IMG/VR virus record: IMGVR_UViG_3300032240_000659
Coordinates: 1-64,000 of that record
Strand: one strand, 5' to 3'
DNA length: 64,000 nt
Source of the DNA: a virus
Part shown: positions 1 through 64,000 of the stretch, in pieces
How positions within the stretch are numbered: position 1 is the stretch's first letter
Layout: each line of letters opens with the position of its first letter
Position numbers and translations under genes: made by a program
The notes under the pieces: model-generated
Databases searched by the model: none
Told to the model about the DNA's origin: nothing
The model's input: only the letters and a program-made list of their open reading frames with translations

Positions 1-684
1 CTTAGTTGCCCATGCTTGATCTGCTGGACTCATGGCTGCATATATTGCAGCCTGTTTAGGATCATTAGCATACGGATTTGGTGCCGCCGCTGGTGCCGCT
101 GGTGCTGCCGCTGGTGCTGCCGCTGGTGCATTCGCAACAGCCGTTTGTTTGCTATTATCCCAAGTAGCGTTTGCATTTGGAGCAGTTGTTTGTCCGCCTG
201 TTGCCTTAGTACCGCCCCATGTTGGATCAAAAGCATGAGCACCTGCTTCATCGTCGGTGTTCATAGATGTTTGCGGAGCTGCCGCCGGTGCCGCCGGTGC
301 AGTAGCTGGCCCTTTTTCAGCGGCATTAAGATCAGCGGCTACTGCTTTTTCTGCATCAGTTTGTGTCGTTACATTAGGAAATTGTGCTTGAGCCGCTTGA
401 GTTGCAGGGCCCATAATACCATCAGCTTTAATCTTTGCACCAGCCGCAATCAATTTGTCTTGTAGTGCTTTTACATTAGGATCTGGTTGGGCTTTTGGTC
501 GGACTGGCGCTGGCTTAGCGCCTTGTCCTGCTACTGGAGCAGCTGGTTTTGCAACAGCAGTTGGGGAAGCTGCCGGTGCTGATGTTGTAGGATTTCCCAT
601 AGCATCGTAGCCGCCGTCTTCAATTAATTTTTCTTTTAAACGAAGTACATAGGCTTTTAGTTGTGATTCTGTAATCTTTTTCAT
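1..684 (-). CDS. Partial virion-associated protein with peptidoglycan-binding-like motif
   Basis: Open from the ATG at 684 to the window edge (228 codons, no stop), so the C-terminus is missing. The N-terminus (MKKITESQLKAYVLRLKEKL) is a charged helix. An Ala/Pro-rich linker follows. Around residues 68-103 lies a segment with the spacing of a PG_binding_1 domain: VKALQDKLIAAGAKIKADG, then IMGPAT and a final Phe. A second Ala/Pro-rich stretch has repeated APAA units. A GGAAAA ribosome site lies before the ATG, and the 756-aa gene stops 2 nt upstream, so the two are probably co-translated. A role in cell-wall contact is inferred from the motif only. Confidence 0.6.
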   Translation of the reverse strand, partial: MKKITESQLKAYVLRLKEKLIEDGGYDAMGNPTTSAPAASPTAVAKPAAPVAGQGAKPAPVRPKAQPDPNVKALQDKLIAAGAKIKADGIMGPATQAAQAQFPNVTTQTDAEKAVAADLNAAEKGPATAPAAPAAAPQTSMNTDDEAGAHAFDPTWGGTKATGGQTTAPNANATWDNSKQTAVANAPAAAPAAAPAAPAAAPNPYANDPKQAAIYAAMSPADQAWATK

Positions 685-685
685 A

Positions 686-2956
686 TTATTTTCCAAAGTT
701 AATTTTTTCTAATAACATTTTCATGCTGTCTTTTGCAGACGATTCTGACATTTTATTAGATATAGCATGGGCATGTGAACCAAAGTCTGGAACTTGGATT
801 TGTTCTTGTTCCATATGATCATGTCCTGGAACACCTGCTAATTTCATGATGTGCATGTGTTCTTGACTAGACGGATCCATCTTATCAATCATCGCAATAA
901 CTTGATGCACATCTTGTTCTGATGCATTAGGGAATTCGCCGTCCTTAAATCCTTTAATGATTTTTGTTTTAGCGCGAGTTCCGCCAATTGTAAAATTCTT
1001 TTGTTCTTTATTCCAGAAGCCTGAAATATATTTTGTCATTTGATCAATACCACTTTCGTTGCTACTATCTTCAGGTTCATCAAACCCACATTCCATTGGG
1101 GTCATTCCACATTCTTCAATAGCATCGTGCAATGTCATATGTTTTCCACCTAATGTAATAGGTGTGTCTAACTTTGCACCTGCTTTTTTTGCAGATTGAA
1201 TAGCTTTCATTAATCCTTGATGTGCTAAGTGTTTAGCTTGGCTGCTTCCGCCATGTCTTGCACCACTTTTATCAGTTACTGTACCTGAACTCTTTTTATA
1301 AGGTCCGTCAAACGGAACATCATCACTATTTTCAGCAACAGGTGCTGGCGGTTGCTGTTCTGGTGCAGCCGGTAGCGCCGCTTGTGGTGCTTCAGGTGCC
1401 GGTACTGGCGGTGCTTCAGGTGCGGGAGCCGGTACTGGCGGCATTTCTTGCTCACCTTCGCCCCCAAACTCTAACTGGCTAGCAACTTCTGGATCTTGTT
1501 GTAAAATAAATTGTTGTATTAATGGACGAACATCTAAATCTGCATCAATGTCACGTAAACTTAATAAAAATTCTGGATCATCAATCAAACCTTTTAGGCT
1601 ACCAACAGCATTGACGCCGTCTGGGCCACCTTTTAGCTCTTGATTCATAATTTTGTTTAATTTCTGTATAGCAACATTTCTTGCATCTTTGTTTGGACTA
1701 AAAATCTCGTCTTTGTCTTCACTAACAATGCTATCCATAAAACTTTCAAACTGATCTTCAGGGTCTAAAATAGCATCGTGCTTATAACGATCATTTGAGT
1801 CTTTTCTTTCCCAGTTTTTACCACCGTCGTCGTAGTCAGTCTTAGTATGTTTAATACCGTGTTTTGTTTTTTCAACTTTGCCGCCACGATGTGTAGTACC
1901 AGTTTCTTTATCACCGTCAAATATTTCATCTAATAAGTCGTCAACACCTACTTCTAATACTGGCAATTCTGATTCGTCAACAAACTTGGCAATATAAGGA
2001 AATACTGATTTTAATTCTTCATTAAATGTACGAATAGTTAAACGATCAATTAAATTGTTAACTAGTTCTTCAGGAAGAACTTGTTCTTCTGTAGCAGTAT
2101 ATGACTCTGCAAATGTTTTATAATATGCTTCTCTTTGTAAATTAGTTACTTCTTTTTTAATTTCTTCAATACGTTCTAACACACGACCTGTAACAGAACT
2201 CATTGCTTCGCTGAGTTGTTCTTGACGGCCAACATAATTTTTAAATTTACGTAAACCTGCTAATTCTTCTGATAGTCCAGTAATATGTTGTCCAATAGCA
2301 TCGTACGGGTTACCGCCAGCCTTAACATGTTCTGCTAGAGCACGAGCACCGTTAATATGTTTAAACGGATATCGGAAACGTTCTCCTACAGAATTTTCAA
2401 CATAAATGTTTTCAATGTACAAAGTACGCCCTGCTGGGATATCTGTATTAATTGGCTGGCTATGTTTAATAATTAAACGTGCTTCACCTAAGTCTTGGTA
2501 GCTAATCCTATTAGTACCGTAAAATTTACTTTCCATAACTGGCTGCGTTGTTGGCATAACTGGTAGTTCCTTACGCTTTGCTATAAAGCTATAATCTCTT
2601 TTATCTAGACCACTCTTACCAGTGTTTTCAATCTTAAAATTTAATAAACGATTTTTAGCAAATTGTTTAAATGACCTTATAAATTTAAATGCACCGTGAT
2701 GATTAGAGTTGTCATTGTCGTTGACTAAATCACCGCTAACTTGTACAACAACACCGTCGTCTTGATCTAAATTAATAGCGATTGTTCCTAACGGTTCGCC
2801 ATCTTCTTCGTATTCAAATTCGAAAAAACGAGCACGAGGAATATCTTGTTTCTTGCTTAAAACTTCTCCGTGTTCGTCCCCAATTTTAATGTTAGGGAAT
2901 CGATTCTGTATCTTTCCATACAGATCTAAAGCAATTTTGTCTAAATTAGCGTCCAT
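686..2956 (-). CDS. Large protein of unknown function, probably virion-associated
   Basis: 756 aa; I do not recognise the family with certainty. The N-terminal third is a mixed globular region (FEFEYEEDGEPLGTIAINL). The middle is charged and helical. A Pro/Ala/Glu-rich linker occupies about residues 505-545 (PVPAPAPEAPPVPAPEAPQ). A C-terminal part rich in His, Met and Lys contains EECGMTPMECGF. The EECGM motif recurs in the 256-aa protein two genes away. The gene starts 10 nt beyond the terminase stop. There is no Shine-Dalgarno sequence; instead GATAAATA ends 4 nt before the ATG. Its place beside gp17 and its late-type promoter suggest a structural or internal virion protein. Confidence 0.75.
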   Translation of the reverse strand: MDANLDKIALDLYGKIQNRFPNIKIGDEHGEVLSKKQDIPRARFFEFEYEEDGEPLGTIAINLDQDDGVVVQVSGDLVNDNDNSNHHGAFKFIRSFKQFAKNRLLNFKIENTGKSGLDKRDYSFIAKRKELPVMPTTQPVMESKFYGTNRISYQDLGEARLIIKHSQPINTDIPAGRTLYIENIYVENSVGERFRYPFKHINGARALAEHVKAGGNPYDAIGQHITGLSEELAGLRKFKNYVGRQEQLSEAMSSVTGRVLERIEEIKKEVTNLQREAYYKTFAESYTATEEQVLPEELVNNLIDRLTIRTFNEELKSVFPYIAKFVDESELPVLEVGVDDLLDEIFDGDKETGTTHRGGKVEKTKHGIKHTKTDYDDGGKNWERKDSNDRYKHDAILDPEDQFESFMDSIVSEDKDEIFSPNKDARNVAIQKLNKIMNQELKGGPDGVNAVGSLKGLIDDPEFLLSLRDIDADLDVRPLIQQFILQQDPEVASQLEFGGEGEQEMPPVPAPAPEAPPVPAPEAPQAALPAAPEQQPPAPVAENSDDVPFDGPYKKSSGTVTDKSGARHGGSSQAKHLAHQGLMKAIQSAKKAGAKLDTPITLGGKHMTLHDAIEECGMTPMECGFDEPEDSSNESGIDQMTKYISGFWNKEQKNFTIGGTRAKTKIIKGFKDGEFPNASEQDVHQVIAMIDKMDPSSQEHMHIMKLAGVPGHDHMEQEQIQVPDFGSHAHAISNKMSESSAKDSMKMLLEKINFGK

Positions 2957-2960
2957 GTTA

Positions 2961-2968
2961 TATTTATC
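2961..2968 (-). promoter_or_regulatory. Late promoter octamer GATAAATA abutting the 756-aa gene
   Basis: GATAAATA reads on the minus strand and overlaps the TGA stop of the terminase gene (2967-2969). Only four bases separate it from the ATG at 2956. It matches the T4 late consensus TATAAATA in 7 of 8 positions. By T4 spacing, transcription would start at about the start codon. Confidence 0.55.
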
Positions 2969-4556
2969 AGATACCAGAAATGAATATAGGAAGCGGAGGC
3001 TCCCAATCGTCGTCTAAATGTATGTCATTTACACTTAGGGTTTCAAAAACTGCGGGATCCCACTCTGCTAGCACTACACTCATACGTACTAACAGTAAAA
3101 GCGCACTAACTAAGTCGTCATGTTGCCCTTCTTTTGCTTTAAAAGTAATCCCGTTTGCTACAAATGTTTTTAATTCGCTAATTAACGGTTTACTGTATAA
3201 TTTCATCTTGTTTTCTTCAATTAAGAATTTAAGCCTAGAACAAGCTGAAATTTTAGTAGTATATGTAGTATTAAAACCCTTGCGAAATTTACGCACATGT
3301 CCTTTGCGTACAGGCTCACTTACAAAAAGCCCGGGAAAAGTTTCTTCCCCTAAGTCCTTAATAACAACTAAGGCAGCTTCGCCCACTGTGTTATTTTCAA
3401 CGCTCCAGTAAATGCTGTTAGGATGATCAGGACCTAGTGCGTCATCAATGTGACGTATAATATCTCTAAATAATTTAACTTGTCCTTGTATTGGAGTAAT
3501 GTTGTGCTGCCACTCTGCTACTTGTTCAAATGTAGGCAATTCAAATACTTCAATACCGGAATAATCGCCGCCTGTACCTAAGCTAGGATCTAGTGCAATT
3601 AGATATAAGTTTCCGGGTTTTGGTTCTTTATACCAGCGTACTTGGCCAACTCTGCTTTTAGGATCGCGGCCAAGTAGCTCTGCTAGTTTTAGTGAGCTAA
3701 TTAATGTTTCATCATAGACTAAGAATTCACAACCATACTCACGACGGAAACGTTCTTCACCAATACGCCCCATCTCAGTTTTCTTCCATTCTTCGTCACG
3801 ATCTGGGTGATCGCCCCATTCGCTTCTAAACCCAAAGAATCCATTACGACCAACAGTTGTTTCGTTTCCAAACTCGTCAAATTTATCTTGGCTTTCTTTC
3901 CAGATAGTGGCAAAGGTATCTTCGTCACTATTTGGCGTACTAGTAATAATTGCTCGTCCACCAGTTGCTAGTGTTGGCGATATGGAGGTCCAGAATTCTT
4001 CAGCAATGTTAGGTTGAACAAACGCAAACTCGTCACAGTATAATAGTGATATAGACATACCACGACCGGTTGTACCAGTAGTTGTTTGACTTACAATACG
4101 ACTACCATTGTCAAATTCTATACTGCCTTTATTGTAGCTAACTACCCCACAACGTATATGTTCGTCACATAATTCATATCCATAGCGAATACGTTGCATA
4201 ATTTCTTGAGCACCTGTGTATTTGTGCGCGGCAACTAGAATGGTCTGATCTGGGTGAAACATGGCAAACCAAAGCAAGTAAGCTGATGCACAAGTAGTCT
4301 TACCGCTTTGTCGAGGCAACATGTTTACATTAAATCGATTATCATGATAGCTGTGTAACAGCCCTACTTGGTATTCATATGGCGCAAATAATAACTTGCC
4401 TTTAACTGGGTGCTGAATATAGAAAAATTTCCTAGCAAAGTACAAATAACCTTCAGCGGGATCAGCACATTGCAACAAGTCTTGTACTTGTTCTTCTGTA
4501 AATTTTTCTTTTGTATGCGCTTTTTTTGTTAAAACGCCATCTAGTGATTTTGACAT
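2967..4556 (-). CDS. gp17: Terminase large subunit (DNA-packaging motor ATPase/nuclease)
   Basis: 529 aa. The protein pumps DNA into the prohead through the portal and cuts the concatemer. The N-terminal ATPase has Walker A PRQSGKTT at about residues 81-88, Walker B LLYCDE at about 171-176 and a coupling TST at about 205-207. The C-terminal RNase H-like nuclease shows the acidic motif LIALDPSLGTGGDYSG near residue 320 and a late HDDLVSALLL helix. Length is close to the T4 protein (610 aa). The start is an ATG without a Shine-Dalgarno sequence, 5 nt after a TGTAAATA octamer and directly downstream of a terminator. It therefore appears to be its own late transcription unit. The small subunit gp16 lies two genes upstream. 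Confidence 0.97.
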   Translation of the reverse strand: MSKSLDGVLTKKAHTKEKFTEEQVQDLLQCADPAEGYLYFARKFFYIQHPVKGKLLFAPYEYQVGLLHSYHDNRFNVNMLPRQSGKTTCASAYLLWFAMFHPDQTILVAAHKYTGAQEIMQRIRYGYELCDEHIRCGVVSYNKGSIEFDNGSRIVSQTTTGTTGRGMSISLLYCDEFAFVQPNIAEEFWTSISPTLATGGRAIITSTPNSDEDTFATIWKESQDKFDEFGNETTVGRNGFFGFRSEWGDHPDRDEEWKKTEMGRIGEERFRREYGCEFLVYDETLISSLKLAELLGRDPKSRVGQVRWYKEPKPGNLYLIALDPSLGTGGDYSGIEVFELPTFEQVAEWQHNITPIQGQVKLFRDIIRHIDDALGPDHPNSIYWSVENNTVGEAALVVIKDLGEETFPGLFVSEPVRKGHVRKFRKGFNTTYTTKISACSRLKFLIEENKMKLYSKPLISELKTFVANGITFKAKEGQHDDLVSALLLLVRMSVVLAEWDPAVFETLSVNDIHLDDDWEPPLPIFISGI

Positions 4557-4561
4557 AACTT

Positions 4562-4569
4562 TATTTACA
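4562..4569 (-). promoter_or_regulatory. Late promoter octamer TGTAAATA before gp17
   Basis: TGTAAATA reads on the minus strand, five bases before the terminase ATG at 4556. It differs from TATAAATA at one position. It touches the U-tract of the terminator at 4567-4597, so termination of the upstream unit and start of the terminase unit are back to back. Confidence 0.5.
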
Positions 4570-4597
4570 AAAAAAATAGCCCCCGAAGGAGCTATTT
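4567..4597 (-). terminator. Rho-independent terminator after the 256-aa gene
   Basis: On the minus strand a 10-bp stem (AAATAGCTCC with GGGGCTATTT, one G-U pair) closes a TTCG loop and is followed by a run of Ts. It lies 32 bases beyond the stop at 4629 and before gp17. Confidence 0.85.
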
Positions 4598-4628
4598 GGC
4601 ACTATAAACAGGTGCTAACTGCGACGAA

Positions 4629-5399
4629 TTAACTTCTTAGCATTTTAGCCAATTTAAGAATATCTGCAGATTCATTGACACCCTCGTCGTATTTGTTATA
4701 CTTGTCTCTAACTTTGTCTAAGTCTTTGCCTTCTTTCCCGGCTTTTGCAAGTGCTTGCATACCTTCTTTACCGTACTTTTCATAACCTTTGGCAGCACGA
4801 CTCATTGTCTTCTTTTCGCCTTCTTTTAAACGGCCATCAGCTTCTGCTGATTTTAACATGGCTGCACGATCAGCATAGCTACCGCGTTTGACATCTTTAG
4901 CGGCTTCTTTCTCGCCCTTAGTTGGATTTTTAACATGCTTTAGTGGATCAAATTTTCCTTCTTTATCTTTTTTACCTTCTTTAATCTCGTCGTACATTTG
5001 TGCTAAACGAGAAACTAATGCTTCTTGCATTGGATTGCCGCCACCATTTACTTTAGGGGCTTCATGTCCTTGACCGTGCATATCGTCTCCGGTTTGAGTA
5101 ATATCTTTGATATCCAATGTAACTGCACCACCATCGCCTTGCTTGGAATTTTCATATCCATCACCAAATAGCTTTTCAGCATCATGCGGATGTGGATTCA
5201 TAGGTTCTGCACCGTGCTCAATATTCTTTAAAATATTCATCAAATCTTTAATACCGCCAGATCCGTTACCATTCATGTTAACACTCATAGTAACACTGTC
5301 TTGTTGTCCAGGTACAGGCATTGGCATACCACATTCTTCAATAGGTGCTACACCTTCTTCAATATTTCTAATTTTTTGATATAAGTCTTGAAAGTTCAT
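4629..5399 (-). CDS. Unknown basic, Lys/Gly-rich protein next to terminase
   Basis: 256 aa from the ATG at 5399, which has an AAGGA ribosome site 7 nt upstream. A GTG at 5417 would add six residues inside the preceding gene and looks less likely. The N-terminus is MNFQDLYQKIRNIEEG, then EECGMPMPVPG, sharing EECGM with the 756-aa protein. The C-terminal half is dense in Lys, Glu and Gly, including AKAGKEGKDLDKVRDKYNKY. No enzyme motif is visible. It could be a DNA-interacting internal virion protein, but that is only inference from composition and position. A strong terminator follows it. Confidence 0.7.
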   Translation of the reverse strand: MNFQDLYQKIRNIEEGVAPIEECGMPMPVPGQQDSVTMSVNMNGNGSGGIKDLMNILKNIEHGAEPMNPHPHDAEKLFGDGYENSKQGDGGAVTLDIKDITQTGDDMHGQGHEAPKVNGGGNPMQEALVSRLAQMYDEIKEGKKDKEGKFDPLKHVKNPTKGEKEAAKDVKRGSYADRAAMLKSAEADGRLKEGEKKTMSRAAKGYEKYGKEGMQALAKAGKEGKDLDKVRDKYNKYDEGVNESADILKLAKMLRS

Positions 5400-5400
5400 A

Positions 5401-5991
5401 TTATTTTCCTTTGCCACTAATAGGGCTCTTAGTAGCAGGGAGTTTATCTGCTTTTACTGACTTTTCGGTTGGGACTTTCTTAGCTAAAAGTTTATCATTA
5501 ACACCTTTATATTGTGTTAATCCTACTTTATTTTTACCAAGTTCTTTCAATAAACTCATCTTTTGTTTATCGCCGACTAATGTTTGTCCATCAGTATCTT
5601 CAAGTTCTGGTTTTTCTAACAATGCTTCGCCTGATATTTCATCGTTAGCATGATTAATTTCTTCTTCTTCTTGTTCTTTTAAATTGCGTACTTTAATAGA
5701 ACTCAATAAAATATTGCAATGTTCTGCAACTAGGTCTCTAACTTCTAAACTAGTTGCAGGATATTCTGTACATACATCAAAAATAGTAACACCTACATTT
5801 TTAAGTGTAGGAAAATCTACTTGAGTTTCTTGTATTGGTGCGCTCTTACCGCTTGAGCAAGATTCAACTTTAAATTTAGACAGTGCTTCTTTAATCTTAG
5901 TAGCACAATCTTTTGGGCAATCGCCCGCAACTTTAACTTTAAACTCGTAAGTTTGTTTGCTTTCTATTAGATATTCTTTAAATGATTTCAT
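5401..5991 (-). CDS. Unknown protein, MKSFKEYL N-terminus, probably virion-associated
   Basis: 196 aa. The N-terminal MKSFKEYLIESKQ is a short amphipathic start of the kind common on structural proteins of T4-like phages. Residues about 14-100 look like a compact alpha/beta domain with four cysteines (GDCPKDC, ESCSSG, FDVC). The C-terminal half is charged and low in complexity and ends in Lys/Pro-rich sequence. An AGGA ribosome site lies 8 nt before the ATG. An AATAAATA late octamer (6010-6017) overlaps the gp16 stop. The next gene starts 2 nt past this stop, so translational coupling is likely. Function unknown. Confidence 0.7.
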   Translation of the reverse strand: MKSFKEYLIESKQTYEFKVKVAGDCPKDCATKIKEALSKFKVESCSSGKSAPIQETQVDFPTLKNVGVTIFDVCTEYPATSLEVRDLVAEHCNILLSSIKVRNLKEQEEEEINHANDEISGEALLEKPELEDTDGQTLVGDKQKMSLLKELGKNKVGLTQYKGVNDKLLAKKVPTEKSVKADKLPATKSPISGKGK

Positions 5992-6008
5992 TGTAGGATC
6001 CTGATATG

Positions 6009-6491
6009 TTATTTATTCATATTTTTAAGTTTTTCTAATAGACTGTTTCGATCTGTTAGTATGTATCCGTCACCTGTAATGTTAATACCATTGTCTTCAG
6101 CTTGTCCTGCATCTTGATCTAATTTCTGTTTTTTAAGTTGTAATTCTATCATTTTCAACTTTTTATCAATCTTAGCGGCTTTAGCATCAATAGCGTTTTT
6201 CAACATTCCACCAGCAACTTCAAAAATTCGACCGCTATAACGTGCTTCAACATTCATACCTAGATCCATTAGGTCGTCATAAGCATCTGTAGCACGTTGA
6301 GCAAGAGCATCAAACTCTGCATCACTTGCATCGCCTAATCCGTTAACTGCTGGAAGTGCGGCTGAAATTTTATCAAACTCACTCATGTCTCGTAAGAATG
6401 GTTGAGCTTCGGCTTTTTTAGCCTGCTTTTCTTCTGCTTTAACAATTTTTTTACTTTCGGGTAGATTTAGTAATTCTTCAAGTTTCTTCAT
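6009..6491 (-). CDS. gp16: Terminase small subunit
   Basis: 160 aa from the ATG at 6491 (a TTG at 6506 would add five residues). The central part, YDDLMDLGMNVEARYSGRIF followed by a basic helical MLKNAIDAKAAKIDKKLKMI stretch, has the organisation of gp16 proteins of T4-like phages: a helical core forming a ring that recognises packaging DNA and stimulates the gp17 ATPase. T4 gp16 has 164 aa, a close match in length. The gene lies between gp4 and an unknown gene, two genes from gp17. It starts 17 nt after the gp4 stop. No good Shine-Dalgarno sequence is visible, so coupling to gp4 translation is likely. Confidence 0.85.
   Translation of the reverse strand: MKKLEELLNLPESKKIVKAEEKQAKKAEAQPFLRDMSEFDKISAALPAVNGLGDASDAEFDALAQRATDAYDDLMDLGMNVEARYSGRIFEVAGGMLKNAIDAKAAKIDKKLKMIELQLKKQKLDQDAGQAEDNGINITGDGYILTDRNSLLEKLKNMNK
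6010..6017 (-). promoter_or_regulatory. Late promoter octamer AATAAATA overlapping the gp16 stop
   Basis: AATAAATA reads on the minus strand and contains part of the gp16 TAA (6009-6011). It lies 18 bases before the ATG at 5991, leaving room for the AGGA ribosome site. It may simply be the end of the gp16 coding sequence. Confidence 0.35.
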
Positions 6492-6508
6492 AACATTACT
6501 TATCAACT

Positions 6509-6937
6509 TTATTTGCTAAACATATCATTTTCGTTAACAATACGAAATTTAATACCTTGCTGTCTACACCAAATATTAGCTGCCGCCCATTTGGCTTGAT
6601 TCTTAACAAATTGTGCTTGATTATATTTGTTTTTACCTACACGTTCTAAAATGCTTTGGCTGGCTGGTTTAATTTCAATTAATTCAATGTGTATTTTATT
6701 ATTTTTATCAACATATTCTATAAAGAAATCTGGAACATATATAGTATGACGACCGGTTAACGGATCTCTATAAGGAATATTAACAGCTTCGCTTGCCCAC
6801 TTTGTTACACTTGGGTTAGTGTCGCAGAATCGCATAAAACTCCACTCCCAACTAGAACGATATACTGGCGCTTTCATACCAACATATTTTTCGGGGTGAG
6901 TTACCGTGTACTTGCCACGTGCAAATTTGCTAGCCAT
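6509..6937 (-). CDS. gp4: Head completion protein, TnsA/PD-(D/E)XK nuclease fold
   Basis: 142 aa, close to T4 gp4 (150 aa). T4 gp4 acts after packaging to finish the head before neck attachment. The sequence keeps the family pattern: YRSSWEWSFMRF near residue 26, YVPDFFIEY with Asp70, and ELIEIKPAS with Glu88 and Lys90. Together these form an E...D...ExK nuclease-like centre. The C-terminal part has FVKNQAKWAAANIWC and KFRIVNENDMF. It overlaps or abuts its neighbours on both sides, with the next gene 17 nt away and the preceding stop 1 nt before its start. Confidence 0.92.
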   Translation of the reverse strand: MASKFARGKYTVTHPEKYVGMKAPVYRSSWEWSFMRFCDTNPSVTKWASEAVNIPYRDPLTGRHTIYVPDFFIEYVDKNNKIHIELIEIKPASQSILERVGKNKYNQAQFVKNQAKWAAANIWCRQQGIKFRIVNENDMFSK

Positions 6938-6938
6938 A

Positions 6939-7307
6939 TTATACTAAGATGTTTCTACTTTCGTAGGTATCTGCTAGCGGTGCAATTCTATAGCCAAGTA
7001 AACTAATTTTTTCTCTATATGCGTTGAGAACTTGTGCAACTACTTGGCTTAATTGCACATCTGAAAGTGTTTTTAGTGTATCAATAAGTTGAAACACGTT
7101 GATATTATCAACACGAGCTTGGTTTAGTAGCACAATTGCTACACTTCGAGAACTATCTAAATCAAAATTTCTTTTTAAAAAAAATCCTAGAACTGCATCT
7201 ATTTGATTGCTAGGAAAGCTAATCTGATGTACAAAAAATTTATCAAAAAATTGTTTAACATCAGCTGAACTGTCGGATGCTTCTGGAAAAGGTAAATTTA
7301 TTGACAT
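6939..7307 (-). CDS. Small conserved T4-like structural protein of unknown role
   Basis: 122 aa. Its pattern (LPFPEASDSSADVKQFFDKF, then ISFPSNQIDAVLGFF and a helical VLLNQARVDNINVFQLIDTL) is one I associate with a small conserved protein in aquatic T4-like phages near gp4. No function is established to my knowledge. It is mostly alpha-helical, with no signal peptide or membrane segment. A weak AGG ribosome site precedes the ATG, 2 nt downstream of the previous stop. Its position between gp4 and a tail-tube-fold protein suggests a head-tail joining or baseplate role, as inference. Confidence 0.75.
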   Translation of the reverse strand: MSINLPFPEASDSSADVKQFFDKFFVHQISFPSNQIDAVLGFFLKRNFDLDSSRSVAIVLLNQARVDNINVFQLIDTLKTLSDVQLSQVVAQVLNAYREKISLLGYRIAPLADTYESRNILV

Positions 7308-7309
7308 GT

Positions 7310-8308
7310 TTAACCTAAATTAACTTTTGTTGCTATTGTTGAACTAGTTACCATAGGTGCTAACGGAAATACAATTCCTTGTATTCCACTTACACCTTGT
7401 ATTGCAGTTTGTATTACTGAACCACCATTTGATAACGCAGTAGCTCCGTTAGTAGGCAATTCTTTAGTATTTTGATAAGTGTTAATTTGTTTAGTTACAG
7501 TATTAAGGAAATCGCTTGCATTTCTCTGAAGATTAATACCGTTGGCAAAACTAGGACTTGCGGTGTCTAAAGTTCCGCCACTTATCAACGGGCTTGGTGT
7601 AAGGTCATAGTGTTCTAATCCAAATCCTATTGGCTCGCCTTGACTTACTTGCCCGTTACCATAGGCTACAGCTTCAAATGCAATACCCATAGATTTTTCG
7701 TTTATCTCATTTCCTTGATATTGTCCTGCGCCATGTGCCCAAGAAGTAATAACAGGATTCCTTAAGGTATAACTTACATATTCATGTTTTGCCATTTGAT
7801 AAATGGTAATACTATTAAAGAACGGTGCTGTACTTCTATTATCTAAACCATAGTGATTGTTGATAAAATCACTACTACGAGTTGCATTTCTATTATATGC
7901 ATCGCCTACATTTGCGCTGTTAGGATCTGCGTAGTAATATGTATAATAATTTTGCCACAGTTGATTAATTAAACTCATGTTATCGTCATGAAATTTAATA
8001 TTAATTGCTTCAAATTTATGTGTGATTTGTACAATTTTCTTCCTGTTGTACTGATTCATGGTTTCCGTAGACATTGTAAATTTAGGTAAGTCTACACTTT
8101 TAACCAGCATATTAATTTCATTTCTATGGCGCTGTACTAAGTCTATACTTTTTAATGCCGCAGAGTTAATGCTAAAACTAACATGAAAAAGAAATTTGCT
8201 TTTTGGGGCTAGTCTAAAATTATCGTCAACAAATAATCTACTTGCGTGTTGATAGTCACGCAAATTTATATGCGGATTAGGTTGTAGGTATTTAGATGTA
8301 TTAGCCAT
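7310..8308 (-). CDS. Tail-tube-fold virion protein, possibly gp54-like baseplate tube initiator
   Basis: 332 aa. The N-terminal half has the rhythm of tail tube domains: PKSKFLFHVSFSIN, VKSVDLPKFTM, IKFHDDN followed by an aromatic helix WQNYYTYYYAD, then FFNSITIYQMAKHEYVSYTL. In tube proteins the 'L.KFT..V' edge and 'I.FHDD' strand lead to a domain of this kind. T4 has gp19, gp48 and gp54 in this group. Its length fits gp54 (320 aa), but I cannot separate gp54 from gp48 or an unnamed paralog by eye. It follows gp19 behind a terminator and has its own abutting late promoter. Confidence 0.65.
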   Translation of the reverse strand: MANTSKYLQPNPHINLRDYQHASRLFVDDNFRLAPKSKFLFHVSFSINSAALKSIDLVQRHRNEINMLVKSVDLPKFTMSTETMNQYNRKKIVQITHKFEAINIKFHDDNMSLINQLWQNYYTYYYADPNSANVGDAYNRNATRSSDFINNHYGLDNRSTAPFFNSITIYQMAKHEYVSYTLRNPVITSWAHGAGQYQGNEINEKSMGIAFEAVAYGNGQVSQGEPIGFGLEHYDLTPSPLISGGTLDTASPSFANGINLQRNASDFLNTVTKQINTYQNTKELPTNGATALSNGGSVIQTAIQGVSGIQGIVFPLAPMVTSSTIATKVNLG

Positions 8309-8312
8309 ACAA

Positions 8313-8320
8313 TATTTATC
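8313..8320 (-). promoter_or_regulatory. Late promoter octamer GATAAATA abutting the 332-aa gene
   Basis: GATAAATA reads on the minus strand, four bases before the ATG at 8308. No Shine-Dalgarno sequence lies in the gap. The octamer sits 35 bases beyond a strong terminator, so the 332-aa gene appears to start an independent late unit. Confidence 0.6.
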
Positions 8321-8354
8321 TGATTAATAATGTATGCATTTAATGATCAGTCAT

Positions 8355-8382
8355 AAAAAAAGCTACCGAAGTAGCTTTTTTA
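8355..8382 (-). terminator. Rho-independent terminator after gp19
   Basis: Minus strand: an 11-bp stem AAAAAAGCTAC/GTAGCTTTTTT closes a TTCG loop, and its descending arm provides the U-tract. It begins right after the gp19 stop (8383-8385). Confidence 0.9.
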
Positions 8383-9003
8383 TTAACTTCCTACTGCTTG
8401 TGTACCTGCTTTACGAGTAACTACTGCGCCAACACCTGTACCTTGTGGTGTTTGCATACAATTGTCAACTTGTATTGTTAAATCAATTTCAACGGCACCT
8501 TGTTCTGCATAGGCCAAGTTATTATAGTTAGCAGTTTGCACATAGCAACCATAACATTCCCATGTTTCTAAAACTGTTGCGGCATTATTACCGTTTCCGC
8601 CGTCTAACAATTCAATACGTAGTGTAAACTTGTAGTCACCAGCTGCCGCTGAAGAACTTTGTTCAAAGAAGTCAAACTGTCTTTGCATTTGTTCACCAAC
8701 TAATTTAGTAACATTTCCGTTTACATCGTCGCGTAACTTAACTGCGATTGGTTGCCATGTAGCTTTACCAGCGTAGTTAATTTTGCTGTTGTATACTTCA
8801 ATAACTTGGTTAGCAAATTGTGCGTTAGGGCGCCCTGCGCTTACAACTTGCTTAGTCATTTCTGTTGTTGAGCCAGATACTCCGAAGTTTTCAAATGTCA
8901 CTCTAAAGCGATATTTGAGCTTAGGCATTAACAGACCTTGTGAACTAGCACTCTGGTCTGAAGCTAGTGGTACTGTAAATCTTGATAATGATGCGATTGC
9001 CAT
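8383..9003 (-). CDS. gp19: Tail tube protein
   Basis: 206 aa, compared with 163 in T4. It forms the inner tube of the contractile tail. The opening contains PKLKYRFRVTFENFG, a hallmark of gp19 in T4-like phages. The middle segment MTKQVVSAGRPNAQFANQVI and the C-terminal VEIDLTIQVDNC follow the family pattern. Start ATG at 9003 with a GGAGAA ribosome site about 8 nt upstream. It lies 20 nt downstream of the gp18 stop, the standard sheath-tube order, and ends at a strong terminator. Confidence 0.95.
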   Translation of the reverse strand: MAIASLSRFTVPLASDQSASSQGLLMPKLKYRFRVTFENFGVSGSTTEMTKQVVSAGRPNAQFANQVIEVYNSKINYAGKATWQPIAVKLRDDVNGNVTKLVGEQMQRQFDFFEQSSSAAAGDYKFTLRIELLDGGNGNNAATVLETWECYGCYVQTANYNNLAYAEQGAVEIDLTIQVDNCMQTPQGTGVGAVVTRKAGTQAVGS

Positions 9004-9023
9004 TTTTTTATTTCTCCGTTATA

Positions 9024-12000
9024 TTATGCTAGGCCCTTGATCTCGCCAGTATTTTTCAAGCGTAGTGGAATATAGATAAATTCAACTGCTTTAACTGGCT
9101 CAATAGCAACATCAAGATATAGTTCATTTCTGTCAATTCTTGATGGTGTATTGTTTGAAGTATCACAGACAACTAGATAATCGTACAATGCACGTTGGCC
9201 TACTAGCTCAAGCAATAATGCTTCAGCGGATTGTTTAATTTCGTCGCGTGTAATCTTATCGTTTGGTTCAAACACATATGGTTTAGCCAACTGTGCAAAC
9301 TGACGGCGTAGATAAATCACTAGACGAGCAACGTTAATACGATCTAAACTACTTGCATTTTTAGCACGAGTATATTGACCGTAGTTAACAAGACCTGTTC
9401 CTGTAATGAATGTTAATGGATTAACTTTGATGCTAGCTAAAGTATCACGTTGTCCATTGTTTAATGCTACTGACTGGAATTCACCACCACTAGTAATATA
9501 ACCAACTGCTGTTGCGTTAGTAATACCGCCACGACGTGTTCCTGCTGGGGCAAACCATGGATAAGAAACATTGTCGCTTAATGCAATAGTGCGTAGCATC
9601 ATATGGCTTGGTGGAACAACTACGTTGTTACCAATATTATCGCTTGTGTAACCCCATGGATAGAAGAAACCTAAATACTCATCACTGCTTACTAATCCAT
9701 CGTCGTTATCTTCTAATGCACCTTTTTGGTTTGTGCCCCAATTTAGCAAGCTGGTTGCATCTGGTGTTAGGCGTGCCGGTGTATCTGCTACAACAAACGC
9801 TGTTAAGCCACGATCGTAGTTTAAACTAACCATTTCACCAACTAGCTCAGGATATCCTGGGCAAGCAATTAAGTTAAAAATACGTGCTTCTTCGTCGCGA
9901 ATTTGCTGGTTAGCATTGACCAGTCCTTGTAATTTCTGTATAACAACTTTACGTTGTGCTTTACGTCCAAATGTTCCTGCACCATTTTCTTGATTAGCGG
10001 CTTCGCTAACCCAACGATTAGCATAGTAACTAGTCATTAGTTGTCCAGAACCAATTGTGCCAGCGCTACCGTTGCTACCGTTGTAACGCAGGTTACGTGC
10101 AGTAGTATCGACATAACCCTGAACATAACGCTTAACATTAAATCCTGAACGGCGTAAATTCCATAACAACATGCCTTTTGGATATAGTGCTGGACTTGGT
10201 GCGTCAGCGTCAACAAAGTCGTTGCTTAGTAAATCTACAATAGCACCCGGTGTTGCACTTGTTCCAGTTGTGTCCCAACGAGCATCAGCAAATAAAACAC
10301 CGTTTTCTGTGCTTTGATCGCTAGTGTCAACTAGTACCCACTTTTTAGTAGCATAGTTAAACTTATATAGTCTTGGAAATTTTTCTAAATCACTTGTATC
10401 AATCCATAAGTCGCCGTTAGCCAATGGTGTGCCATCGCTTTGTTTTGTTGGTTTTGTAGCGCTGACTAGTGGTCCTGCTGGGTCTGTTGCATCACCACCA
10501 CCACCGTTTTGTGTATAATGTAAGTAACCAACCCAGTATGTTCCATTGTTAATCATAATGTCAACTTCAGTAACATCGCTGTTATACCATAATGTGCCAT
10601 CTGCCGGAACAGTTGTAGGAGCATCTGCACTTGCAGGTGCAACACCAACTAAAGAACCAGCACTGTTTAATACAGTTGAACTCCATAAAGTTCCTACGAA
10701 ATCTGTTGTAACACCTGTTGGACTTGCATAATAGTTTGCAGTAGTAGTTGTTGAGAATAATGTGCTTAATGGTGTTCCAGAAATGTTAGACAAGTAGATG
10801 TCACCGCCTGTTGTATGCGTTAAAACAATTTGATTAGTAGATGCAATCTTACTTGCTGTTACTAAGCTACCTGCTGGTAATGCTGAAGTAACTGCTGTTA
10901 AAATTGTATCTGCGTCAGCGGATGTGCCAGCTGCCGTAAATGATACTGAATAAGCGGTACTTAATGTTGCTGTACCTTTTTGTGTATAGCTAATTGAGAA
11001 TGACAACGCACCAGCGCTAAATGTACTTGCGGCAATTGCTACAGATTTAATTGTAGTTGCGCCGGCACCTTTACGTGCATAAATTTTAAAATTTGACTGA
11101 ATAGCACTAGCACTTGGTAAAGTTCCTGTACCTTCATCATCGTTATACTTAACATACAATTGTCCTAACGCTAAGTTAATGCCGCCGCCTGTTGAGTCTA
11201 AGGCCGCTAGTGCGGCTGCGTTAGTAGCATATAGTGGAGCTGTTAATGATTGCCATGCGCCAACAGATGCATTGTATTTTTTAACAGCCCAGTCAGCACC
11301 AGCATTTGGATTAGTTGCTTTAATCCATACAGAACCAGTTGCTTGACCGTTACTTGTTAATGGTTGATCTGTTCTTTTCCATAATGGAACACTAGTGTGA
11401 GAACTAATTTGTAAAGAAGGTGAAGCATATGTTCCAGCAGGAATACCAACTGCTGTACATGCTGTTCCTGATAAAACAATTGATGTTCCCGATGTGTATA
11501 ATTCTAATTTACTATTAACTGCTGCCGCTTTAATGCCAGCGGTGTTAATTGCGCTATTTGCATTAATATCTGTTGCTAATCCAGATAATGTTGTTGAGCC
11601 ACTAACTGTAGTACCGTTAATTGTAATGCTAGTTCCAGTGACTGTTGGGGTTGCAACAGTTCCTTGTGCGGCAGGCCATGCCTGAGCCCAAGTAGTTGAA
11701 CCAACTTCAACCCATGTTCCTGCGGCGGTATTGGTTAATGCTTTCTTAAAATATAATCTATTAAGTGTTGTTGTTGCGACTATTGCATAATCGCCAATAG
11801 CACCAACGCTTGCTAATGGAATACCGTCAACCACACCACCAACTAATTTAGTTTTATCAGTGATAACTGTTGGAATTTTATTAATAAATGTTTGTCCTGT
11901 TGCTGTATCAGCACTAGCAGAATCCCATTCAAAGATACCAAATGCTGTGTTAGAAACATCAAACCAGTAAGTACCATCTACTGGTGCGCCTGTTGGTGCA

Positions 12001-12374
12001 GTTCCAGTAGCATCTAACATTCCTAAGTCAATGTCTGCACGAACAACAAATGCTCTATTGCTTACACCTAAATAGCTATATGCCGCTTGTAAGCCATATT
12101 CGTTTTGCTCGCCACCGTGAATAGGATTATTATTTGCATCGGTCTTAAACATTGGTGTACCAAAAGTATCTGCTAAGTCTTTCTGACTTGTTAGCAAATA
12201 AACTTGACCAGCGTTGGCTTTTAATGTGCCGGGGGCAATGCCAGTCCCGGCGCCGTTTTGTTTACTCTCTTCAGAGGTAACAATAATTAAAGGGGTTGTA
12301 CCTGGGGCAGCTGGAGTATAGAAACTTTCGTCTATTACTGTTACGCTTACGCCTGGTGAACTAAGTTGAGCCAT
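9024..12374 (-). CDS. gp18: Contractile tail sheath protein with large insertion
   Basis: 1116 aa from the ATG at 12374 (MAQLSSPGVSVTVIDES), which has a GGAGAA ribosome site; an in-frame ATG further upstream has none. T4 gp18 has 659 aa. The N-terminus and roughly the last 480 residues match the sheath core, ending ...EPVKAVEFIYIPLRLKNTG, with AEALLLELVGQRALYDYLVV before it. Between about residues 130 and 620 lies a Ser/Thr/Gly-rich beta region containing 'DGTLWYNSD' and 'NGDLWIDTSDLEKFPRLYKF' segments and a repetitive TASKIASTNQIVLTHTTGGD stretch. These should decorate the sheath surface. An ACTAAATA octamer lies 31 nt before the start. Confidence 0.95.
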   Translation of the reverse strand: MAQLSSPGVSVTVIDESFYTPAAPGTTPLIIVTSEESKQNGAGTGIAPGTLKANAGQVYLLTSQKDLADTFGTPMFKTDANNNPIHGGEQNEYGLQAAYSYLGVSNRAFVVRADIDLGMLDATGTAPTGAPVDGTYWFDVSNTAFGIFEWDSASADTATGQTFINKIPTVITDKTKLVGGVVDGIPLASVGAIGDYAIVATTTLNRLYFKKALTNTAAGTWVEVGSTTWAQAWPAAQGTVATPTVTGTSITINGTTVSGSTTLSGLATDINANSAINTAGIKAAAVNSKLELYTSGTSIVLSGTACTAVGIPAGTYASPSLQISSHTSVPLWKRTDQPLTSNGQATGSVWIKATNPNAGADWAVKKYNASVGAWQSLTAPLYATNAAALAALDSTGGGINLALGQLYVKYNDDEGTGTLPSASAIQSNFKIYARKGAGATTIKSVAIAASTFSAGALSFSISYTQKGTATLSTAYSVSFTAAGTSADADTILTAVTSALPAGSLVTASKIASTNQIVLTHTTGGDIYLSNISGTPLSTLFSTTTTANYYASPTGVTTDFVGTLWSSTVLNSAGSLVGVAPASADAPTTVPADGTLWYNSDVTEVDIMINNGTYWVGYLHYTQNGGGGDATDPAGPLVSATKPTKQSDGTPLANGDLWIDTSDLEKFPRLYKFNYATKKWVLVDTSDQSTENGVLFADARWDTTGTSATPGAIVDLLSNDFVDADAPSPALYPKGMLLWNLRRSGFNVKRYVQGYVDTTARNLRYNGSNGSAGTIGSGQLMTSYYANRWVSEAANQENGAGTFGRKAQRKVVIQKLQGLVNANQQIRDEEARIFNLIACPGYPELVGEMVSLNYDRGLTAFVVADTPARLTPDATSLLNWGTNQKGALEDNDDGLVSSDEYLGFFYPWGYTSDNIGNNVVVPPSHMMLRTIALSDNVSYPWFAPAGTRRGGITNATAVGYITSGGEFQSVALNNGQRDTLASIKVNPLTFITGTGLVNYGQYTRAKNASSLDRINVARLVIYLRRQFAQLAKPYVFEPNDKITRDEIKQSAEALLLELVGQRALYDYLVVCDTSNNTPSRIDRNELYLDVAIEPVKAVEFIYIPLRLKNTGEIKGLA

Positions 12375-12405
12375 ATTGTGTTCTCCATGATTACATGTTC
12401 TATTG

Positions 12406-12413
12406 TATTTAGT
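12406..12413 (-). promoter_or_regulatory. Candidate late promoter ACTAAATA before gp18
   Basis: ACTAAATA reads on the minus strand, 31 bases ahead of the gp18 ATG, leaving a short leader with a GGAGAA site. It has two mismatches to TATAAATA, so support is moderate. Confidence 0.4.
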
Positions 12414-12465
12414 GGAATTTTGGTTTTTGTACCAATAATACCGCATGGAAAAGGGAAGAAAAAGG

Positions 12466-12473
12466 TGTAAATA
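12466..12473 (+). promoter_or_regulatory. Late promoter octamer TGTAAATA abutting the HNH-like gene
   Basis: TGTAAATA lies five bases before the ATG at 12479 on the plus strand. An AAGG at 12462-12465 is 13 bases from the ATG and probably too far to act as a ribosome site. Confidence 0.5.
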
Positions 12474-12478
12474 TTATT

Positions 12479-12814
12479 ATGAGACCATTATGTATTTGCG
12501 GACACAGACCAGCCGCTGTTAACTATAAAAAAAATGGGCGCATCTACTATCGTAAATTATGCGAGGCCTGTTTAAAGGGCGGTATAAACGCAGGCATCCC
12601 TCGCTGGCAGAAGGCTGGCTATAAAATAAAAAACACCTGCGATAAGTGTGGATTTAAAAGTCCGCACAAAGAGGTGTTTCGTGTATTTCATGTAGACGGT
12701 GAGTTAAACAACTGCCGTCCTACAAATCTAAAAACAGTTTGTTCTAACTGTTCGTTAGTCCTGCATAAAGAGGGCGTTCGTTGGCGTCAAGGGGATCTTG
12801 TACCAGATCTTTAA
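12479..12814 (+). CDS. HNH-like zinc-binding protein
   Basis: 111 aa. The N-terminus has CICG and a CEAC pair. The C-terminal half shows CDKCGF, then FHVDGELNNCRPTNLKTVCS and a second pair CSNC. The order H-[VD]-DG-x-NN-x-P-x-NL-x-x-[VL]-C-x-x-C is that of an HNH/treble-clef nuclease core, although the usual last His is displaced (SLVLHKEG). Similar small proteins occur in aquatic T4-like phages; their role is not settled to my knowledge. It could be a nuclease, a homing-type enzyme or a non-catalytic zinc protein. Its last 71 bases overlap the 3' end of the convergent dNMP kinase gene. Confidence 0.7.
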   Translation: MRPLCICGHRPAAVNYKKNGRIYYRKLCEACLKGGINAGIPRWQKAGYKIKNTCDKCGFKSPHKEVFRVFHVDGELNNCRPTNLKTVCSNCSLVLHKEGVRWRQGDLVPDL

Positions 12815-13424
12815 CACTGGCAAACAGATCATCTATACTGCCATTATTATCAAAAACATGATCAAATTTAGTACCAACCCATGCTGTTTCGCTAGCATGA
12901 ATTCCTAGTCGTCGAATACGTTCGCTACTGATTGCATAGCTCATATTTTTATCGCCTGCATTCATATTAACAGCATCATCATACCAATCTGGTAATGCGC
13001 CGCGACGAACCCAAACAATTTCGCCTCCTGCATTTTTAATTGATTTTATTTCATTAGGAAAACGACAGTCACTAATGACAATATCATCTTTACTGTTGCG
13101 TAGTTTGTTTTCTAAACTAGCAATCCATATATCGTTGTGAAATGCTTTACGACATACTTCGGTTCCCCAATATTGTAGGACCCACCGTGGTGTAAGATTA
13201 GGCATGTTTAAGCGTTCTGCCCACCAAGGATCTACTTGCTCACGCCATTCACGGGCTTGTTTTGTGCGGCCTTCTAACATGGTCCTGTCCCAGCCAAAAA
13301 CATGTGCTACTGCATCTTTGAGCGTATTAGCAAAACTTTCTCTTCGAAATCCGTGAAAGTTAGTAAGATAATCGGCAATAGTATCTTTGCCAGAACCAAT
13401 AAAACCGCACACACCTATAATCAT
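12744..13424 (-). CDS. gp1: Deoxynucleoside monophosphate kinase
   Basis: 226 aa. It phosphorylates dNMPs to dNDPs for phage DNA synthesis in the cytoplasm. The P-loop GFIGSGKD spans residues 7-14. The segment ISDCRFPNEIKSIKNAGGEI and the preceding RWVLQYWGTEVCR fit the T4 gene 1 family (T4: 241 aa). An AGGAG ribosome site precedes the ATG. Unlike its structural neighbours it carries a sigma70-type promoter, which fits a metabolic gene needed before late transcription. The gene ends inside the convergent HNH-like gene. Confidence 0.9.
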   Translation of the reverse strand: MIIGVCGFIGSGKDTIADYLTNFHGFRRESFANTLKDAVAHVFGWDRTMLEGRTKQAREWREQVDPWWAERLNMPNLTPRWVLQYWGTEVCRKAFHNDIWIASLENKLRNSKDDIVISDCRFPNEIKSIKNAGGEIVWVRRGALPDWYDDAVNMNAGDKNMSYAISSERIRRLGIHASETAWVGTKFDHVFDNNGSIDDLFASVKDLVQDPLDANERPLYAGLTNS

Positions 13425-13445
13425 AGCATCTCCTAAAGATATGCT

Positions 13446-13474
13446 AGTATATAACAGTTTTATTACAAGGTCAA
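13446..13474 (-). promoter_or_regulatory. Sigma70-like promoter for dNMP kinase
   Basis: Minus strand: -35 TTGACC (13469-13474), a 17-bp spacer, then -10 TATACT (13446-13451). Each hexamer differs from the bacterial consensus at one position, and the spacer is ideal. It is followed by TTTAGGAG and the kinase ATG at 13424. Confidence 0.75.
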
Positions 13475-13481
13475 GAAATTT

Positions 13482-14252
13482 TTAACCAATTATGAATGTT
13501 AGTGGTGTTCCACCTGGCACCATATCGGCAATTTCTTTTTCTAACTTTTCAATTTCGGCAGTGCCTTCTTGTTTTAATGTTGCACCATTTAGTTGTATTC
13601 CGCCACCGCCAGGGCCAGCAATGCTTGCAAATTTACTACGTGCCTCGCCCAACATTAATTTACAAGTTGCTAAAGTGTAATCATATAGCCATTGTTTTGC
13701 ATATATATCAGTCAATAGTACAAAATCTGGACGATAATTCTGTGTACGTAATAACACTTGCTCACCTTGAGCAAAGGGACGTTGTAAAATTGTTAGCATA
13801 TGATTACTTTGGCGCCAATTAAATTCAATATAACTACCAAACATTTTGCCTACTAGCTTTTGATAGCCGGCAAATAGTTCATAAGTTGCTAGGCCGCCCA
13901 TCATACTTCCAGACATCAAATAAGTGTTAGTGTATGCCAAGTTGAAAGGCTCAAACAATGTTCCGCCTGCGCCTAAACCGCTTCGTGATCCAATAGCACG
14001 TCTAAAAATACTTTGTACACTAATAATTTCATCAGGTAGTCGGTACTCGTTTTGATCCTGTATAAGTTCTAAAAAACTGTAACTTTCTTCTACCGAATTG
14101 CTACTACGTTGACGAAACTTTGTAATTGCCTTATCTAGTGCTGTTTCGTAGTGCTTAGGGTCAAGCTCTACTTCGATCATGCCGTCGCCCAGCATAGATC
14201 TAACGTAATCAAACGCTTTATTTCGTTCTTGTAATGATGTAGGATCTGACAT
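13482..14252 (-). CDS. gp13: Neck protein gp13-like
   Basis: 256 aa. The N-terminal pattern, AFDYVRSMLGDGMIEVELDP then a helix YETALDKAITKFRQRS, then YRLPDEIISVQSIFRRAIG, is that of T4 gp13-type neck proteins (LG...I.V......AV..A......, followed by Y.LP..I..V). T4 gp13 has 309 aa. The protein closes the filled head and, with gp14, joins it to the tail. Start ATG at 14252 with a TTGGAG site and a CATAAATA late octamer 17 nt upstream. It is transcribed divergently from gp14 from a 42-bp intergenic region. Confidence 0.75.
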   Translation of the reverse strand: MSDPTSLQERNKAFDYVRSMLGDGMIEVELDPKHYETALDKAITKFRQRSSNSVEESYSFLELIQDQNEYRLPDEIISVQSIFRRAIGSRSGLGAGGTLFEPFNLAYTNTYLMSGSMMGGLATYELFAGYQKLVGKMFGSYIEFNWRQSNHMLTILQRPFAQGEQVLLRTQNYRPDFVLLTDIYAKQWLYDYTLATCKLMLGEARSKFASIAGPGGGGIQLNGATLKQEGTAEIEKLEKEIADMVPGGTPLTFIIG

Positions 14253-14269
14253 TATTAGTTCTCCAAGTA

Positions 14270-14277
14270 TATTTATG
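14270..14277 (-). promoter_or_regulatory. Late promoter octamer CATAAATA for gp13
   Basis: CATAAATA reads on the minus strand 17 bases before the gp13 ATG, leaving space for a TTGGAG ribosome site. It is paired back to back with the plus-strand octamer at 14282-14289. Confidence 0.6.
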
Positions 14278-14281
14278 CGGC

Positions 14282-14289
14282 GATAAATA
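14282..14289 (+). promoter_or_regulatory. Late promoter octamer GATAAATA abutting gp14
   Basis: GATAAATA lies five bases before the gp14 ATG at 14295. No Shine-Dalgarno sequence is present on this strand, so the message would be leaderless or nearly so. Confidence 0.6.
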
Positions 14290-14294
14290 TCATT

Positions 14295-15455
14295 ATGCCA
14301 CGATTATCCTTATACAAACCCGAACGAGGGCAAGACTACAAGTTTATAGATCGCCAGATTTCTGAAATGTTTCAGGTCGGCGGCACTGATGTATACTTGC
14401 ACAAATATATAGGTACTGAAACTGTTGATGACAACGGTAATACTATTACTAAAGATATTACACAGATTCAAGATTTAATGTTTTTAGAAAACCGTGATAG
14501 GAAATACGGTGAAGAAATTTACAGAATCCGCGGTCTGTATAACGTACAAAATATAGATTTTAATTTAAGCCAATTTGGCTTATTCATAGACAATGATACC
14601 TTGTTTATGACTGTGCATATTAATGATTTTATTAACTACATTGGTCGTAAACCTATTACTGGTGATGTTCTAGAATTACCGCATCTTAGAGATCAATTTG
14701 CATTAAATGATTATGATATTGCATTACCTCGTTATTATGTTATTGAGGACGTTGGTCGTGCAAGTGAAGGATTTAGTTCTACTTGGTATCCGCATTTGTA
14801 CAGACTAAAAATGAAAAAGATTACAGATGCACAACAGTTTGCTGATATTCTTAATAAACCCGCACTTGATGCAAACGGTGATCCAAGCAGCCAAACACTT
14901 AAAGATTTGCTCAGCACATACAACAATGAGATCGCAGTTAATAATGCTGTTATAACAGAAGCAGAATTGGCAGCGCCAAAAAGTGGATATGAAACAAGAC
15001 AGTTTTATACACTAGCAGTTGACCCAACTACTGGTAAAACGTTGCTAAACACTGTTGACGAAACAGGTTTACTTGCAAGTGATGGATCGATAAATGTTAC
15101 TGACGATAATGCAAGACCAATACGAAGCGGTTATACCGGTTATTTGTTAGGCGACGGGTCACCGCCAAATGGTTATGAGTTTGGGTTTGGAATACAATTC
15201 CCAGACACTGCTGTTAAAGACGATTGGTTTTTAAGAACAGATTTTTTACCTAGTAGATTATTTAGATTTGACGGTGTTCGTTGGGTTAAGGTAGAAGACG
15301 GTGTGCGTATGACCACAACCCAAACTGATACTCGTAATACACAAAAAACTAGTTTCATTAATAATACAAACACTAATGTTATTGCTAACGAAACAATTCC
15401 AGAGCGACAAAGTCTCAGCAAGGCACTTAAATATAAACCAGAGGCAGATCTATAA
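14295..15455 (+). CDS. gp14: Neck protein gp14
   Basis: 386 aa; T4 gp14 has 256. The N-terminal 190 residues follow the gp14 pattern seen in aquatic T4-like phages: FIDRQISEMFQVGGTDVYLH, then FLENRDRKYGEEIYRIRGLY, FNLSQFGLFIDNDTLF and GDVLELPHLRDQFAL. After about residue 215 comes an extension with YLLGDGSPPNGYEFG and FLRTDFLPSRLFRFDGVRWV. The product joins the DNA-filled head to the tail. The stop TAA overlaps the ATG of gp15 (TAATG), so the two are translationally coupled. Confidence 0.82.
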   Translation: MPRLSLYKPERGQDYKFIDRQISEMFQVGGTDVYLHKYIGTETVDDNGNTITKDITQIQDLMFLENRDRKYGEEIYRIRGLYNVQNIDFNLSQFGLFIDNDTLFMTVHINDFINYIGRKPITGDVLELPHLRDQFALNDYDIALPRYYVIEDVGRASEGFSSTWYPHLYRLKMKKITDAQQFADILNKPALDANGDPSSQTLKDLLSTYNNEIAVNNAVITEAELAAPKSGYETRQFYTLAVDPTTGKTLLNTVDETGLLASDGSINVTDDNARPIRSGYTGYLLGDGSPPNGYEFGFGIQFPDTAVKDDWFLRTDFLPSRLFRFDGVRWVKVEDGVRMTTTQTDTRNTQKTSFINNTNTNVIANETIPERQSLSKALKYKPEADL

Positions 15456-16951
15456 TGCAACATTTTTACGACGGACAAGTAAGAAGATATATTACACAAA
15501 CTATTCGTGTATTAAGTAACTTTGTTGTCAAATACGGTGACGGAACACTACATCGTGTACCAGTTGCCTACGGCGATGCTGATAAACAAGCGGCCGCCAT
15601 TCTTCGACAAAACAGTGAAAACAAGATTAATAGCACGCCAAGAATTGCAGTTTATGTTACTAGCCTTGCATTGGATAGAGATCGCCTAGGTGACTCAACA
15701 TATGTTGGTAAAGTGCATATTAGAGAGCGTGATATGGTAGATAGTCAATATACTCATGGCCAAGGTAAAAATTACACCGTTGAGAGATTGATGCCAACTC
15801 CATTTAAATTAACAATGAAAGTTGATATTTGGAGCGCCAACACCGATCAAAAATTGCAAATACTTGAACAAATTTTAGTATTATTCAATCCAAGTTTAGA
15901 ATTACAAACAACAGACAACTATATTGATTGGACTAGTCTAAGTGTTTTAAACTTAAATGATATTGCATGGTCTAGCAGACAGATTCCCGTAGGTGCTCAA
16001 GAGTCTCCAATTGATATTGCTACATTAACATTAGACACTCCAATTTATATTAGCGCACCTACTAAGGTTAAACATCTTGGAGTTATTACTAAAATTATCA
16101 GTAACATCTGGGAGGGTGCTAATTCAGCGCCAGGTAATTACATTGAAGGATTAGGTAACGATTTGTACGCACCTACTACAAGTTTTTCTTCTTTAATGTC
16201 CGAAGATGTTATTACAATTACAGATTATCATATAGAAGTTTATAATAATAGACAAGGTTTAGGGCAAGCTACGTTATTAGGTAAAACAGAAAACGCTTTA
16301 CCTAGAGAGCCTAGTTTTGAAATTCCAATTAGACAAGGTTCTACTATAAATTGGGAAGAAGCACTATCTGCATATCCTGGAAAGTTTATTGCAGGTTCTA
16401 GTAAACTTTACTTATTGCAACCAAATGGTACTGAGATTACAGGAACTGTTGCATTAAATCCGCTAGATCCAACAGTGCTATCTGTTACATGGGATCCTGA
16501 TACGCTAACAAGTAATACAGGTATTGACAGTGCCGGCAATTTAGACAGCGATCCTGGCTACAACGCTGCCGCTAGTTATCGTCCTAGTAGTACAGGAACA
16601 TTTGACGCCATCATTGACCCTACTACAAAAGGCCCAAGAGGTAACGGATTAGATACTCCTACAGCAGGTATTCGATATTTAATTATTGAAGATATTGGTA
16701 ATATTAGTAATCAAGACGGTCCGGATGCTTGGAAATCTGATGCAGGTGTAGATTTTATAGCTCGAGCTAACGATATTATAGAGTGGACTGGCACAGCATG
16801 GCATGTAATTTTTGATAGCAACCAAGAAGCAGATACTATGGTCTGGCAAACTAATATATACACTGGAGTTCAGTATTTGTGGAATGGGGTTTCATGGATC
16901 AAGAGCTTTGAAGGTGATTATAGGGCAGGGCAATGGAGACTAGTGCTGTAA
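15455..16951 (+). CDS. gp15: Tail completion and sheath-stabilising protein gp15
   Basis: 498 aa; T4 gp15 has 272. The gp15 core is in the first 200 residues: HFYDGQVRRYITQTIRVLSN, VPVAYGDADKQAAAIL, RIAVYVTSLALDRDRLGD, and ERLMPTPFKLTMKVDIWSAN. This protein forms the terminator hexamer on the tail and binds the neck. The C-terminal half, about residues 240-498, is an extra beta-rich part with GIRYLIIEDIGNIS and TGTAWHVIFDSNQEA. Its gp14 partner is also enlarged, so the head-tail joint of this phage is bulkier than that of T4. The next gene starts inside its last 19 bases. Confidence 0.87.
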   Translation: MQHFYDGQVRRYITQTIRVLSNFVVKYGDGTLHRVPVAYGDADKQAAAILRQNSENKINSTPRIAVYVTSLALDRDRLGDSTYVGKVHIRERDMVDSQYTHGQGKNYTVERLMPTPFKLTMKVDIWSANTDQKLQILEQILVLFNPSLELQTTDNYIDWTSLSVLNLNDIAWSSRQIPVGAQESPIDIATLTLDTPIYISAPTKVKHLGVITKIISNIWEGANSAPGNYIEGLGNDLYAPTTSFSSLMSEDVITITDYHIEVYNNRQGLGQATLLGKTENALPREPSFEIPIRQGSTINWEEALSAYPGKFIAGSSKLYLLQPNGTEITGTVALNPLDPTVLSVTWDPDTLTSNTGIDSAGNLDSDPGYNAAASYRPSSTGTFDAIIDPTTKGPRGNGLDTPTAGIRYLIIEDIGNISNQDGPDAWKSDAGVDFIARANDIIEWTGTAWHVIFDSNQEADTMVWQTNIYTGVQYLWNGVSWIKSFEGDYRAGQWRLVL

Positions 16952-17382
16952 AAGATAGAATTATTTGTAGCGGAGCATTATTTTATGCTAAATCTACAAG
17001 GCGAGTGTTACTTCTACAAAAAGCTCACGGAAAACATGCAAGCACTTGGGGGCTCGTAGGTGGAACTACTGTAAACGGGGAAAGTCCGTGGCAGGGATTA
17101 CAGCGTGAAATTGTTGAAGAAATAGGTGCAATGCCTAATGTTATTAAAAATATACCGCTGGAAACATTTGTCAGCAACGATAGTGTTTTTAATTTCCATA
17201 CATACTTGTGTGTTATTAAAGAAGAATTTATACCCATACTAAGTGAAGAACATAGTGCGTGGGCGTGGGCTACTATTGATTATGCTCCTAAACCCTTACA
17301 CCAAGGTTTGCGAAGTAGTTTTGGTAACAAAACTATTCGTGCTAAATTACAAACTGTTTTTGACGTTGTTGACCTAATATGA
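16933..17382 (+). CDS. Nudix hydrolase
   Basis: 149 aa. The Nudix box is intact: GTTVNGE, seven residues, then REIVEEIG (about residues 44-66), preceded by WGLVGG. These enzymes hydrolyse nucleoside diphosphate-linked compounds; substrate cannot be told from the sequence. The ATG lies inside the end of gp15 in another frame, and its stop overlaps the next ATG (ATGA). It is therefore expressed as part of the gp14-gp15 message. A metabolic enzyme on a late virion transcript is unusual and suggests a function late in infection. Confidence 0.92.
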   Translation: METSAVKDRIICSGALFYAKSTRRVLLLQKAHGKHASTWGLVGGTTVNGESPWQGLQREIVEEIGAMPNVIKNIPLETFVSNDSVFNFHTYLCVIKEEFIPILSEEHSAWAWATIDYAPKPLHQGLRSSFGNKTIRAKLQTVFDVVDLI

Positions 17383-17600
17383 AAACACCACCCTGGCTTA
17401 TTGTACTAGCACTGATCGATCAGGTACCCGAAGAACATAGAGCACCAAACTGGGCCGATAGATTACAAACTTGTTATGATTGTGAACATCTTGTTGAAGT
17501 TGCCCTAGTAAAACAACAAGTATGCAACAAATGCTACTGCGTTATGAATAAAAAAGTTACTCTTAAATCATCAACATGCCCGCTTGACAAATGGCATTAA
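17379..17600 (+). CDS. Small zinc-ribbon protein (DUF6171-like)
   Basis: 73 aa. The pattern CYDC...L, then CNKCYCVMNKK, then CPLDKW matches small zinc proteins with CxxC-x15-CxxCxC-x12-CPxxKW spacing (my recollection is DUF6171). Role unknown. The start overlaps the Nudix stop by ATGA. It converges on the 96-aa gene, with a 4-base 3' overlap. Confidence 0.8.
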   Translation: MKTPPWLIVLALIDQVPEEHRAPNWADRLQTCYDCEHLVEVALVKQQVCNKCYCVMNKKVTLKSSTCPLDKWH

Positions 17601-17887
17601 CTAACTGAATTATACCATATATACCAATTAGCTCTTGCAAGTTCGTACGCAAGTTGTTTTTCTTCTAACTCCGATGCGCTAGCATCTCTGTTAACATACA
17701 GTCCGGACATGTTGCTATATTCTGTAGCGGCTTCTCGATATGCTTTGTACAATAAATCAGGTTCATCGTTTGGTTGAACTGCATGTTTACCAATTGCCTC
17801 GGCACATTTTGTTGCCTCTTCAATCCAATTTTTACCTTTAAACCAAGTTAGTAGCGGTCTTCCATCAGCTGTGAGTAAATTTTCCAT
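17597..17887 (-). CDS. Small unknown protein downstream of the 1293-aa fibre gene
   Basis: 96 aa, not recognised. It is helical and acidic, with LLTWFKGKNWIEEATKCAEA and a C-terminal aromatic-rich segment ARANWYIWYN. It has an AAGGAT ribosome site and starts 4 nt after the stop of the 1293-aa fibre-like gene, so it is co-transcribed with it. Small genes in this position often encode fibre assembly helpers, but no sequence feature proves that here. Confidence 0.7.
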   Translation of the reverse strand: MENLLTADGRPLLTWFKGKNWIEEATKCAEAIGKHAVQPNDEPDLLYKAYREAATEYSNMSGLYVNRDASASELEEKQLAYELARANWYIWYNSVS

Positions 17888-17890
17888 ATG

Positions 17891-20800
17891 TTATCCTTGT
17901 GCCTCTGTCCACGAAATACGAGCTTTAACCGTTGCAGTGTTTACACTTAAATTAGTTGCAAATACTACAAGCAAATCAGGGCCGTCTGGGTAACCATTAT
18001 TACCGCCTAAAATACTGTTACCTAAATCACGAATAATACTAATATCTTGGTTTGTAATGGCTGCACGACCGTTACCGTCATCAGCATAGAACGAGTACAT
18101 ATTATCGCCGGCTGTTGGTGCAGGGGTCGTACCTTTTACACTATGATCTAAGTATTGACTAATACTACCGTTACCTACTGAGACCCAATTTGATGTTGTT
18201 GTAAACAGTGTGCTTTCACTATTAATTTTAATACTAATGCTTAGTGCGTAACTGGTTACAATACCAACGCTTTTTAATGTAATAGCAGACCTATTGATCA
18301 AATTTCTAATTCCAAATTCTCGGCCAATACCATTATCCACCGTAGGGGCTAATCTAATGCTAATTAATGGAACTGTTGAGCCAGAGCCGATTGTTATGTT
18401 ATTTGTCATTTGGGATGTAAACAAATATGATTTATCTTCATCAAACCTACCATCCATAATAGCCGAAACGCCCCAATGGCTTAATGCAGGGGCACAGTTT
18501 TGATTAAAACTTTGAACTGAATCTCCTACGCTTGCACTAGCATTAGATGATAACCCGTATTCGTTGCGTAGATCAATAGTAAAGTTTGTATTGGCGCCAC
18601 TGATTGTTCCTTTTGTGTAGCGAATTACTTCACTGTTGATAATAGCTCTACCTTTTTTTACAAATTGATCTGCATCAGTAGTGAGCATAGTAAAACTAGT
18701 ACCACTAGTTGACAGCGAGCTAGTTAACACACCTAACTTAGATTTAGTATTAATTTCAAATCTTCCTGGTAAGTTACCAGAGCGCATATATGCTTCTGTA
18801 TTAATGTTATTTTGCGGGGCTTGATGAATATAGATAATGCTACCGTCAAGACTTCTCATACCCCATCGAATACGTCCTGCACCATACCACGAGTAATCAA
18901 GAAATACCATCTGCATTTTAGTTCTATCAAACACAAATCCGCTTGGACCAGTGCCATCAATTTTATCTAAGTTAAAGTTACTTTGTATTACTCGAGTGTC
19001 AACTGTTTTTTGGATTTTTAAGCCGGTTTCTGTGTTTCCTCTGTAATCTGGCTGAACGGCCAACGAGGTATTTGAAAATATATTGGTAACTAGATAACTA
19101 CATCCTTTGATAACAACATAGTTTCCGGCAGCAAGCTGGGTTGCCCATTTAGTATTTGTACCTGTAACTGTTGCTGAGTTATTTGTTACAGCCGCTGTTC
19201 CGCTTAAAATTAATGTAGACGATCTTTTTACTACTGCTAGATCAGTGCCATCGTGCTCAAAGAAAATTCCGTTTTGATCGTCATACAACCCATCACGTAC
19301 TACCGCATCAGTCCATGATACCAGTGTAATTTTTTGCTGGCCGCCTGGAAACAAATCAGTAATACTTGGTGAAACTTTAATAGTAAATGTTTTATCATTA
19401 GTAATACTCTGTACATAATATAAACCGTTATAGTTGAGACCAGTCGATACAGTAAATCCACTTAATAAAATATATGCGCCAACTCGGTATGTATCCGGCT
19501 GAGCAAAACCATTGACCTGATCAGTTGTGATGTTAAGATCAAAATATGGATAACTTGAAGCATTATATACATTGGTCAATACAACATAAGTTGCAACATC
19601 ATACGTTGGAGCAAATAATATACCAGTACTAAATTGAATACCTTTACCAGATTGATAACGGAAGTACTTACGTGTTTGTCGAATAATTTGGCAGTTTGGT
19701 GTTGACGAACCTGGATTAATTTGTACACCACCGCTTTGAAATCTATGAAATCCAATACCTGTTGGACGGACATAAATCTTTGTAGTACCTGTACTAACAG
19801 TGGTGGCACTACCATAATTAGATAAAGCATTTCCGGTATATGTAACAACTGTACTACTTAGAATATTTTTGACTGAAAAAGATCCAATGTATACTTGTGC
19901 AGACTGGCTCGCATCAACCACGTAAATATATTGTCCAGGAAATAGGCCATGATATGTACTAAACGTAATTTGTAAATCTGTAGTGCCTACTACAGTAGTA
20001 ATGCTAGTTAACGGAATCTCGGCACTGGTAAAAAAGCCACCAGTATAAATTGTAGTATAATTTGAAACATAATTTGTTCCAGATACTAATGATACGCTCA
20101 TAGTAGCTACAAACGACAATGAACTTGGGACTGATTTAATTAAATAAGAACCATCTAAATATAAGCTGGCAGTTTCTTTAAGAATAATAGGTTGTCCAAT
20201 GTAAAATGCCGTACTTGGAGTTGTGTTAACTGTTACTGTTACGTCTCGACTTGCGCCAGCTGATGTAATAATTTGATATGCTGAGTTACTGACTGGAAAA
20301 CTACTGTTCTGTGCAACAAATGTTGAGTTCACTCCGTCACCAACTGCCGGTGCATTAACACCATATGTACTACCAGCCGTTGGTATATGTACTTTAATAG
20401 TATTTGAGCCGCTTGTAAACCATACTTCGTAAATATAAGTTACACCAGTTGCACAGCAGTTGTTACCTTCAGCTCGAATAATAAAAGTGCTGCCAACTGT
20501 TCCAGTGTAATATTGGTACATAGTTCTATCACCTGGCATAATCATCAAAGAAGGGAACGGTGGATTTGCACCAGTAAGTCCTGAATATGCGTTTGAACCT
20601 CCGCCAAATGTTATATAACCATTAGATCCTAAATAGACAGTAGAATAATTAACACCTAAAAACGGTACAGTAAACGGTAATGAGATAGGATAGTTAGCAT
20701 CGTCAGCATAACTAGCACCGTAATTTAAAATAAGTGTCAGACCGGTAGTACCGTTGGCTGCGTAGGTAATAGTTGATATAGCAGCCGAAGCACCTCCAGG

Positions 20801-21772
20801 AACCGGCAAAATACTAGTGATCTGGCTGGCGGTAAATGATGGTTCATTTGCCTTACTATAAACTGATGGAATATTATTAACTAGTGACACGGTTTCCCAT
20901 TTAGTACCTTGTAGGCTATATTCAAAGTCAGTATCGATCATAGCTTGAGGCTCTGATACACGTTGTTTTTCTACAGGATCTTGATAGGTAGGATGAGGTT
21001 TAACAAACTCAGTGTCTTTATTAACAAATATCTGTAACTTGTCTTGAGAAGACATTCCAGTTGTATCTGTATACAGTGCATATCGAGTTTGTTGTGTAGG
21101 AAATTGGTAAATGGAATAACCAGCTTTTGTACTGTCAGCAAAATTATATACAATAGTGCTTTTAGTAACGTTTGTGATTAACAACAAATCTTTATAATTA
21201 ATATTTCCGTCAATATAGACATATCCGTATGATCCACTAGCAGTTGTAATTGACGGAGATGTACCTGTATTAATATATGAAGTAAGATTACCGGCCAAGC
21301 CGGTAATTACTGTGCTGGCGCCAGCCTCAGCGGCTGATCCTGATGCATTTTGTGTAACTATTGTTTGATATGCAGGACTAGCGGCAGTACCTGTAAAAAT
21401 ATAATTGTTAATTAAGTCTCTAATATAGTTATGTGTTGAAATTTCAGGACTTCTGTCACCGTCAATTTGGGGGATTCCGTTAGACCAATAAAAACTACCC
21501 ATTTGCACGGTTTCAACATTACCGCCAAATCGTAAATCATTAATGTAAGCATCAATAACATAACCAACATCTCGCTCACATTTAAAACTGTTATAGGTAA
21601 AATTAATAAAAGGAGAAACGTTGTTAGCAACCTGATAAGCAATGTAGGCAGTTGCCATTACTTGTATATATCGTTTGTTATTAGATAGTCGTGTAACAGC
21701 ATTAGGATATGCGTTGTATGTTTGATTATACCCTGGTGTAAATGAGTAATTGTATATCTGTTGTTTTGCCAT
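17891..21772 (-). CDS. Large fibre-like virion protein, paralog of the 969-aa protein at 36527-39436
   Basis: 1293 aa. It shares ordered segments with the 969-aa protein: LLLITNVTKSTIVYNF, DPVEKQRVSEPQAMIDTDFE, YFRYQSGKGIQFSTG, LDYSWYGAGRIRWGMRSLDG, NTEAYMRSGNL, LSHWGVSAIMDGRFDEDKS and RDLGNSILGG. The first 100 residues are unique and helical. Its middle part (about residues 300-700) holds inserted beta modules, some of the shared 'VGQ/PGQ' type. No catalytic motif is visible. I infer a tail fibre or surface appendage. A GCTAAATA octamer overlaps the upstream stop, 24 nt before the ATG. Confidence 0.85.
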   Translation of the reverse strand: MAKQQIYNYSFTPGYNQTYNAYPNAVTRLSNNKRYIQVMATAYIAYQVANNVSPFINFTYNSFKCERDVGYVIDAYINDLRFGGNVETVQMGSFYWSNGIPQIDGDRSPEISTHNYIRDLINNYIFTGTAASPAYQTIVTQNASGSAAEAGASTVITGLAGNLTSYINTGTSPSITTASGSYGYVYIDGNINYKDLLLITNVTKSTIVYNFADSTKAGYSIYQFPTQQTRYALYTDTTGMSSQDKLQIFVNKDTEFVKPHPTYQDPVEKQRVSEPQAMIDTDFEYSLQGTKWETVSLVNNIPSVYSKANEPSFTASQITSILPVPGGASAAISTITYAANGTTGLTLILNYGASYADDANYPISLPFTVPFLGVNYSTVYLGSNGYITFGGGSNAYSGLTGANPPFPSLMIMPGDRTMYQYYTGTVGSTFIIRAEGNNCCATGVTYIYEVWFTSGSNTIKVHIPTAGSTYGVNAPAVGDGVNSTFVAQNSSFPVSNSAYQIITSAGASRDVTVTVNTTPSTAFYIGQPIILKETASLYLDGSYLIKSVPSSLSFVATMSVSLVSGTNYVSNYTTIYTGGFFTSAEIPLTSITTVVGTTDLQITFSTYHGLFPGQYIYVVDASQSAQVYIGSFSVKNILSSTVVTYTGNALSNYGSATTVSTGTTKIYVRPTGIGFHRFQSGGVQINPGSSTPNCQIIRQTRKYFRYQSGKGIQFSTGILFAPTYDVATYVVLTNVYNASSYPYFDLNITTDQVNGFAQPDTYRVGAYILLSGFTVSTGLNYNGLYYVQSITNDKTFTIKVSPSITDLFPGGQQKITLVSWTDAVVRDGLYDDQNGIFFEHDGTDLAVVKRSSTLILSGTAAVTNNSATVTGTNTKWATQLAAGNYVVIKGCSYLVTNIFSNTSLAVQPDYRGNTETGLKIQKTVDTRVIQSNFNLDKIDGTGPSGFVFDRTKMQMVFLDYSWYGAGRIRWGMRSLDGSIIYIHQAPQNNINTEAYMRSGNLPGRFEINTKSKLGVLTSSLSTSGTSFTMLTTDADQFVKKGRAIINSEVIRYTKGTISGANTNFTIDLRNEYGLSSNASASVGDSVQSFNQNCAPALSHWGVSAIMDGRFDEDKSYLFTSQMTNNITIGSGSTVPLISIRLAPTVDNGIGREFGIRNLINRSAITLKSVGIVTSYALSISIKINSESTLFTTTSNWVSVGNGSISQYLDHSVKGTTPAPTAGDNMYSFYADDGNGRAAITNQDISIIRDLGNSILGGNNGYPDGPDLLVVFATNLSVNTATVKARISWTEAQG

Positions 21773-21796
21773 TTTTATTATTAACCTATTGTACCA

Positions 21797-21804
21797 TATT
21801 TAGC
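21797..21804 (-). promoter_or_regulatory. Candidate late promoter GCTAAATA overlapping the upstream stop
   Basis: GCTAAATA reads on the minus strand. Its TAA is the stop codon of the 143-aa gene (21800-21802). It lies 24 bases before the ATG at 21772. Confidence 0.4.
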
Positions 21805-22231
21805 TGAGTGCCACTGCGTATGCAATGGATAAGGCGTTACTAACTAGTGCTGATCCGCTTGCAGTTATTGTTCCAGATACTGCCATATTTCCCGTTACTT
21901 GTAACTTAGTAACACCGTCATCAATGCCAGTTCCTATTAAAATATTACCGCTATACTGTGCTAGTTTTACTAGTCCAGCGCTAGTTACTTCAATACTTGG
22001 AATTCCAGACACATCATTAGCTGAAAAAATTGTACCTGACAAGCTATTAGTTAACGATAACAATTGTCCATTACTAGACTCAAAACTTAGTGTTCCGCTA
22101 TTAGCAGGATATGCCAGCACTGATATGTTTTGTGCAGCCGTTGACCCATCGGCGCCGCTGAACACAATTTTAGGATCAGCAGACTGCCCGTTGTTTGGTG
22201 TTATTACTATATTTTTGTCGGTTAGTGCCAT
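21800..22231 (-). CDS. Short fibre-type structural protein
   Basis: 143 aa. The protein is beta-rich with low charge. The C-terminal third has TKLQVTGNMAVSGTITASG, a motif common in phage tail fibres where short 'V.GN..VSGT..' strands wind around a trimer axis. The N-terminal DKNIVITPNNGQSADPKIVF looks like a fold that pairs with longer fibres. It has no clear ribosome site; GGTAAATA lies six bases before the ATG. It sits between the 159-aa gene and the 1293-aa gene. Exact role unknown. Confidence 0.75.
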   Translation of the reverse strand: MALTDKNIVITPNNGQSADPKIVFSGADGSTAAQNISVLAYPANSGTLSFESSNGQLLSLTNSLSGTIFSANDVSGIPSIEVTSAGLVKLAQYSGNILIGTGIDDGVTKLQVTGNMAVSGTITASGSALVSNALSIAYAVALS

Positions 22232-22237
22232 ATTGTA

Positions 22238-22245
22238 TATTTACC
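22238..22245 (-). promoter_or_regulatory. Candidate late promoter GGTAAATA abutting the 143-aa gene
   Basis: GGTAAATA reads on the minus strand, six bases before the ATG at 22231, with two mismatches to TATAAATA. Confidence 0.4.
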
Positions 22246-22247
22246 TT

Positions 22248-22727
22248 TTATACTATTGCCGTTTGTACTGGAAACATAATTGCGGTAACACTATCGTTAA
22301 CCTGGCTTAGTCCGTGTAAAATTTCGTTTGCTACTAAGAAACAATCCCCATTTTTTAATTTATAAAAATTTGCGGTTGAATTAGTTTCATCAAAGATGAT
22401 TATTTCTTCATTGATTCCTGTGTTTAAAATTAAAATTCCTATATAATTACATTTTTCTTGCCACATACTACTAGTATGATTGTGTATTTCATTAGAACTA
22501 TGTTTAAGATATTGTGCTATCCATATACTTTCGGGTAATAATGCATTGGTATTCTCTAATCCAAATTCATGCTGGATTTTAGTTGATAATTCTACTGAAT
22601 TATTAACAAACTCTAAACATTCTTCTGGTTTAAGATTTCGACTGATTGTTGATAACCCGTCTGATAGTTTTGCATATTTTAAATAAGCATCTATATTTTC
22701 TAAGTTAAAATTACAAATTTTTTTCAT
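22248..22727 (-). CDS. Unknown soluble protein, weak resemblance to cupin/2OG-oxygenase fold
   Basis: 159 aa. The first half is helical. The second half reads like a double-stranded beta-helix: EIHNHTSSMWQ, then NYIGILILN, KNGDCFLVANEILHGLSQV and a final ITAIMFPV-like strand (VTAIMFPV). In 2OG-Fe(II) oxygenases an H-x-D, a distal H and an Arg would occupy such places. Here the first site is H-N-H and no distal Arg is visible, so an oxygenase call is not supported. Unlike its neighbours it is not low in complexity. No Shine-Dalgarno sequence or late octamer precedes the ATG. It may be an enzyme or accessory factor carried among fibre genes. Confidence 0.7.
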   Translation of the reverse strand: MKKICNFNLENIDAYLKYAKLSDGLSTISRNLKPEECLEFVNNSVELSTKIQHEFGLENTNALLPESIWIAQYLKHSSNEIHNHTSSMWQEKCNYIGILILNTGINEEIIIFDETNSTANFYKLKNGDCFLVANEILHGLSQVNDSVTAIMFPVQTAIV

Positions 22728-22731
22728 AATA

Positions 22732-24900
22732 TTAATATTGAATAGTTACAGATCCATTAGTACCAGCAACACCTCCTGCACTACCTCCTGCGCTGCCGCC
22801 GCCTTGTGAACTAAGAACAAGAGGTGTTGTTGCACCACCGCGTGGATTGGTTTGATCTTTTAGAAAATTCCAGCCACCTTGCCCAGAAGCGTTTGCATTA
22901 GTTATGTTATTTTGGCCGCCTTGGCCGCCAATATATCCGCCACCGCCGCCACCGCCGGGGTTTGTGCGTTGAATTGTGCCGCCTGTACCACCTCCGCCGC
23001 CGCCACCGCCGCCACCGAAGCCGCCTCTGGAACCAACACCAGTTCCGTCGTTAATACCATTACCAGCGGTCCCGTTACCGCCTAGACCAAAGCTAGTGCC
23101 ATATCCACCACCGCCGCCGGCGCCGCCTGCATCTAAACTTGCAGAACCGGTCCATGTTGTTCCACCATTGCCTCCACCAGAGATATCGCCAGAGGCACCA
23201 TTTAAAATTGAGTTAGAAAAAATTGTAGATGAATTACCTGTTCCTCCCGGACCTCCACTAGCGGGTGTGGAACTATAGACTACAGTGTGACCTCCTGATG
23301 TTGTTGCCACACCGGTGCCAACTGCTGGAATGTTTACGGAGCTTCCACCTCCACCACCTGCAGATACAATGTGAGTACTTCCACTTATTAGTCCGCTAAA
23401 ACCACCGCCACCACCGCCATACCTAGTAGTAACAGTTCCACCTTTGGCTGCGCCGCCGCCGCCTACGATAACACTATAAACAGTGCCCGGTGCAGTTGCC
23501 ACCCACCCAACAATTTGGCCTCCTAAGCCGCCGGTTAGGGGGGTTGTGTCGCCGCCTCCGCCAGATCCGCCACCTCCGTTTGCAGTTACCCTTATCCAAT
23601 ATATGCCGGCAGGTACGGTAAATGATTGTGCTGCGCCAGTAAACGAAAAAGGAACCGAGGTTGTTATTGTTTGAGGATCTGCAGGAATAGTTATTACTGT
23701 TAGATTAAAACTGTTGCTACTTGATTGCCCGGATTGATCTTGAACTGTTATTGTAACACTTGTGCTACTTAGTCCCGCTGTTGGAGCTAATGTTAATAGC
23801 CCGGTGGTCGTATTAAGGTTTGCGCCGCAAGATATAGGCAACGCAGATATACTATACGTGTACGTTCCAAACCCTCCGCTAGGTATAACTGGAAAATATT
23901 GATTATATGTATTTTGACTAAGTGTAATATTAGAGGCAATATTTAATACCGTAGTCAACGGTAAAGCCGCTACTGTTAAATTAAGTGTTTTGCTACTTGT
24001 TTGTCCTATAGCATCTGTAGCAGTTATGGTGTAAGTTGTTACACTGGACAATGCCGATGGTGTGCCAGTAATAACTCCAGTAGAAACGTTCATTGAAGTA
24101 TTGGTCGGCAATGTTGGAGAAATAGAATATGTTACGTTTCTATATCCGCCGGTATAAGATATAGGCGTTACAGTTGAAAATTGATTAGCATATATAGTAG
24201 TGCTAGATACTAATTGTGTAGTTGTCAACGAAGAAAAACTAACAGTTTCAAATGTTCTAGTATAAAATGCTCTATAATTTTGCACAATTTCAACATCTGT
24301 TAAAGCTCTGTTGTAAATTCTAACTGCTCGAATGTTGCCGACAAAAGAACCAAGGCTTGGACTGTTTCCTATTCTAAGCGGATAAGCAGTTCCATTGCTA
24401 ATATTACCAGTTCCGGCAGTAGTTTGAACGCCGTTAACCCAAATAGTACTATTTCCGCTAGAAACCGTACACACAACGTGATACCAGTTATTTACCGGGT
24501 AAGTTGCGGCATCTTGTATTGTTCCGCCCGGAGTTTCAAATCTAAATGTCCCACTACTAAAATAATGCAATGCAACTTGCCAATTAGAACTGTCAGCGGC
24601 TATGGACATAATTGATTTATACCCACCGTTAGAAGTGGGGTAAACCCACGTTTCTAAAGTAAAATTAGAATTATATAAATTAGTACTTAAAATTCCGTAG
24701 TTAATTAACGAAGATCCATCAAATGCTACAGCACCGGTGGTTGTATTAAACGTAAGGGCTCCGGTAATATTTCCAGTGTTATTTCGACCGTCGTTTGTAT
24801 TCCATGTCTTTTGTCCTAGATCAAAAGAATTATATTTAAAAGAATCAATATTAAAAATTAATCCAGAGATTACTAAATTAGGCCCTGTTATCCCGCTCAT
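22732..24900 (-). CDS. Adhesin with LamG, Ig-like and glycine-rich tip domains
   Basis: 722 aa. Residues about 5-215 form a LamG/concanavalin-like domain (FTLETWVYPTSNGGYKSIMS, NNWYHVVCTVSSGNSTIWVN, IRAVRIYNRALTDVEIVQNY). Residues about 230-410 hold two putative Ig (He_PIG-like) repeats (TYSISPTLPTNTSMNVSTGV and TYTITATDAIGQTSSKTLNL). From about 425 to the end comes a Gly-rich region with many GGGGG and GG-x-GG runs broken by short polar loops. This resembles the polyglycine-helix host-binding tip of phage S16 gp38-type adhesins. I infer a receptor-binding role. Start and the previous stop overlap as ATGA, coupling it to the LamG gene upstream. Confidence 0.85.
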   Translation of the reverse strand: MSGITGPNLVISGLIFNIDSFKYNSFDLGQKTWNTNDGRNNTGNITGALTFNTTTGAVAFDGSSLINYGILSTNLYNSNFTLETWVYPTSNGGYKSIMSIAADSSNWQVALHYFSSGTFRFETPGGTIQDAATYPVNNWYHVVCTVSSGNSTIWVNGVQTTAGTGNISNGTAYPLRIGNSPSLGSFVGNIRAVRIYNRALTDVEIVQNYRAFYTRTFETVSFSSLTTTQLVSSTTIYANQFSTVTPISYTGGYRNVTYSISPTLPTNTSMNVSTGVITGTPSALSSVTTYTITATDAIGQTSSKTLNLTVAALPLTTVLNIASNITLSQNTYNQYFPVIPSGGFGTYTYSISALPISCGANLNTTTGLLTLAPTAGLSSTSVTITVQDQSGQSSSNSFNLTVITIPADPQTITTSVPFSFTGAAQSFTVPAGIYWIRVTANGGGGSGGGGDTTPLTGGLGGQIVGWVATAPGTVYSVIVGGGGAAKGGTVTTRYGGGGGGFSGLISGSTHIVSAGGGGGSSVNIPAVGTGVATTSGGHTVVYSSTPASGGPGGTGNSSTIFSNSILNGASGDISGGGNGGTTWTGSASLDAGGAGGGGGYGTSFGLGGNGTAGNGINDGTGVGSRGGFGGGGGGGGGGTGGTIQRTNPGGGGGGGYIGGQGGQNNITNANASGQGGWNFLKDQTNPRGGATTPLVLSSQGGGSAGGSAGGVAGTNGSVTIQY

Positions 24901-26096
24901 AGACCGTATCTTCCTTTGTATGTATTATATATTTGTAATATTTCTACGGTACTTAATGCACTGGTGAATACACTAATATTAGATATTGACCCGTTGATAT
25001 AAGAACCGTCTCTAGGGTTATAGCCTATGTACACAAGAGAACCGTCACCAAAATTATAATTTGAAGGCAGTGTTATTGATAAAGACTGTACATTGTCTTT
25101 ATATAAAATTAACGAAGTACCATTTCTAACCACTACTAAATGATGCCATGCTAGATCATTAACATCAACTCCTGATAAGTTATCTACAATACCATTATTA
25201 TAATAGGTAAAATTATAGTTAGTCGATGAATGAGATATTTTAAATGCCCAGGCGCCGTTAATTGGGCTTCCGGTAAATCCTTGACTTAGTAGTGCAGAAT
25301 ATGCTGTTTGACTTGTTGAGTTAGCTTTCCACCAGATGCTAATAGTCCAGTTAGTTGTACCTAATTTAGCAACTGGCACATTATATCCGTTAACTAAGGC
25401 AGCACCACCAGTGACATTGCCGTTAAATGAAAGAAGGCCGCTAGTTACATTTGGTGTTACTTGGTAATATAAAATAGCATTGGTGGTAGAATCATTACTA
25501 ATTAAATTTTTCCAAGTTGTTCCATTTAAATTAGCTTGAGGATTAAAAGTAGTTACAGCATTGGCACGTTCAACTTGTAGGCCATCAAACCAAATACTTG
25601 CACCGTTGGTTGTGTTACCTAATCTAGCTTGAACCCAGGCGGTTGACGCACCGCTAAACGTTGCAGTAAAACTAAAACGTTGCCAAAAAGTAGTAACTGT
25701 AACTCCGCTACTAGGCGCTTCTAAATAGTTGCCCGAAGCATTTGCACTAAACAAATAAGGTAATGCTTGTGCTGTTGTACTTGCTTTGGCCCAATAACTC
25801 ATAGTCCATGTTTGGCCGTTGGCTGCTGGAGCTAGGTTCCATGTTAAAGTATTAAACGTTGCAATATATGCATCGGTACCTGTTGATGTTAGTTTCAAAG
25901 GTATACCACCGGCAGGGCTACGATCTATAGTTGTGTCTCTACTGATTGATCCAGTATTAACACTGGCTGTTCCGCACCATGCATATAGATCAAGAGGATT
26001 TGGAATTACATTAGGACTATAACTTTTAGGATTAGCCGCGTCATAGCACATCACTAGTGTTGACGTTGGGATCAAAGGATTATATGCAACTGTCAT
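24897..26096 (-). CDS. Two-domain carbohydrate-binding-type adhesin with LamG
   Basis: 399 aa. The N-terminus LVMCYDAANPKSYSPN is shared with the 217-aa neighbour. Residues about 45-185 look like a CBM4/9-type jelly roll (SYWAKASTTAQALPYLFSA, FWQRFSFTATFSGASTAWVQ, SIWFDGLQVERANAVTTFNP). Residues about 195-399 form a LamG domain (WTISIWWKANSTSQ, LAWHHLVVVRNGTSLILYKD, ISNISVFTSALSTVEILQIY). It ends KGRYGL, like its neighbour. Sugar binding on the host surface is inferred from the fold. Both ends overlap the neighbouring genes by ATGA. Confidence 0.85.
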   Translation of the reverse strand: MTVAYNPLIPTSTLVMCYDAANPKSYSPNVIPNPLDLYAWCGTASVNTGSISRDTTIDRSPAGGIPLKLTSTGTDAYIATFNTLTWNLAPAANGQTWTMSYWAKASTTAQALPYLFSANASGNYLEAPSSGVTVTTFWQRFSFTATFSGASTAWVQARLGNTTNGASIWFDGLQVERANAVTTFNPQANLNGTTWKNLISNDSTTNAILYYQVTPNVTSGLLSFNGNVTGGAALVNGYNVPVAKLGTTNWTISIWWKANSTSQTAYSALLSQGFTGSPINGAWAFKISHSSTNYNFTYYNNGIVDNLSGVDVNDLAWHHLVVVRNGTSLILYKDNVQSLSITLPSNYNFGDGSLVYIGYNPRDGSYINGSISNISVFTSALSTVEILQIYNTYKGRYGL

Positions 26097-26746
26097 AATC
26101 CATATCTCCCTTTTGTTGCAATATAATTTTGTAATATTTCTGCTTGGGTCAGTGCTCGATTATAAATTTGCACTATTGATATTCTTCCGTTAAATGTTTC
26201 ACTGCTTGGGGATACACAGCCAATATATAAATTTCCAGTACCGGGGGCTGAAGGAGCGAATGCAAATGCATTTGATGCTAATAAAGTATTGTTAACATAT
26301 GCTTTAAGTCCGGTACTATCTCCTGTGACAGCGTTATAAGTCCATGTATTTAGGCTAACACTTGAATTAGGAGTAGATATTGTGTTGCCTGACACATAAA
26401 ACCATAAATTGTTGTATTGTTCATGTCGAATTCTATAACCAGAATTATAATTTTTTGAAACAATATTACCTAGTCCGCTAGTATCGACAGGATACGTCCA
26501 GGCTATTATTGTAATTCCATTCGTCAGTGCTAGTACACTAGGATTTCCAAAGTCAATATAACTTGAAATGCCGTTAAATGTCATGTATCCATTAGAGTAT
26601 GACACATTATTCATAGTGCCAACTGCTTGTTTACCGCTTATGTCGTATGCTGTTGTGCCAGACCCGATATAACTTTTAGGGTTGGCTGCATCAAAGTAGA
26701 ACACTAACCCATAAGTTACTGATTGAGCACCGTAGTTGACAGCCAT
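26093..26746 (-). CDS. Single-domain LamG adhesin
   Basis: 217 aa, essentially one LamG domain: LVFYFDAANPKSY at the start, MTFNGISSYIDFGNPS, GITIIAWTYPVD, LNTWTYNAVTGDSTGLKAYV and RISIVQIYNRALTQAEILQN, ending TKGRYGL. Together with the 399-aa gene it forms a tandem pair of related cassettes. Its start overlaps the stop of the 1027-aa fibre gene (TAATG) after a GAGG site, and its own stop overlaps the next start. Stoichiometric coupling to the fibre is likely. Sugar or receptor binding is inferred. Confidence 0.85.
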   Translation of the reverse strand: MAVNYGAQSVTYGLVFYFDAANPKSYIGSGTTAYDISGKQAVGTMNNVSYSNGYMTFNGISSYIDFGNPSVLALTNGITIIAWTYPVDTSGLGNIVSKNYNSGYRIRHEQYNNLWFYVSGNTISTPNSSVSLNTWTYNAVTGDSTGLKAYVNNTLLASNAFAFAPSAPGTGNLYIGCVSPSSETFNGRISIVQIYNRALTQAEILQNYIATKGRYGL

Positions 26747-29700
26747 TATGCATTTACCTCTACCTCTAACCTATCAACATCTTTACGTGTTGCCCACACA
26801 GTATAGAAACAATCAACATTGCTACTGAATAGATTATCGTTACCAACAAATACTTTGTTATTTTCAATTTTTTCTATGTATAGTTTTTGATGCTTTCCAA
26901 TTGGTGTTAAATCTACAGTAATTGTAGATGCGTCTACTAGGCCTAACCAGTGCTCGGGCAATTCAATTACAGATCCTGTTAAACGACCACGTGAGTATAC
27001 TCCGTGTTCAGGGCCTTCTAAGCTACCATATACTAATTTCATCCCAGGGCGAGTTGGGTGATCAATAAAGAAGCTCTTAGTTGTAGCGTTAAATGTACCT
27101 GTAATTGTTAAAGTATTAGTAGTGTTATTCCACACAAAGTTACTTGAGCCAGCAAATACATTGCTATTATTAAATTGAACTTGTGTGTTAGATCCGCCTG
27201 GAATACCGCCGCCAATCTGTCCCCAGCTTGTACCGTTATAACCTTCAAATCTAGTCTGTGTGGTATTATAACGAATCATGCCTTGAGCCGCAGTAGCCTG
27301 ACTTGCTTGCCCTGGTTGTTGTGAATCAGTGCCGACTGGTATTTTAATTGCACCAGTACCGCCAATATTTACTACACCAACACCATTTGGCGTTAGTGAA
27401 ATATTGTTATTTGCACCAGCAGTAATAACAATAGTACCGCTGTTAGTACCACTATTTGTGTTTAGTGTTAAATTGGCAGCGGCTGCTCCAGTTGTTACTG
27501 TGCCCGATACCGTGGTATCACCTAAAATAACAGTACCAGTTCCATTGGGAACAATAGAAATATTGCCGTTAACACCATTGTTTAGTGTTATTGATCCTGC
27601 ATTGGTTCCGCTATTTGTATTAATTACTAGATTACTTGTACTAGCGGTTGTAATCGTAGTGGTACCACCGGCACCACTGTTAAGTTGCAGTATATTACCT
27701 GTGATTGCTCCGCCAATTTGAACTGTAGTTATAGCACTTGCACTTTGCCCTAATTGTACAGTGCCGCTGGATCCAATTTTTGTTGTAGTGGCAGCACCGG
27801 CAAAGTTCATTGTTGTAGCACTTGTATTAAACAAGTTAGCATTTGTCATTGTTGTGGTCAAATCTAACTGTGTTGCGGCGCCTGACAGTTCAAGGCGCAT
27901 ACGCTCAGTTAGCGTTTGTACTACACTACCACTTGACCCTTGAGTTGGTGTTTTAAAAGCAATGTAGCCGCCGGAAGTGTTATTTCCAGTGTTTGCACCA
28001 CCTTGAATTGTAAGGTTTGGTGCGGCAGTGTCTGCACCAGATGCATTTGTTGTTGTAATTATAGCGTTGGTTGTTGCATTTCCGACTACAAGAGCACCTG
28101 TACCGTTAGGAGTAATAGCAATATTGCCATTAACACCGTTATTAATTAAAATAGTACCAGAATTGGTGCCACTATTTGTGCTTAGAGTTAAGTTAGCTGT
28201 ACCGTTAGTTGTTAATGTTGTAGCTGTACTTGCTATACCTTGTACAACTGTACTTGATGTTAGTGCAATAGATCCAGTGCCGTTTGGCGCTAGTGATATT
28301 GCTCCATTGGTTCCAGCAGTAATTACAATAGTTCCAGATGTTGTGCCATTGTTTGTACTTAAGGTTAAGTTGGCATTGATAGCGCCTGTGGTAATTACAC
28401 CACTTGCTGTAGTATCACCTAGTCTAACATTACCTGTGCCGTTAGGGGTAACTGCAATATCTGCGTTAATACCTGTATTAACAGTAATGTTACCGGTGCT
28501 AGTTCCTGCGTTTGTATCTAATACCAAGTTAACAGCACTTGCTGTTGTAACTTTTGGTGTGCGAATATCTGTAGTAAAACTTGGTTGAGTCTGTAGGGCA
28601 ACTACTGTACCGCTACCTGTTGTTGAATAACTAGTGCCCCATGCTGAACCGGTTGAGTTAGCAATACCGCTAGTTGGATAAGTCATTGGTGATCCATTAG
28701 CAATACTAATAGAACCGTTACCGTTAGTGATAGTAATGCCTGACCCTTGTGTTAGCGTAGCTTTAGTTAGTGTATTGCCAGATGTATTACCAATTAATAA
28801 TTGTCCGTCGGTGTATGTTGTTTGTCCAGTGCCACCATACGCTACTCCGATTTGCGTGGCAGTCCAAGATCCAGATGTAACTGCACCAGCAGTACTAATT
28901 GTAAAAGTATTGGCAACAACTGTGCCAGTACCTTTACCTGCAAGTACTAAGTTGATGTTTGGGTTTGCACCGCTGGCTGTAATATTACTGGTTGTGTTAG
29001 TTGTTGTACTGGCTACAACAAAACTACCAGTGCCTTTTGTTTGTAGGTTAAAGTTTACGTTAGCGTCTGTTGCGCCTGCTGAAGCTACTGTAGGGCCAGT
29101 TCCGCTGGCTGCACCTGTTAATGTAAAGTAGTTTGAACTACCATTAGCAAGGGTACTTGTACCTGAAATAACTAATGTACCAGCACCTGAAATGTTACCA
29201 GTAGTAGTTAATGCAGATTGTACAACTGTACTACCAGTACCGTTTGGACTAATTTGAATATTACCATTTGTACCGTTAAACAGAACAATACTACCGGCGT
29301 TAGTGCCGCTGTTGGTGTTTAATATTAAGTTACCAGTACCGTTGGTAGTTAAAGTAGTGTTAGTATTTGATACACCTTGTACGACAGTACTTGCCACTAG
29401 TCCAACTGCGCCCGTACCGTTAGGCGCAATGTTAATAGCAGTATTAGCACCAGTATTGATTGTAATGTTACCAGTGGTTGTACCTGCATTTGTGTCTAAC
29501 ACTAGAGCAACTGCACTTGCTGTTGTAACTTTTGGTGTACGAATATCAGTGGTAAAACTTGGCTGTGTTTGTAGTGCTACTACTGTACCTGATCCAGTCG
29601 TTGAATAACTTGTACCCCATGCTGAACCGGTTGAGTTAGCAATACCGGTGGCTGGATATACCATAGAGCCGCCAGCGGCAGACCAACTTAAATTACCGCT

Positions 29701-29829
29701 AGTGTCAGACGATAATACATATCCGTTAACGGCGGCTACCGCGGCTGGAAACGTTAACGAGTAGTTTCCACTTGCGCCGGGCTTTAAAGTCAGTACGCCC
29801 GTATTGGTATCGTCAAGTTGGATAGCCAT
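26746..29829 (-). CDS. Tail fibre with seven PNGTG repeats and conserved C-terminal domain
   Basis: 1027 aa. Seven copies of a ~36-40-residue unit occur (typified by NLTLSTNSGTNSGTILINNG followed by ITPNGTG). A 49-residue block beginning GIANSTGSAWGTSYSTTGSG occurs twice. The C-terminus, after about residue 930, carries KSFFIDHPTRPGMKLVYGSL, EGPEHGVYSRGRL and ELPEHWLGLVDASTITVDLT. I know this domain from the ends of fibres in aquatic myophages, where it looks like a self-contained cap. A 'MIRYNTTQTRFEGYNGTSWG' module precedes it. The start overlaps the previous stop (TAATG). It heads the LamG adhesin series, suggesting that those proteins attach to this shaft. Confidence 0.87.
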   Translation of the reverse strand: MAIQLDDTNTGVLTLKPGASGNYSLTFPAAVAAVNGYVLSSDTSGNLSWSAAGGSMVYPATGIANSTGSAWGTSYSTTGSGTVVALQTQPSFTTDIRTPKVTTASAVALVLDTNAGTTTGNITINTGANTAINIAPNGTGAVGLVASTVVQGVSNTNTTLTTNGTGNLILNTNSGTNAGSIVLFNGTNGNIQISPNGTGSTVVQSALTTTGNISGAGTLVISGTSTLANGSSNYFTLTGAASGTGPTVASAGATDANVNFNLQTKGTGSFVVASTTTNTTSNITASGANPNINLVLAGKGTGTVVANTFTISTAGAVTSGSWTATQIGVAYGGTGQTTYTDGQLLIGNTSGNTLTKATLTQGSGITITNGNGSISIANGSPMTYPTSGIANSTGSAWGTSYSTTGSGTVVALQTQPSFTTDIRTPKVTTASAVNLVLDTNAGTSTGNITVNTGINADIAVTPNGTGNVRLGDTTASGVITTGAINANLTLSTNNGTTSGTIVITAGTNGAISLAPNGTGSIALTSSTVVQGIASTATTLTTNGTANLTLSTNSGTNSGTILINNGVNGNIAITPNGTGALVVGNATTNAIITTTNASGADTAAPNLTIQGGANTGNNTSGGYIAFKTPTQGSSGSVVQTLTERMRLELSGAATQLDLTTTMTNANLFNTSATTMNFAGAATTTKIGSSGTVQLGQSASAITTVQIGGAITGNILQLNSGAGGTTTITTASTSNLVINTNSGTNAGSITLNNGVNGNISIVPNGTGTVILGDTTVSGTVTTGAAAANLTLNTNSGTNSGTIVITAGANNNISLTPNGVGVVNIGGTGAIKIPVGTDSQQPGQASQATAAQGMIRYNTTQTRFEGYNGTSWGQIGGGIPGGSNTQVQFNNSNVFAGSSNFVWNNTTNTLTITGTFNATTKSFFIDHPTRPGMKLVYGSLEGPEHGVYSRGRLTGSVIELPEHWLGLVDASTITVDLTPIGKHQKLYIEKIENNKVFVGNDNLFSSNVDCFYTVWATRKDVDRLEVEVNA

Positions 29830-32006
29830 TAGAATGTTACCTCTGTTGTTTCTGCTTTACATACCCATCGTATTGTATTGGCTACTTGTCCGGTTACTGT
29901 AACTGCTAATGCACCGTTAGTTGTATCCGCTGATAGTGCAATAGTCCAAGTACTTGCTCCGGAATCCGCTGCCGTTATGTTGATAATAGCAGTGCCAACA
30001 ATTGACGTAGTTGCATTTGTCAGTGCTTTTTTAACAACACATTCAAATGTCCATGCTTTAGTTGCGCCGGCGGCTGTTACTGTTGCAATCACTGAGCCTT
30101 TAACATAGTATGCACTATTGCTAGGTAATGCTATTTGATTTGAACTGCTGGCTGCACTGTTATCTGATCGTAAAACTGTTGCAGTAGCATCAGTTGTTTG
30201 TCTAGCAAGTATTAGTAGACCACCTTGTGATACTCCGCTTGTAGCAGCGATTGGGGCAAAACATGCCGGAAACGCATGGAATCCCACTACAGCTCGTGTA
30301 TCACCGTATGATCCTCCCATAATTGCACCGTAGGCCATATTATTTTGATGACCTCTTCCGCCAGCAACAGTGCTCCAGTTATATCCTGCATAATTGTCAC
30401 TGCCGCCACTTATAGTTGCATAAGACCCACCTGATACTTGGTTATTATATCCGCCACTAAGTGTTGCATACGATCCACTGTTTGTATTTTTTTGTCCGCC
30501 TCCAGTAAAACTCCAATCGCCGCTGGCTGTGTTTCTATTTGTAGCGGTAACTCTATCACCGCCTCCAACAACTATAGAGTATAAACCAGTAGCTTGATTA
30601 TTTGCGCCGCCACCAATAAATGCACCAGGATAAAATAATGTTGTTGTTCCTCCTGTTACTGGGTTATTGTAACTAATGTTTGCTGCCATAGTTGCAGTAA
30701 TTGTAGTGCTTTGTTTAACAGTTCCTTGTATGCTAATAGTACCAGTTGCACTAGATCCAAAAGATACACTGCCTGCCGATGATCCAGTAACAATGTATGT
30801 TCCGTTGATTGTACCACTGGTTAGTGTTACACCTGCAATAGTAATCCAAGAATCAACAGCGTAAGTACCGCTAGCATGTGTTAATGTATATGTTGTACCG
30901 TTGCCAGAGCCGCCAGTAGTAGCAAATGTACTACCAGCGGCTATATATGTCAATACAGCTTCTTCATTAAAAACAGGTGAGCCGTTATTTGCAACGCTTG
31001 AAAAAATTAATCCTGCTTTAATACTAGCATTGTCTGCACTTAAAGCAATGTTTGCTTTTCCACTTTGACTAAAAAAAGTTATTTGAAACTGAGTGGCGCC
31101 TGCTTGATTTGCATAACCGCCTGCTATCGCACCCCAGTAGCTGGTCTGTCTACCATTTTGACCGCCTAATATTGATGCTGAAGGACCAGAGTTCCAATTT
31201 GCGTCACCGCCAACAATAACACCCCTGTCTGCATTTAGAACATTACTATATCCGCCACCAAGAAACTGATAATTTGGCACATAGCTTGCACCAAGGAAAC
31301 CACCGCCACCGCCACCTACAGAGTTTTGTTGGCCGCCGACAATAGCCGACGAGTTAGAATAAGTTATTGTATTCTGATTGCCGCCGCCTATAAATTGATT
31401 TTTCCAGCCAGTGTTAACACTTTCAATTAGGTTACTAGTACCGGTTACAATTGCATGGGTTTGGCCGTTTTGTACTGTATTGTTTTGTCCTGAACCAATA
31501 AAAGAATAGGTACTATTAGCAACTTGTGTGGCGGCAGATCTAGACATTTGAAAATCTACAGAATAAGTTCCACGCTTGTTACCACCTGCTGCGTTTCCAT
31601 CTGGCACTTGAGCCAGTATCGCGCCCGTACCTTTAACTACTAAAGCAATGTCAATATTTGCATAACCTACGTTAGTAGCCGTTAATGTCGCAACTGGTAT
31701 TACGTTGTTAGGTGATACTGTTGAAATAGTATCAGTAAAATTGGTTAGTCCGCCACCACTTGCTACTACTGTTGCAAACGATAAATTGCCAGCACCGTCT
31801 GTTCTTAAATATTGTCCAACTGTGCCATCACTAGCAGGCCATCGTATTCCGTTCAACGACAGTGTTTTACTAAATGGATTATATGTTAGTGCTGTAGCAG
31901 AAAGAATGCTAGTAGTACGGCCAGCACTAGCTGGCTGCATTGAAAGATACAATGTTGCATTGTCGCTAACTGCTGGAAGTACTTGTAATGAGGTATCTGT
32001 AATCAT
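29829..32006 (-). CDS. Fibre with YadA-like head repeats
   Basis: 725 aa. Residues about 150-290 and 440-570 carry short repeats such as FIGSGQNNTVQNGQTHAIVT, AIVGGQQNSVGG, FLGGGYSNVLNADRGVIVGG and TLSGGYNNQVSGGSYATISG. These resemble the left-handed beta-roll head of trimeric autotransporters (YadA/Hep_Hag). The N-terminal part has the fibre motif FSKTLSLNGIRWPASDGTVG. A C-terminal domain (about 600-725) ends ANTIRWVCKAETTEVTF. Trimeric adhesin is inferred from repeats. The start has no ribosome site; AATAAATA lies six bases upstream. The 1027-aa gene overlaps its stop by one base. Confidence 0.8.
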   Translation of the reverse strand: MITDTSLQVLPAVSDNATLYLSMQPASAGRTTSILSATALTYNPFSKTLSLNGIRWPASDGTVGQYLRTDGAGNLSFATVVASGGGLTNFTDTISTVSPNNVIPVATLTATNVGYANIDIALVVKGTGAILAQVPDGNAAGGNKRGTYSVDFQMSRSAATQVANSTYSFIGSGQNNTVQNGQTHAIVTGTSNLIESVNTGWKNQFIGGGNQNTITYSNSSAIVGGQQNSVGGGGGGFLGASYVPNYQFLGGGYSNVLNADRGVIVGGDANWNSGPSASILGGQNGRQTSYWGAIAGGYANQAGATQFQITFFSQSGKANIALSADNASIKAGLIFSSVANNGSPVFNEEAVLTYIAAGSTFATTGGSGNGTTYTLTHASGTYAVDSWITIAGVTLTSGTINGTYIVTGSSAGSVSFGSSATGTISIQGTVKQSTTITATMAANISYNNPVTGGTTTLFYPGAFIGGGANNQATGLYSIVVGGGDRVTATNRNTASGDWSFTGGGQKNTNSGSYATLSGGYNNQVSGGSYATISGGSDNYAGYNWSTVAGGRGHQNNMAYGAIMGGSYGDTRAVVGFHAFPACFAPIAATSGVSQGGLLILARQTTDATATVLRSDNSAASSSNQIALPSNSAYYVKGSVIATVTAAGATKAWTFECVVKKALTNATTSIVGTAIINITAADSGASTWTIALSADTTNGALAVTVTGQVANTIRWVCKAETTEVTF

Positions 32007-32012
32007 ATGTAA

Positions 32013-32020
32013 TATTTATT
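32013..32020 (-). promoter_or_regulatory. Late promoter octamer AATAAATA abutting the 725-aa gene
   Basis: AATAAATA reads on the minus strand, six bases before the ATG at 32006 and directly adjacent to the stop of the 1487-aa gene (32021-32023). There is no ribosome site in between. Confidence 0.5.
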
Positions 32021-35000
32021 TTAAGTACCTAACATGATTTCTGCAGGTTTAAATGGATAACGTTTTACTGGAGGAGTTGCGGCATTAATACCAGTGCTTC
32101 TAATCATCACAGTTGATTGCGGGCTAACCGAGCCTGCAAATTTAATAGTACTGCCACCAGCAATAGTATAAGTTAAACCAGTTGGTGTTCCGCTAGCAGT
32201 TATAATAGGGATAGCGCCTAATGTTGGTGCTAACTGAAACGTTGTTGATCCATTAGTAGCTACAATGTAGTAGGTTGTGCCAGAAACATAGTTTTGAATA
32301 GTACCAGCTGATGGCCAAGAACCGTTACCGTTTGTACCTGTAATAGTCATTGTTTGTCCAACATATAAAGTTGTTGGTGCAGATAGACAGCTAAATTGCC
32401 CGGCTGATCCTGTAATAGCCACTGTGCTAAGATTAGCTGTACTGGTTTGTACTGTATAACCCCTGTAGGCACTAAAGAAGCAACTAGTCCATATTGGATC
32501 GTAATTTACGATAAATGCCGGTTGTACTAATCCATTAACTGTGACCATTAGACTAAATGGGTTTGCTACTGCTACTGGAAGTTGATTAAATGTTAGGGGA
32601 AACGCACTTTTTGAATCGTTTAGAGTAAGTTCATCTAGGTCGTAAGCCGCATAAGTACCGCCAACAATATTGCCGCCAAAATAGGCATTGCTCATTGAAA
32701 CAAAATTGCCTTGAACTACCATAGTGTTATTAACAGTAACTCTGTTGTCTGAATAACCCATGGACATTGCTGTCCCAGTATTGGTTGTAGTGCTGTTAGA
32801 AAAAGTTTGCGCAGAGTCAAGAATGTTACTAGCGTAGATTATTCCACCATACTGTCCGGCTCGAATATACGCCGAAGTTCCTGCTGAGCTATTGCCAAAA
32901 TTAATTGTACTATTGGTTGGGATTGATGTAGATGATAAGTTACCTAAATTTAGTGTAATACTTCCCTGAGATCCGCTTGCTGGGCCTAGTGTCATAGTTG
33001 CACCTGCAACTGGAATTCTTACTAGGCCGCTGCCATTAGGTGTAATATCAATGTTACCGTTAGCACCTGCATTAATTACAAAACTTCCACTAGTTGAGCC
33101 GTTGTTAGTATTTAAAGTTAAGTTAGCAGTAACTGAACCGGTAGTAAGCGTACCGGAACTAGTAATGTCACCCATGTTTACCACTGAAGTTGGTGCACCA
33201 ACATTAACTGTTGTAGCATTGGCTGTAAACAAGTTTGCTGTAGTAGCAGGTGTGCTTAGGTTTAAAATAGTACTAGCACTGGCTGTATCAATACTTAAAC
33301 GCTCTTGTGCAGTTTGTAGTGTTGAACCTGTAGTTAATGTTGTACCAGTATAAAATTTAATAGCACCGCCAGTACCAGTACCAGTTGATAGACCACCTTG
33401 TATTGACAATGTGCCAGCACTGATATCAGTACCAGACATGTTGGTCATTCTAATAGTTCTTGCAATGGCAGTAGTGTAAGTGTCACCAACACCCAAAATT
33501 AAACTAGATGCAGATATTCTAAATGTTTCTAAATTATTTCCTGAACCAAATGCTACGCCATAGGTGCTGCCTGGTGGATTAAATTCAATATAACCTTGTG
33601 GTGTTACATCGATACGCTGTTGAATACGTGTACTATCACCTGTCCAGTCAGCACCGTCAGTGTGACGATGGTGATAGGTATGTAATAGTGTTCCATTACC
33701 ATTATTACCAGATAGCTGTGTCCACTCTGTACCTTTTCTAAATGTATGTGTGCCAGCTGGAAGTGTACCTGTTAAATCTATTGGGGTACTTTGGGCGTTA
33801 GCGTTATACGACGAAGTATGTAATTTAACTGTTGTTGTATCAACAGTTTGAACATAGTAGAAATATTGCCAGCCTTGCGGTAAATTAAATGATCCGGCAA
33901 GTCCGCCAATTGCGCCGCCAGACCCTGGGATATAAAACACCATGTCGCCAGTATTCAAATTATGAACTGCACTAAATGTAATAGTATCTAGTGTAGCGTC
34001 CATTGCACTAACTGTACTTAGGTTAAAACTGGAATTTACACCTCTGCTATTGTTAACATGTAGTAGTGCATTTGGCTGTGTTTGATTAATACCAACGTAT
34101 CCCATTGGTGTAACTGTTGCACGAATTTGGCCGCTGCCTAGGTCTGTGCCGTTAGTTCCGCTATCACCTGAGTATATGTCTAAAATTTGCCCAATATTTG
34201 TGACCTGTCGAGAACCAATACCAGTGTTGTATCTATTATTAGTTGCATCAGGGAAAGCAATAGTAGGAACAGTTCCGCCAGCGGAAACAATTGTGACTTT
34301 ACTAACAGGGCTTGTTGTGTAAAATCCAATCTTACCAGTACCATTAGGCACCACAGTAATGTTTCCGTTAGTACCTTGGTTAAGAACAATGCTACCTGCG
34401 TTAGTACCACTGTTAGTATTAATTGTTAAATTACCAGTGCCGTTAGTTGTTAAAGTTGTAGCAGTATTACTTACACCTAATTGTGTTGTGCTAGTAATTA
34501 GGTCAACTTTACCAGTACCGTTGGTTGTAATATCAATATTACCATTAGTACCGTTGTTGAGAACAATGCTACCTGCATTGGTACCATTGTTAGTATTAAT
34601 TGTTAAGTTAGCAGTGCCATATGTTGTAATGGTAGATGCTGTATTTTGCTTGCCTAATTGTACAGTGCTAGCTGACAAACCAATAGTGCCAGTAGCGGTG
34701 GTAATAATGCTTAACCCTTCACCGGATATATTACTTAATATACCTAATCCAGTTAAGCCAGTTCCGCCCCAAGTGCTTGCTCCGCGATTATAAGAAATAT
34801 ATGCTGAATAGCCGCTTGAGGTATTTTGAAAAGTAATTAATGAAGTAGATGGTGCAGTTGCAGTAGCACTGCTACCTAAATTGATAACTGCTTGGTTTGT
34901 TCCAGTTCCAGATGGACTTGTTGATCCAATAGTTAATGTTCTATTAACATCTCCTGAACCTGTTAAATTAAGATTAATATTGCTATCCCAAGATGTTGTT

Positions 35001-36484
35001 GAATTAACATATGTGATAGTTTTATTAGTTGTGCCTAGCAAAGTAATGCCGCCACCGTCAGCGGTAACATCTGTAGCACCGCCGATATTTAATGTAGCAC
35101 CTGTTGCTGAACCAGATCCAGTCAGCGCTTGATTTAGTGTAATTTGAGTTGCGCTATCAATTGACAATACTGTTGTACTTGCTGGCAGTGTTACGGTGCC
35201 GTTGCCGCTTAGTGAACTAACTGCTGATCCAGGGATAATATTTGCTGTGGCAGATAAGTTAGTAACAACTGCTGATCCAGCACTAATATTACCAGTTTGT
35301 GCTGAAGAAACAACACCACCTAATTCTAAATTCTTATCATCAACTGATACTGTGTTAGAATTAATAGTGGTAGTAGTACCATTAACTATTAAATTTCCAG
35401 TAATTGTTAATGCTGATAATGTTCCTGGAATATCTGCAGCCACTAACGCACGGAATGACGGATTGCCGTTTCCGCCCGAGCTTGGTCCAGCATACACATA
35501 ATTTTGTGTTTGACTACCAAACGTGCTATTAATATCCGAGGCAGCGGCTGTTGATACAGTACCACTAGTACCTTTTAATAAACCAGTTAATGAAGCAAGA
35601 ACTATTGAACCTGTGCCGTTTGGTGTTAACGAAATATTTCCGTTAACACCTTGATTAATAACAATAGAGCCACTGTTAGTGCCGCTGTTTGTGTTTAAAG
35701 TTAAATTAGCAGTACCATTAGTTGTTAATGTTGTTGCAGTATTACTAATACCTTGTACAATTGTACTTGATGTTAGTGCAATTGATCCTGTTCCGCTTGG
35801 CGTTAGAGTAATAGCACCATTAGTACCAGCGGTAATTACAATGCTACCAGAATTGGCACCGTTGTTTGTGTTTAATGTTAAGTTGCTGGTTATAGTACCA
35901 GTAGTTACTAGGCCAGCACCAGTCATGTCACCTAGATTAACTACACCAGTTCCATTAGGTGTTACTGCAATGTTACCGTTAACGCCTTGATTAATAACAA
36001 TTGAGCCAGAATTTAATCCGCCGTTAGTATTAACTGTTAGTGTCTGTGCGCCATTAGTAGAATAAGATGGGGAAGTAAAACTAATACTGGCTCTAACAGT
36101 GCCATTTACTGCTAGTGTAGATGTTCCTGTAGTCCAAGTAAAATTACTTGAACCAGCTGTTGTACCATTGCTATTATACTGTACTTGACTGTCAGATCCA
36201 GCGGCAGCTAATGCTGAAGCAAGTGCCGAAGCAGTAGTTGCTAGTACTGACCACCCAGTAGTACTATAAACTTCTAAATTTCCGCTATTATATCTTAACG
36301 CACCAGTAACATTATATAAACTATTAGCTGTAGAAATATCAGGTACTACTAGGCCTTGACTTACAAAGGCGGCGCCTTGTACAACTAAATTTTTTCCAAC
36401 ACTAACTCCGCCACCACTGGCAACTAGTTGATTGTCGCCTACTACTAGACCATCGGGCTCCAGGAAGATCTTATTAATTGTCAT
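32021..36484 (-). CDS. Long tail fibre with PNGTG repeats
   Basis: 1487 aa. Six copies of the NTNSGTNSGSIVINQG...TPNGTG unit are spread along the shaft. Other modules are DSQVQYNSNGTTAGSSNF near residue 100, a 'NGTTTTINSNTVSVDDKNLE' domain near 370 and an internal section with an Asn/Gly-rich 'LLHVNNSRGVNSSFN' start near 810. The last 180 residues form a cap (YDLDELTLNDSKSAFPLTFN, VTVNGLVQPAFIVNYDP, KRYPFKPAEIMLGT) interrupted by one shared 'LYVGQTMTITGTNG' module. A related cap ends the 402-aa protein. It has a TTTGGAG ribosome site and follows a strong hairpin. Confidence 0.87.
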   Translation of the reverse strand: MTINKIFLEPDGLVVGDNQLVASGGGVSVGKNLVVQGAAFVSQGLVVPDISTANSLYNVTGALRYNSGNLEVYSTTGWSVLATTASALASALAAAGSDSQVQYNSNGTTAGSSNFTWTTGTSTLAVNGTVRASISFTSPSYSTNGAQTLTVNTNGGLNSGSIVINQGVNGNIAVTPNGTGVVNLGDMTGAGLVTTGTITSNLTLNTNNGANSGSIVITAGTNGAITLTPSGTGSIALTSSTIVQGISNTATTLTTNGTANLTLNTNSGTNSGSIVINQGVNGNISLTPNGTGSIVLASLTGLLKGTSGTVSTAAASDINSTFGSQTQNYVYAGPSSGGNGNPSFRALVAADIPGTLSALTITGNLIVNGTTTTINSNTVSVDDKNLELGGVVSSAQTGNISAGSAVVTNLSATANIIPGSAVSSLSGNGTVTLPASTTVLSIDSATQITLNQALTGSGSATGATLNIGGATDVTADGGGITLLGTTNKTITYVNSTTSWDSNINLNLTGSGDVNRTLTIGSTSPSGTGTNQAVINLGSSATATAPSTSLITFQNTSSGYSAYISYNRGASTWGGTGLTGLGILSNISGEGLSIITTATGTIGLSASTVQLGKQNTASTITTYGTANLTINTNNGTNAGSIVLNNGTNGNIDITTNGTGKVDLITSTTQLGVSNTATTLTTNGTGNLTINTNSGTNAGSIVLNQGTNGNITVVPNGTGKIGFYTTSPVSKVTIVSAGGTVPTIAFPDATNNRYNTGIGSRQVTNIGQILDIYSGDSGTNGTDLGSGQIRATVTPMGYVGINQTQPNALLHVNNSRGVNSSFNLSTVSAMDATLDTITFSAVHNLNTGDMVFYIPGSGGAIGGLAGSFNLPQGWQYFYYVQTVDTTTVKLHTSSYNANAQSTPIDLTGTLPAGTHTFRKGTEWTQLSGNNGNGTLLHTYHHRHTDGADWTGDSTRIQQRIDVTPQGYIEFNPPGSTYGVAFGSGNNLETFRISASSLILGVGDTYTTAIARTIRMTNMSGTDISAGTLSIQGGLSTGTGTGGAIKFYTGTTLTTGSTLQTAQERLSIDTASASTILNLSTPATTANLFTANATTVNVGAPTSVVNMGDITSSGTLTTGSVTANLTLNTNNGSTSGSFVINAGANGNIDITPNGSGLVRIPVAGATMTLGPASGSQGSITLNLGNLSSTSIPTNSTINFGNSSAGTSAYIRAGQYGGIIYASNILDSAQTFSNSTTTNTGTAMSMGYSDNRVTVNNTMVVQGNFVSMSNAYFGGNIVGGTYAAYDLDELTLNDSKSAFPLTFNQLPVAVANPFSLMVTVNGLVQPAFIVNYDPIWTSCFFSAYRGYTVQTSTANLSTVAITGSAGQFSCLSAPTTLYVGQTMTITGTNGNGSWPSAGTIQNYVSGTTYYIVATNGSTTFQLAPTLGAIPIITASGTPTGLTYTIAGGSTIKFAGSVSPQSTVMIRSTGINAATPPVKRYPFKPAEIMLGT

Positions 36485-36500
36485 TTACGCTCCAAATAAT

Positions 36501-36527
36501 ATAGAAGGGAGGAGTCCTCCCTTCTAT
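36501..36527 (-). terminator. Perfect 12-bp hairpin after the 969-aa gene
   Basis: ATAGAAGGGAGG and its exact complement are separated by a 3-base loop. The hairpin starts at the stop codon of the 969-aa gene. The following minus-strand bases (ATTATTT) are only moderately T-rich, so it could be a terminator or an mRNA-processing or protective hairpin between the two genes. Confidence 0.65.
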
Positions 36528-39436
36528 TAAGCCTGTGCTTCTGTCCAGCTTAAACGACTGTTAATTGTGTTTGTTGCTTGGTTAGTAATGTTAGTACAGC
36601 ATACAGTAATAACGTCTGGACCATCTGGGTAAATGTTAGCAGGAGTTGTACTACCGTTTGCTGTAGTACCACCACCTAAAATACTATTACCAATGTCTCG
36701 AACAATTGACAAGTCTTGTGTAACTGCGCCAGAATTACTAGTAAAGAATCCAAAAATAGCCTCACCACCAGACACTGTCTGGCCGCTGGTATGGAAAATG
36801 TATTGCGCTAGACTTGATCCGCCCACGTTAGCCCATGTTCCGCCACTGATACGAGCGTTTAAGAAAATTTCAATCTTAAACGCAGTACCGCTGGTAAAAA
36901 CGTCCATCTGACGTAAGGTTAACTGCATACGGTTGATAATTTCACGCTGTCCAATCAATCCTGATAGACCATTATCAATACTTGGTGCAATACGGATACT
37001 TAAAATAGGTTGACGAGTATTTTGAGCCAAGTTAATTAGCGCTGTATTGTTACCAGCGTTGAACACTAGAGATTTATCATCGTCATAACGTCCGTCCATG
37101 ATAACTGAACTACCCCAGTGGCTTAACTGTCCAGCACTTTGTGGACTGTACAATTCTGCTTTGATAGGAGCAGTAGCACTATAGGTAAATGTCTGTGCTG
37201 ATCCTTGTCCGCCTGTTTGAGCACGAGAACCAATAGTCAGTGTGGTTAGTGTTTTAGAAGTATATGTAATATATTCAATTACAGCGCCTGTGGCTGCTGA
37301 TGCTGTTAATACTACTGTACCGCTTGCTGGCCAGCCAGTTGTATCATTTACACTGATTGTTGCACCAGTTGTAGCCGCACTGGACAAGGTTGCTGTCAAG
37401 TAAGTGTAATAAGGCAAGTGGTTACATTCGTAACGTCCTACCAAGTTACCTGAACGCATGTATGCTTCAGTGTTGACGTTATTGTTTGGAATTCTATGGC
37501 AGTAAATAACTTCGCCGCGGTTGTTCTTGAATCCAAAACGGATAGCACCAGCACCGTACCATGTGTAGTCCATGTAGAACATTTGCATCTTACTTAGGTC
37601 AAGTGTCATTCTGCTGTGTCCGGTACCGTCCATCTTGTCAATATTCCAAGTGTTAGTTGCACCAACTAGGCTCAGCCCGGGATAACGAGTATCAATGGTC
37701 TTACTGATAACACAGTTTACAGTTGAAACACCTTTGTATTCTGGATAAACATACATTTGTGTATCGCTAGTAATCTGTTGTACAAAGTAAGTCATACCTC
37801 GAAGAACAATAGAATCGCCTGGCTTTAACTGGCTTGAAAACTTGGTATTTGTACCTACCACACTTTGACTTCCGTTGGTTGCCTGAGCAAAGCCGCTGAT
37901 CTGAGCAGTACTTGAACGTTTAACTGCATAAATTGTCTGCCCATCATATTCAAAAAAGAATCCGTTTTGACTATCAAACATACCAAGTCTACTGGTAGCA
38001 CCGTACCAGCTGTATGGGTTAGCGTTTACGTTACCCGTAGCAGGGCTGGCACTTGGTGTGCTACCAGCAGTATAGGTAAATGTTGTTGGTGTTGCGGCAG
38101 TTACAATAGTAAAGTTACCGTTGTAGGCTGTTTCATTAGCACCTGATATGGTAACAACTGCACCTACTAACTGACCGTGTGGATATTTTGTAGTTACCGT
38201 TACAGTTGTACCACTACTAGTAATTGTATCTGGGTTTAAACTTGGTTTTAAAATACTACCAGTTGAGAATTGAATAGCTTTACCAGACTGATAACGGAAT
38301 TGGCGTCGTGTCTGACGAATAATTTGATATCCGTGATATGGGCTAACGTTACCAAACTGTACACCACCGTCAAATGGTCTGTGATTAATATAACCTAATG
38401 GACGTGGGTATAACGTTGCTGTTGCACCAGCTGCCGCTGTAATAGTACCAGTAGCTGTACAGGCAAATGTAAATGTTGAGTTACTTGGAGTTGTAGCAAC
38501 TTTCCAGCTAGAGTTCAGTGTGCCAGTGGCACCAGTAGTACCAACTATATAAAAAGCGTCACCTACACGTAGTCCGTGATCGCCAGTTGTGGTAACTGTA
38601 CCAACTGAACCAGATAAACTGATCGCGGCGCCAGCACTGGCACTAACTGGAATGCCAGCACCTGTAAAGAAATAGGCAATAAAAACATAAGTTTTGTTAG
38701 TATCAAACAAGCTGGCTGCTGGAACATTGCCTGCTGGGATCGTATAGGTAAAGTTAGTGTTACCGCTAACCGATTCAACTAACCACCATCCGCCTGCGTT
38801 AGCATCGTCTAGTGTACCTTGAATAAAGATTGGAGAGCCTACAGTAATACCTACAGTGTTGTTAATAGCAACTGTAACAACTTGTCCAGTAGCTGTAACG
38901 TTAGTAATTTGATAGCTACCACTACTTGCTGTTCCACCGTTGCCTACGAACGCAGGAGTGCTAGACAAATTACTTAAACCCGTTGTGAAATCATAAAATG
39001 CACTAGGACGATTATGGCATAAGATTAAACTTTCCCACTTAGTTGGTTGAACACCATATTCAAAGTCAGTGTCAATTAATGCTTGTGGTGTTGAGACACG
39101 CAATTTATCAACTGGGTCGCGCATTGTTTCTGCGGGAACAATTTCTGTATAAGTTTCTTCAACTATAATACTTAATACATCAGTTGAATTCATTGATGTT
39201 GTATTATAGTTAAGTGTAATACTAGTAGTTTCTACAGGAGTACCCGTAGTACTAACTAAACTGTTAGTGTAAGCAGTCGCAGTAAGCGAAGTATCACTAA
39301 AATTATAAATTACCGTATTTGTAGTTACGTTGGTAATTAAAAGAAGCTGTTCTCTTCTTATGTTTTTTCCGTTGACTACAACTTGTCGTGAAGACGGGGT
39401 AAATGTGTAGCTTTCTAAGATTGCATGTTTTGCCAT
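36527..39436 (-). CDS. Fibre-like virion protein, paralog of the 1293-aa protein
   Basis: 969 aa. It opens MAKHAILESYTFTPSSRQVV and shares the ordered core with the 1293-aa protein: LLLITNVTTNTVIYNF, DPVDKLRVSTPQALIDTDFE, FRYQSGKAIQFSTGS, FEYDGQTIYAVKRSST, MDYTWYGAGAIRFGFKNNRG, NTEAYMRSGNLVGRYECNHL, LSHWGSSVIMDGRYDDDKSL and VRDIGNSILGG. Between core blocks sit four or so beta modules (for example VGSPIFIQGTLDDA and VGDAFYIVGTTGATG). An AAAGGAAA ribosome site precedes the ATG. The paralogs flank a block of fibres 18-36 kb, which suggests duplication followed by insertion of fibre genes. Role unproven; virion appendage is likely. Confidence 0.85.
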   Translation of the reverse strand: MAKHAILESYTFTPSSRQVVVNGKNIRREQLLLITNVTTNTVIYNFSDTSLTATAYTNSLVSTTGTPVETTSITLNYNTTSMNSTDVLSIIVEETYTEIVPAETMRDPVDKLRVSTPQALIDTDFEYGVQPTKWESLILCHNRPSAFYDFTTGLSNLSSTPAFVGNGGTASSGSYQITNVTATGQVVTVAINNTVGITVGSPIFIQGTLDDANAGGWWLVESVSGNTNFTYTIPAGNVPAASLFDTNKTYVFIAYFFTGAGIPVSASAGAAISLSGSVGTVTTTGDHGLRVGDAFYIVGTTGATGTLNSSWKVATTPSNSTFTFACTATGTITAAAGATATLYPRPLGYINHRPFDGGVQFGNVSPYHGYQIIRQTRRQFRYQSGKAIQFSTGSILKPSLNPDTITSSGTTVTVTTKYPHGQLVGAVVTISGANETAYNGNFTIVTAATPTTFTYTAGSTPSASPATGNVNANPYSWYGATSRLGMFDSQNGFFFEYDGQTIYAVKRSSTAQISGFAQATNGSQSVVGTNTKFSSQLKPGDSIVLRGMTYFVQQITSDTQMYVYPEYKGVSTVNCVISKTIDTRYPGLSLVGATNTWNIDKMDGTGHSRMTLDLSKMQMFYMDYTWYGAGAIRFGFKNNRGEVIYCHRIPNNNVNTEAYMRSGNLVGRYECNHLPYYTYLTATLSSAATTGATISVNDTTGWPASGTVVLTASAATGAVIEYITYTSKTLTTLTIGSRAQTGGQGSAQTFTYSATAPIKAELYSPQSAGQLSHWGSSVIMDGRYDDDKSLVFNAGNNTALINLAQNTRQPILSIRIAPSIDNGLSGLIGQREIINRMQLTLRQMDVFTSGTAFKIEIFLNARISGGTWANVGGSSLAQYIFHTSGQTVSGGEAIFGFFTSNSGAVTQDLSIVRDIGNSILGGGTTANGSTTPANIYPDGPDVITVCCTNITNQATNTINSRLSWTEAQA

Positions 39437-39449
39437 TTTTAAATTTCCT

Positions 39450-40658
39450 TTAAGATCTCAACATTATATTTAGTGCAGAAAAGGGCACTTGGGTATAATT
39501 AAACGTTGGTGCTGGGTCCTGGTTCGTTCTAATTTTTCCGTAGAAAGACATTCCTCTCCTTGGAGCCGTTGCAAACGTAATCGCAGAACCAGCGGTTACT
39601 GTTGCGCCAGGAGTTATCGTCCCGGTTGTTGTGGTTAATGCAAATACTGGACTTGAAGCAGTTGCATTAGCATAAGTATTGGTAATTTGAATACTGGTTG
39701 TTGAGTTTATTTTACCAACATAGTAAGTTGTTCCTGTAGTGTAAGTGCTAATAGAACCTGCTGTAAATGTGCCAGAAATTGTTATAGGCTGTCCTATATA
39801 ATACAATCCTGCACTAACAGTTAAGGTTCCTACTGCATCTGCTATTGCTACAGAAGAAATTGCCAATTGAGTTATTGTATATCCTGCGCTAAACACAGGA
39901 ATATCTGGTAGGTTAAAATAGTCTGCTATGATTTTTGCTGGACTAATTTGTATGCCTCCAATTAATATTTCTACTTTGTTTGGATGATTGGGACTGATTG
40001 GTGTTCCATTATTATAAGTTAATCCAAATGTTGTTGTGATATTATCAAACTTAGCACTAATGTTGTCTAAATCATAGGTGTAACCAATTGGTTCACCGGT
40101 AGGATATGTGTAGTTTGTTGCAGAAACACTAGTAGCTGATAGTGTAGGAACAACAACCTTACCAGTGCCGTTTGGTGTTAGTGAAATATTGCCGTTTGTA
40201 CCTGCGGTAATAACAATACTACCCGTTGTAACACCGTTGTTCGTGTTTAATGTTAAGTTGCTAGTTAAGCTACCAGTGGTTACAATACCTGCGCTTGATT
40301 GATCGCCAATTAAAACTGCACCTGTACCATTAGGCGTAAGTGCAATGTTAGCATTTGCACCTTGGTTAATTGTAATTGTACCACTACTTGTTCCAGTGTT
40401 AGTTGACAATAACAAGTTTGCCGCAGTAGCTGTGGTAACTAATGGAGTACGAATGTCTGTTGTAAAACTTGGACTTGTATTGAATACTAGGTTACCTGTA
40501 CCAGTTTCGTCGTTGATAATGGCTGCTAGTTGAGCACTAGTTGATGTAGCAAGTTTGCTTAATTGTATACCGGCAGCGGCTGCAATGTCAGCATCTACAA
40601 TGCTACCATCTAAAATTAGCGCACTATTAACATAGCCGGGGGTTACTGATAATCCCAT
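39450..40658 (-). CDS. Short fibre with two PNGTG repeats and a fibre cap
   Basis: 402 aa. The N-terminus MGLSVTPGYVNSALILDGSI with DADIAAAAGIQLSKL is a known phage-fibre start pattern. SFTTDIRTPLVTTA and two NTN-G-T...TPNGTG units follow. The C-terminal cap has YDLDNISAKFDNITTTFGLT, VEILIGGIQISPAKIIADY and FSALNIMLRS, matching the cap of the 1487-aa fibre. Like that cap it is interrupted by one 'YYIGQPITISGTFTAG' module. It is preceded by AAGGAG and ends 14 nt before the 969-aa gene, so these genes share a message. Confidence 0.83.
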   Translation of the reverse strand: MGLSVTPGYVNSALILDGSIVDADIAAAAGIQLSKLATSTSAQLAAIINDETGTGNLVFNTSPSFTTDIRTPLVTTATAANLLLSTNTGTSSGTITINQGANANIALTPNGTGAVLIGDQSSAGIVTTGSLTSNLTLNTNNGVTTGSIVITAGTNGNISLTPNGTGKVVVPTLSATSVSATNYTYPTGEPIGYTYDLDNISAKFDNITTTFGLTYNNGTPISPNHPNKVEILIGGIQISPAKIIADYFNLPDIPVFSAGYTITQLAISSVAIADAVGTLTVSAGLYYIGQPITISGTFTAGSISTYTTGTTYYVGKINSTTSIQITNTYANATASSPVFALTTTTGTITPGATVTAGSAITFATAPRRGMSFYGKIRTNQDPAPTFNYTQVPFSALNIMLRS

Positions 40659-40667
40659 ACTTGCTCC

Positions 40668-43600
40668 TTATTTGTACTGTGCATCAAACCAACAGTTTGC
40701 CGCACCAATTGTCTTGGTAGGACCCGTTGTTGAATTGCACACTACAATTCCTGTTGAAAAATATCTGCCATAGACACCAAAATCAAAACTGTAATTACTC
40801 AACGCTGGCACATAAAACATTACTGCTGGTACACTAGTGTCAGCTGGTAATGACGTTGCGTTATGAATTTGAATAAACTGCGGCGATGCTAGACTGTTAT
40901 ATCCGCTTAACATGTAAAGTGTTCCAGCTGTTGCTTTTACTACTAAGTTAGTTGCATATGCACTAGTTGTTGCATTTGTACCAGAATATGTTCCAGTAGC
41001 ATCTGGTGTTGCTTTTGTTTGCACAACATCGTCAGTTGCTACTGTTACTCGTAATGTGCCTGCTGAACGTACACCTGTATTAGTTGCAATTGCATTACCA
41101 TTAAACTGCGTTAAACTAGTAACAGTTGCTAGTGTTTGGCTGGCAGCAATGTTTACATCACCAATGATAACACCACTGTTTGCTGACAATTTACCAATTG
41201 CATTTGTACCTGCAGGTAATGGGCTATTAGGGCTTAATCCAACTACTAAACTTGTGTCAGTCGCAATGGCCGCAGTACTTGCTGCCTTCATTGAAATAGC
41301 AGTGCCGTTAAATTGTGTTAAACTTGTAACTGTTGCTAGTGTCTGTGAGGCAGCAATATTTACATCGCCAATAATAACGCCGCTGTTTGCTGACAATTTA
41401 CCAATGGCATTTGTACCAGCTGGTAGTGGACTATTAGGACTTAATCCTACAACTAGACTTGTATCGCCAGCAGCGGCTGCTGTGCTAGCCGCTTTCATTG
41501 TAATTGCAGTGCCGTTGAATTGTGTTAAGCTGGTGACAGTCGCTAGTGTTTGACTTGCGGCAATGCTAACTGTTGCATTTAAGTTTGCCGCTGTAGATTG
41601 TGCTACTGTTACTGAATTGTTTGGACTTACTGCAACAACTAACGCAGGATCGCCAACAACTGCCGCAGTACTAGCGGCTTTGATCGCCACAGAGTTAGTA
41701 CCATCACTTGGTCTGGTTAACCAAGGAGTTGTATTAGCTGTATTACCAGGTTGAACTGTCCAAGTACCACTTTGGCTTGCAGGTACTACGTCATCAGTAG
41801 CAATAGTAACACGCTGGGTTCCTGCGGTACGAACACCGCTACCCATGGCAATTACTTGCCCGTTCATTTGTGTTAAACTTGTTACAGTTGATACTGTGCT
41901 AACTGTTCCTAATGTTTGAGCGGCAGCTATTTCAATTGCGCCAATTGTAACACCACTGTTTGCAGACAACTTACCAATAGCGTTAGTACCTGCTGGCAAT
42001 GCAGAGTTAATTGCGCCAATGTTTACACGACCACTTGTATCGGTATTTAATGCTCTTAAGTTTGCACCATCCCAACCGCCAATTTGTTGTACACTAACTG
42101 GCTGTGATGTAGTACCGTTTGGTGATATAGATAAGTTTACCTCGCCGTCAGTTTGTGATGACATTGAGATAAATGTTACTGTACCGCTACCATAAGCAGA
42201 CATTCTCAAACGTGTTTGATATGCACCAGGCGGAAGAATAATAGTTCTAACCGCACCTACAACTAGTTGAGCATTTGTTATGCTATTTGAAATAACTCCA
42301 GCAACATCTTTCATGTATGCTGTATTCCATGTACTGCCGTCAATTGTTACTTCGGCAACTACTGTTATACCTGTTGGCACGCTGATTGCATTTACTACAA
42401 CACTTGTACCTTTTTGGCTGAATACATTCCACGGGCCCATTACTTGATTTAGCGCACCTAGTGCTCCAAAATTTGTTTGAACTCCGGATAAATTTACAGA
42501 ACCAATATTGTTTTGTCCAAACGGTAGTGGGCTATTAGGGCTTAGAGCAACTACTAGTGACGGATCGCCGGTTGCGGCAGCAGTACTAGTTGCCTTAACT
42601 GCTACAGTATTAGTACCGTCCCATAACTTTGCAGGAGTATTAGGACTTAATGAAACAACTAGTGCAGTATCTGCGGCTGCGGCTACTGTGCTTGCTGCCT
42701 TGACAGTTGCAGTATTTGTACCGTCAGTTACTCTGTGATAGATACCACGTGCGGCTGCATCGCCCATTGGCATTGTATTGGTGCCGTCACTAATTTTAGT
42801 TGCTGAGTTTGCGCCAGCAAAAGAAACTACCAATGCTGGGTCAGTGGCTGCGGCTGATGTGCTTGATGCCTTAACTGCTACGGTGGTTGTACCGTCCCAT
42901 AATTTTGCAGGAGTGTTAGGACTTAGAGCAACTACTAAACTATTATCGCCAACTACAGCCGCTGTACTTGCACTTTTCATTGCGATAGCAGTACCGTTAA
43001 ACTGTGTTAGACTTGTTAATGTTGAAACTGTGCCAATATTACCAATTGAGTTTGTACCTGTAGGCAGTGCAGTGTTAGGACTTAGAGCAACCACTAAACT
43101 TGTATCAGTAGCTGTGGCAGCAGTACTTGCAGCCTTCATTGAAATAGCAGTACCGTTAAACTGAGTTACACTTGTAACAGTGCCTAATGTTTGGCCGGCA
43201 GTAATACTAATTGGTACTATATCATCTGTAGCAATTGTAACACGTTGCGTACCGGCAGTTCTTACACCGGTACCCATAGCAATAGTTTGTCCTGCCATCA
43301 TTGACAAGTTACTAATGACGTCTGGTGTATAAGTTGAATAAGTTACGCCGCTTGGAGTACCTGCTGTGGTTGTAATAGCAGTACCGTCTAAGTTTACTAA
43401 GGTAAATGTAGTACTTCCGTTGGTTACACTAATACGATAAGTGCCGTTAGTAATTGATCCAGTGCCGCCGTTTGTTCCAGCAATAACAACAGTTTGTCCA
43501 ACGTATAAAATAGTAGCACCAACAGTAAGCTGGCCACCAGTTCCTATTGCGGTAAGAGCACCGGTTGTTGTTGGTTGGGCTGAGTTAACACTGATCGGAC

Positions 43601-43721
43601 TATTGTCGCTGGCAATAGTAACACGTAGCGAACCAGTTCCAGTTACGCCATTACCGACTAATAAGTCGTTACTTTTAACCTTTAACAGGTTAACTAAGGT
43701 TGTGGTTCCGCCCGCTGCCAT
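40668..43721 (-). CDS. Repetitive structural protein with FNGTAI/KAAST repeats
   Basis: 1017 aa. The N-terminus has a shared '[18 protein letters not shown]' module. The rest is built of irregular repeats containing [18 protein letters not shown] and [10 protein letters not shown]; the last two copies, near residues 800-930, share long identical stretches such as [20 protein letters not shown]. The centre (about 440-530) holds a distinct beta domain with [19 protein letters not shown] and [16 protein letters not shown]. The C-terminal 90 residues ([20 protein letters not shown]) look like a small jelly-roll-type domain. No enzyme motif is visible. Virion decoration or fibre role is inferred. 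AGGAG-like site (GGAGAT) upstream. Confidence 0.82.
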
Positions 43722-43722
43722 A

Positions 43723-44052
43723 TTATGTTATCTCCACGCCAAATGCGCTAAATGAAAGTGTTGCCAGTGTAGCGTACACTCTAATCTTATCAGTTGTTGC
43801 TAAGGTAATTCCCATTGTTGCTGTAAACGACGAATTACCATCAAGCAATTGATCATAAAAAAGATACTGTGAAACTGTATCAGCGGCGCCGGCAGGTGCA
43901 ACACTAATTCTAAATGTTGTTGCTGTTGCACTTCTGTTTACAACTACTAATGTGCTAACTGTTGTACTGGTTAATGCTGGAACAGTATATAAATCTGTTA
44001 ATGTTGTTGCGCTGGGCGCTGATTGTCCTAATACCTTAAACGACTCTGCCAT
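43723..44052 (-). CDS. Small beta-sandwich structural protein
   Basis: 109 aa, starting [20 protein letters not shown]. The pattern 'LYTVP...[19 protein letters not shown]' is a compact beta-sandwich seen in small structural proteins of aquatic T4-like phages. The 106-aa protein at 51092-51412 has the same outline and is a probable paralog. A strong GGGAGGA ribosome site precedes the ATG, and the next gene begins one base after the stop. Its exact position in the particle is unknown. Confidence 0.82.
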
Positions 44053-44053
44053 A

Positions 44054-44695
44054 TTATCCTCCCATCATTGTGAATGTTCTTGCCCAAATATTGGGAGTAT
44101 TTGTCAAGCTAGTGTAACTACCTGTGCCTGCTACTGTTGAAATACCAACGGTACCAATATATCTATAACCATAAACATAAATTACTTGAGTGGCAGTCAT
44201 GACTGCTGGTGGCACATTTAAGAAATGTAATGTTCCTGATTTGTAATCAAAGTACCACTCGCCTTGTCCGCCTGACCCGTCTGCGAAAATTTGTGTTCCA
44301 CCTGTTGTTGCTGGGTCTGATAATCCTGTATTGCCATAATACACCGCTACTCGATAAGTGTTAACAGCATTAGCTGTATCAAATTCTGTAGGAATCCAGT
44401 TAGTCAAGTTTGTTTTCCACATTGGATTAATTAACACACTACCGTTACTGATTGATGTTGTATTAGAATCAGCAACACACTCAACCTTACTGGTGCTAGT
44501 ATATGCTTGAACAATACCTGCTACGGCTGCTGCCGTTGTTGGAATACTTGATGCTTGATTCCAGACTTGATCACCGCGAATTAATGCAGGACTGGCAATA
44601 CCTTCTTGTCCGGGTGTTTTGACACCTGTTGAGCGAGCAACTCCGTAAAGTTTCTTTAATAACAGGTCGGTTTTAATTGCATCAGTTAGTGCCAT
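44054..44695 (-). CDS. Conserved structural protein of unknown position
   Basis: 213 aa. The N-terminus ALTDAIKTDLLLKKLYGVAR, followed by KTPGQEGIASPALIRGDQVW, is helical and probably an anchor. The C-terminal two thirds form a beta domain with YRVAVYYGNTGLSDPATTGG, GQGEWYFDYKSGTLHFLNVP and VIYVYGYRYIG. I associate this pattern with a structural protein next to the beta-helix protein in aquatic T4-like phages, without known function. A TAGGAT site precedes the ATG, which lies 5 nt after the stop of the 1567-aa gene, consistent with a partner of that protein. Confidence 0.8.
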   Translation of the reverse strand: MALTDAIKTDLLLKKLYGVARSTGVKTPGQEGIASPALIRGDQVWNQASSIPTTAAAVAGIVQAYTSTSKVECVADSNTTSISNGSVLINPMWKTNLTNWIPTEFDTANAVNTYRVAVYYGNTGLSDPATTGGTQIFADGSGGQGEWYFDYKSGTLHFLNVPPAVMTATQVIYVYGYRYIGTVGISTVAGTGSYTSLTNTPNIWARTFTMMGG

Positions 44696-44699
44696 GTTA

Positions 44700-47600
44700 T
44701 TATCCTAAATATAATGATGTTATAGACTGGCCGCTAGTCAATTTAATTCTAACCCAAATTTCGTTGTTAGTTGCTGACGAAGAACTATAAACACCAAAAT
44801 CTACTGTAAATGTTTGTGCTGTGTATTGTTGTCCCGCTACAAATGCAGTTCCACTTACACAACCGTTTAATAATGTTGAGTTGGTGCCTAATGATAACCA
44901 GCCGTTAAGACTCGACTTACCAGTACCGTATACCGATCCGTTACTTGATCCAGGTAGCCCTGCCCAGAACCCAGCAATACCAGTTGCGCCAGTTGTGAGT
45001 GTTATTGGAAATCCGTTAATAGCACTTCGAACAAATCTAAATGTAAAATACTGTGCGTTACCGACTGTTCTGCCACTTAGGTTAGGGCCTGCTGGTAAGT
45101 AACCGGTTGAATAGTTTGTAACATCATGTTTTAAACTGTTAATACCTGTGCCAGTACCTACTACCGTTGCATCTGTTGCTAGTAATGTGCCTGATTGGCT
45201 ATTAAATGCGGCAGCACCACCTGCAAATGCAGGAGTGTCAGTATTTGCAGTTCCTGTATCTGGGTTAACAACTCTTAACCCACCAGTAGTGCTGCCGCCA
45301 ACTGCGGCATTAAAGAAAATATTTGTTTCATCTAAGAACGTTGTTGAACTTGTTGTTCCTGTTTTATATAATATAATTGCATTTAGTGCAGGTAATGCGC
45401 TAGCCGCTGTTGTGTAACTATTATCAGCAGTAAATGCAGGAACTGTTGTTGTAGTTGTCCATGCACCAAATCCAGTAGTAATACTATGCGTAAAAGTGGT
45501 TGCGTTAGGACCTGATCCAGCTGTTACTGTTGTAGTTGTTGGTAATGTTGTATAACCTAAGTTGGTATAAGTTTTATTACCGGCACTGGTCCACGGCCCA
45601 ATTGCGGCAGTGGTTAAAATGCTTGTTGCTAAACTAGAATGCCCTGTTTGTCCTGCGTTCCATGTTACAACAAAACCAGAGTTGTATGTTGTTGAACTAT
45701 TGTAATGAGGAATTGTGCTAGAATAAGTTAAATTACTTGTACCTAACGCAAAAGTTTGTGTACCAAATGTTGGCGCAACTGTAGCACTATTATCGTAATA
45801 CCAAACACCTGTGTTTGTTGTGCTAGCTCCAATAGTTGTTGAGCCAGCGGCGCCATGTGTAATTTGTACAGTGTTCCAACCTGCAGGTACTGTGGTACCA
45901 GTAACAGTTACATCAATAGTTTCATAAAATCCCGGTGTACCAACTGGGGAAGCAACGTTATTAGTAACAACTAGAGACGTATTATTTGCTGTATAGGTTC
46001 CGTTATCACTAGTTGATGTAAATGTTAGTGTTCCAGTTGTTGTACTAGTAGCATTAAATGCAGAACCAACTGAACCGGTAGTAGTATTATATGTTGATAA
46101 AGTTAATGTTGTTGCGGTTACTGCGGTAATATAATAAGCAGTAGAGTTAGACAGTCCGCCAAATGCTCCACTTGCACCAGTTGTAATCAAATAGCCAACA
46201 ACTAATACGCCTGCGGCAGGCGGCGTAAATGTCACAACGTTACTGTTTAATGTTGTTCCAGTAATTGTTGCTGTAATAGTTTGAGTAGTATTACCGTAAG
46301 TTAATGTTTTAGTTGTGGCTGCGGTATTATTTCTTTTAACAGTAACTAGACCTTGTGTACCTGGGCCTGTTGCTGTAATTGAACTTGTAGATAATGTGTT
46401 TGCACGGATAACATAGACAATAGTACCAGCCGCTGGAGTTGTTACGTTGGTTGCATCATTATTAACTTGTGAACCGGCGGCAGTAAACATAATGCGTTGC
46501 GTTAATCCATTCACAAAAAATGATTGACCTCCTGGAAATGCTGTAGGTGCCGCTGGTGTTAGTAGACTTAGTGTTTGATTTAACAGTCCAATACTATCTG
46601 AAACTGAAGTGCTGATTGACAAAGAAACTCCCCCTGTTAACGCTCCTTGTGCTGGTGTTCCTACAGAAATACCAGTAGCACTACTTGTTGTCAGTAATCC
46701 CGTAACTGTTGTAGGTGCATTAACAGTAACAGCTTCACCGGTTGCTGGATCAATATTAATTGGACCAACAGTAGAACCAATGGTATTACCAGAAATAATA
46801 ATATTATTTGCAGTAATTCCGGTTGGACCAACTGTGGTAATACTAGTACCATTATTAAATGTAATACTGTTTAGTGATGATACGTTTAGTGCGCCAGCGG
46901 CAAAATTAACAGCTCCTGTTTCGTAATTAACTGTAAATAAACTACCAACGCGGTAATTACCGCTTTGGTCTACAGAATTATAATATACTTTACCGCTATT
47001 AACTTGTATAACTTCGTTAGCTTGAACTACTGCACTCTTATCGTTTGTTAAATCAGCACCTGTTCCAATATAAGCAAAATTGTGCGCCATTAACTGAATA
47101 GAAACACCATAGCCGTCTGCTTTAACACCTTGGTTACCATAGATGTTAGCGCCAGAAATAGCTCTCATTTCTGCACCAAATTCACCAGTATCATATCTAG
47201 TAATACCAGTAGCAGTTCCGCCACTAGTTACTCTAATATCTTGAACTGTAACACCGTCGTCTACCGTAGTTGTTGCGTTATTTACGCCATCAAAGTGTAG
47301 CAATGCTACTGTTGTTGAATCACCAACATATGCGCTAGTTGCAGGAGTGAATGTAGTTGTGTAACGAGCAACACCTTTGCTAATTCTAAATTCGTCAATG
47401 TATCCAGTGTAACCAGCAGTTGAATCAAATCTACATCCAATGGTAACTGTTCCTTGAATATAGTTGTTTGTATCTGTATATGTTTGTGTTTGAACAGTTC
47501 CTCCAACAAACATTCTTGTAACTCCGCTTGCTCTAGCAATAGCAACATGTGTCCAAGTGTTTAAGCTAATAGCACTGTCACTTTGAATCTGTTGTGCGCC

Positions 47601-49403
47601 GTTGGTTGAAAATCTCAAAAAGTTTGTAGTTGGGCTTAGGTAAAATGTAGGAACAAGTTGAGGATCACTAGTTCTAAAGTCAAGAATTATTTGATTACTA
47701 GAAGATGTGGCAGTATTATAAATCCACATGTCAAATTCAAAATCACCAGTACCAAATGCAAAATCAGGACTGGTATTAATTGTAACATAGTCGCCTGTTC
47801 CGTCAAAGAATGCGCTAGTTGCGCCAAATTTAGCAGTAACACCGTTGCTTAACTTGGCGTTGCCGCCCATGTTTACAACTTTATTATCTCTATTAGCATT
47901 TGTTAAAAGGCCAGTTACTTTACCAGTAAGTGTAATTTTGCTACCGTTGATAGCCGCAATAGTTCCAGCACCTAATGCAGTAGGATAAACAGAATAAAGT
48001 GTTAATGTATCACCAACGTTGTAAGTTCCAGTCTTACCTGTTAGTGTCACGTATGTTTGCCCAACACCACCACGCCCAGTAGAACCTACGACACCTTCAA
48101 AGTGTAAATCAGCAAAGTAAGTAAAACAAGTTAACCATTCAACTCTAGCACCGTTAGTCATAATCAATGCACGACTATTTGGTACAATAAAAGTTGCTTC
48201 GTTAAACAACATTGCAGCCTCTAAACTTCCGCCGCTGGCAATAGTACCTTTAGTCACTAACGAACCATCTACATATGCGCCACGGCCAGCGTCTGCACTA
48301 GCAAAGCCATACGGATCGGTTGTTGTATTTGCTCCACTACCTTTGTTTAAAACTGTTACACGTTCAATATACGGGCTTCTACTAGATATCTGTGTTCCGG
48401 TAGCATTAATTGCTGTGCTAAGTGTAAATGTTAAGTCGTTTGTTCCATCAACTCCGCCTAAATATGCTCCGCTGATGGTAATAGTATTTGTAAGAGCATA
48501 GTTAGCTCCTGCATTAGAACCTAAAGCAACACTAATTGTTGTGCTGTATGTTGTACCGGTTGTTTTAGTAATAGTAAAACTTGCACCTGCTCCTGTTCCA
48601 CTTGTAGATTTTTGTGGAATATTAGTAAATGTGCCGCCGGCAGTTACACCCGTACCTGTTATAGATGTGTATGTTGTACTAGATGATAATGAATTACCTG
48701 TAAATTTAAATGCATATCCTGTGCCGTTACCTGCACTATAAAACATGTCTTTAATTGTTAAATCGCTGATTGTGGTTTCACCGTTGACTAAAAAACAATC
48801 TTTTGTGTTTGTGCCAGTTGTTGGATAAACAATTGTTTCACGCAACCCTGCTCCTCGAACACTAACACCTTTAGGCACAACTAAAGGAAATACTTCTTGA
48901 TACAATCCAGCTAAAATATAAACAGTATCACCAGATTGTGCTTGACTAAGAGCATACGCAATAGTCCTTAACGAATTCATTTCGCTATGGCCAGCATTGG
49001 TATCAACACCTACGTTATCTGAAACATACCATACACTTGTATCGCCAGAACCAAATACAACACCGTTGATAATAACTTTGCCGGTTCCGGTTGTAGTTAA
49101 TGTTAAATTACTATTTGTTGGTGAAGTTAAAGCAAGAGCACCGCTTGTTGAGCTTAAAGTGTTGCCAGTTAATTGTAAATTACCAGCATTAATTGTAGTA
49201 CCAAGTAGCGTTGTAGCACGAGCAGTTCCTGTAATATCTAAAGGATAAGCAGGGTTCTGATTCTTAACGCCGATGAAGTGGTTACTACGATCAGTAGTAT
49301 CGCTTACTAACAAATACAACAGATCTGTCTCAAAAGCTAAATTATTCCCGTTGCGGGATAAATTATCCTTTAAGAGCGGACCCGATATTCTTCCAACAGA
49401 CAT
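44700..49403 (-). CDS. Giant beta-helix appendage protein with internal LamG domain
   Basis: 1567 aa. The N-terminus MSVGRISGPLLKDNLSRNGN leads into a fibre motif. From about residue 127 a pectate-lyase-like right-handed beta-helix begins (RTIAYALSQAQSGDTVYILA, GLYQEVFPLVVPKGVSVRGA, GLRETIVYP). At about 515-705 a full LamG domain intrudes (AFFDGTGDYVTINTSPDFAF, NTWTHVAIARASGVTRMFVG, GYIDEFRISKGVARYTTTF). The helix pattern then resumes (GAEMRAISGANIYGNQGVKA). The last 850 residues are Thr/Ser-rich beta modules. No catalytic residues can be assigned. It has a GAGGAG site and a long leader with a CATAAATA octamer. Host-surface binding or cleavage is inference. Confidence 0.87.
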   Translation of the reverse strand: MSVGRISGPLLKDNLSRNGNNLAFETDLLYLLVSDTTDRSNHFIGVKNQNPAYPLDITGTARATTLLGTTINAGNLQLTGNTLSSTSGALALTSPTNSNLTLTTTGTGKVIINGVVFGSGDTSVWYVSDNVGVDTNAGHSEMNSLRTIAYALSQAQSGDTVYILAGLYQEVFPLVVPKGVSVRGAGLRETIVYPTTGTNTKDCFLVNGETTISDLTIKDMFYSAGNGTGYAFKFTGNSLSSSTTYTSITGTGVTAGGTFTNIPQKSTSGTGAGASFTITKTTGTTYSTTISVALGSNAGANYALTNTITISGAYLGGVDGTNDLTFTLSTAINATGTQISSRSPYIERVTVLNKGSGANTTTDPYGFASADAGRGAYVDGSLVTKGTIASGGSLEAAMLFNEATFIVPNSRALIMTNGARVEWLTCFTYFADLHFEGVVGSTGRGGVGQTYVTLTGKTGTYNVGDTLTLYSVYPTALGAGTIAAINGSKITLTGKVTGLLTNANRDNKVVNMGGNAKLSNGVTAKFGATSAFFDGTGDYVTINTSPDFAFGTGDFEFDMWIYNTATSSSNQIILDFRTSDPQLVPTFYLSPTTNFLRFSTNGAQQIQSDSAISLNTWTHVAIARASGVTRMFVGGTVQTQTYTDTNNYIQGTVTIGCRFDSTAGYTGYIDEFRISKGVARYTTTFTPATSAYVGDSTTVALLHFDGVNNATTTVDDGVTVQDIRVTSGGTATGITRYDTGEFGAEMRAISGANIYGNQGVKADGYGVSIQLMAHNFAYIGTGADLTNDKSAVVQANEVIQVNSGKVYYNSVDQSGNYRVGSLFTVNYETGAVNFAAGALNVSSLNSITFNNGTSITTVGPTGITANNIIISGNTIGSTVGPINIDPATGEAVTVNAPTTVTGLLTTSSATGISVGTPAQGALTGGVSLSISTSVSDSIGLLNQTLSLLTPAAPTAFPGGQSFFVNGLTQRIMFTAAGSQVNNDATNVTTPAAGTIVYVIRANTLSTSSITATGPGTQGLVTVKRNNTAATTKTLTYGNTTQTITATITGTTLNSNVVTFTPPAAGVLVVGYLITTGASGAFGGLSNSTAYYITAVTATTLTLSTYNTTTGSVGSAFNATSTTTGTLTFTSTSDNGTYTANNTSLVVTNNVASPVGTPGFYETIDVTVTGTTVPAGWNTVQITHGAAGSTTIGASTTNTGVWYYDNSATVAPTFGTQTFALGTSNLTYSSTIPHYNSSTTYNSGFVVTWNAGQTGHSSLATSILTTAAIGPWTSAGNKTYTNLGYTTLPTTTTVTAGSGPNATTFTHSITTGFGAWTTTTTVPAFTADNSYTTAASALPALNAIILYKTGTTSSTTFLDETNIFFNAAVGGSTTGGLRVVNPDTGTANTDTPAFAGGAAAFNSQSGTLLATDATVVGTGTGINSLKHDVTNYSTGYLPAGPNLSGRTVGNAQYFTFRFVRSAINGFPITLTTGATGIAGFWAGLPGSSNGSVYGTGKSSLNGWLSLGTNSTLLNGCVSGTAFVAGQQYTAQTFTVDFGVYSSSSATNNEIWVRIKLTSGQSITSLYLG

Positions 49404-49420
49404 TAGCGCTCCTCAGTACC

Positions 49421-49433
49421 CCGTGTTACACGG
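49421..49433 (-). promoter_or_regulatory. Short leader hairpin upstream of the 1567-aa gene
   Basis: CCGTG and CACGG flank a three-base loop, ending about eight bases before the GAGGAG ribosome site of the 1567-aa gene. It is placed where it could protect or tune the 5' end of the message; function not shown. Confidence 0.35.
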
Positions 49434-49509
49434 TTAACCAAATTTTCAGCTTGCGCTCTTTGCTGGTTTACCACAGTTTAAAATCTCAGCCATTTAGCAT
49501 GAGCAACTG

Positions 49510-49517
49510 TATTTATG
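49510..49517 (-). promoter_or_regulatory. Late promoter octamer CATAAATA for the 1567-aa gene
   Basis: CATAAATA reads on the minus strand, 106 bases before the ATG at 49403, inside the 126-base gap between the two genes. It predicts a leader of about 100 nt. Confidence 0.55.
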
Positions 49518-49529
49518 TTATTTTGGTTT

Positions 49530-51092
49530 TTATCTGTCGAAGCCATGTAAAACGTTGACTGTTTTACCTAGTGGTACTGGTTCTGTAAACTGTAAGTAAT
49601 AACTATTATTAGAAACAGTGTTTGTAGCGTCTACTAGTGTATATGTCATTCCTTGTGGAATGATTTGACTTGTTGTTCCTAGTGCAAGAGTTGCGCTAGT
49701 TAATGCTCCGCTGATACTGTCAGTTGTGTAACTGACAACGGTTGAGTATGTTGTCAATGTTAATCCAGTAATTGATCCGCCAGTGGCTGTCACTGCGGGG
49801 CCGCCAATAGAAGTTGACAACTGGAATGTTGTAGTACCGTTTGTTGAAATAATATAATATGTTGTAGGATTAGTATATCCAGTAATGCTACCGGCGCCGC
49901 CGGCCGTTCCACTAATTTGAATTTTCTGATTAACTGCTAAGGTATTGGCTGTACCTAATGTAAATGTATTACTACTAGTTGTAATAGTTCCAGAAATAGT
50001 TGTACTAGTTGGAATATATGTAGAATACGCTCCGCTAACTTTAGAACTGGCTGTAACAGTACCTGATTGATTTGATAATACTAGTGAATAAGATACCGAT
50101 GTTGCACTAGGAGCTGGGCTTGCTAATACACTAAATGACCCGTTAAAATTTGTAATACCTGTAACAGTAATACTTTGACCAGAAGCAAACGGAACACTAC
50201 CTAGACTAGTAAAGGTTAATGTTGCTACGTTTCCAGATACTGCCGCAGTTAATACAGTTAATGTTGATGATGTTGATACTGTTGCTGTAGTAATGTCTAC
50301 AGACGGATATGCAATAGTACCACTGGCGCTAGTTGCTACCAATGCTGTTGTAGAAGGAATAGCACTATACACACCGTTTGAACTTAGTGTATAAGTTCCT
50401 GTTCCGCCACTGCCGACAGTAATGGTTCCATAAATTGTACCAGTTTGTGCGTTGGCAATTTGTTGTCCCACTGCCAGTTGTGAAGGACTGCCTGAATTAA
50501 TTGATCCTACTGTAAGTGTAACAGATGATCCATTACTTCCGCTAGCCCCAATACTGCCAGTTATCCAAATACTAAAATAAATTGTCTTACCTGCAACTGC
50601 AATAGCATTACTACTAGTTGCTGTATAGGTCTCCCCAGCAATAGTAGGGTTTTGTACTACAAGATAGTTTGATACAGCTAATTGAATAACGTTTTCAACA
50701 ATGACTATTAAATTTTTAGCCATCTGTGTCATATCCCAAGTAACACCGCTTTGTGCTGTAGTTGCCGGTGCTGGATTTAATGGGCCAAAATATATAGTTA
50801 AGCTATCGCCTGCTCCTAAATTTTGTAATGTAATTAGGCCTGGTTCTTTGTAACGAATTGCACGCCAGCTTGCACTACTACCTTGATACACTTCTACTTC
50901 TTGGGTAGTTGTATTGTAACGAATCATGCCAGTTGACGGTGTTCCTGGTTGTTGTGCAGTAGTACCGTTAGGTAAAACTAAACTACCTGCACCAATAGGA
51001 CTAACATAGACATTAGTTCGTGAATCATCAGAATACAAAGTGGTATTATTTGCAGTTCTGCGATCTAAAGTTTGACGTTTAATAAATCTCAT
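49530..51092 (-). CDS. Structural protein with inserted beta modules
   Basis: 520 aa. The N-terminus MRFIKRQTLDRRTANNTTLY leads to PTGMIRYNTTTQEVEVYQGS-type fibre sequence (GMIRYNTTTQEVEVYQGS). About residues 85-150 start a cap-like beta domain (LIVIVENVIQLAVSNYLVVQ), which appears to resume only at the C-terminus (YYLQFTEPVPLGKTVNVLHG). The intervening ~330 residues are tandem beta modules, including FASGQSITVTGITNFNG and LAVNQKIQISGTAGGAG. Start and the preceding stop overlap (TAATG). It ends 126 bases before the 1567-aa gene. Appendage or head-fibre role is inferred. Confidence 0.82.
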   Translation of the reverse strand: MRFIKRQTLDRRTANNTTLYSDDSRTNVYVSPIGAGSLVLPNGTTAQQPGTPSTGMIRYNTTTQEVEVYQGSSASWRAIRYKEPGLITLQNLGAGDSLTIYFGPLNPAPATTAQSGVTWDMTQMAKNLIVIVENVIQLAVSNYLVVQNPTIAGETYTATSSNAIAVAGKTIYFSIWITGSIGASGSNGSSVTLTVGSINSGSPSQLAVGQQIANAQTGTIYGTITVGSGGTGTYTLSSNGVYSAIPSTTALVATSASGTIAYPSVDITTATVSTSSTLTVLTAAVSGNVATLTFTSLGSVPFASGQSITVTGITNFNGSFSVLASPAPSATSVSYSLVLSNQSGTVTASSKVSGAYSTYIPTSTTISGTITTSSNTFTLGTANTLAVNQKIQISGTAGGAGSITGYTNPTTYYIISTNGTTTFQLSTSIGGPAVTATGGSITGLTLTTYSTVVSYTTDSISGALTSATLALGTTSQIIPQGMTYTLVDATNTVSNNSYYLQFTEPVPLGKTVNVLHGFDR

Positions 51093-51412
51093 TATACTGG
51101 TAGTGTGCTAATCACTATATTTAAAGATGTTGTTGTACCTGCAATCGCTACAAGAGTATCATTGCTTGCTAATACTAATTTTTCTTGATCTAATGTAACA
51201 GTTTCGCCTGACGGAATTGATAATGCACTTACTATTTTATTAGTATTACTTGCTGTACCAACTGATCCGGCACTGTTTGGAACTGCATACAAAGATAATG
51301 TAGTAGCGGCGACGCTATAATTACATACCATCATGCAGGTAACAGCATTATTTCCACTGCTAGTATAAACTGTAGTATTTGTTGTTCCAATTAATGCTGC
51401 GGTTAACGCCAT
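51092..51412 (-). CDS. Small beta-sandwich structural protein, paralog of the 109-aa protein
   Basis: 106 aa, with MALTAALIGTTNTTVYTSSG, VTCMMVCNYSVAATTLSLYA and SIPSGETVTLDQEKLVLASN. This is the order typical of small phage beta-sandwich proteins: a 'TTVYT' strand, then a core 'V..CN.S.....L..Y' and 'G....LD.EKL.L'. AAGGAAA ribosome site. Its stop overlaps the start of the 520-aa gene, suggesting fixed co-production. Its role may be a connector or decoration protein. Confidence 0.82.
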   Translation of the reverse strand: MALTAALIGTTNTTVYTSSGNNAVTCMMVCNYSVAATTLSLYAVPNSAGSVGTASNTNKIVSALSIPSGETVTLDQEKLVLASNDTLVAIAGTTTSLNIVISTLPV

Positions 51413-51421
51413 ATTCTTTCC

Positions 51422-52456
51422 TTATAATAAAATGCTTAACAGCACTGCTCTATTCTTACTTACTAATTCATCTTGATTATAAGCAAGAGCACCGTAGGCA
51501 TTGTTGCTTACAAAATATATACCAGTTCTACCCGGACCTTCTGTAGATTTTGAATAAAATTTAACTTTGTTTGCGGCTGTTGCCGGATCGCTTACACTTA
51601 CATCTATTTCTAAACTTGCATTAAATTCAACAACCCCATTACCCGAAGTTACTATTAAATTACCGGTGCCAGAATTAGTTACGGTATTACCTAAAATGTT
51701 AACACCAGGTAAACCGGCAGTGGTATTAACAGTTAAGCCGCCAGATGTAACTTGCGTTCTTAAAATTAAATTACCTGAACCACTATCAATAGTATAAGTG
51801 TCAACACTGTTAGTAGTTGTTTGTACAAGAGATTGCGATATAGAAGATACAATTTTTTGTATTTTTTCTACGCCAGCTGATGCAAGTTGTGCTGTTACAT
51901 AACTGGTAACAAACTGTCTATTTGGTATATCGTTATCGTTAACTACTCGAGTATAGTAATTTGTTGAATTGGCAATTTTTAACACACTATTGCCATTTTG
52001 CATATCAAGATATAAGTTAGTATTAACTATGGGGCTAATACTGTTTACTTGTAAACCTGTTGTTCCGGTTGTAGTGCCGTTGTATGTTTTAATAACAAAC
52101 GATCCACTCACACTGCCGCCTGCACCAGCATTTGCTGTTGAATCCCAGTGCGTAACTTGTTCATCATAAACTAAAAATGCATCTGGACTGCTGCCTCTAC
52201 CAATTTGCAAACCTGCTTGGTATGGCATTTGTAATGCACCGCTAATTCCACTTCCGGATTGCCCGTAGTTTACTTGAATAATATTGTCTTTGATTGTTGT
52301 GTTTGTTGACTCAACTGTAGTAGTTGTGCCTTGAACGTCAAGGTTACCAGTGATAATAACAGTGCCCGCAGTTGGGCCAGTATCAAATGTGATAGTACCG
52401 CCAGTATTAACTGCAATTCTGTAATTATCTTGATCAACACGTAGTATTCTTGACAT
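51422..52456 (-). CDS. Fibre-type structural protein
   Basis: 344 aa. It has ITGNLDVQGTTTTVESTNTT followed by IKDNIIQVNYGQSGSGISG, a module recurring in phage fibres and related to the NGTTTTINSNTVSVDDKN part of the 1487-aa protein. A globular section follows (AGLQIGRGSSPDAFLVYDEQ, VTHWDS). The C-terminal part has ATAANKVKFYSKSTEGPGRT and GIYFVSNNAYGALAYNQDEL, another fold I associate with structural proteins of these phages, ending NRAVLLSILL. AAGGAT ribosome site beside a hairpin. Position in the particle unknown. Confidence 0.83.
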   Translation of the reverse strand: MSRILRVDQDNYRIAVNTGGTITFDTGPTAGTVIITGNLDVQGTTTTVESTNTTIKDNIIQVNYGQSGSGISGALQMPYQAGLQIGRGSSPDAFLVYDEQVTHWDSTANAGAGGSVSGSFVIKTYNGTTTGTTGLQVNSISPIVNTNLYLDMQNGNSVLKIANSTNYYTRVVNDNDIPNRQFVTSYVTAQLASAGVEKIQKIVSSISQSLVQTTTNSVDTYTIDSGSGNLILRTQVTSGGLTVNTTAGLPGVNILGNTVTNSGTGNLIVTSGNGVVEFNASLEIDVSVSDPATAANKVKFYSKSTEGPGRTGIYFVSNNAYGALAYNQDELVSKNRAVLLSILL

Positions 52457-52468
52457 TTATAATCCTTG

Positions 52469-52486
52469 CGGGGACCTAAGTCCCCG
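52469..52486 (-). terminator. Intergenic hairpin before the 344-aa gene
   Basis: A perfect 7-bp stem CGGGGAC/GTCCCCG with a four-base loop follows the stop of the 585-aa gene. No T-run follows; the AAGGAT ribosome site of the next gene comes directly after. It may be a partial terminator or an RNA-end or stability element. Confidence 0.5.
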
Positions 52487-52496
52487 ACTTTATATA

Positions 52497-54254
52497 TTAA
52501 ACGTTATCGATTTTAACTGAAACGTTTAGCACTGCTGAGCCAAATGTCCAGTTAACTGTTGCGCCATCTGCAAACTGTGTACCAGTATTGCGTGTTACAC
52601 GGCAACGACGGTTAGTAATCTTGCTGACCCAATACGAACCACCAGCAGAGTCAACAGCGTTAATAGCCATTGTTCCACCAACTGTTGGGAAAGTTGTTAC
52701 CAGTTTAGCGTAGAAAACACCATCAGCATTTTCAACACGGAAACGTTGTGTGTTTTCTTGTTTGATAATGTCAGTGTCTTGACGAGCAACACCACCAGTT
52801 GTAGACAGTGCTACTGCTTGCATTGCGGCATAGTTACCAGTATAACCAGTTGTGACCTGTGCGGCAAATGTCATACTTGCGGCGGCACCTTGGTTGCTGT
52901 TGATTGTAACAGCTACGTTACCACTTACTACTGTGGTTGCTGTCGATGTTGCTGAAGTAACTGCTGTAGCATTACCACCTGCTGAGCCGCTTAGAACAAT
53001 TTCAGTTGCTCCGTTAACTGCAATGATGTAATATGTGCCAGCTGTTAAACTACCACCAGTACCAGTTGTAACTACTTTTAATCCTGGGACTAATTGGTCT
53101 GTTGAACTAACAGTTGCTTTGTATAAGTTAATTGTTAGACCAACGATATCACCACTTGCTGTACCGTTTGCTACTGCTGTACCGTCAATATTGGTCAATG
53201 TAAATGTACTTGTACCGTTAGTGGTTTTAACAAGATAACTCTTACCAGTTGAGTAACCAGTAATTGTAGTACCAGTGTTAGTACCAGTTAATGTCAATAC
53301 TTGACCGACATAGAATGTACCAGCACTCTGTGGAGTAGCTAACAAATAACTACCAGTAAGACTTGTTGAACTAAAACCAGAACTGGTAAATGCACTGATA
53401 GCTGTTAGTGTTGTACTTGTGATACTTGGAGTTACTGGCACTGTGTTGATGTAACCGTTACCAGTGTTAGTGTATGTGACACCGTTAACACCAAATGTTG
53501 CTGGAGTCAATGTATGACCAGTACCTGAAGTACCTGTCGGAGTTTGAGCAGAAGCTAAACCACTTGTAACACCTGATTGTTGATATGTACCACCACTTGC
53601 AACAGCAACGCTGGCTAATGTACCTGCAACTGTACCAATTGTAACTGTACCGTTACTAATAGCTGTTGAACCACCAGTGAATGTAATTGCTGTTCCAGCA
53701 AGTGCGTTAGCATAGCTAGAAGCCAATGTCACTGTTGTCGAACTTGAAGTTGTAGCGGCAACATAATATGTTGTACTAGCGGCAAGGCCTGAAGTTGTTG
53801 TAACTGAAGCACCAGTGATAAAACTTGTACCTTGAATATAACTTCCGCTTGTAACTGTTACTGCTGTACCATTAGTGTTAGTAATTGTGTTACCAGAAAT
53901 AGTAGACAATGTTGGTGTCCATGTAGATGTTACACCGCCATATGTAACTGACAAAACGTCAGTTGCCAAATATGCTTTAGTTGCTGAACCACTAACAGTA
54001 GCAGTTAAAATACTAAATGTTGGAGTACCAACTGCTGTTACACCACCTTCACTAGCCAATGCTGGAGCTGGAAATGTGAATGATGTTGCGGCAGCTTGAG
54101 CTTGAGTAAATGAACCAGCTGTGATTGAACCAATACCTAGAGCTTTTAAACCACCTAGGTCATAGTCTGTTGGCAATAAACTTGTATTACCGTATAGACC
54201 TGTGGCACCGGTATTTCTCTTACCAAAATATTTTTTATTTAAAGGACGTCCCAT
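52497..54254 (-). CDS. Structural protein downstream of the major capsid gene
   Basis: 585 aa. The N-terminus MGRPLNKKYFGKRNTGATGL is basic. The C-terminal 100 residues (IIKQENTQRFRVENADGVFY, CRVTRNTGTQFADGA) form a conserved-looking end that I associate with a structural protein following gp23 in aquatic T4-like phages. Between them, about residues 60-480, lies a long Ser/Thr/Gly-rich region with several shared modules (FYVGQVLTLTGTNTG, LVPGLKVVTTGTGG). Late octamer GCTAAATA and AAGGAG site upstream. A head decoration role is suggested by the neighbour, not proven. Confidence 0.82.
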   Translation of the reverse strand: MGRPLNKKYFGKRNTGATGLYGNTSLLPTDYDLGGLKALGIGSITAGSFTQAQAAATSFTFPAPALASEGGVTAVGTPTFSILTATVSGSATKAYLATDVLSVTYGGVTSTWTPTLSTISGNTITNTNGTAVTVTSGSYIQGTSFITGASVTTTSGLAASTTYYVAATTSSSTTVTLASSYANALAGTAITFTGGSTAISNGTVTIGTVAGTLASVAVASGGTYQQSGVTSGLASAQTPTGTSGTGHTLTPATFGVNGVTYTNTGNGYINTVPVTPSITSTTLTAISAFTSSGFSSTSLTGSYLLATPQSAGTFYVGQVLTLTGTNTGTTITGYSTGKSYLVKTTNGTSTFTLTNIDGTAVANGTASGDIVGLTINLYKATVSSTDQLVPGLKVVTTGTGGSLTAGTYYIIAVNGATEIVLSGSAGGNATAVTSATSTATTVVSGNVAVTINSNQGAAASMTFAAQVTTGYTGNYAAMQAVALSTTGGVARQDTDIIKQENTQRFRVENADGVFYAKLVTTFPTVGGTMAINAVDSAGGSYWVSKITNRRCRVTRNTGTQFADGATVNWTFGSAVLNVSVKIDNV

Positions 54255-54275
54255 TTTGTTTTCTCCTTAAGAAAA

Positions 54276-54292
54276 ACGGCGTTCTAGGCCGT
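54276..54292 (-). promoter_or_regulatory. Leader hairpin with T-run before the 585-aa gene
   Basis: Minus strand: ACGGC, a seven-base loop and GCCGT, followed by TTTTTC, about 11 bases before the AAGGAG site. The shape is that of a weak terminator or attenuator inside the leader between the late promoter and the gene. Confidence 0.4.
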
Positions 54293-54342
54293 ACGCGGTT
54301 GGATTTCCGCATAAAATTCACCCTATGTGAATCATTACTATG

Positions 54343-54350
54343 TATTTAGC
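54343..54350 (-). promoter_or_regulatory. Candidate late promoter GCTAAATA for the 585-aa gene
   Basis: GCTAAATA reads on the minus strand, 88 bases before the ATG at 54254 and just beyond the gp23 terminator. Confidence 0.45.
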
Positions 54351-54358
54351 AGATATAG

Positions 54359-54382
54359 AAAAAGGGCTCCGAAGAGCCCTTT
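54359..54382 (-). terminator. Rho-independent terminator after gp23
   Basis: Minus strand: a 9-bp stem AAAGGGCTC/GAGCCCTTT closes a TTCG loop and runs into TTTTTC. It is 27 bases beyond the gp23 stop. Confidence 0.9.
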
Positions 54383-54409
54383 AATTGGTTGACAACTTTT
54401 AAGGTTAGA

Positions 54410-55582
54410 TTAACTAAACTTAACGTTGGCTGCTGTGATAGCAACTTTACCTAAGTAGTCAGCGGCGTTACCTAGAGAAGACGCTGTGTTTGACAATTCA
54501 ACATAACCATAACGTGTCATGAATGATACGACTGGTTCGAATGTTGATGGGTCAAGAACAACACCACTGCTCATCAATGGAATGTATGGGCAATAGAATG
54601 CTGGTGCGTCAGACTCAGAACCACCTTTGTAACCGATTAGAACATCAGTTGAATCAGTTGCATAGCTGTTTACATAAACTTTCATTGCGTTGTTTAATGT
54701 ACCAACGAACTTGGTGTTTGTAGGAGCTTCAAATGTACCTTCTGTTGTACGAGCAAATGCGCTAGTAGTAGCAGATTGTAGAATTGTTAAAGCAAATGGA
54801 CTTACTACAGCCCAGTTACCAGCACCACGACGTGTACGTTGAGCGATCAAGTTAGCAACACGGTTGATCTGAACTGCCAATGCGGCATGCTCGTCACCAA
54901 CGAATGTAGCTGTACCAGATACAGCTGATTGGTCATAAGTTTGTACGGCTGTACCGGCTAGAGTAGCTAGACTAGCTAGGATCTCTTGGTCGATTTCAGC
55001 AGTAATTTCTTGTGCAAGAGCAGCCATGATTTCTGCTTCAACGTCAATACCTTGTTGGGCTTGTGCGTCTTGAGCAGCCTCGAATGTCCAGCGAGCTGAT
55101 AACTTACGTGTCTTAGCTTCAACTGTTTGCTTCAAGATTTGAATTGACATACGCTTACCAGCTGCACCTTCTAAGGTAGCTGTAGCGGCTGCTTTAGCTG
55201 GGCTTGCCTCATTACCTGAGTAAGCTTCAGCAATCTTGAATGGGCTTAATGCCTCTTCACCAGCAACAACGCCAGCACCACTTGATGAATCGCTGTAGCG
55301 AACACGTAGAGTGTGGATTTGTCCAACTGGACCAGTCATTGGTTGTACACCAACTAGTTCATTAGCAATGACTGTTGGCATAACGCGACGGATTACTGGT
55401 AGAATGACGCGGTTTAGTGTTGCAACGTTACCGGCAGAAGTAGCACCAGCAGTTGGAGATTCCATCAAATACTTGCGTGTATTTTCTAGTGTAACTCCCA
55501 TTACTGATTTTTTAGTGCCTTGTAAGCCTTCTAGTAGGGCTTCCTTGGTTTCTGCCCAACGTCCGTTTAATAATTCAGACAT
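54410..55582 (-). CDS. gp23: Major capsid protein
   Basis: 390 aa, short for the family (T4: 521). It forms the hexamers of the head (HK97 fold). The sequence keeps core blocks: RVILPVIRRVMPTVIANELV, GVQPMTGPVGQIHTLRVRY, KRMSIQILKQTVEAKTRKLS, ARWTFEAAQDAQAQQGIDVE, and near the end PFYCPYIPL-like AFYCPYIPLMSSGVVLDPST. The gp21 protease consensus (L/I)xE suggests cleavage of the N-terminal propeptide after LME41. The region between 'TLRVRY' and 'KRMSIQ' is shorter than in T4, so the insertion domain appears reduced. AAGGAG ribosome site; it ends at a strong terminator after the gp22 gene, the normal order. Confidence 0.95.
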   Translation of the reverse strand: MSELLNGRWAETKEALLEGLQGTKKSVMGVTLENTRKYLMESPTAGATSAGNVATLNRVILPVIRRVMPTVIANELVGVQPMTGPVGQIHTLRVRYSDSSSGAGVVAGEEALSPFKIAEAYSGNEASPAKAAATATLEGAAGKRMSIQILKQTVEAKTRKLSARWTFEAAQDAQAQQGIDVEAEIMAALAQEITAEIDQEILASLATLAGTAVQTYDQSAVSGTATFVGDEHAALAVQINRVANLIAQRTRRGAGNWAVVSPFALTILQSATTSAFARTTEGTFEAPTNTKFVGTLNNAMKVYVNSYATDSTDVLIGYKGGSESDAPAFYCPYIPLMSSGVVLDPSTFEPVVSFMTRYGYVELSNTASSLGNAADYLGKVAITAANVKFS

Positions 55583-55593
55583 GTAAATTCTCC

Positions 55594-56691
55594 TTAAATT
55601 TTTAGTCCTGCGAGTTTACGTATGTCGATAATGTTACTATCGATCTCGCTACTACGGTTGTTGGAAATTTCCTTATTTCCGGTGATTTCTTTAGCCTCTA
55701 CTAGTGCCTGTTTCTTCTGCGGAGCTTTCCCACCAGATAATACTGACGGTAGATACTTTTCAAAACTTTCGTTTAGTCGAGTAGTCTTTACGCTCTCCAT
55801 TAATTCTCCCATGATTTCGCGTTGTTCCTTGTTTAAAGGAGCAAGTAACTCGTCCATGATATTTTTTCTTTCTTGGCTCTCTTTCAGAGCACGAATTTCT
55901 GCTTCTTTACTTTCTAAAATGTATTCTGCTTGTACAACGGCTTTTGCAGCCTCTTGCATTGCATGATCTTTCAAGTCTATGACTTTGAGTAATTTTGCAG
56001 TTTCGGATTTTTCGTTTAGGTAACTGGACTGATATTCAGCGGCAAATGCCTCAAATAACTTACGTCCAAAATCAGCACGGCGAGCCGCTTCGATGTCTTC
56101 TTTCAATGATGTAATCTCAGTACGTAGACCTTGACTTACAACACCTTCAACCATCTTAGCCGCACGTTGTACAAACTCTTGTTTTACCTTTTTAATTTGT
56201 TCACGTCCTTCGCGGACTAAACGTACCTTGGTTTCAGCCAAGTCTTGTTTATCTTTGTAAAACTCTGTAATTTCTTGAGCTAGAGCCTCTACTACAAAAT
56301 GTTCTAACTTGCCAAATTTACTAGCCATTGCTACTTGATCTTCGTGTAACTCTTTAACTTCAGAAGCTAGTTGACGTGTAACAAATTCCTTCATTACTCG
56401 TGCATCGGACTTCATTTTGATGGCATATTTTGCCTTCATTTCAGCTAATTGCTTACGATCATCAGCAAACTCAACAAGTTCACTAGATAATTGTTCTGAT
56501 AACATTTTGTCAACAGCTTCAATCATTGTGTTCTTGTCGTGCTCGTATTTTTGTGCGAACTCTTCGCGTAGTTGTTGAGCAACTTGTGTGCGAGCCTCGT
56601 TAATACGAGTTTCGAACGCTGCCTCAATAGACTCTTTGATCTCTTCAGAAATCACATTGTTTTCGAATAAACTTTTTAGTGCATCCAACAT
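55594..56691 (-). CDS. gp22: Prohead core scaffolding protein
   Basis: 365 aa; T4 gp22 has 269. It is almost entirely charged alpha-helix, with long coiled-coil stretches (YEHDKNTMIEAVDKMLSEQL, LAEMKAKYAIKMKSDARVMK, QIKKVKQEFVQRAAKMVEGV). A flexible C-terminal tail follows LPSVLSGGKAPQKKQ. It forms the inner core around which gp23 assembles and is degraded by gp21; several (L/I)xE sites are present. Strong AAGGAG site. Its place between gp21 and gp23 is the T4 order and supports the call. Confidence 0.92.
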   Translation of the reverse strand: MLDALKSLFENNVISEEIKESIEAAFETRINEARTQVAQQLREEFAQKYEHDKNTMIEAVDKMLSEQLSSELVEFADDRKQLAEMKAKYAIKMKSDARVMKEFVTRQLASEVKELHEDQVAMASKFGKLEHFVVEALAQEITEFYKDKQDLAETKVRLVREGREQIKKVKQEFVQRAAKMVEGVVSQGLRTEITSLKEDIEAARRADFGRKLFEAFAAEYQSSYLNEKSETAKLLKVIDLKDHAMQEAAKAVVQAEYILESKEAEIRALKESQERKNIMDELLAPLNKEQREIMGELMESVKTTRLNESFEKYLPSVLSGGKAPQKKQALVEAKEITGNKEISNNRSSEIDSNIIDIRKLAGLKI

Positions 56692-56704
56692 ATGATTCTC
56701 CTTG

Positions 56705-57334
56705 TTATTGGAGTCGGCTTATTATACCTAATAAGCTCTCTTTGAGATATTTTTGTGCCTTGGGGTCACCTTTCACCTCTTGCGCTATACGCAAGGCATT
56801 TAATCCGCCCTTATTATTCATAAGGTGTTCATAAATTGGTGTTGGATATGCTCCAGGAGCACTAGGTTGAGCTACCATATCTACTGTGATAATCTCAAAA
56901 TCTGATACTTCACCGGATCCGTCAGCTTTGACGTTTCCGGATCCGCGACTACTAACTCCTAATTTGACTCCGCTTTCTAGCATTGTCTTGATTAGTTGTC
57001 CCATAGGGGTTGGTAAAATTTTCAGTTTACCGTAACCATTAGGACCGTCCATCCACATATTTGTTATCATGTGAGACACACGGTCCAGGTTAATTTTTAG
57101 ATCATCTGGATGATCCACTTCTCCGAGAACTGAATAGCCGTTTTGAATCTGATCGTTAAGGGTCTTAACAGCCTTGCCAATCTCATTAACAGGGTAAACA
57201 CGCTGGTTAGCGTTACGTATACCGCCCTGGATGCAAATCCCGGACATGTACAAGTTCTTACCGTCTTTGTCATCAGACTCAACGACCATTTTTGCTTCGT
57301 TGAAACTGAGATTCTCTCGGAGGTATAGTGACAT
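56705..57334 (-). CDS. gp21: Prohead maturation protease
   Basis: 209 aa (T4: 212). This serine protease of the herpesvirus-assemblin type cleaves scaffold and gp23 in the prohead. Visible family marks: GGIRNANQRVYPVNEI near residue 37, VLGEVDHPDD with His75, ISHMI-type helix (RVSHMITNMWMDG), and LGVSSRGSG with the likely catalytic Ser128 or Ser129. DFEIITVDMVAQPSAPGAYP follows. Start ATG at 57334; only a weak AGAG lies upstream, 22 nt after the preceding stop. Confidence 0.94.
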   Translation of the reverse strand: MSLYLRENLSFNEAKMVVESDDKDGKNLYMSGICIQGGIRNANQRVYPVNEIGKAVKTLNDQIQNGYSVLGEVDHPDDLKINLDRVSHMITNMWMDGPNGYGKLKILPTPMGQLIKTMLESGVKLGVSSRGSGNVKADGSGEVSDFEIITVDMVAQPSAPGAYPTPIYEHLMNNKGGLNALRIAQEVKGDPKAQKYLKESLLGIISRLQ

Positions 57335-57355
57335 ATTATCTATGTACTCTTTTTA

Positions 57356-58243
57356 TTACTTACGAGCACGTAGGATGCTTTGGGTGTTCTTCTCACCATC
57401 ACGTGAGTTTTGACCTGTTCCTGCACCTGCGTTTTGTCCTGGGGCTGCACCTTTCTTCTCAGCACCATGACCTGGTTCTTTTTTCTTAAATGCTGTTTTA
57501 CCAGCATTTGAATCTTTACGGTTGTGGATTGTGCCCAAGCCGCTTGTTAAATCACCAGCTTTTGGATTTGCTAAACCACCTTGTGTACCTTCACCTTTAG
57601 CTACACCACCACTAACGATATTAGCAGTTGTGCCGCCCATGTCGTTCTTACCAGCTACGATTGATGTATTATTAACACCGTTGTCGCCGCCTTTGGCAAA
57701 TGTGTTGTATGTCTTGCCACCGTGTTGGTTAACATATTCCATCATCATTGATGGATCTTCTAATTCTAATTCGTCGCCGCCCATGTCGTCCATTCCGCCC
57801 ATGTCGTCCATGTCGTCACCGCCCATGTGCTCTTCGCCTTCTTCGCCAGCCATTAGCTGTTCAAATTCTGCTTTTAGGTCTTCAAGTGCATCTTCTAGAT
57901 CCATTACGCGATCTTCTAATTCACCGTCACCACCTTCTTCACCACCTTCTTCGTCGCCAAATGGGTTTTCTTCACCTTCTTCTTCTTCACCTTCTTCTTC
58001 TTCACCTTCTTCTTCTTCACCTTCTTCTTCAGGTGCGCTTTCTTCTTCCTCTTCGGATTCTTCTTCCATTGGGGCTTCAGTAGGTGGCATTTCGCCATCT
58101 TCTGCAAAGTCTGATTCTAATAATTCTTCGTAGATTTCACGAGATTTTGCTACTACGATGTTGTGAAAAATCTCTTTTGCTGCTTCTTGATCTTCATTGA
58201 TCAAAGCTTCAAGCATTGCTTCAAATTGAGCGCGGTCAGTCAT
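57356..58243 (-). CDS. Acidic prohead core protein, gp68-like
   Basis: 295 aa. The helical N-terminus TDRAQFEAMLEALINEDQEA, then KEIFHNIVVAKSREIYEELL, matches prohead core proteins next to gp21 in T4-like phages (commonly labelled gp68-like). Residues about 55-105 are a nearly pure Glu/Gly tract encoded by 15-bp tandem repeats. A coiled-coil (LEDRVMDLEDALEDLKAEFE) and a Met/Asp/Gly stretch follow. The basic, Gly-rich C-terminus ends SILRARK. The strong charge split suits a scaffold component. AGGAG site and a TGTAAATA late octamer 39 nt upstream. Confidence 0.82.
   Translation of the reverse strand: MTDRAQFEAMLEALINEDQEAAKEIFHNIVVAKSREIYEELLESDFAEDGEMPPTEAPMEEESEEEEESAPEEEGEEEEGEEEEGEEEEGEENPFGDEEGGEEGGDGELEDRVMDLEDALEDLKAEFEQLMAGEEGEEHMGGDDMDDMGGMDDMGGDELELEDPSMMMEYVNQHGGKTYNTFAKGGDNGVNNTSIVAGKNDMGGTTANIVSGGVAKGEGTQGGLANPKAGDLTSGLGTIHNRKDSNAGKTAFKKKEPGHGAEKKGAAPGQNAGAGTGQNSRDGEKNTQSILRARK
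57965..58030. repeat. 15-bp tandem repeat encoding Glu/Gly units
   Basis: About four near-identical copies of CACCTTCTTCTTCTT (plus-strand reading) encode repeated GEEEE units of the acidic prohead core protein. The third-position uniformity suggests recent expansion. Confidence 0.8.
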
Positions 58244-58282
58244 GTTTGTTCTCCTATATGTAATGATTACAAGGCTGTATTA

Positions 58283-58290
58283 TATTTACA
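58283..58290 (-). promoter_or_regulatory. Late promoter octamer TGTAAATA for the prohead core gene
   Basis: TGTAAATA reads on the minus strand, 39 bases before the ATG at 58243, leaving a leader with a TAGGAG ribosome site. Confidence 0.55.
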
Positions 58291-58318
58291 CTTTAATTAC
58301 AAAAGTGGGTAGATATGC

Positions 58319-58342
58319 CGCAAAAACGACAGATTTTTTGCG
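58319..58342. repeat. 8-bp perfect inverted repeat after the 79-aa gene
   Basis: CGCAAAAA and TTTTTGCG are separated by 8 bases, 10 bases after the 79-aa gene stop. No T-run follows on the minus strand, so it is at best a weak terminator. Confidence 0.45.
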
Positions 58343-58351
58343 TATTTGTGA

Positions 58352-58591
58352 TTATTGTGCTGGGGCGGGTGGTGTTGCGTACATTGAATGAATAAACTCT
58401 AATTCGTTTTCTTGTTCTAAGATGTGTGCTTCACTACTTTTTCTCAGCTCATTTAGTTGTCTTAGAGTCAATCTTGTTTTTCTTGTGTCACCTTTTTTTA
58501 CGGAGGTGACATCTCGACCCGGTGAATAGCGAAGATCATTTGCTATCTTTCTAGTATCTGGATCAATATAAAAAAGTTCTCTAAGAATCAT
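58352..58591 (-). CDS. Small conserved prohead-region protein
   Basis: 79 aa. It starts MILRELFYIDPDTRKIANDL and has TRKTRLTLRQLNELRKSSEA, a pattern I recognise from a small protein between portal and prohead core genes in aquatic T4-like phages. T4 has gp67 in this interval, but equivalence is only positional. It is mostly charged helix, with a Pro/Ala tail. No ribosome site; CATAAATA lies five bases before the ATG and overlaps the gp20 stop. Confidence 0.8.
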   Translation of the reverse strand: MILRELFYIDPDTRKIANDLRYSPGRDVTSVKKGDTRKTRLTLRQLNELRKSSEAHILEQENELEFIHSMYATPPAPAQ

Positions 58592-58596
58592 AATGT

Positions 58597-58604
58597 TATT
58601 TATG
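58597..58604 (-). promoter_or_regulatory. Late promoter octamer CATAAATA overlapping the gp20 stop
   Basis: CATAAATA reads on the minus strand. Its TAA is the gp20 stop codon (58600-58602), and five bases separate it from the ATG at 58591. Confidence 0.55.
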
Positions 58605-60339
58605 CGGCAGGTGGCGTTGCAGGGCCTGCTGGAGCAACTGGTGGTATACCGCCTTCAGCACCAGGTTCGCTAGCATTTGCAATATCTTCTGGTGCCGATA
58701 AATCTCCTGCGGCTCCTAAGTCGCCTTCAATACCGGCTGCACTTAGACCTGCACTACGTAGTTCTCCAGCGGCATCAGTATGTGTAGGCTGTCCTTTGCC
58801 GTTTTCTTCTGCCCACATGCGTTCGTTTTCTGCAATCTCGTCTTCACTTAATCCTAAGAAACGTTTTAATGCAAAACGTTTTGACATAAAAGGAACAGCT
58901 TGAATAGTATTAAATGTATTAATCCGTTCAGTATCAATAGCCGCTTGACGGCTACTTGCAAAGTTCATTGGCGGATTGAATTTTAATTCAAACAGATTAG
59001 CGTCAATATTAACGCCTCTGCTGTACATATACATTTTGAATTCTTCGTCAAATGCCGCAGTAATTAATGCTTGTAAACGTTCGCAATATTTGTTAAAACG
59101 CAGTTCTTGAATGTATGCAGTACCTACTCGACCGTCATTAAATGATGCTTGACTGTCATCTGCACCTGTTGGCAAGTAGCTACTTGGGATACGTAAACCG
59201 CGAAATAACTTGTTAGTAAAATATTTTAAGTCATCAATCTCGCCAAGATTCGTGCCTCCTGGTAATGTTTCAACTTTGCTTCCTCTTCCTTCAGCTGTTG
59301 TAGGGAAGAAATAATCTTCATTAATTGACAATGGATTGTAAGCACTATCGATAACATTTTGTCCGCCACCGCTTTGACTTGGAATTCTACGTTGGTGTAT
59401 TTCATTTTTAACCCTTTCAACAAAAGCCATAGCCATGTGGCTGGGCATATTACCTACGTCGATATGGAATACTCTGCGCTCTGGAGCACGTTGTATACGA
59501 TAGATTAAGATAGCATCTTCAAGTAATTCTTTTTGTTTATATACTTTAAAAATGTTCTCAAGCAAACTGTTACCAAATGGATAGTTGTTATCCAACCCTT
59601 CACTTAGGCTTAAATGTACTACATGTTTAGCGTCAATTGCGTGTTCAGTTTCAGTTAGTCCAAAACGGCTACCGCTACTATTAGGGTAAGAACTTGATGC
59701 ACCTCGCTGTGATCCAGCTGAACCAAATCCGCTACTAGGAATAGATCCTGCACCATTATTGCGAGGATTAACATTAGGTGTAATCATGGTAGCAACTAAA
59801 CTTGTAAAGTTAGGTGCTAGATCTTTAATTACATATTGCTCAGGCTTCTTGCCTTCGCTTTCGTTGACAATGATTTTAACAATTTTACTAGGATCAACCC
59901 ATGTCCACTTTTGTGTTTCTGGATCACGAATAAAAAAAGCATCACCGTACTTAAATGTATTACGAACAATTCTAAAAATCCTAGTGTCAAACTGATTTAG
60001 TTTAACCCATTGTTGCATGTACTCGCCTAAGATACGAATTTCACTGTTAGTGGCTTTGTTGCGCCAACTGACTGTAAAAGGACTTTTACCGTCTTTGAGT
60101 TTTTGCGTACAAAATTCTGCTAAAATATCTAAGGCTGCATTAACTTCTGGATCGCTGTCCATAACTTCGTATTGCGTATAACGTTCAATACGATTTGGGC
60201 TACCAGTGTACACATCAGGCAGATAACTTGAATAATTTGATTTTGCTGGGCCTGGGCGGTTAGCAGAATCCATACCCGATATAGTGGTTAAACCGTTAGT
60301 GCTTACAGCTACTGGTGAGAAATATTTTTTCCAAGTCAT
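58600..60339 (-). CDS. gp20: Portal protein
   Basis: 579 aa (T4: 524). It forms the dodecameric gate for DNA at the head vertex and binds gp17 and the neck. Conserved segments include NRIERYTQYEVMDSDPEVNA, FIRDPETQKWTWVDPSKIVK, HLSLSEGLDNNYPFGNSLLE, RIQRAPERRVFHIDVGNMP, YFFPTTAEGRGSKVETLPGG and FRGLRIPSSYLPTGADDSQA. A Ser/Gly-rich insertion (GFGSAGSQRGASSSYPNSSG) at about residues 205-230 and an Ala/Pro/Gly tail after about 530 are unlike T4. AAGGAC site; 12 nt downstream of the tape-measure candidate. Confidence 0.96.
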   Translation of the reverse strand: MTWKKYFSPVAVSTNGLTTISGMDSANRPGPAKSNYSSYLPDVYTGSPNRIERYTQYEVMDSDPEVNAALDILAEFCTQKLKDGKSPFTVSWRNKATNSEIRILGEYMQQWVKLNQFDTRIFRIVRNTFKYGDAFFIRDPETQKWTWVDPSKIVKIIVNESEGKKPEQYVIKDLAPNFTSLVATMITPNVNPRNNGAGSIPSSGFGSAGSQRGASSSYPNSSGSRFGLTETEHAIDAKHVVHLSLSEGLDNNYPFGNSLLENIFKVYKQKELLEDAILIYRIQRAPERRVFHIDVGNMPSHMAMAFVERVKNEIHQRRIPSQSGGGQNVIDSAYNPLSINEDYFFPTTAEGRGSKVETLPGGTNLGEIDDLKYFTNKLFRGLRIPSSYLPTGADDSQASFNDGRVGTAYIQELRFNKYCERLQALITAAFDEEFKMYMYSRGVNIDANLFELKFNPPMNFASSRQAAIDTERINTFNTIQAVPFMSKRFALKRFLGLSEDEIAENERMWAEENGKGQPTHTDAAGELRSAGLSAAGIEGDLGAAGDLSAPEDIANASEPGAEGGIPPVAPAGPATPPAA

Positions 60340-60351
60340 TTAAATTTGTCC

Positions 60352-62634
60352 TTAGGCTGCTGTCCTGCTACCTGCTTTGCCTGCATATTTTGCAGTTTTA
60401 GAACTGGCATCGCTGATATCAGCAGTGTGTGCAACCATCTGCCCCATAGTCTTATTTAACTGATTAATAGCTTCAAGTATTTTAGTTTGGATGTCATCCG
60501 GTGTAGCTTGCATTTTTTTAATTTGAGCATCAGCATTGTTGTTTGCAGTATCAGCCCATTTATATCCGGCGGCTTCAGCTTCTTGTTGCGATTGAGATTT
60601 TTTAGGAGCAACATCGGATGCTTTTGGTAACATTGGCAACTTTGGAAATTCTGGTTGTTTGATATTAGACATGCCAGCTGTTAATCCTTTAAACTGCCCT
60701 TCTAGTTTCCCTAACATGTCTGTCGGTGCATTAGGTATTTTAATCTCAGGCATCTTAACTGATTGTAGCTGTTTAGTAATTTGTTCAAAAGGATTGTTAT
60801 TTTGCTCAGGCATCTTAACTGATTGTAGCTGTTTAGTAATTTGTTCAAAAGGATTACCGCCTTTTGTTGACATGTTATCTGCAAGGGATTTAGTTTGTCC
60901 TTGCATTTGAGACATCATGTCTTTCATAAACTCTGGAAGTTTAGCTTCTGGAACAACTGCTTCTTTACCGTGTAGTTCAGATAACCCGCCTTTGCCCCAA
61001 TCTTTAGCAAACCAGTCACCAAATACTTCTTTAGATCCAAGTGTTTGCTTAACTGGTTTTGGAGCTTGTCCGGGCTGAGTATCGCCCAGTACAGTTCCCG
61101 GTGTAGGAGTATTGCTATTACTAGCAGAAGACGTTTTATCAATAGCTTCTTTAATTTTATTGCCTACAGGTGCAATAAGTTCTTTGTTCTTTTCTGCAGA
61201 TGTTTGTCCTAGTTTCCCGCTGAGGTATTCAATCGCATCAGCAGTGCCCTTAATAAGTTTTGGTGATCTACCAAACTCATCGTTAAATTTAACTAGCTCA
61301 GTTGCACCAGCAACTGCTAGTTTTCTAAAGTTTTCTTGTCCTGCATTTAGTAAACGAATACCAGTTTGCCCTTCATCTACTTGGCCAGCATTTGGACCTA
61401 CACCAATTTGTCCTGCTTGCTGTCTCTTTGAAATTTCTGTTTGTGTTTGTTGAGCTTGTCTAAAATCTTGACCTGTTTCTCTAGCAACTGTTGCTACACC
61501 TGCTCGTTCTTTGTTTTCAACAATTAATTTTTTTTGTTGTTCAGCAATTTCGCCTGTGCCCTGCAAAGCCAGTCGAGCATAGCGCTCACTACTTTGCCAT
61601 TCATTGATTTTTGCTTTTGCGGCTGCTAAGGCTGCATCTGCTTGTTGTTTTTGTGCTTCGGTTGTTGCACTTTGTTGCATTCTAATAGCACGTTGAAAAT
61701 CACCGGCAGCTGGCCCTAGAGCATTTAATGTGGCCAAGTTATCTTTAGTCATTCTACCGCCTGAAGCAATAGTTTGAGCCAAGTTACCGATACTAGGTCC
61801 CATATTTCCAAGAGCAGCTTCAGTTTTTGTAAACGCTTCTCTTTGTTTGTCAGTCATCAAGTTCATAGCTAGAATAGCTTCTGGACTCTTTAGTCGTTCC
61901 TTTAATTCTGCTTCAATTACTTCTCTGCTTTTACCAGATGCTCTTGCCGCTAGATCAATATTTTGTGCTAGTTCTGCACTTGCTTGAGCTAGCTCTCTAC
62001 GGCCTTCTGCATCATCGCGCAAGTTCTTTTTAGTGTTAGATGCCATAATAGCGGCAGCGGAATTAAGTCCTTCAACACCGCCAGCGGCCGTTGCCATTTT
62101 TTGTCCTAGATCACTTTCAATAGTTTCTTGACTTAGTTTTAAGAATCGCTGATTAGCATCTTGTGCATTTAATCCAATGCCTGTTAAACTTGGGCCCATG
62201 TCTTTGAGCAATTTTAAATTGCCGTCCATGGTCATACCGGCTGCTTTAGTTTGTGCGGCAAATTCTACAACATTATTTCCGCCAACGCCTTGCTTGCCAG
62301 CTTGTGCTATATTTTCACGGCCTTGTTCTAATGTTTGAACAAATCCACCTAACGTTTTTCCAACACCTGGTGCAAAGCTAGCAAGATTGCTGAATACTGT
62401 TGCCGCTTCTTTACCGTGTGCCCCAATACCCATAAAAGCAGATATGACGGGCGCGGCTGCTTTGCCTGTTTCTTTTAAGTTGTTATAAAAATCAGATAAT
62501 GCAGATTTTTGGCTAGTATCCGTACCACTAGGTGTTCCGCTTGTGCTAGGCTTTGACCCAGAATTGCCCCCAAATACATTTTTCAATGCACCCTCAAATG
62601 CGCCTTGCAACTCCGATAGTGAATAGTCAGCCAT
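60352..62634 (-). CDS. Candidate tail tape-measure protein
   Basis: 760 aa. Long helical, Ala/Gln/Lys-rich sequence dominates from about residue 90 to 480. Near residue 553 is GGLSELHGKEAVVPEAKL, which resembles the 'GG...HG.EAVVP' motif found in many tape-measure proteins. A small hydrophobic part near residues 58-95 could be a membrane-active segment. T4 gp29 has 590 aa. The divergent neighbour is a gp26/tail-chaperone-type gene, the usual partner of a tape measure. An exact 51-bp repeat encodes NPFEQITKQLQSVKMPE twice. It has a weak GGAAA site and a GATAAATA octamer 41 nt upstream. Confidence 0.65.
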   Translation of the reverse strand: MADYSLSELQGAFEGALKNVFGGNSGSKPSTSGTPSGTDTSQKSALSDFYNNLKETGKAAAPVISAFMGIGAHGKEAATVFSNLASFAPGVGKTLGGFVQTLEQGRENIAQAGKQGVGGNNVVEFAAQTKAAGMTMDGNLKLLKDMGPSLTGIGLNAQDANQRFLKLSQETIESDLGQKMATAAGGVEGLNSAAAIMASNTKKNLRDDAEGRRELAQASAELAQNIDLAARASGKSREVIEAELKERLKSPEAILAMNLMTDKQREAFTKTEAALGNMGPSIGNLAQTIASGGRMTKDNLATLNALGPAAGDFQRAIRMQQSATTEAQKQQADAALAAAKAKINEWQSSERYARLALQGTGEIAEQQKKLIVENKERAGVATVARETGQDFRQAQQTQTEISKRQQAGQIGVGPNAGQVDEGQTGIRLLNAGQENFRKLAVAGATELVKFNDEFGRSPKLIKGTADAIEYLSGKLGQTSAEKNKELIAPVGNKIKEAIDKTSSASNSNTPTPGTVLGDTQPGQAPKPVKQTLGSKEVFGDWFAKDWGKGGLSELHGKEAVVPEAKLPEFMKDMMSQMQGQTKSLADNMSTKGGNPFEQITKQLQSVKMPEQNNNPFEQITKQLQSVKMPEIKIPNAPTDMLGKLEGQFKGLTAGMSNIKQPEFPKLPMLPKASDVAPKKSQSQQEAEAAGYKWADTANNNADAQIKKMQATPDDIQTKILEAINQLNKTMGQMVAHTADISDASSKTAKYAGKAGSRTAA
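60745..60855. repeat. Exact 51-bp direct repeat, period 60 bp
   Basis: Bases 60745-60795 and 60805-60855 are identical, including synonymous positions. They encode two copies of NPFEQITKQLQSVKMPE in the tape-measure candidate. Confidence 0.95.
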
Positions 62635-62658
62635 AATAAATTTCCAGAAATGTATGTA

Positions 62659-62666
62659 TATAAATA
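62659..62666 (+). promoter_or_regulatory. Perfect T4-type late promoter TATAAATA for gp26
   Basis: The only exact match to the T4 late consensus that I found between genes. It lies 29 bases before the gp26 ATG at 62696, with a CCGGAG ribosome site in the leader. Confidence 0.75.
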
Positions 62667-62675
62667 CCTATGTTA

Positions 62676-62683
62676 TATTTATC
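62676..62683 (-). promoter_or_regulatory. Late promoter octamer GATAAATA for the tape-measure gene
   Basis: GATAAATA reads on the minus strand, 41 bases before the ATG at 62634. It lies within the predicted leader of the plus-strand gp26 message, so the divergent late promoters cross over. Confidence 0.55.
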
Positions 62684-62695
62684 CGGAGTCCTATC

Positions 62696-63523
62696 ATGGC
62701 CAATAACCCACTACAAAAGTATTTTCGTCAACCAAAAATTTTTATTAACTTGCCTAGTCACGGCATTTATAATAAAGAAGGAACACTCAACGGAGAGCCA
62801 ACTAACATGCCAGTTTACGGTATGACTGGTATGGACGAAATTATTGTAAAGACTCCAGATGCATTGATGACCGGAGAAAGTACAGTTAAAGTTGTTGAAA
62901 GTTGCTGTCCTACTGTTGCAGATGCTTGGGGTTTAAGTGTTTTAGATACTGATGTTATATTTGCAGCCATTAGAATTGCTACCTACGGAAACATATTAAG
63001 CCTGTCAAATACCTGCACAAATTGCAAGACAGACAGTGATTATGACGCAGATTTAAATAAAATCATTGATCATTTTGCAGCCTGTAAGTACGATAACACT
63101 ATTATAGTTGACAATTTAACAATCAAAACACAGCCGTTAACCTACAAACAAAGCACAGATTTCAGTTTAAAAAACTACGAATTACAACAAAAGTTAGCAC
63201 AAATACAGCAGATGGAGGATACTCCAGAACGTCAGCATAATATTAATTTACTATGGCAAGAACTTGCAGAAAGTCAAAAAAATGTATTTTCACTAACAAT
63301 TGAAAGTGTAGAAGTAGACGGAACAGTGGTTACTGAACGCGGTTATATCACTGAATGGTTAGCAAATTGCGATAAAAAGATTGTAGATGCTATCAAAGAA
63401 CACATTGAATCTAACAAACAACAATGGACTATGCCAAGATTTCCAGTTAAATGTGATCACTGCGGGCACGAAACAGAGTTACTACTTGATCTAGACCAAA
63501 GTAATTTTTTCGAATTAGCCTAA
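62696..63523 (+). CDS. gp26: gp26-type baseplate hub/tail assembly protein
   Basis: 275 aa from the ATG at 62696 (CCGGAG site); an in-frame ATG at 62654 has no ribosome site and lies inside the promoter. Segments MANNPLQKYFRQPKIFINLP, MPVYGMTGMDEIIVKTPDAL and VVESCCPTVADAW match the gp26 family of T4-like phages. Two CxxC pairs, CTNC (107-110) and CDHC (253-256), probably bind one zinc. T4 gp26 (208 aa) is listed as a hub component or assembly factor. The end of the gene has a T TTT TTC slippery site and downstream hairpin, predicting a 349-aa frameshift form. Confidence 0.85.
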   Translation: MANNPLQKYFRQPKIFINLPSHGIYNKEGTLNGEPTNMPVYGMTGMDEIIVKTPDALMTGESTVKVVESCCPTVADAWGLSVLDTDVIFAAIRIATYGNILSLSNTCTNCKTDSDYDADLNKIIDHFAACKYDNTIIVDNLTIKTQPLTYKQSTDFSLKNYELQQKLAQIQQMEDTPERQHNINLLWQELAESQKNVFSLTIESVEVDGTVVTERGYITEWLANCDKKIVDAIKEHIESNKQQWTMPRFPVKCDHCGHETELLLDLDQSNFFELA

Positions 63524-63568
63524 TTAATACCCCGTTTGCTGAAATAGAAGCAAAGTTAGTTAGGCTAG
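63505..63568 (+). promoter_or_regulatory. Predicted -1 ribosomal frameshift signal
   Basis: Slippery heptamer T TTT TTC at 63505-63511 in the gp26 frame. Three bases later TTAGCCTAATTAAT (63515-63528) pairs with GTTAGTTAGGCTAG (63555-63568) in 14 consecutive pairs, three of them G-U, with a 26-base loop. The gp26 stop codon lies inside the stem. The -1 frame is open from 63505 to the stop at 63742. Confidence 0.7.
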
Positions 63569-63744
63569 ACCAAGAAGTTAAGCAGTTTAAAACAGAATTG
63601 TTTAGACTTGCTTGGTACATGAGGGGAGGTGTTACTATCAATGACCTCCTATATACCTATAGTTTTGAAGATAGGCAAGCTATCTATACTGTTGTTACTG
63701 AAAATATGGAAACAACAAAAGAAACCCAACTACCGTTTATTTAA
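63511..63744 (+). CDS. -1 frame extension of gp26 (tail chaperone GT-like)
   Basis: 77 codons in the -1 frame relative to gp26, read RISLINTPFAEIEAKLVRLD at the start. The remainder has FKTELFRLAWYMRGGVTIND and ends ETTKETQLPFI. The 'W.MRG..T..D' and 'ETTK..LPF' pattern is one I associate with a small protein after gp26 in aquatic T4-like phages. Its coding quality is clear, but the first ATG in frame is at 63619, in mid-domain, and no ribosome site precedes any early start. It is therefore most simply made as a gp26 fusion (349 aa). The stop overlaps the convergent gene by 8 bases. Confidence 0.7.
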   Translation, partial: RISLINTPFAEIEAKLVRLDQEVKQFKTELFRLAWYMRGGVTINDLLYTYSFEDRQAIYTVVTENMETTKETQLPFI

Positions 63745-63994
63745 AGTCTTTGAATAGAGGACGATCAAACTGAGACTGTTGACCGGTGTTGGCCGTTGAT
63801 CCAGTTCCAGTAGGGCCTTGGCTTGATGCGTCAATATCTTGTTGAGCAGTTGTAGCAGGATTTCCGCCCTGTCCTGCGTTATTTCCAGTACCTTGTTGTC
63901 CGTATCTTAGTTTATCGCTGAAAAATCCTAAAAGTGCATCTTCACCCCATGCACCTAAGTATCCAACAGCTTGTCCAAATATAGAACTTGCCAT
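63737..63994 (-). CDS. Small unknown protein at the window edge
   Basis: 85 aa from the ATG at 63994; the region upstream is cut off, so ribosome site and promoter cannot be judged. The N-terminus SSIFGQAVGYLGAWGEDALL is hydrophobic and could be an amphipathic helix. The rest is Gly/Gln/Asn-rich and flexible, ending FDRPLFKDFK. No family is recognised. Its 3' end overlaps the end of the gp26 frameshift extension. Confidence 0.65.
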   Translation of the reverse strand: MASSIFGQAVGYLGAWGEDALLGFFSDKLRYGQQGTGNNAGQGGNPATTAQQDIDASSQGPTGTGSTANTGQQSQFDRPLFKDFK

Positions 63995-64000
63995 AAAATT

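What the first reader, a model, noticed from the sequence alone, without database searches (positions are those of the whole stretch)
17891..54254. One beta module shuffled through most appendage proteins
A roughly 70-110-residue unit with '(L/Y)YVGQ.(M/V/I)(T/V)I(T/A/S)GT', 'TYYI...NG(S/T)TTF.L' and 'G.P.G.TY' occurs in the proteins at 32021, 36527, 39450, 40668, 49530 and 52497, with looser versions at 17891 and 44700. Copies differ strongly in DNA but keep the protein pattern. The same unit in capsid-linked and fibre proteins suggests a mobile, Ig-like surface cassette with its own selection, of a type I cannot name.
Basis: partly seen in the sequence, partly recalled or inferred. Interest (0 to 1): 0.62.

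Follow-up and report, generated by a model that had tools for sequence, protein, structure and literature searches.

The report
Shuffled small beta-barrel in phage virions
A roughly 90-residue beta-barrel, related in fold to the sugar-binding barrel of phage endosialidases and absent from the family libraries searched, recurs in many surface proteins of this T4-like phage and of hundreds of uncultured phages, where it has been cleanly gained and lost as a building block.

Summary
The repeat is real, but not in all the proteins named. A profile finds six copies of the ~90-aa module (type A) in five ORFs: 32021, 39450, 40668, 49530 and 52497 (two copies). ORFs 36527 and 17891 carry a shorter relative (type B). 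ORF 44700 is not supported. At the conserved residues the copies share only about a quarter to a half of their codons, so they are old and kept by selection on the protein.

IMG/VR holds hundreds of further copies, in 37 clusters of unrelated host sequence: tail fibres, pectate-lyase spikes, podovirus needle/stabilisation proteins. The closest relative of ORF 49530 lacks exactly 258 bp, the module. Clean empty sites also exist for 32021 and many other loci.

AlphaFold gives confident all-beta domains. Type B matches the beta-barrel of phage endosialidases; both types also match E1 FCCH and F1/V-ATPase N-terminal barrels. So it is not Ig-like. Type A is not in Pfam or PHROGs.

No target-site repeat was seen where the junction was inspected, and copies mostly follow their host-protein family, so this is domain shuffling by recombination, not a self-mobile element. 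Most likely role (inferred): an accessory glycan-contacting or spacer domain on adhesins.

The parts
32150..32434 (-). type A module, ORF 32021-36484, aa 1351-1445, inside the C-terminal host domain
   Evidence: 91.7 bits; 5.9e-30; a relative in L147 has this host domain without the module
39579..39863 (-). type A module, ORF 39450-40658, aa 266-360, in the matching C-terminal domain
   Evidence: 50.2 bits; 1.7e-17; 32021 and 39450 cluster as host sequences
43317..43559 (-). type A module, ORF 40668-43721, aa 55-135
   Evidence: 65.8 bits; 7.7e-23; homologue L145 carries modules at other positions
49731..50000 (-). type A module, ORF 49530-51092, aa 365-454; AlphaFold mean pLDDT 89.6
   Evidence: 87.1 bits; model
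49734..49991 (-). 258-bp stretch exactly missing from the closest relative of ORF 49530 (L174): empty site
53106..53378 (-). type A module, first copy, ORF 52497-54254, aa 293-383
   Evidence: 48.8 bits; 1.7e-18
52905..53114 (-). type A module, second, degenerate copy, ORF 52497-54254, aa 381-450
   Evidence: 29.8 bits; 3.9e-4
38021..38227 (-). type B barrel, ORF 36527-39436, around aa 405-460; AlphaFold mean pLDDT 88.6
   Evidence: 1.2e-18; model; Foldseek to endosialidases
38411..38632 (-). type B barrel, ORF 36527-39436, around aa 272-330
   Evidence: 4.7e-17
38711..38908 (-). type B barrel, ORF 36527-39436, around aa 180-235
   Evidence: 6.4e-15
50028..50249 (-). type B barrel, ORF 49530-51092, directly before its type A module
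   Evidence: 7.5e-14
19772..20008 (-). type B barrel, ORF 17891-21772
   Evidence: 2.0e-12
20063..20254 (-). type B barrel, ORF 17891-21772
   Evidence: 3.8e-6
19367..19528 (-). type B barrel, ORF 17891-21772, weak
   Evidence: 1.3e-6
30702..30923 (-). type B barrel, ORF 29829-32006
   Evidence: 9.3e-9

Best explanation
The unit is a small, independently folding beta-barrel of the endosialidase-barrel / E1-FCCH-like fold. Type A (~90 aa) is a subfamily that was not found in the Pfam or PHROGs libraries; type B (~60 aa) is a shorter relation. It sits in loops or linkers of tail-fibre, baseplate and other virion proteins and has been gained, lost, tandemly duplicated and moved between sites and proteins by recombination. 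Shown by computation: the repeat, the fold prediction, the presence/absence at exact sites, and the many unrelated hosts. Inferred: it is displayed on the virion exterior and acts as an accessory adhesion domain that makes weak, repeated contacts with surface glycans, as the beta-barrel of the K1F endosialidase contacts polysialic acid, with spacing or stiffening of the fibres as a by-product.
For: Profile links with decoys. 75 + 80 viral loci from two scans, some contigs found twice, and proteins with up to 10 copies. 116 non-redundant ORFs fall into 37 clusters of unrelated host sequence. Host families include tail fibre (phrog_9851), pectate-lyase spike / pre-neck appendage protein (PF12708, phrog_4775) and stabilisation/needle proteins (phrog_3287). 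Exact empty sites: 258 bp in L174, L147, L053/L052 and L086/L089, and the Planktothrix phage needle protein. Models: A pLDDT 89.6, B 88.6. B to endosialidases 4hiz (TM 0.63) and K1F 1v0e (TM 0.68), E1 FCCH, F1 barrels and the P22 I-domain; A to V-ATPase barrels, 4hiz and Uba1. Pfam on B members: End_beta_barrel 6.9e-5, E1_FCCH 2.1e-4. The K1F beta-barrel is one of three polysialic-acid binding sites and a host-discrimination hotspot (PMC12632334).
Against: PDB fold matches of type A are weak (best E 0.03, TM about 0.4-0.5). The A-B link is remote. No ligand-binding residues were identified. Loops are about as conserved as strands (mean entropy 1.77 against 1.54 bits) and the best-conserved columns are glycines, aromatics and hydrophobics, which fits a structural role as well as a binding role. 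No virion localisation data.
Confidence: 0.6

Rival explanations
1. Purely structural spacer: the barrel lengthens, stiffens or stabilises fibres and decoration proteins (as the P22 coat I-domain does inside its coat protein) and binds nothing.
For: The conserved columns look like core and turn residues; no hypervariable loops. Tandem arrays of up to 10 copies. Matches to coat I-domains 6mnt/8skg (E 0.0017 and 0.039) and P22 2m5s.
Against: Concentration in fibres and spikes, and a relation to a sugar-contacting barrel. Closely related phages can lose it entirely.
Confidence: 0.3
2. A self-mobile or selfish DNA cassette, intein- or transposon-like, that inserts itself into virion genes.
For: Clean presence/absence and very similar modules (82-89% aa) between unrelated flanks.
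Against: No target-site duplication or terminal repeat visible at the one DNA junction inspected. The most similar modules between unrelated flanks are only 68-76% identical in DNA in the five pairs checked. Labels follow host families on the tree. The module is retained in the protein, not spliced.
Confidence: 0.03
3. Convergence: Ser/Thr/Gly-rich low-complexity beta sequence that only looks related.
For: Composition is biased; BLAST filters appear to mask the modules.
Against: Shuffled and reversed decoys score at most 10 bits against 30-105. Invariant and near-invariant columns. Confident fold with sharp conservation boundaries.
Confidence: 0.04

Closest known systems
End_beta_barrel (PF12195), beta-barrel domain of phage endosialidases (K1F EndoNF, phi92)
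   Same: Predicted fold, phage adhesin context, sequence link to type B (E 6.9e-5; PDB 4hiz E 0.011, Foldseek TM 0.63-0.68)
   Different: Type A has longer loops and a distinct conserved signature and no significant Pfam match; here it is an inserted or tandem module in many non-enzymatic virion proteins
E1_FCCH (PF16190) and F1/V-ATPase N-terminal beta-barrels
   Same: Small-barrel topology (Foldseek), one type B member matches E1_FCCH at 2.1e-4
   Different: Cellular enzymes; the family is not detected in this genome at E <= 10
P22/CUS-3 coat protein insertion (I-) domain
   Same: Small beta domain inserted in a virion protein; profile A hits 6mnt at E 0.0017
   Different: Single vertically inherited domain of one coat family (recalled); not shuffled among tail and fibre proteins
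Ig-like domains of tailed-phage structural proteins
   Same: Works like them: an optional beta module scattered over virion proteins
   Different: Different predicted fold and no Ig family match to the module
Domain mosaicism of phage receptor-binding proteins (PMC10684548)
   Same: General process of ongoing shuffling in tail fibres, spikes and baseplate proteins
   Different: In the passages read this barrel is not named; here exact empty sites are shown

Membership tests
End_beta_barrel (PF12195) | Match above the Pfam gathering score (35 bits) | tested here: not met
   Best type B member E 6.9e-5; the first member (36527) 14.7 bits; type A members none at E <= 0.1
End_beta_barrel (PF12195) | Endosialidase barrel fold | tested here: met
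   Type B model: TM 0.63-0.68 to 4hiz and 1v0e at the top of the list; type A weaker, TM 0.40-0.42
End_beta_barrel (PF12195) | Located in an endosialidase beta-propeller enzyme | tested here: not met
   No sialidase/propeller match at the cut-off in any window protein scanned with Pfam
End_beta_barrel (PF12195) | Sugar (polysialic acid) contact | not testable with these tools
   Needs binding assays; known for K1F from PMC12632334
E1_FCCH (PF16190) | Match to the family model | tested here: inconclusive
   One of 40 type B members at 2.1e-4; none in this genome at E <= 10
Immunoglobulin-like domain | Ig family match or Ig fold among the best structural hits | tested here: not met
   No Pfam Ig family at the cut-off for the module; top PDB hits are barrels
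Self-mobile DNA element | Target-site duplication, terminal repeats or linked recombinase | tested here: inconclusive
   None seen by eye at the one DNA junction inspected, in 49530 against L174; linked recombinases were not searched for

The most novel reading that the evidence does not exclude
Type A is an undescribed, environmentally widespread adhesion domain that aquatic phages trade as a standard part across T4-like, podovirus-like and other tail and neck proteins, giving them a common glycan-contact surface independent of the specific receptor-binding tip.
Probability: 0.3. Interest if true: 0.65.

Novelty: new variant of a known kind. Interest (0 to 1): 0.45.

Why it matters
It gives a usable profile, with window coordinates, for a domain that Pfam and PHROGs appear to miss and that occurs in hundreds of phage appendage proteins. 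It links it to a fold with a known sugar-binding example, and offers natural with/without pairs (49530 against L174) in which the effect of one module on adsorption can be tested. BLAST returned nothing for the modules, apparently because its low-complexity filter hides them, which may explain why they have been overlooked.

Tried and rejected
Pfam E1_FCCH in the own genome: nothing at E <= 10. Three tblastn searches of single modules in 50,697 phage records gave no match at E 1 to 10, probably masking, so not taken as absence. The first bacterial/archaeal genome scan found nothing; the second found one contig in an archaeal MAG. A first A-B profile comparison gave 96.5%, but the B set contained type A members and one permuted control scored 99.6%; it was repeated with a cleaned set and 60 permutations. 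The 44700 copy was rejected. Ig-like fold and self-mobile element were rejected as above. 'Gained in this phage' was rejected for 49530: L175 and the host relatives L098 and L130 also carry a type A module, at the matching place in L175, so L174 more likely lost it.

Full report
Setting. The window is half of a 128,134-base uncultured virus record. It is a T4-like myovirus: major head protein at 54410, portal at 58600, terminase at 2967, tail sheath at 9024 and tail sheath stabiliser gp15 at 15455. The nearest annotated matches of its appendage proteins are in Synechococcus and Prochlorococcus phages and the Methylophilales phage Melnitz, at low coverage. The finding covers a block of minus-strand virion and appendage genes.

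Observation. Six hand-cut copies gave a profile that recovers 52497 (two copies), 49530, 32021, 39450 and 40668 with 68-105 bits per domain. Those scores include the training copies, so the profile was widened with viral relatives and checked against 777 shuffled and reversed decoys: copies score 30-92 bits, the best decoy 10.2. A search of the whole record finds exactly the six copies. The consensus is [81 protein letters not shown]. Copies within the genome are 26-47% identical in protein and 44-56% in codon-aligned DNA, and use the same codon at only 22-56% of conserved residues: old copies under protein-level selection, not recent duplications.

Looser versions. 36527 and 17891 are not found by profile A. 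They carry a shorter unit (type B: G..I.V.G....YNG...V....TTFTY) three times each, also once in 49530 and once in 29829. With all type A members removed from the B set, hhalign links A and B with probability 77%, P 2.1e-5, against at most 4% in 60 column-permuted controls; the tool alignments give 86%. 44700 is not found by A, B or a third loose profile.

Fold. AlphaFold2 gives confident all-beta domains for A (pLDDT 89.6, pTM 0.78) and an almost all-beta domain for B (88.6, 0.75). For B the best solved matches are the beta-barrels of phi92 (TM 0.63) and K1F (0.68) endosialidases, then E1 FCCH, F1/V-ATPase N-terminal barrels and the P22 coat I-domain. For A the matches are weaker (best E 0.03): V-ATPase barrels, phi92 endosialidase, Uba1 and a tail-tube protein; by sequence profile, a coat insertion domain (6mnt, E 0.0017). 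In Pfam, B members touch End_beta_barrel (five members, best 6.9e-5) and E1_FCCH (one, 2.1e-4), while A has no credible family. In the viral structure library the best A matches are a pectate-lyase spike-like protein (52% identity, TM 0.83) and other proteins of uncultured phages. The two types therefore share a small-barrel fold; Ig-like is not supported.

Spread. Two scans of IMG/VR gave 75 and 80 loci, with some contigs in both; a profile finds over 300 copies on them, up to 10 per protein. Masking the modules, 116 non-redundant ORFs fall into 37 clusters of unrelated host sequence. Hosts include tail fibre proteins (phrog_9851), a pectate-lyase spike (PF12708, phrog_4775) and podovirus stabilisation/needle proteins (phrog_3287). 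Type A was not found in the isolate regions checked of Melnitz, S-PM2 and P-RSM1, or of Pag-Yong1, DSL-LC04 and HTVC023P. This is not proof of absence in isolates, because the BLAST searches of single modules appear to have been masked.

Insertion and loss. In ORF 49530 the closest relative (L174, 68% DNA identity over the aligned part) lacks exactly 258 bp, window 49734-49991, with good alignment on both sides. A more distant relative, L175, has the module at the same place, so L174 probably lost it. The C-terminal domain of 32021 without its module aligns without a gap to L147 (E 6e-7). The 52497 family carries modules at different places in different relatives (L184 against the window), and a shorter relative in L175 has none. 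Over all loci, 89 of 183 sites (redundant count) have a relative with the site empty. The isolate needle protein of Planktothrix phage Pag-Yong1 lacks the module that its IMG/VR homologue carries.

Mode of movement. Many module pairs are 82-89% identical in protein between unrelated flanks, but only 68-76% in DNA in the five pairs checked. On a poorly resolved module tree, host-cluster labels need 50 changes (minimum 34, shuffled mean 86), and labels by genome 124 (shuffled mean 133). Modules thus mostly follow their host-protein family, with some moves between families and little sign of homogenisation inside a genome. No target-site duplication was seen at the one junction inspected. This fits domain shuffling by recombination, the known mode for receptor-binding proteins (PMC10684548).

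Function (inferred). The K1F endosialidase barrel is one of three polysialic-acid binding sites, and its loops are a host-discrimination hotspot (PMC12632334). By analogy the module is most likely an accessory glycan-contact domain on adhesins. The conservation pattern (loops 1.77, strands 1.54 bits mean entropy; no hypervariable loops; sharp rise at the domain edge) does not look like diversifying recognition and leaves a purely structural role open.

Verdict. A real, widespread, shuffled module; a subfamily not found in Pfam or PHROGs of a known small-barrel fold; not Ig-like and not self-mobile. New variant of a known kind.

Noticed in passing
26746-29829, 32021-36484, 39450-40658 (minus strand): A second shared repeat of about 30-40 residues, 'NTNSGTNSGSIVINQGVNGNISLTPNGTG', recurs many times in three neighbouring proteins; read by eye from the translations.
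   Followed up: no
40668-43721: Roughly 70-residue tandem repeat ('[20 protein letters not shown]...[24 protein letters not shown]') fills much of the protein; L145 has the same repeat.
   Followed up: partly
44700-49403, 22732-24900, 24897-26096: Laminin_G_3 lectin-like domains in a baseplate-wedge-like protein and two other virion-region proteins, with a putative Ig domain (He_PIG) in 22732.
   Followed up: partly
17891-21772 and 36527-39436: Two proteins of the same PHROG (phrog_5838, virion structural protein), each with three type B barrels: paralogues flanking the variable block.
   Followed up: partly
16933-17382 (+): NUDIX hydrolase gene next to the tail sheath stabiliser gp15 gene.
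   Followed up: no
L186:4432-6855: A type A and a type B module in a 10-kb contig filed under an archaeal MAG; possibly a phage contig binned with it.
   Followed up: partly

Follow-up and report, generated by a model that had tools for sequence, protein, structure and literature searches.

Klebsiella phage depolymerases of the category termed "Class 2, insertion domain" carry one or more antiparallel beta domains that project from the phage beta-helix, and middle and double insertion classes are described among them in the available part of PMC13385381. These proteins resemble the one studied here in their projecting domains, but they are tested capsule depolymerases, and their insertions are not termed LamG in that part of the source. 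In the GH120 xylosidase TsXylC (3VST), a beta-sandwich domain interrupts a beta-helix as the LamG does here, but the sandwich is Ig-like and the protein is an enzyme (PMC6887791, available part). A profile comparison showed sequence similarity between 3VST and our protein in the N-terminal part of the helix. The ectodomain of TMEM2 has a lectin and a small sandwich inserted in its helix, but it is an animal protein and its lectin is of POMGNT1 type (PMC10206443, available part). In jumbo phages, tail fibres and further components of the virion carry Laminin G3 lectin domains, but the available part of PMC7824862 does not describe their insertion into a helix.

The protein is encoded in the window, by which we mean the whole stretch of 64,000 nucleotides analysed (positions 1 to 64,000 of virus record IMGVR_UViG_3300032240_000659, which has 128134 bases). 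Its gene (44700..49403, minus strand, ATG start) specifies 1567 amino acids and matches PHROG 13163, "baseplate wedge subunit" (E 3e-175), with residues 306-930 aligned to 334-956, a range that spans the LamG and the flanking parts of the helix. "Baseplate wedge initiator" proteins of cyanophages ACG-2014f, P-HM1 and P-HM2, and also MED4-213 (PHROG 13163, 1469, 19601, 32294), have the same order of helix and LamG at 38-44% identity, but differ from the window protein in their N- and C-terminal contexts. Judged by these sequences, the LamG-in-helix architecture is not new and is already present in cyanophages ACG-2014f and P-HM1. Our literature search, outside which most subscription journals lay, found no description of a LamG inserted in a cyanophage beta-helix, nor of its presence, absence or exchange, and the available part of PMC8822698 contained nothing relevant on insertions. 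The structure of T4 gp7 is present in the PDB; its chain was absent among the matches of the profile of our 41-member alignment (E up to 1), of the window protein (E up to 1) and of the P-HM1 "gp7" (E up to 0.1), limits that distant homologues could escape.

The window phage is unlike the cyanophages in its terminase (54.5% to Pseudomonas PA5oct) and portal (49.6% to Pectobacterium CBB, the first among the matches listed, and 53.2% to Sinorhizobium phage Phosso). Both are nearest to these jumbo myoviruses; the helix thus has cyanophage kin, whereas the packaging genes give no indication of a cyanophage.

Domain organization of the appendage protein

The two ends of the protein are shared with proteins of different content. 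The N-terminal segment (residues 1-96, 49116..49403; this and all further features of the gene are on the minus strand) is common to other fibre proteins, matching the N-termini of proteins at five other loci (L002-L005 and L007) and separate ORFs of 304-421 aa in L015, L016, L017, L020, L021 and L071. The C-terminal region (residues 906-1567, 44703..46688) is common to proteins without the helix. Part of it (1343-1564) is 36.9% identical to a protein of Caulobacter phage Karma, and Caulobacter phage proteins resemble it. Proteins of the five loci named above match the window protein at both ends (residues 1 to about 96, in L002 to 120, and about 900-1566) with 35-61% identity, the C-terminal match alone reaching 59-61%; between these common ends they have no helix match, and the LamG module is absent too. 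In other relatives, the helix is embedded in chains of up to 3455 residues. By these sequence comparisons, the appendage protein is modular.

The first-pass annotation had placed the start of a pectate-lyase-like helix at about residue 127, close to where the strands of our model begin (about residue 124). The first helix stretch (residues 125-240, 48684..49031) was modelled with pLDDT mostly at least 89, and DUF1565 matches it in 14 of 41 relatives (Pfam). The second (residues 339-467, 48003..48389) was delimited by alignment and model. Between them lies an insert absent from the earlier annotation (about residues 241-338, 48390..48683; delimited on an alignment of 26 rows). It occurs in 2 of the 26 rows, only the window and L066 (same contig as L001), and has no confidently predicted fold (pLDDT mostly 34-55). 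Copies with 50-61% identity occur in other proteins of L060, L062 and L063.

After the second helix stretch comes the slot, which holds two domains. The first, a small beta module next to the LamG (residues 468-513, 47865..48002; model strands 476-486, 489-493 and 510-513), had also gone unmentioned in the earlier annotation. The second is the LamG domain (residues 514-718, 47250..47864; Pfam and model). The helix resumes at about residue 722 (DIRVTSGGTATGITRYD), a resumption after the LamG that the earlier annotation had proposed, and this third stretch (residues 722-836, 46896..47240) was defined by alignment, model and fold match.

Position of the LamG domain in the helix

The domain identity of the LamG was clear in Pfam, where PF13385 (Laminin_G_3) matched residues 534-676 with E 6.4e-16 and 59.3 bits against a cut-off of 27.6. 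We modelled residues 110-920 as a single chain with AlphaFold2 from 41 aligned sequences (mean pLDDT 81.3, pTM 0.69; helix and LamG blocks mostly 85-97). In VIA-align comparisons, the LamG part (about 418..606 in model numbering) superposed on PAPP-A entry 8a7d_C over 178 residues (Z 19.2, 2.3 Å), and 8d8o_B likewise gave Z 19.2. This superposition bears out, for the predicted structure, the concanavalin A-like jelly-roll fold of the LamG. A LamG inside the helix at about residues 515-705 had been claimed from the sequence, and both the Pfam match and the modelled fold (514-718) are internal and agree with it.

The flanking helix was compared with solved structures in the same way. The window model aligned with rhamnogalacturonan lyase 5olq_A over 258 residues (Z 20.4, 3.5 Å, model 13..725). 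A model of a LamG-less relative, L013, made from the same sequences (mean pLDDT 85.5, pTM 0.77), aligned with 5olq_C over 256 residues (Z 20.6, 3.1 Å, model 13..405). Residue 725 of the window model and residue 406 of L013 form one invariant column of the alignment. The 5olq helix is thus covered equally with and without the LamG, which fits the prediction for a lateral insert. We note that the structural alignments give first and last residues and counts, from which we infer helix packing. The window model also matches a BFVD model from ACG-2014f (A0A0E3FNL9_2) over 651 columns at 2.4 Å.

Together, the models give good support to one right-handed parallel beta-helix that continues on both sides of the LamG. 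Structure prediction had been proposed as a check on this arrangement, and in the prediction the LamG is not at a chain end and the helix halves act as one helix. As in the Class 2 insertion-domain definition, an antiparallel beta domain exits and re-enters the modelled helix. An artefact or a LamG at the chain end was ruled out by both models and by the relatives with an empty slot described below. The top Foldseek matches, to CBA120 TSP2, had an rmsd of about 20 Å over the whole model and were set aside.

Relatives with and without the LamG domain

Relatives were gathered from viral contig scans, a genome scan, four phage records and the window's own record, giving at least 163 loci; in one contig scan, relatives were ranked with a query that included the LamG, and the best 80 of 413 were retained. 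Profiles of the helix halves both matched in 146 ORFs. Two weak-scoring ORFs were dropped, leaving 144 ORFs with 94 distinct sequences (window excluded), and slot sizes were taken from the best-scoring stretches of the two profiles. Slot size was bimodal among the 94 distinct relatives. The slot measured 46-54 residues in 11, none of which had a LamG, and 254-331 residues in 83, all of which had one; the ratio of 83 to 11 is not a frequency, because the best 80 of 413 were chosen by a LamG-containing query. When Pfam was run on each of the 41 alignment members, 33 had a LamG and eight had an empty slot.

The relatives without a LamG were DSL-LC03 and viral contigs L012-L014, L017-L021, L070 and L074. 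They have the same helix as the window protein, at 54-58% identity in eight of them, but a slot of the short class, only as large as the small beta module. A search for relatives with an uninterrupted helix had been suggested as a further check, and an empty slot was thus found at the same position. Within the large class, a group with slots of 326-331 residues, including P-HM1, has about 65 further residues ahead of the LamG compared with the window protein. The gp7 ORF of L084 (from 5728) is of this P-HM1 type, with an extra piece of about 65 residues before the LamG at slot residues of about 313-430. We also considered other domain families in the slot. Three relatives (L107, L118 and L154) seemed to be LamG-less, but their sequences and an unfiltered search of the slot showed a LamG.

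History and variation of the slot

The distribution of the LamG was mapped on a helix tree of 47 rows from which slot columns were left out; this tree was built with a quick method and is unrooted, and DSL-LC03 has a long branch and an uncertain place in it. LamG presence needs four changes on the tree, three of them forced by well supported branches. The window falls within a group of 14 rows (support 99) that comprises ten LamG-less and four LamG-bearing members, and these four cluster in the LamG tree (support 90). All 36 slot LamGs form one group in that tree (support 99). Inheritance with several losses would explain this pattern more simply than several independent gains, as far as an unrooted tree, which leaves gain and loss undistinguished, can tell. 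In the alignment of 26 rows, the small module of LamG-less relatives is a different version, and a loss would therefore have been no clean excision.

The first-pass annotation had described the shaft as otherwise conserved, and mean pairwise identity was indeed 0.50 and 0.51 in the helix halves versus 0.39 in the LamG. In 565 of 630 pairs, which are non-independent as they derive from 36 LamG-bearing rows, identity was lower in the LamG than in either helix half. Variability as high as that of the LamG (0.398) was seen in the small module (0.385) and in the beta region that follows the helix (0.384). Hypervariable loops were not seen in the LamG, with mean identity of 0.411 in strands and 0.387 outside them. 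Equal variability of the module and the region after the helix, and loops hardly more variable than strands, argue against a special role of the LamG. Foreign base composition was not seen either, G+C being 0.389 in the LamG versus 0.36-0.42 elsewhere in the gene.

A putative case of replacement came from two viral contigs, L134 and L107. They share 98% and 91% identity in the two helix halves, and 52-53% in the LamG. At the DNA level, most of the first helix half has an identity of 0.99-1.00 and most of the LamG core one of 0.41-0.57, after which the value is again 0.91-0.97. The cores themselves (L134 residues 809-944, ORF from 4513; L107 residues 2327-2459, ORF from 1) are only about 41% identical, and each scores better against other LamGs, with the partner ranking 20th and 28th when repeated loci and the core itself are counted. 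Among 128 pairs with near-identical helices, this was the only pair with LamG identity below 75%. The sequence pattern in this one contig pair is as expected of recombination, that is, of a putative head swap.

Putative role of the LamG domain

We think it probable that the LamG is a lateral head on one continued helix, that it binds glycans and that it is exchangeable. Prediction and the empty-slot relatives give good support to a chain that leaves the helix between two coils, folds first into the small beta module and then into the complete LamG, a concanavalin A-like domain, and rejoins the same helix; the LamG is therefore a lateral head. It may sit outside the shaft and bind a host surface glycan, and so add to or tune attachment, and the shaft and C-terminal domain may supply length and fixation, perhaps with a second contact as well. 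A site for sugar or calcium was not identified in the slot LamG. Going by the sequence variation, the head can be lost from the slot or replaced in it, and phages can thus change the head with the shaft unchanged, with a possible effect on host range.

The strongest competing explanation, which we nevertheless regard as unlikely, is that the helix acts as an enzyme on polysaccharides, with the LamG as an accessory carbohydrate-binding or active-site-shaping domain, a role that has been proposed for insertion domains of Klebsiella depolymerases (PMC13385381, available part). Fold comparison ranks lyases, hydrolases and tailspikes highest for the helix, 17 polar helix positions are at least 97% conserved in 41 aligned relatives, and profile matches to 5olq (rhamnogalacturonan lyase, 3.7e-4) and 3vst (xylosidase, 4.8e-4) fall at the N-terminus of the helix. 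However, likeness of fold shows no function, and no enzyme family match spans the whole helix.

A structural spacer, or a site of protein-protein contact in the virion rather than a host-binding head, seems to us still less probable. LamG folds can also mediate protein-protein contacts, and LamG variation that is not focused on loops would suit such a role. An exposed, exchangeable part is the better fit to a LamG that is absent in several lineages and whose core was replaced on a near-unchanged helix. It is very improbable that the LamG only seems inserted, with the helix ending before it and a separate domain following, as alignment ranges, giving end points only, might allow, because LamG-less relatives join the first and last helix half through only 46-54 residues, both models place about 256 residues on one solved helix with the same end points, and 258 residues align where only roughly 245 helix residues precede the slot (poorly predicted insert excluded).

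Beyond the lateral head itself, the slot may be an exchange site across aquatic phages, where phages lose, regain or replace LamG heads of one family through recombination at domain edges on an almost unchanged shaft. We offer this broader reading tentatively and lean slightly against it. The exchangeable slot is the most interesting reading of the locus; cyanophage proteins already have the architecture itself. Descriptions of receptor-binding diversity in phages usually concern fibre tips. With related shafts that have a side head, no head or a different head, the part of a lateral lectin in attachment would become directly testable. If the exchange-site reading is true, a single family offers natural variants with a head, without one and with a swapped one for tests of host choice.

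Other genes of the window and an unusual relative

Three adjacent genes at 22.7-26.7 kb had been reported to carry LamG-type domains, and Pfam found one in each (E 5.3e-26, 3.4e-17 and 9.8e-25). All three are on the minus strand: 22732..24900 (LamG at residues 73-205), 24897..26096 (C-terminal LamG at residues 238-386) and 26093..26746 (LamG at residues 59-204). Close kinship of these LamGs with that of the slot was unsupported; in the LamG tree they lie outside the slot family, on long branches, so they lend it no specific support. In the original proposal of a sugar-binding head on a conserved shaft, the internal LamG and the conserved helix stand, and the neighbouring genes drop out as specific support.

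Elsewhere in the window, two large proteins (17891-21772 and 36527-39436) both match PHROG 5838, "virion structural protein" (E 3.9e-207 and 1.2e-265), and are probably paralogues by sequence. A long tail sheath protein of 1140 aa is encoded at 9024-12446 (PHROG 10581, E 8.8e-224). Among the relatives, the contig that carries L162 (PBPH01000085.1) bears the title of a Euryarchaeota MAG. In the helix tree, L162 is sister to L161, a copy found in a Prochlorococcus genome, and its contig is therefore probably a misbinned phage contig.
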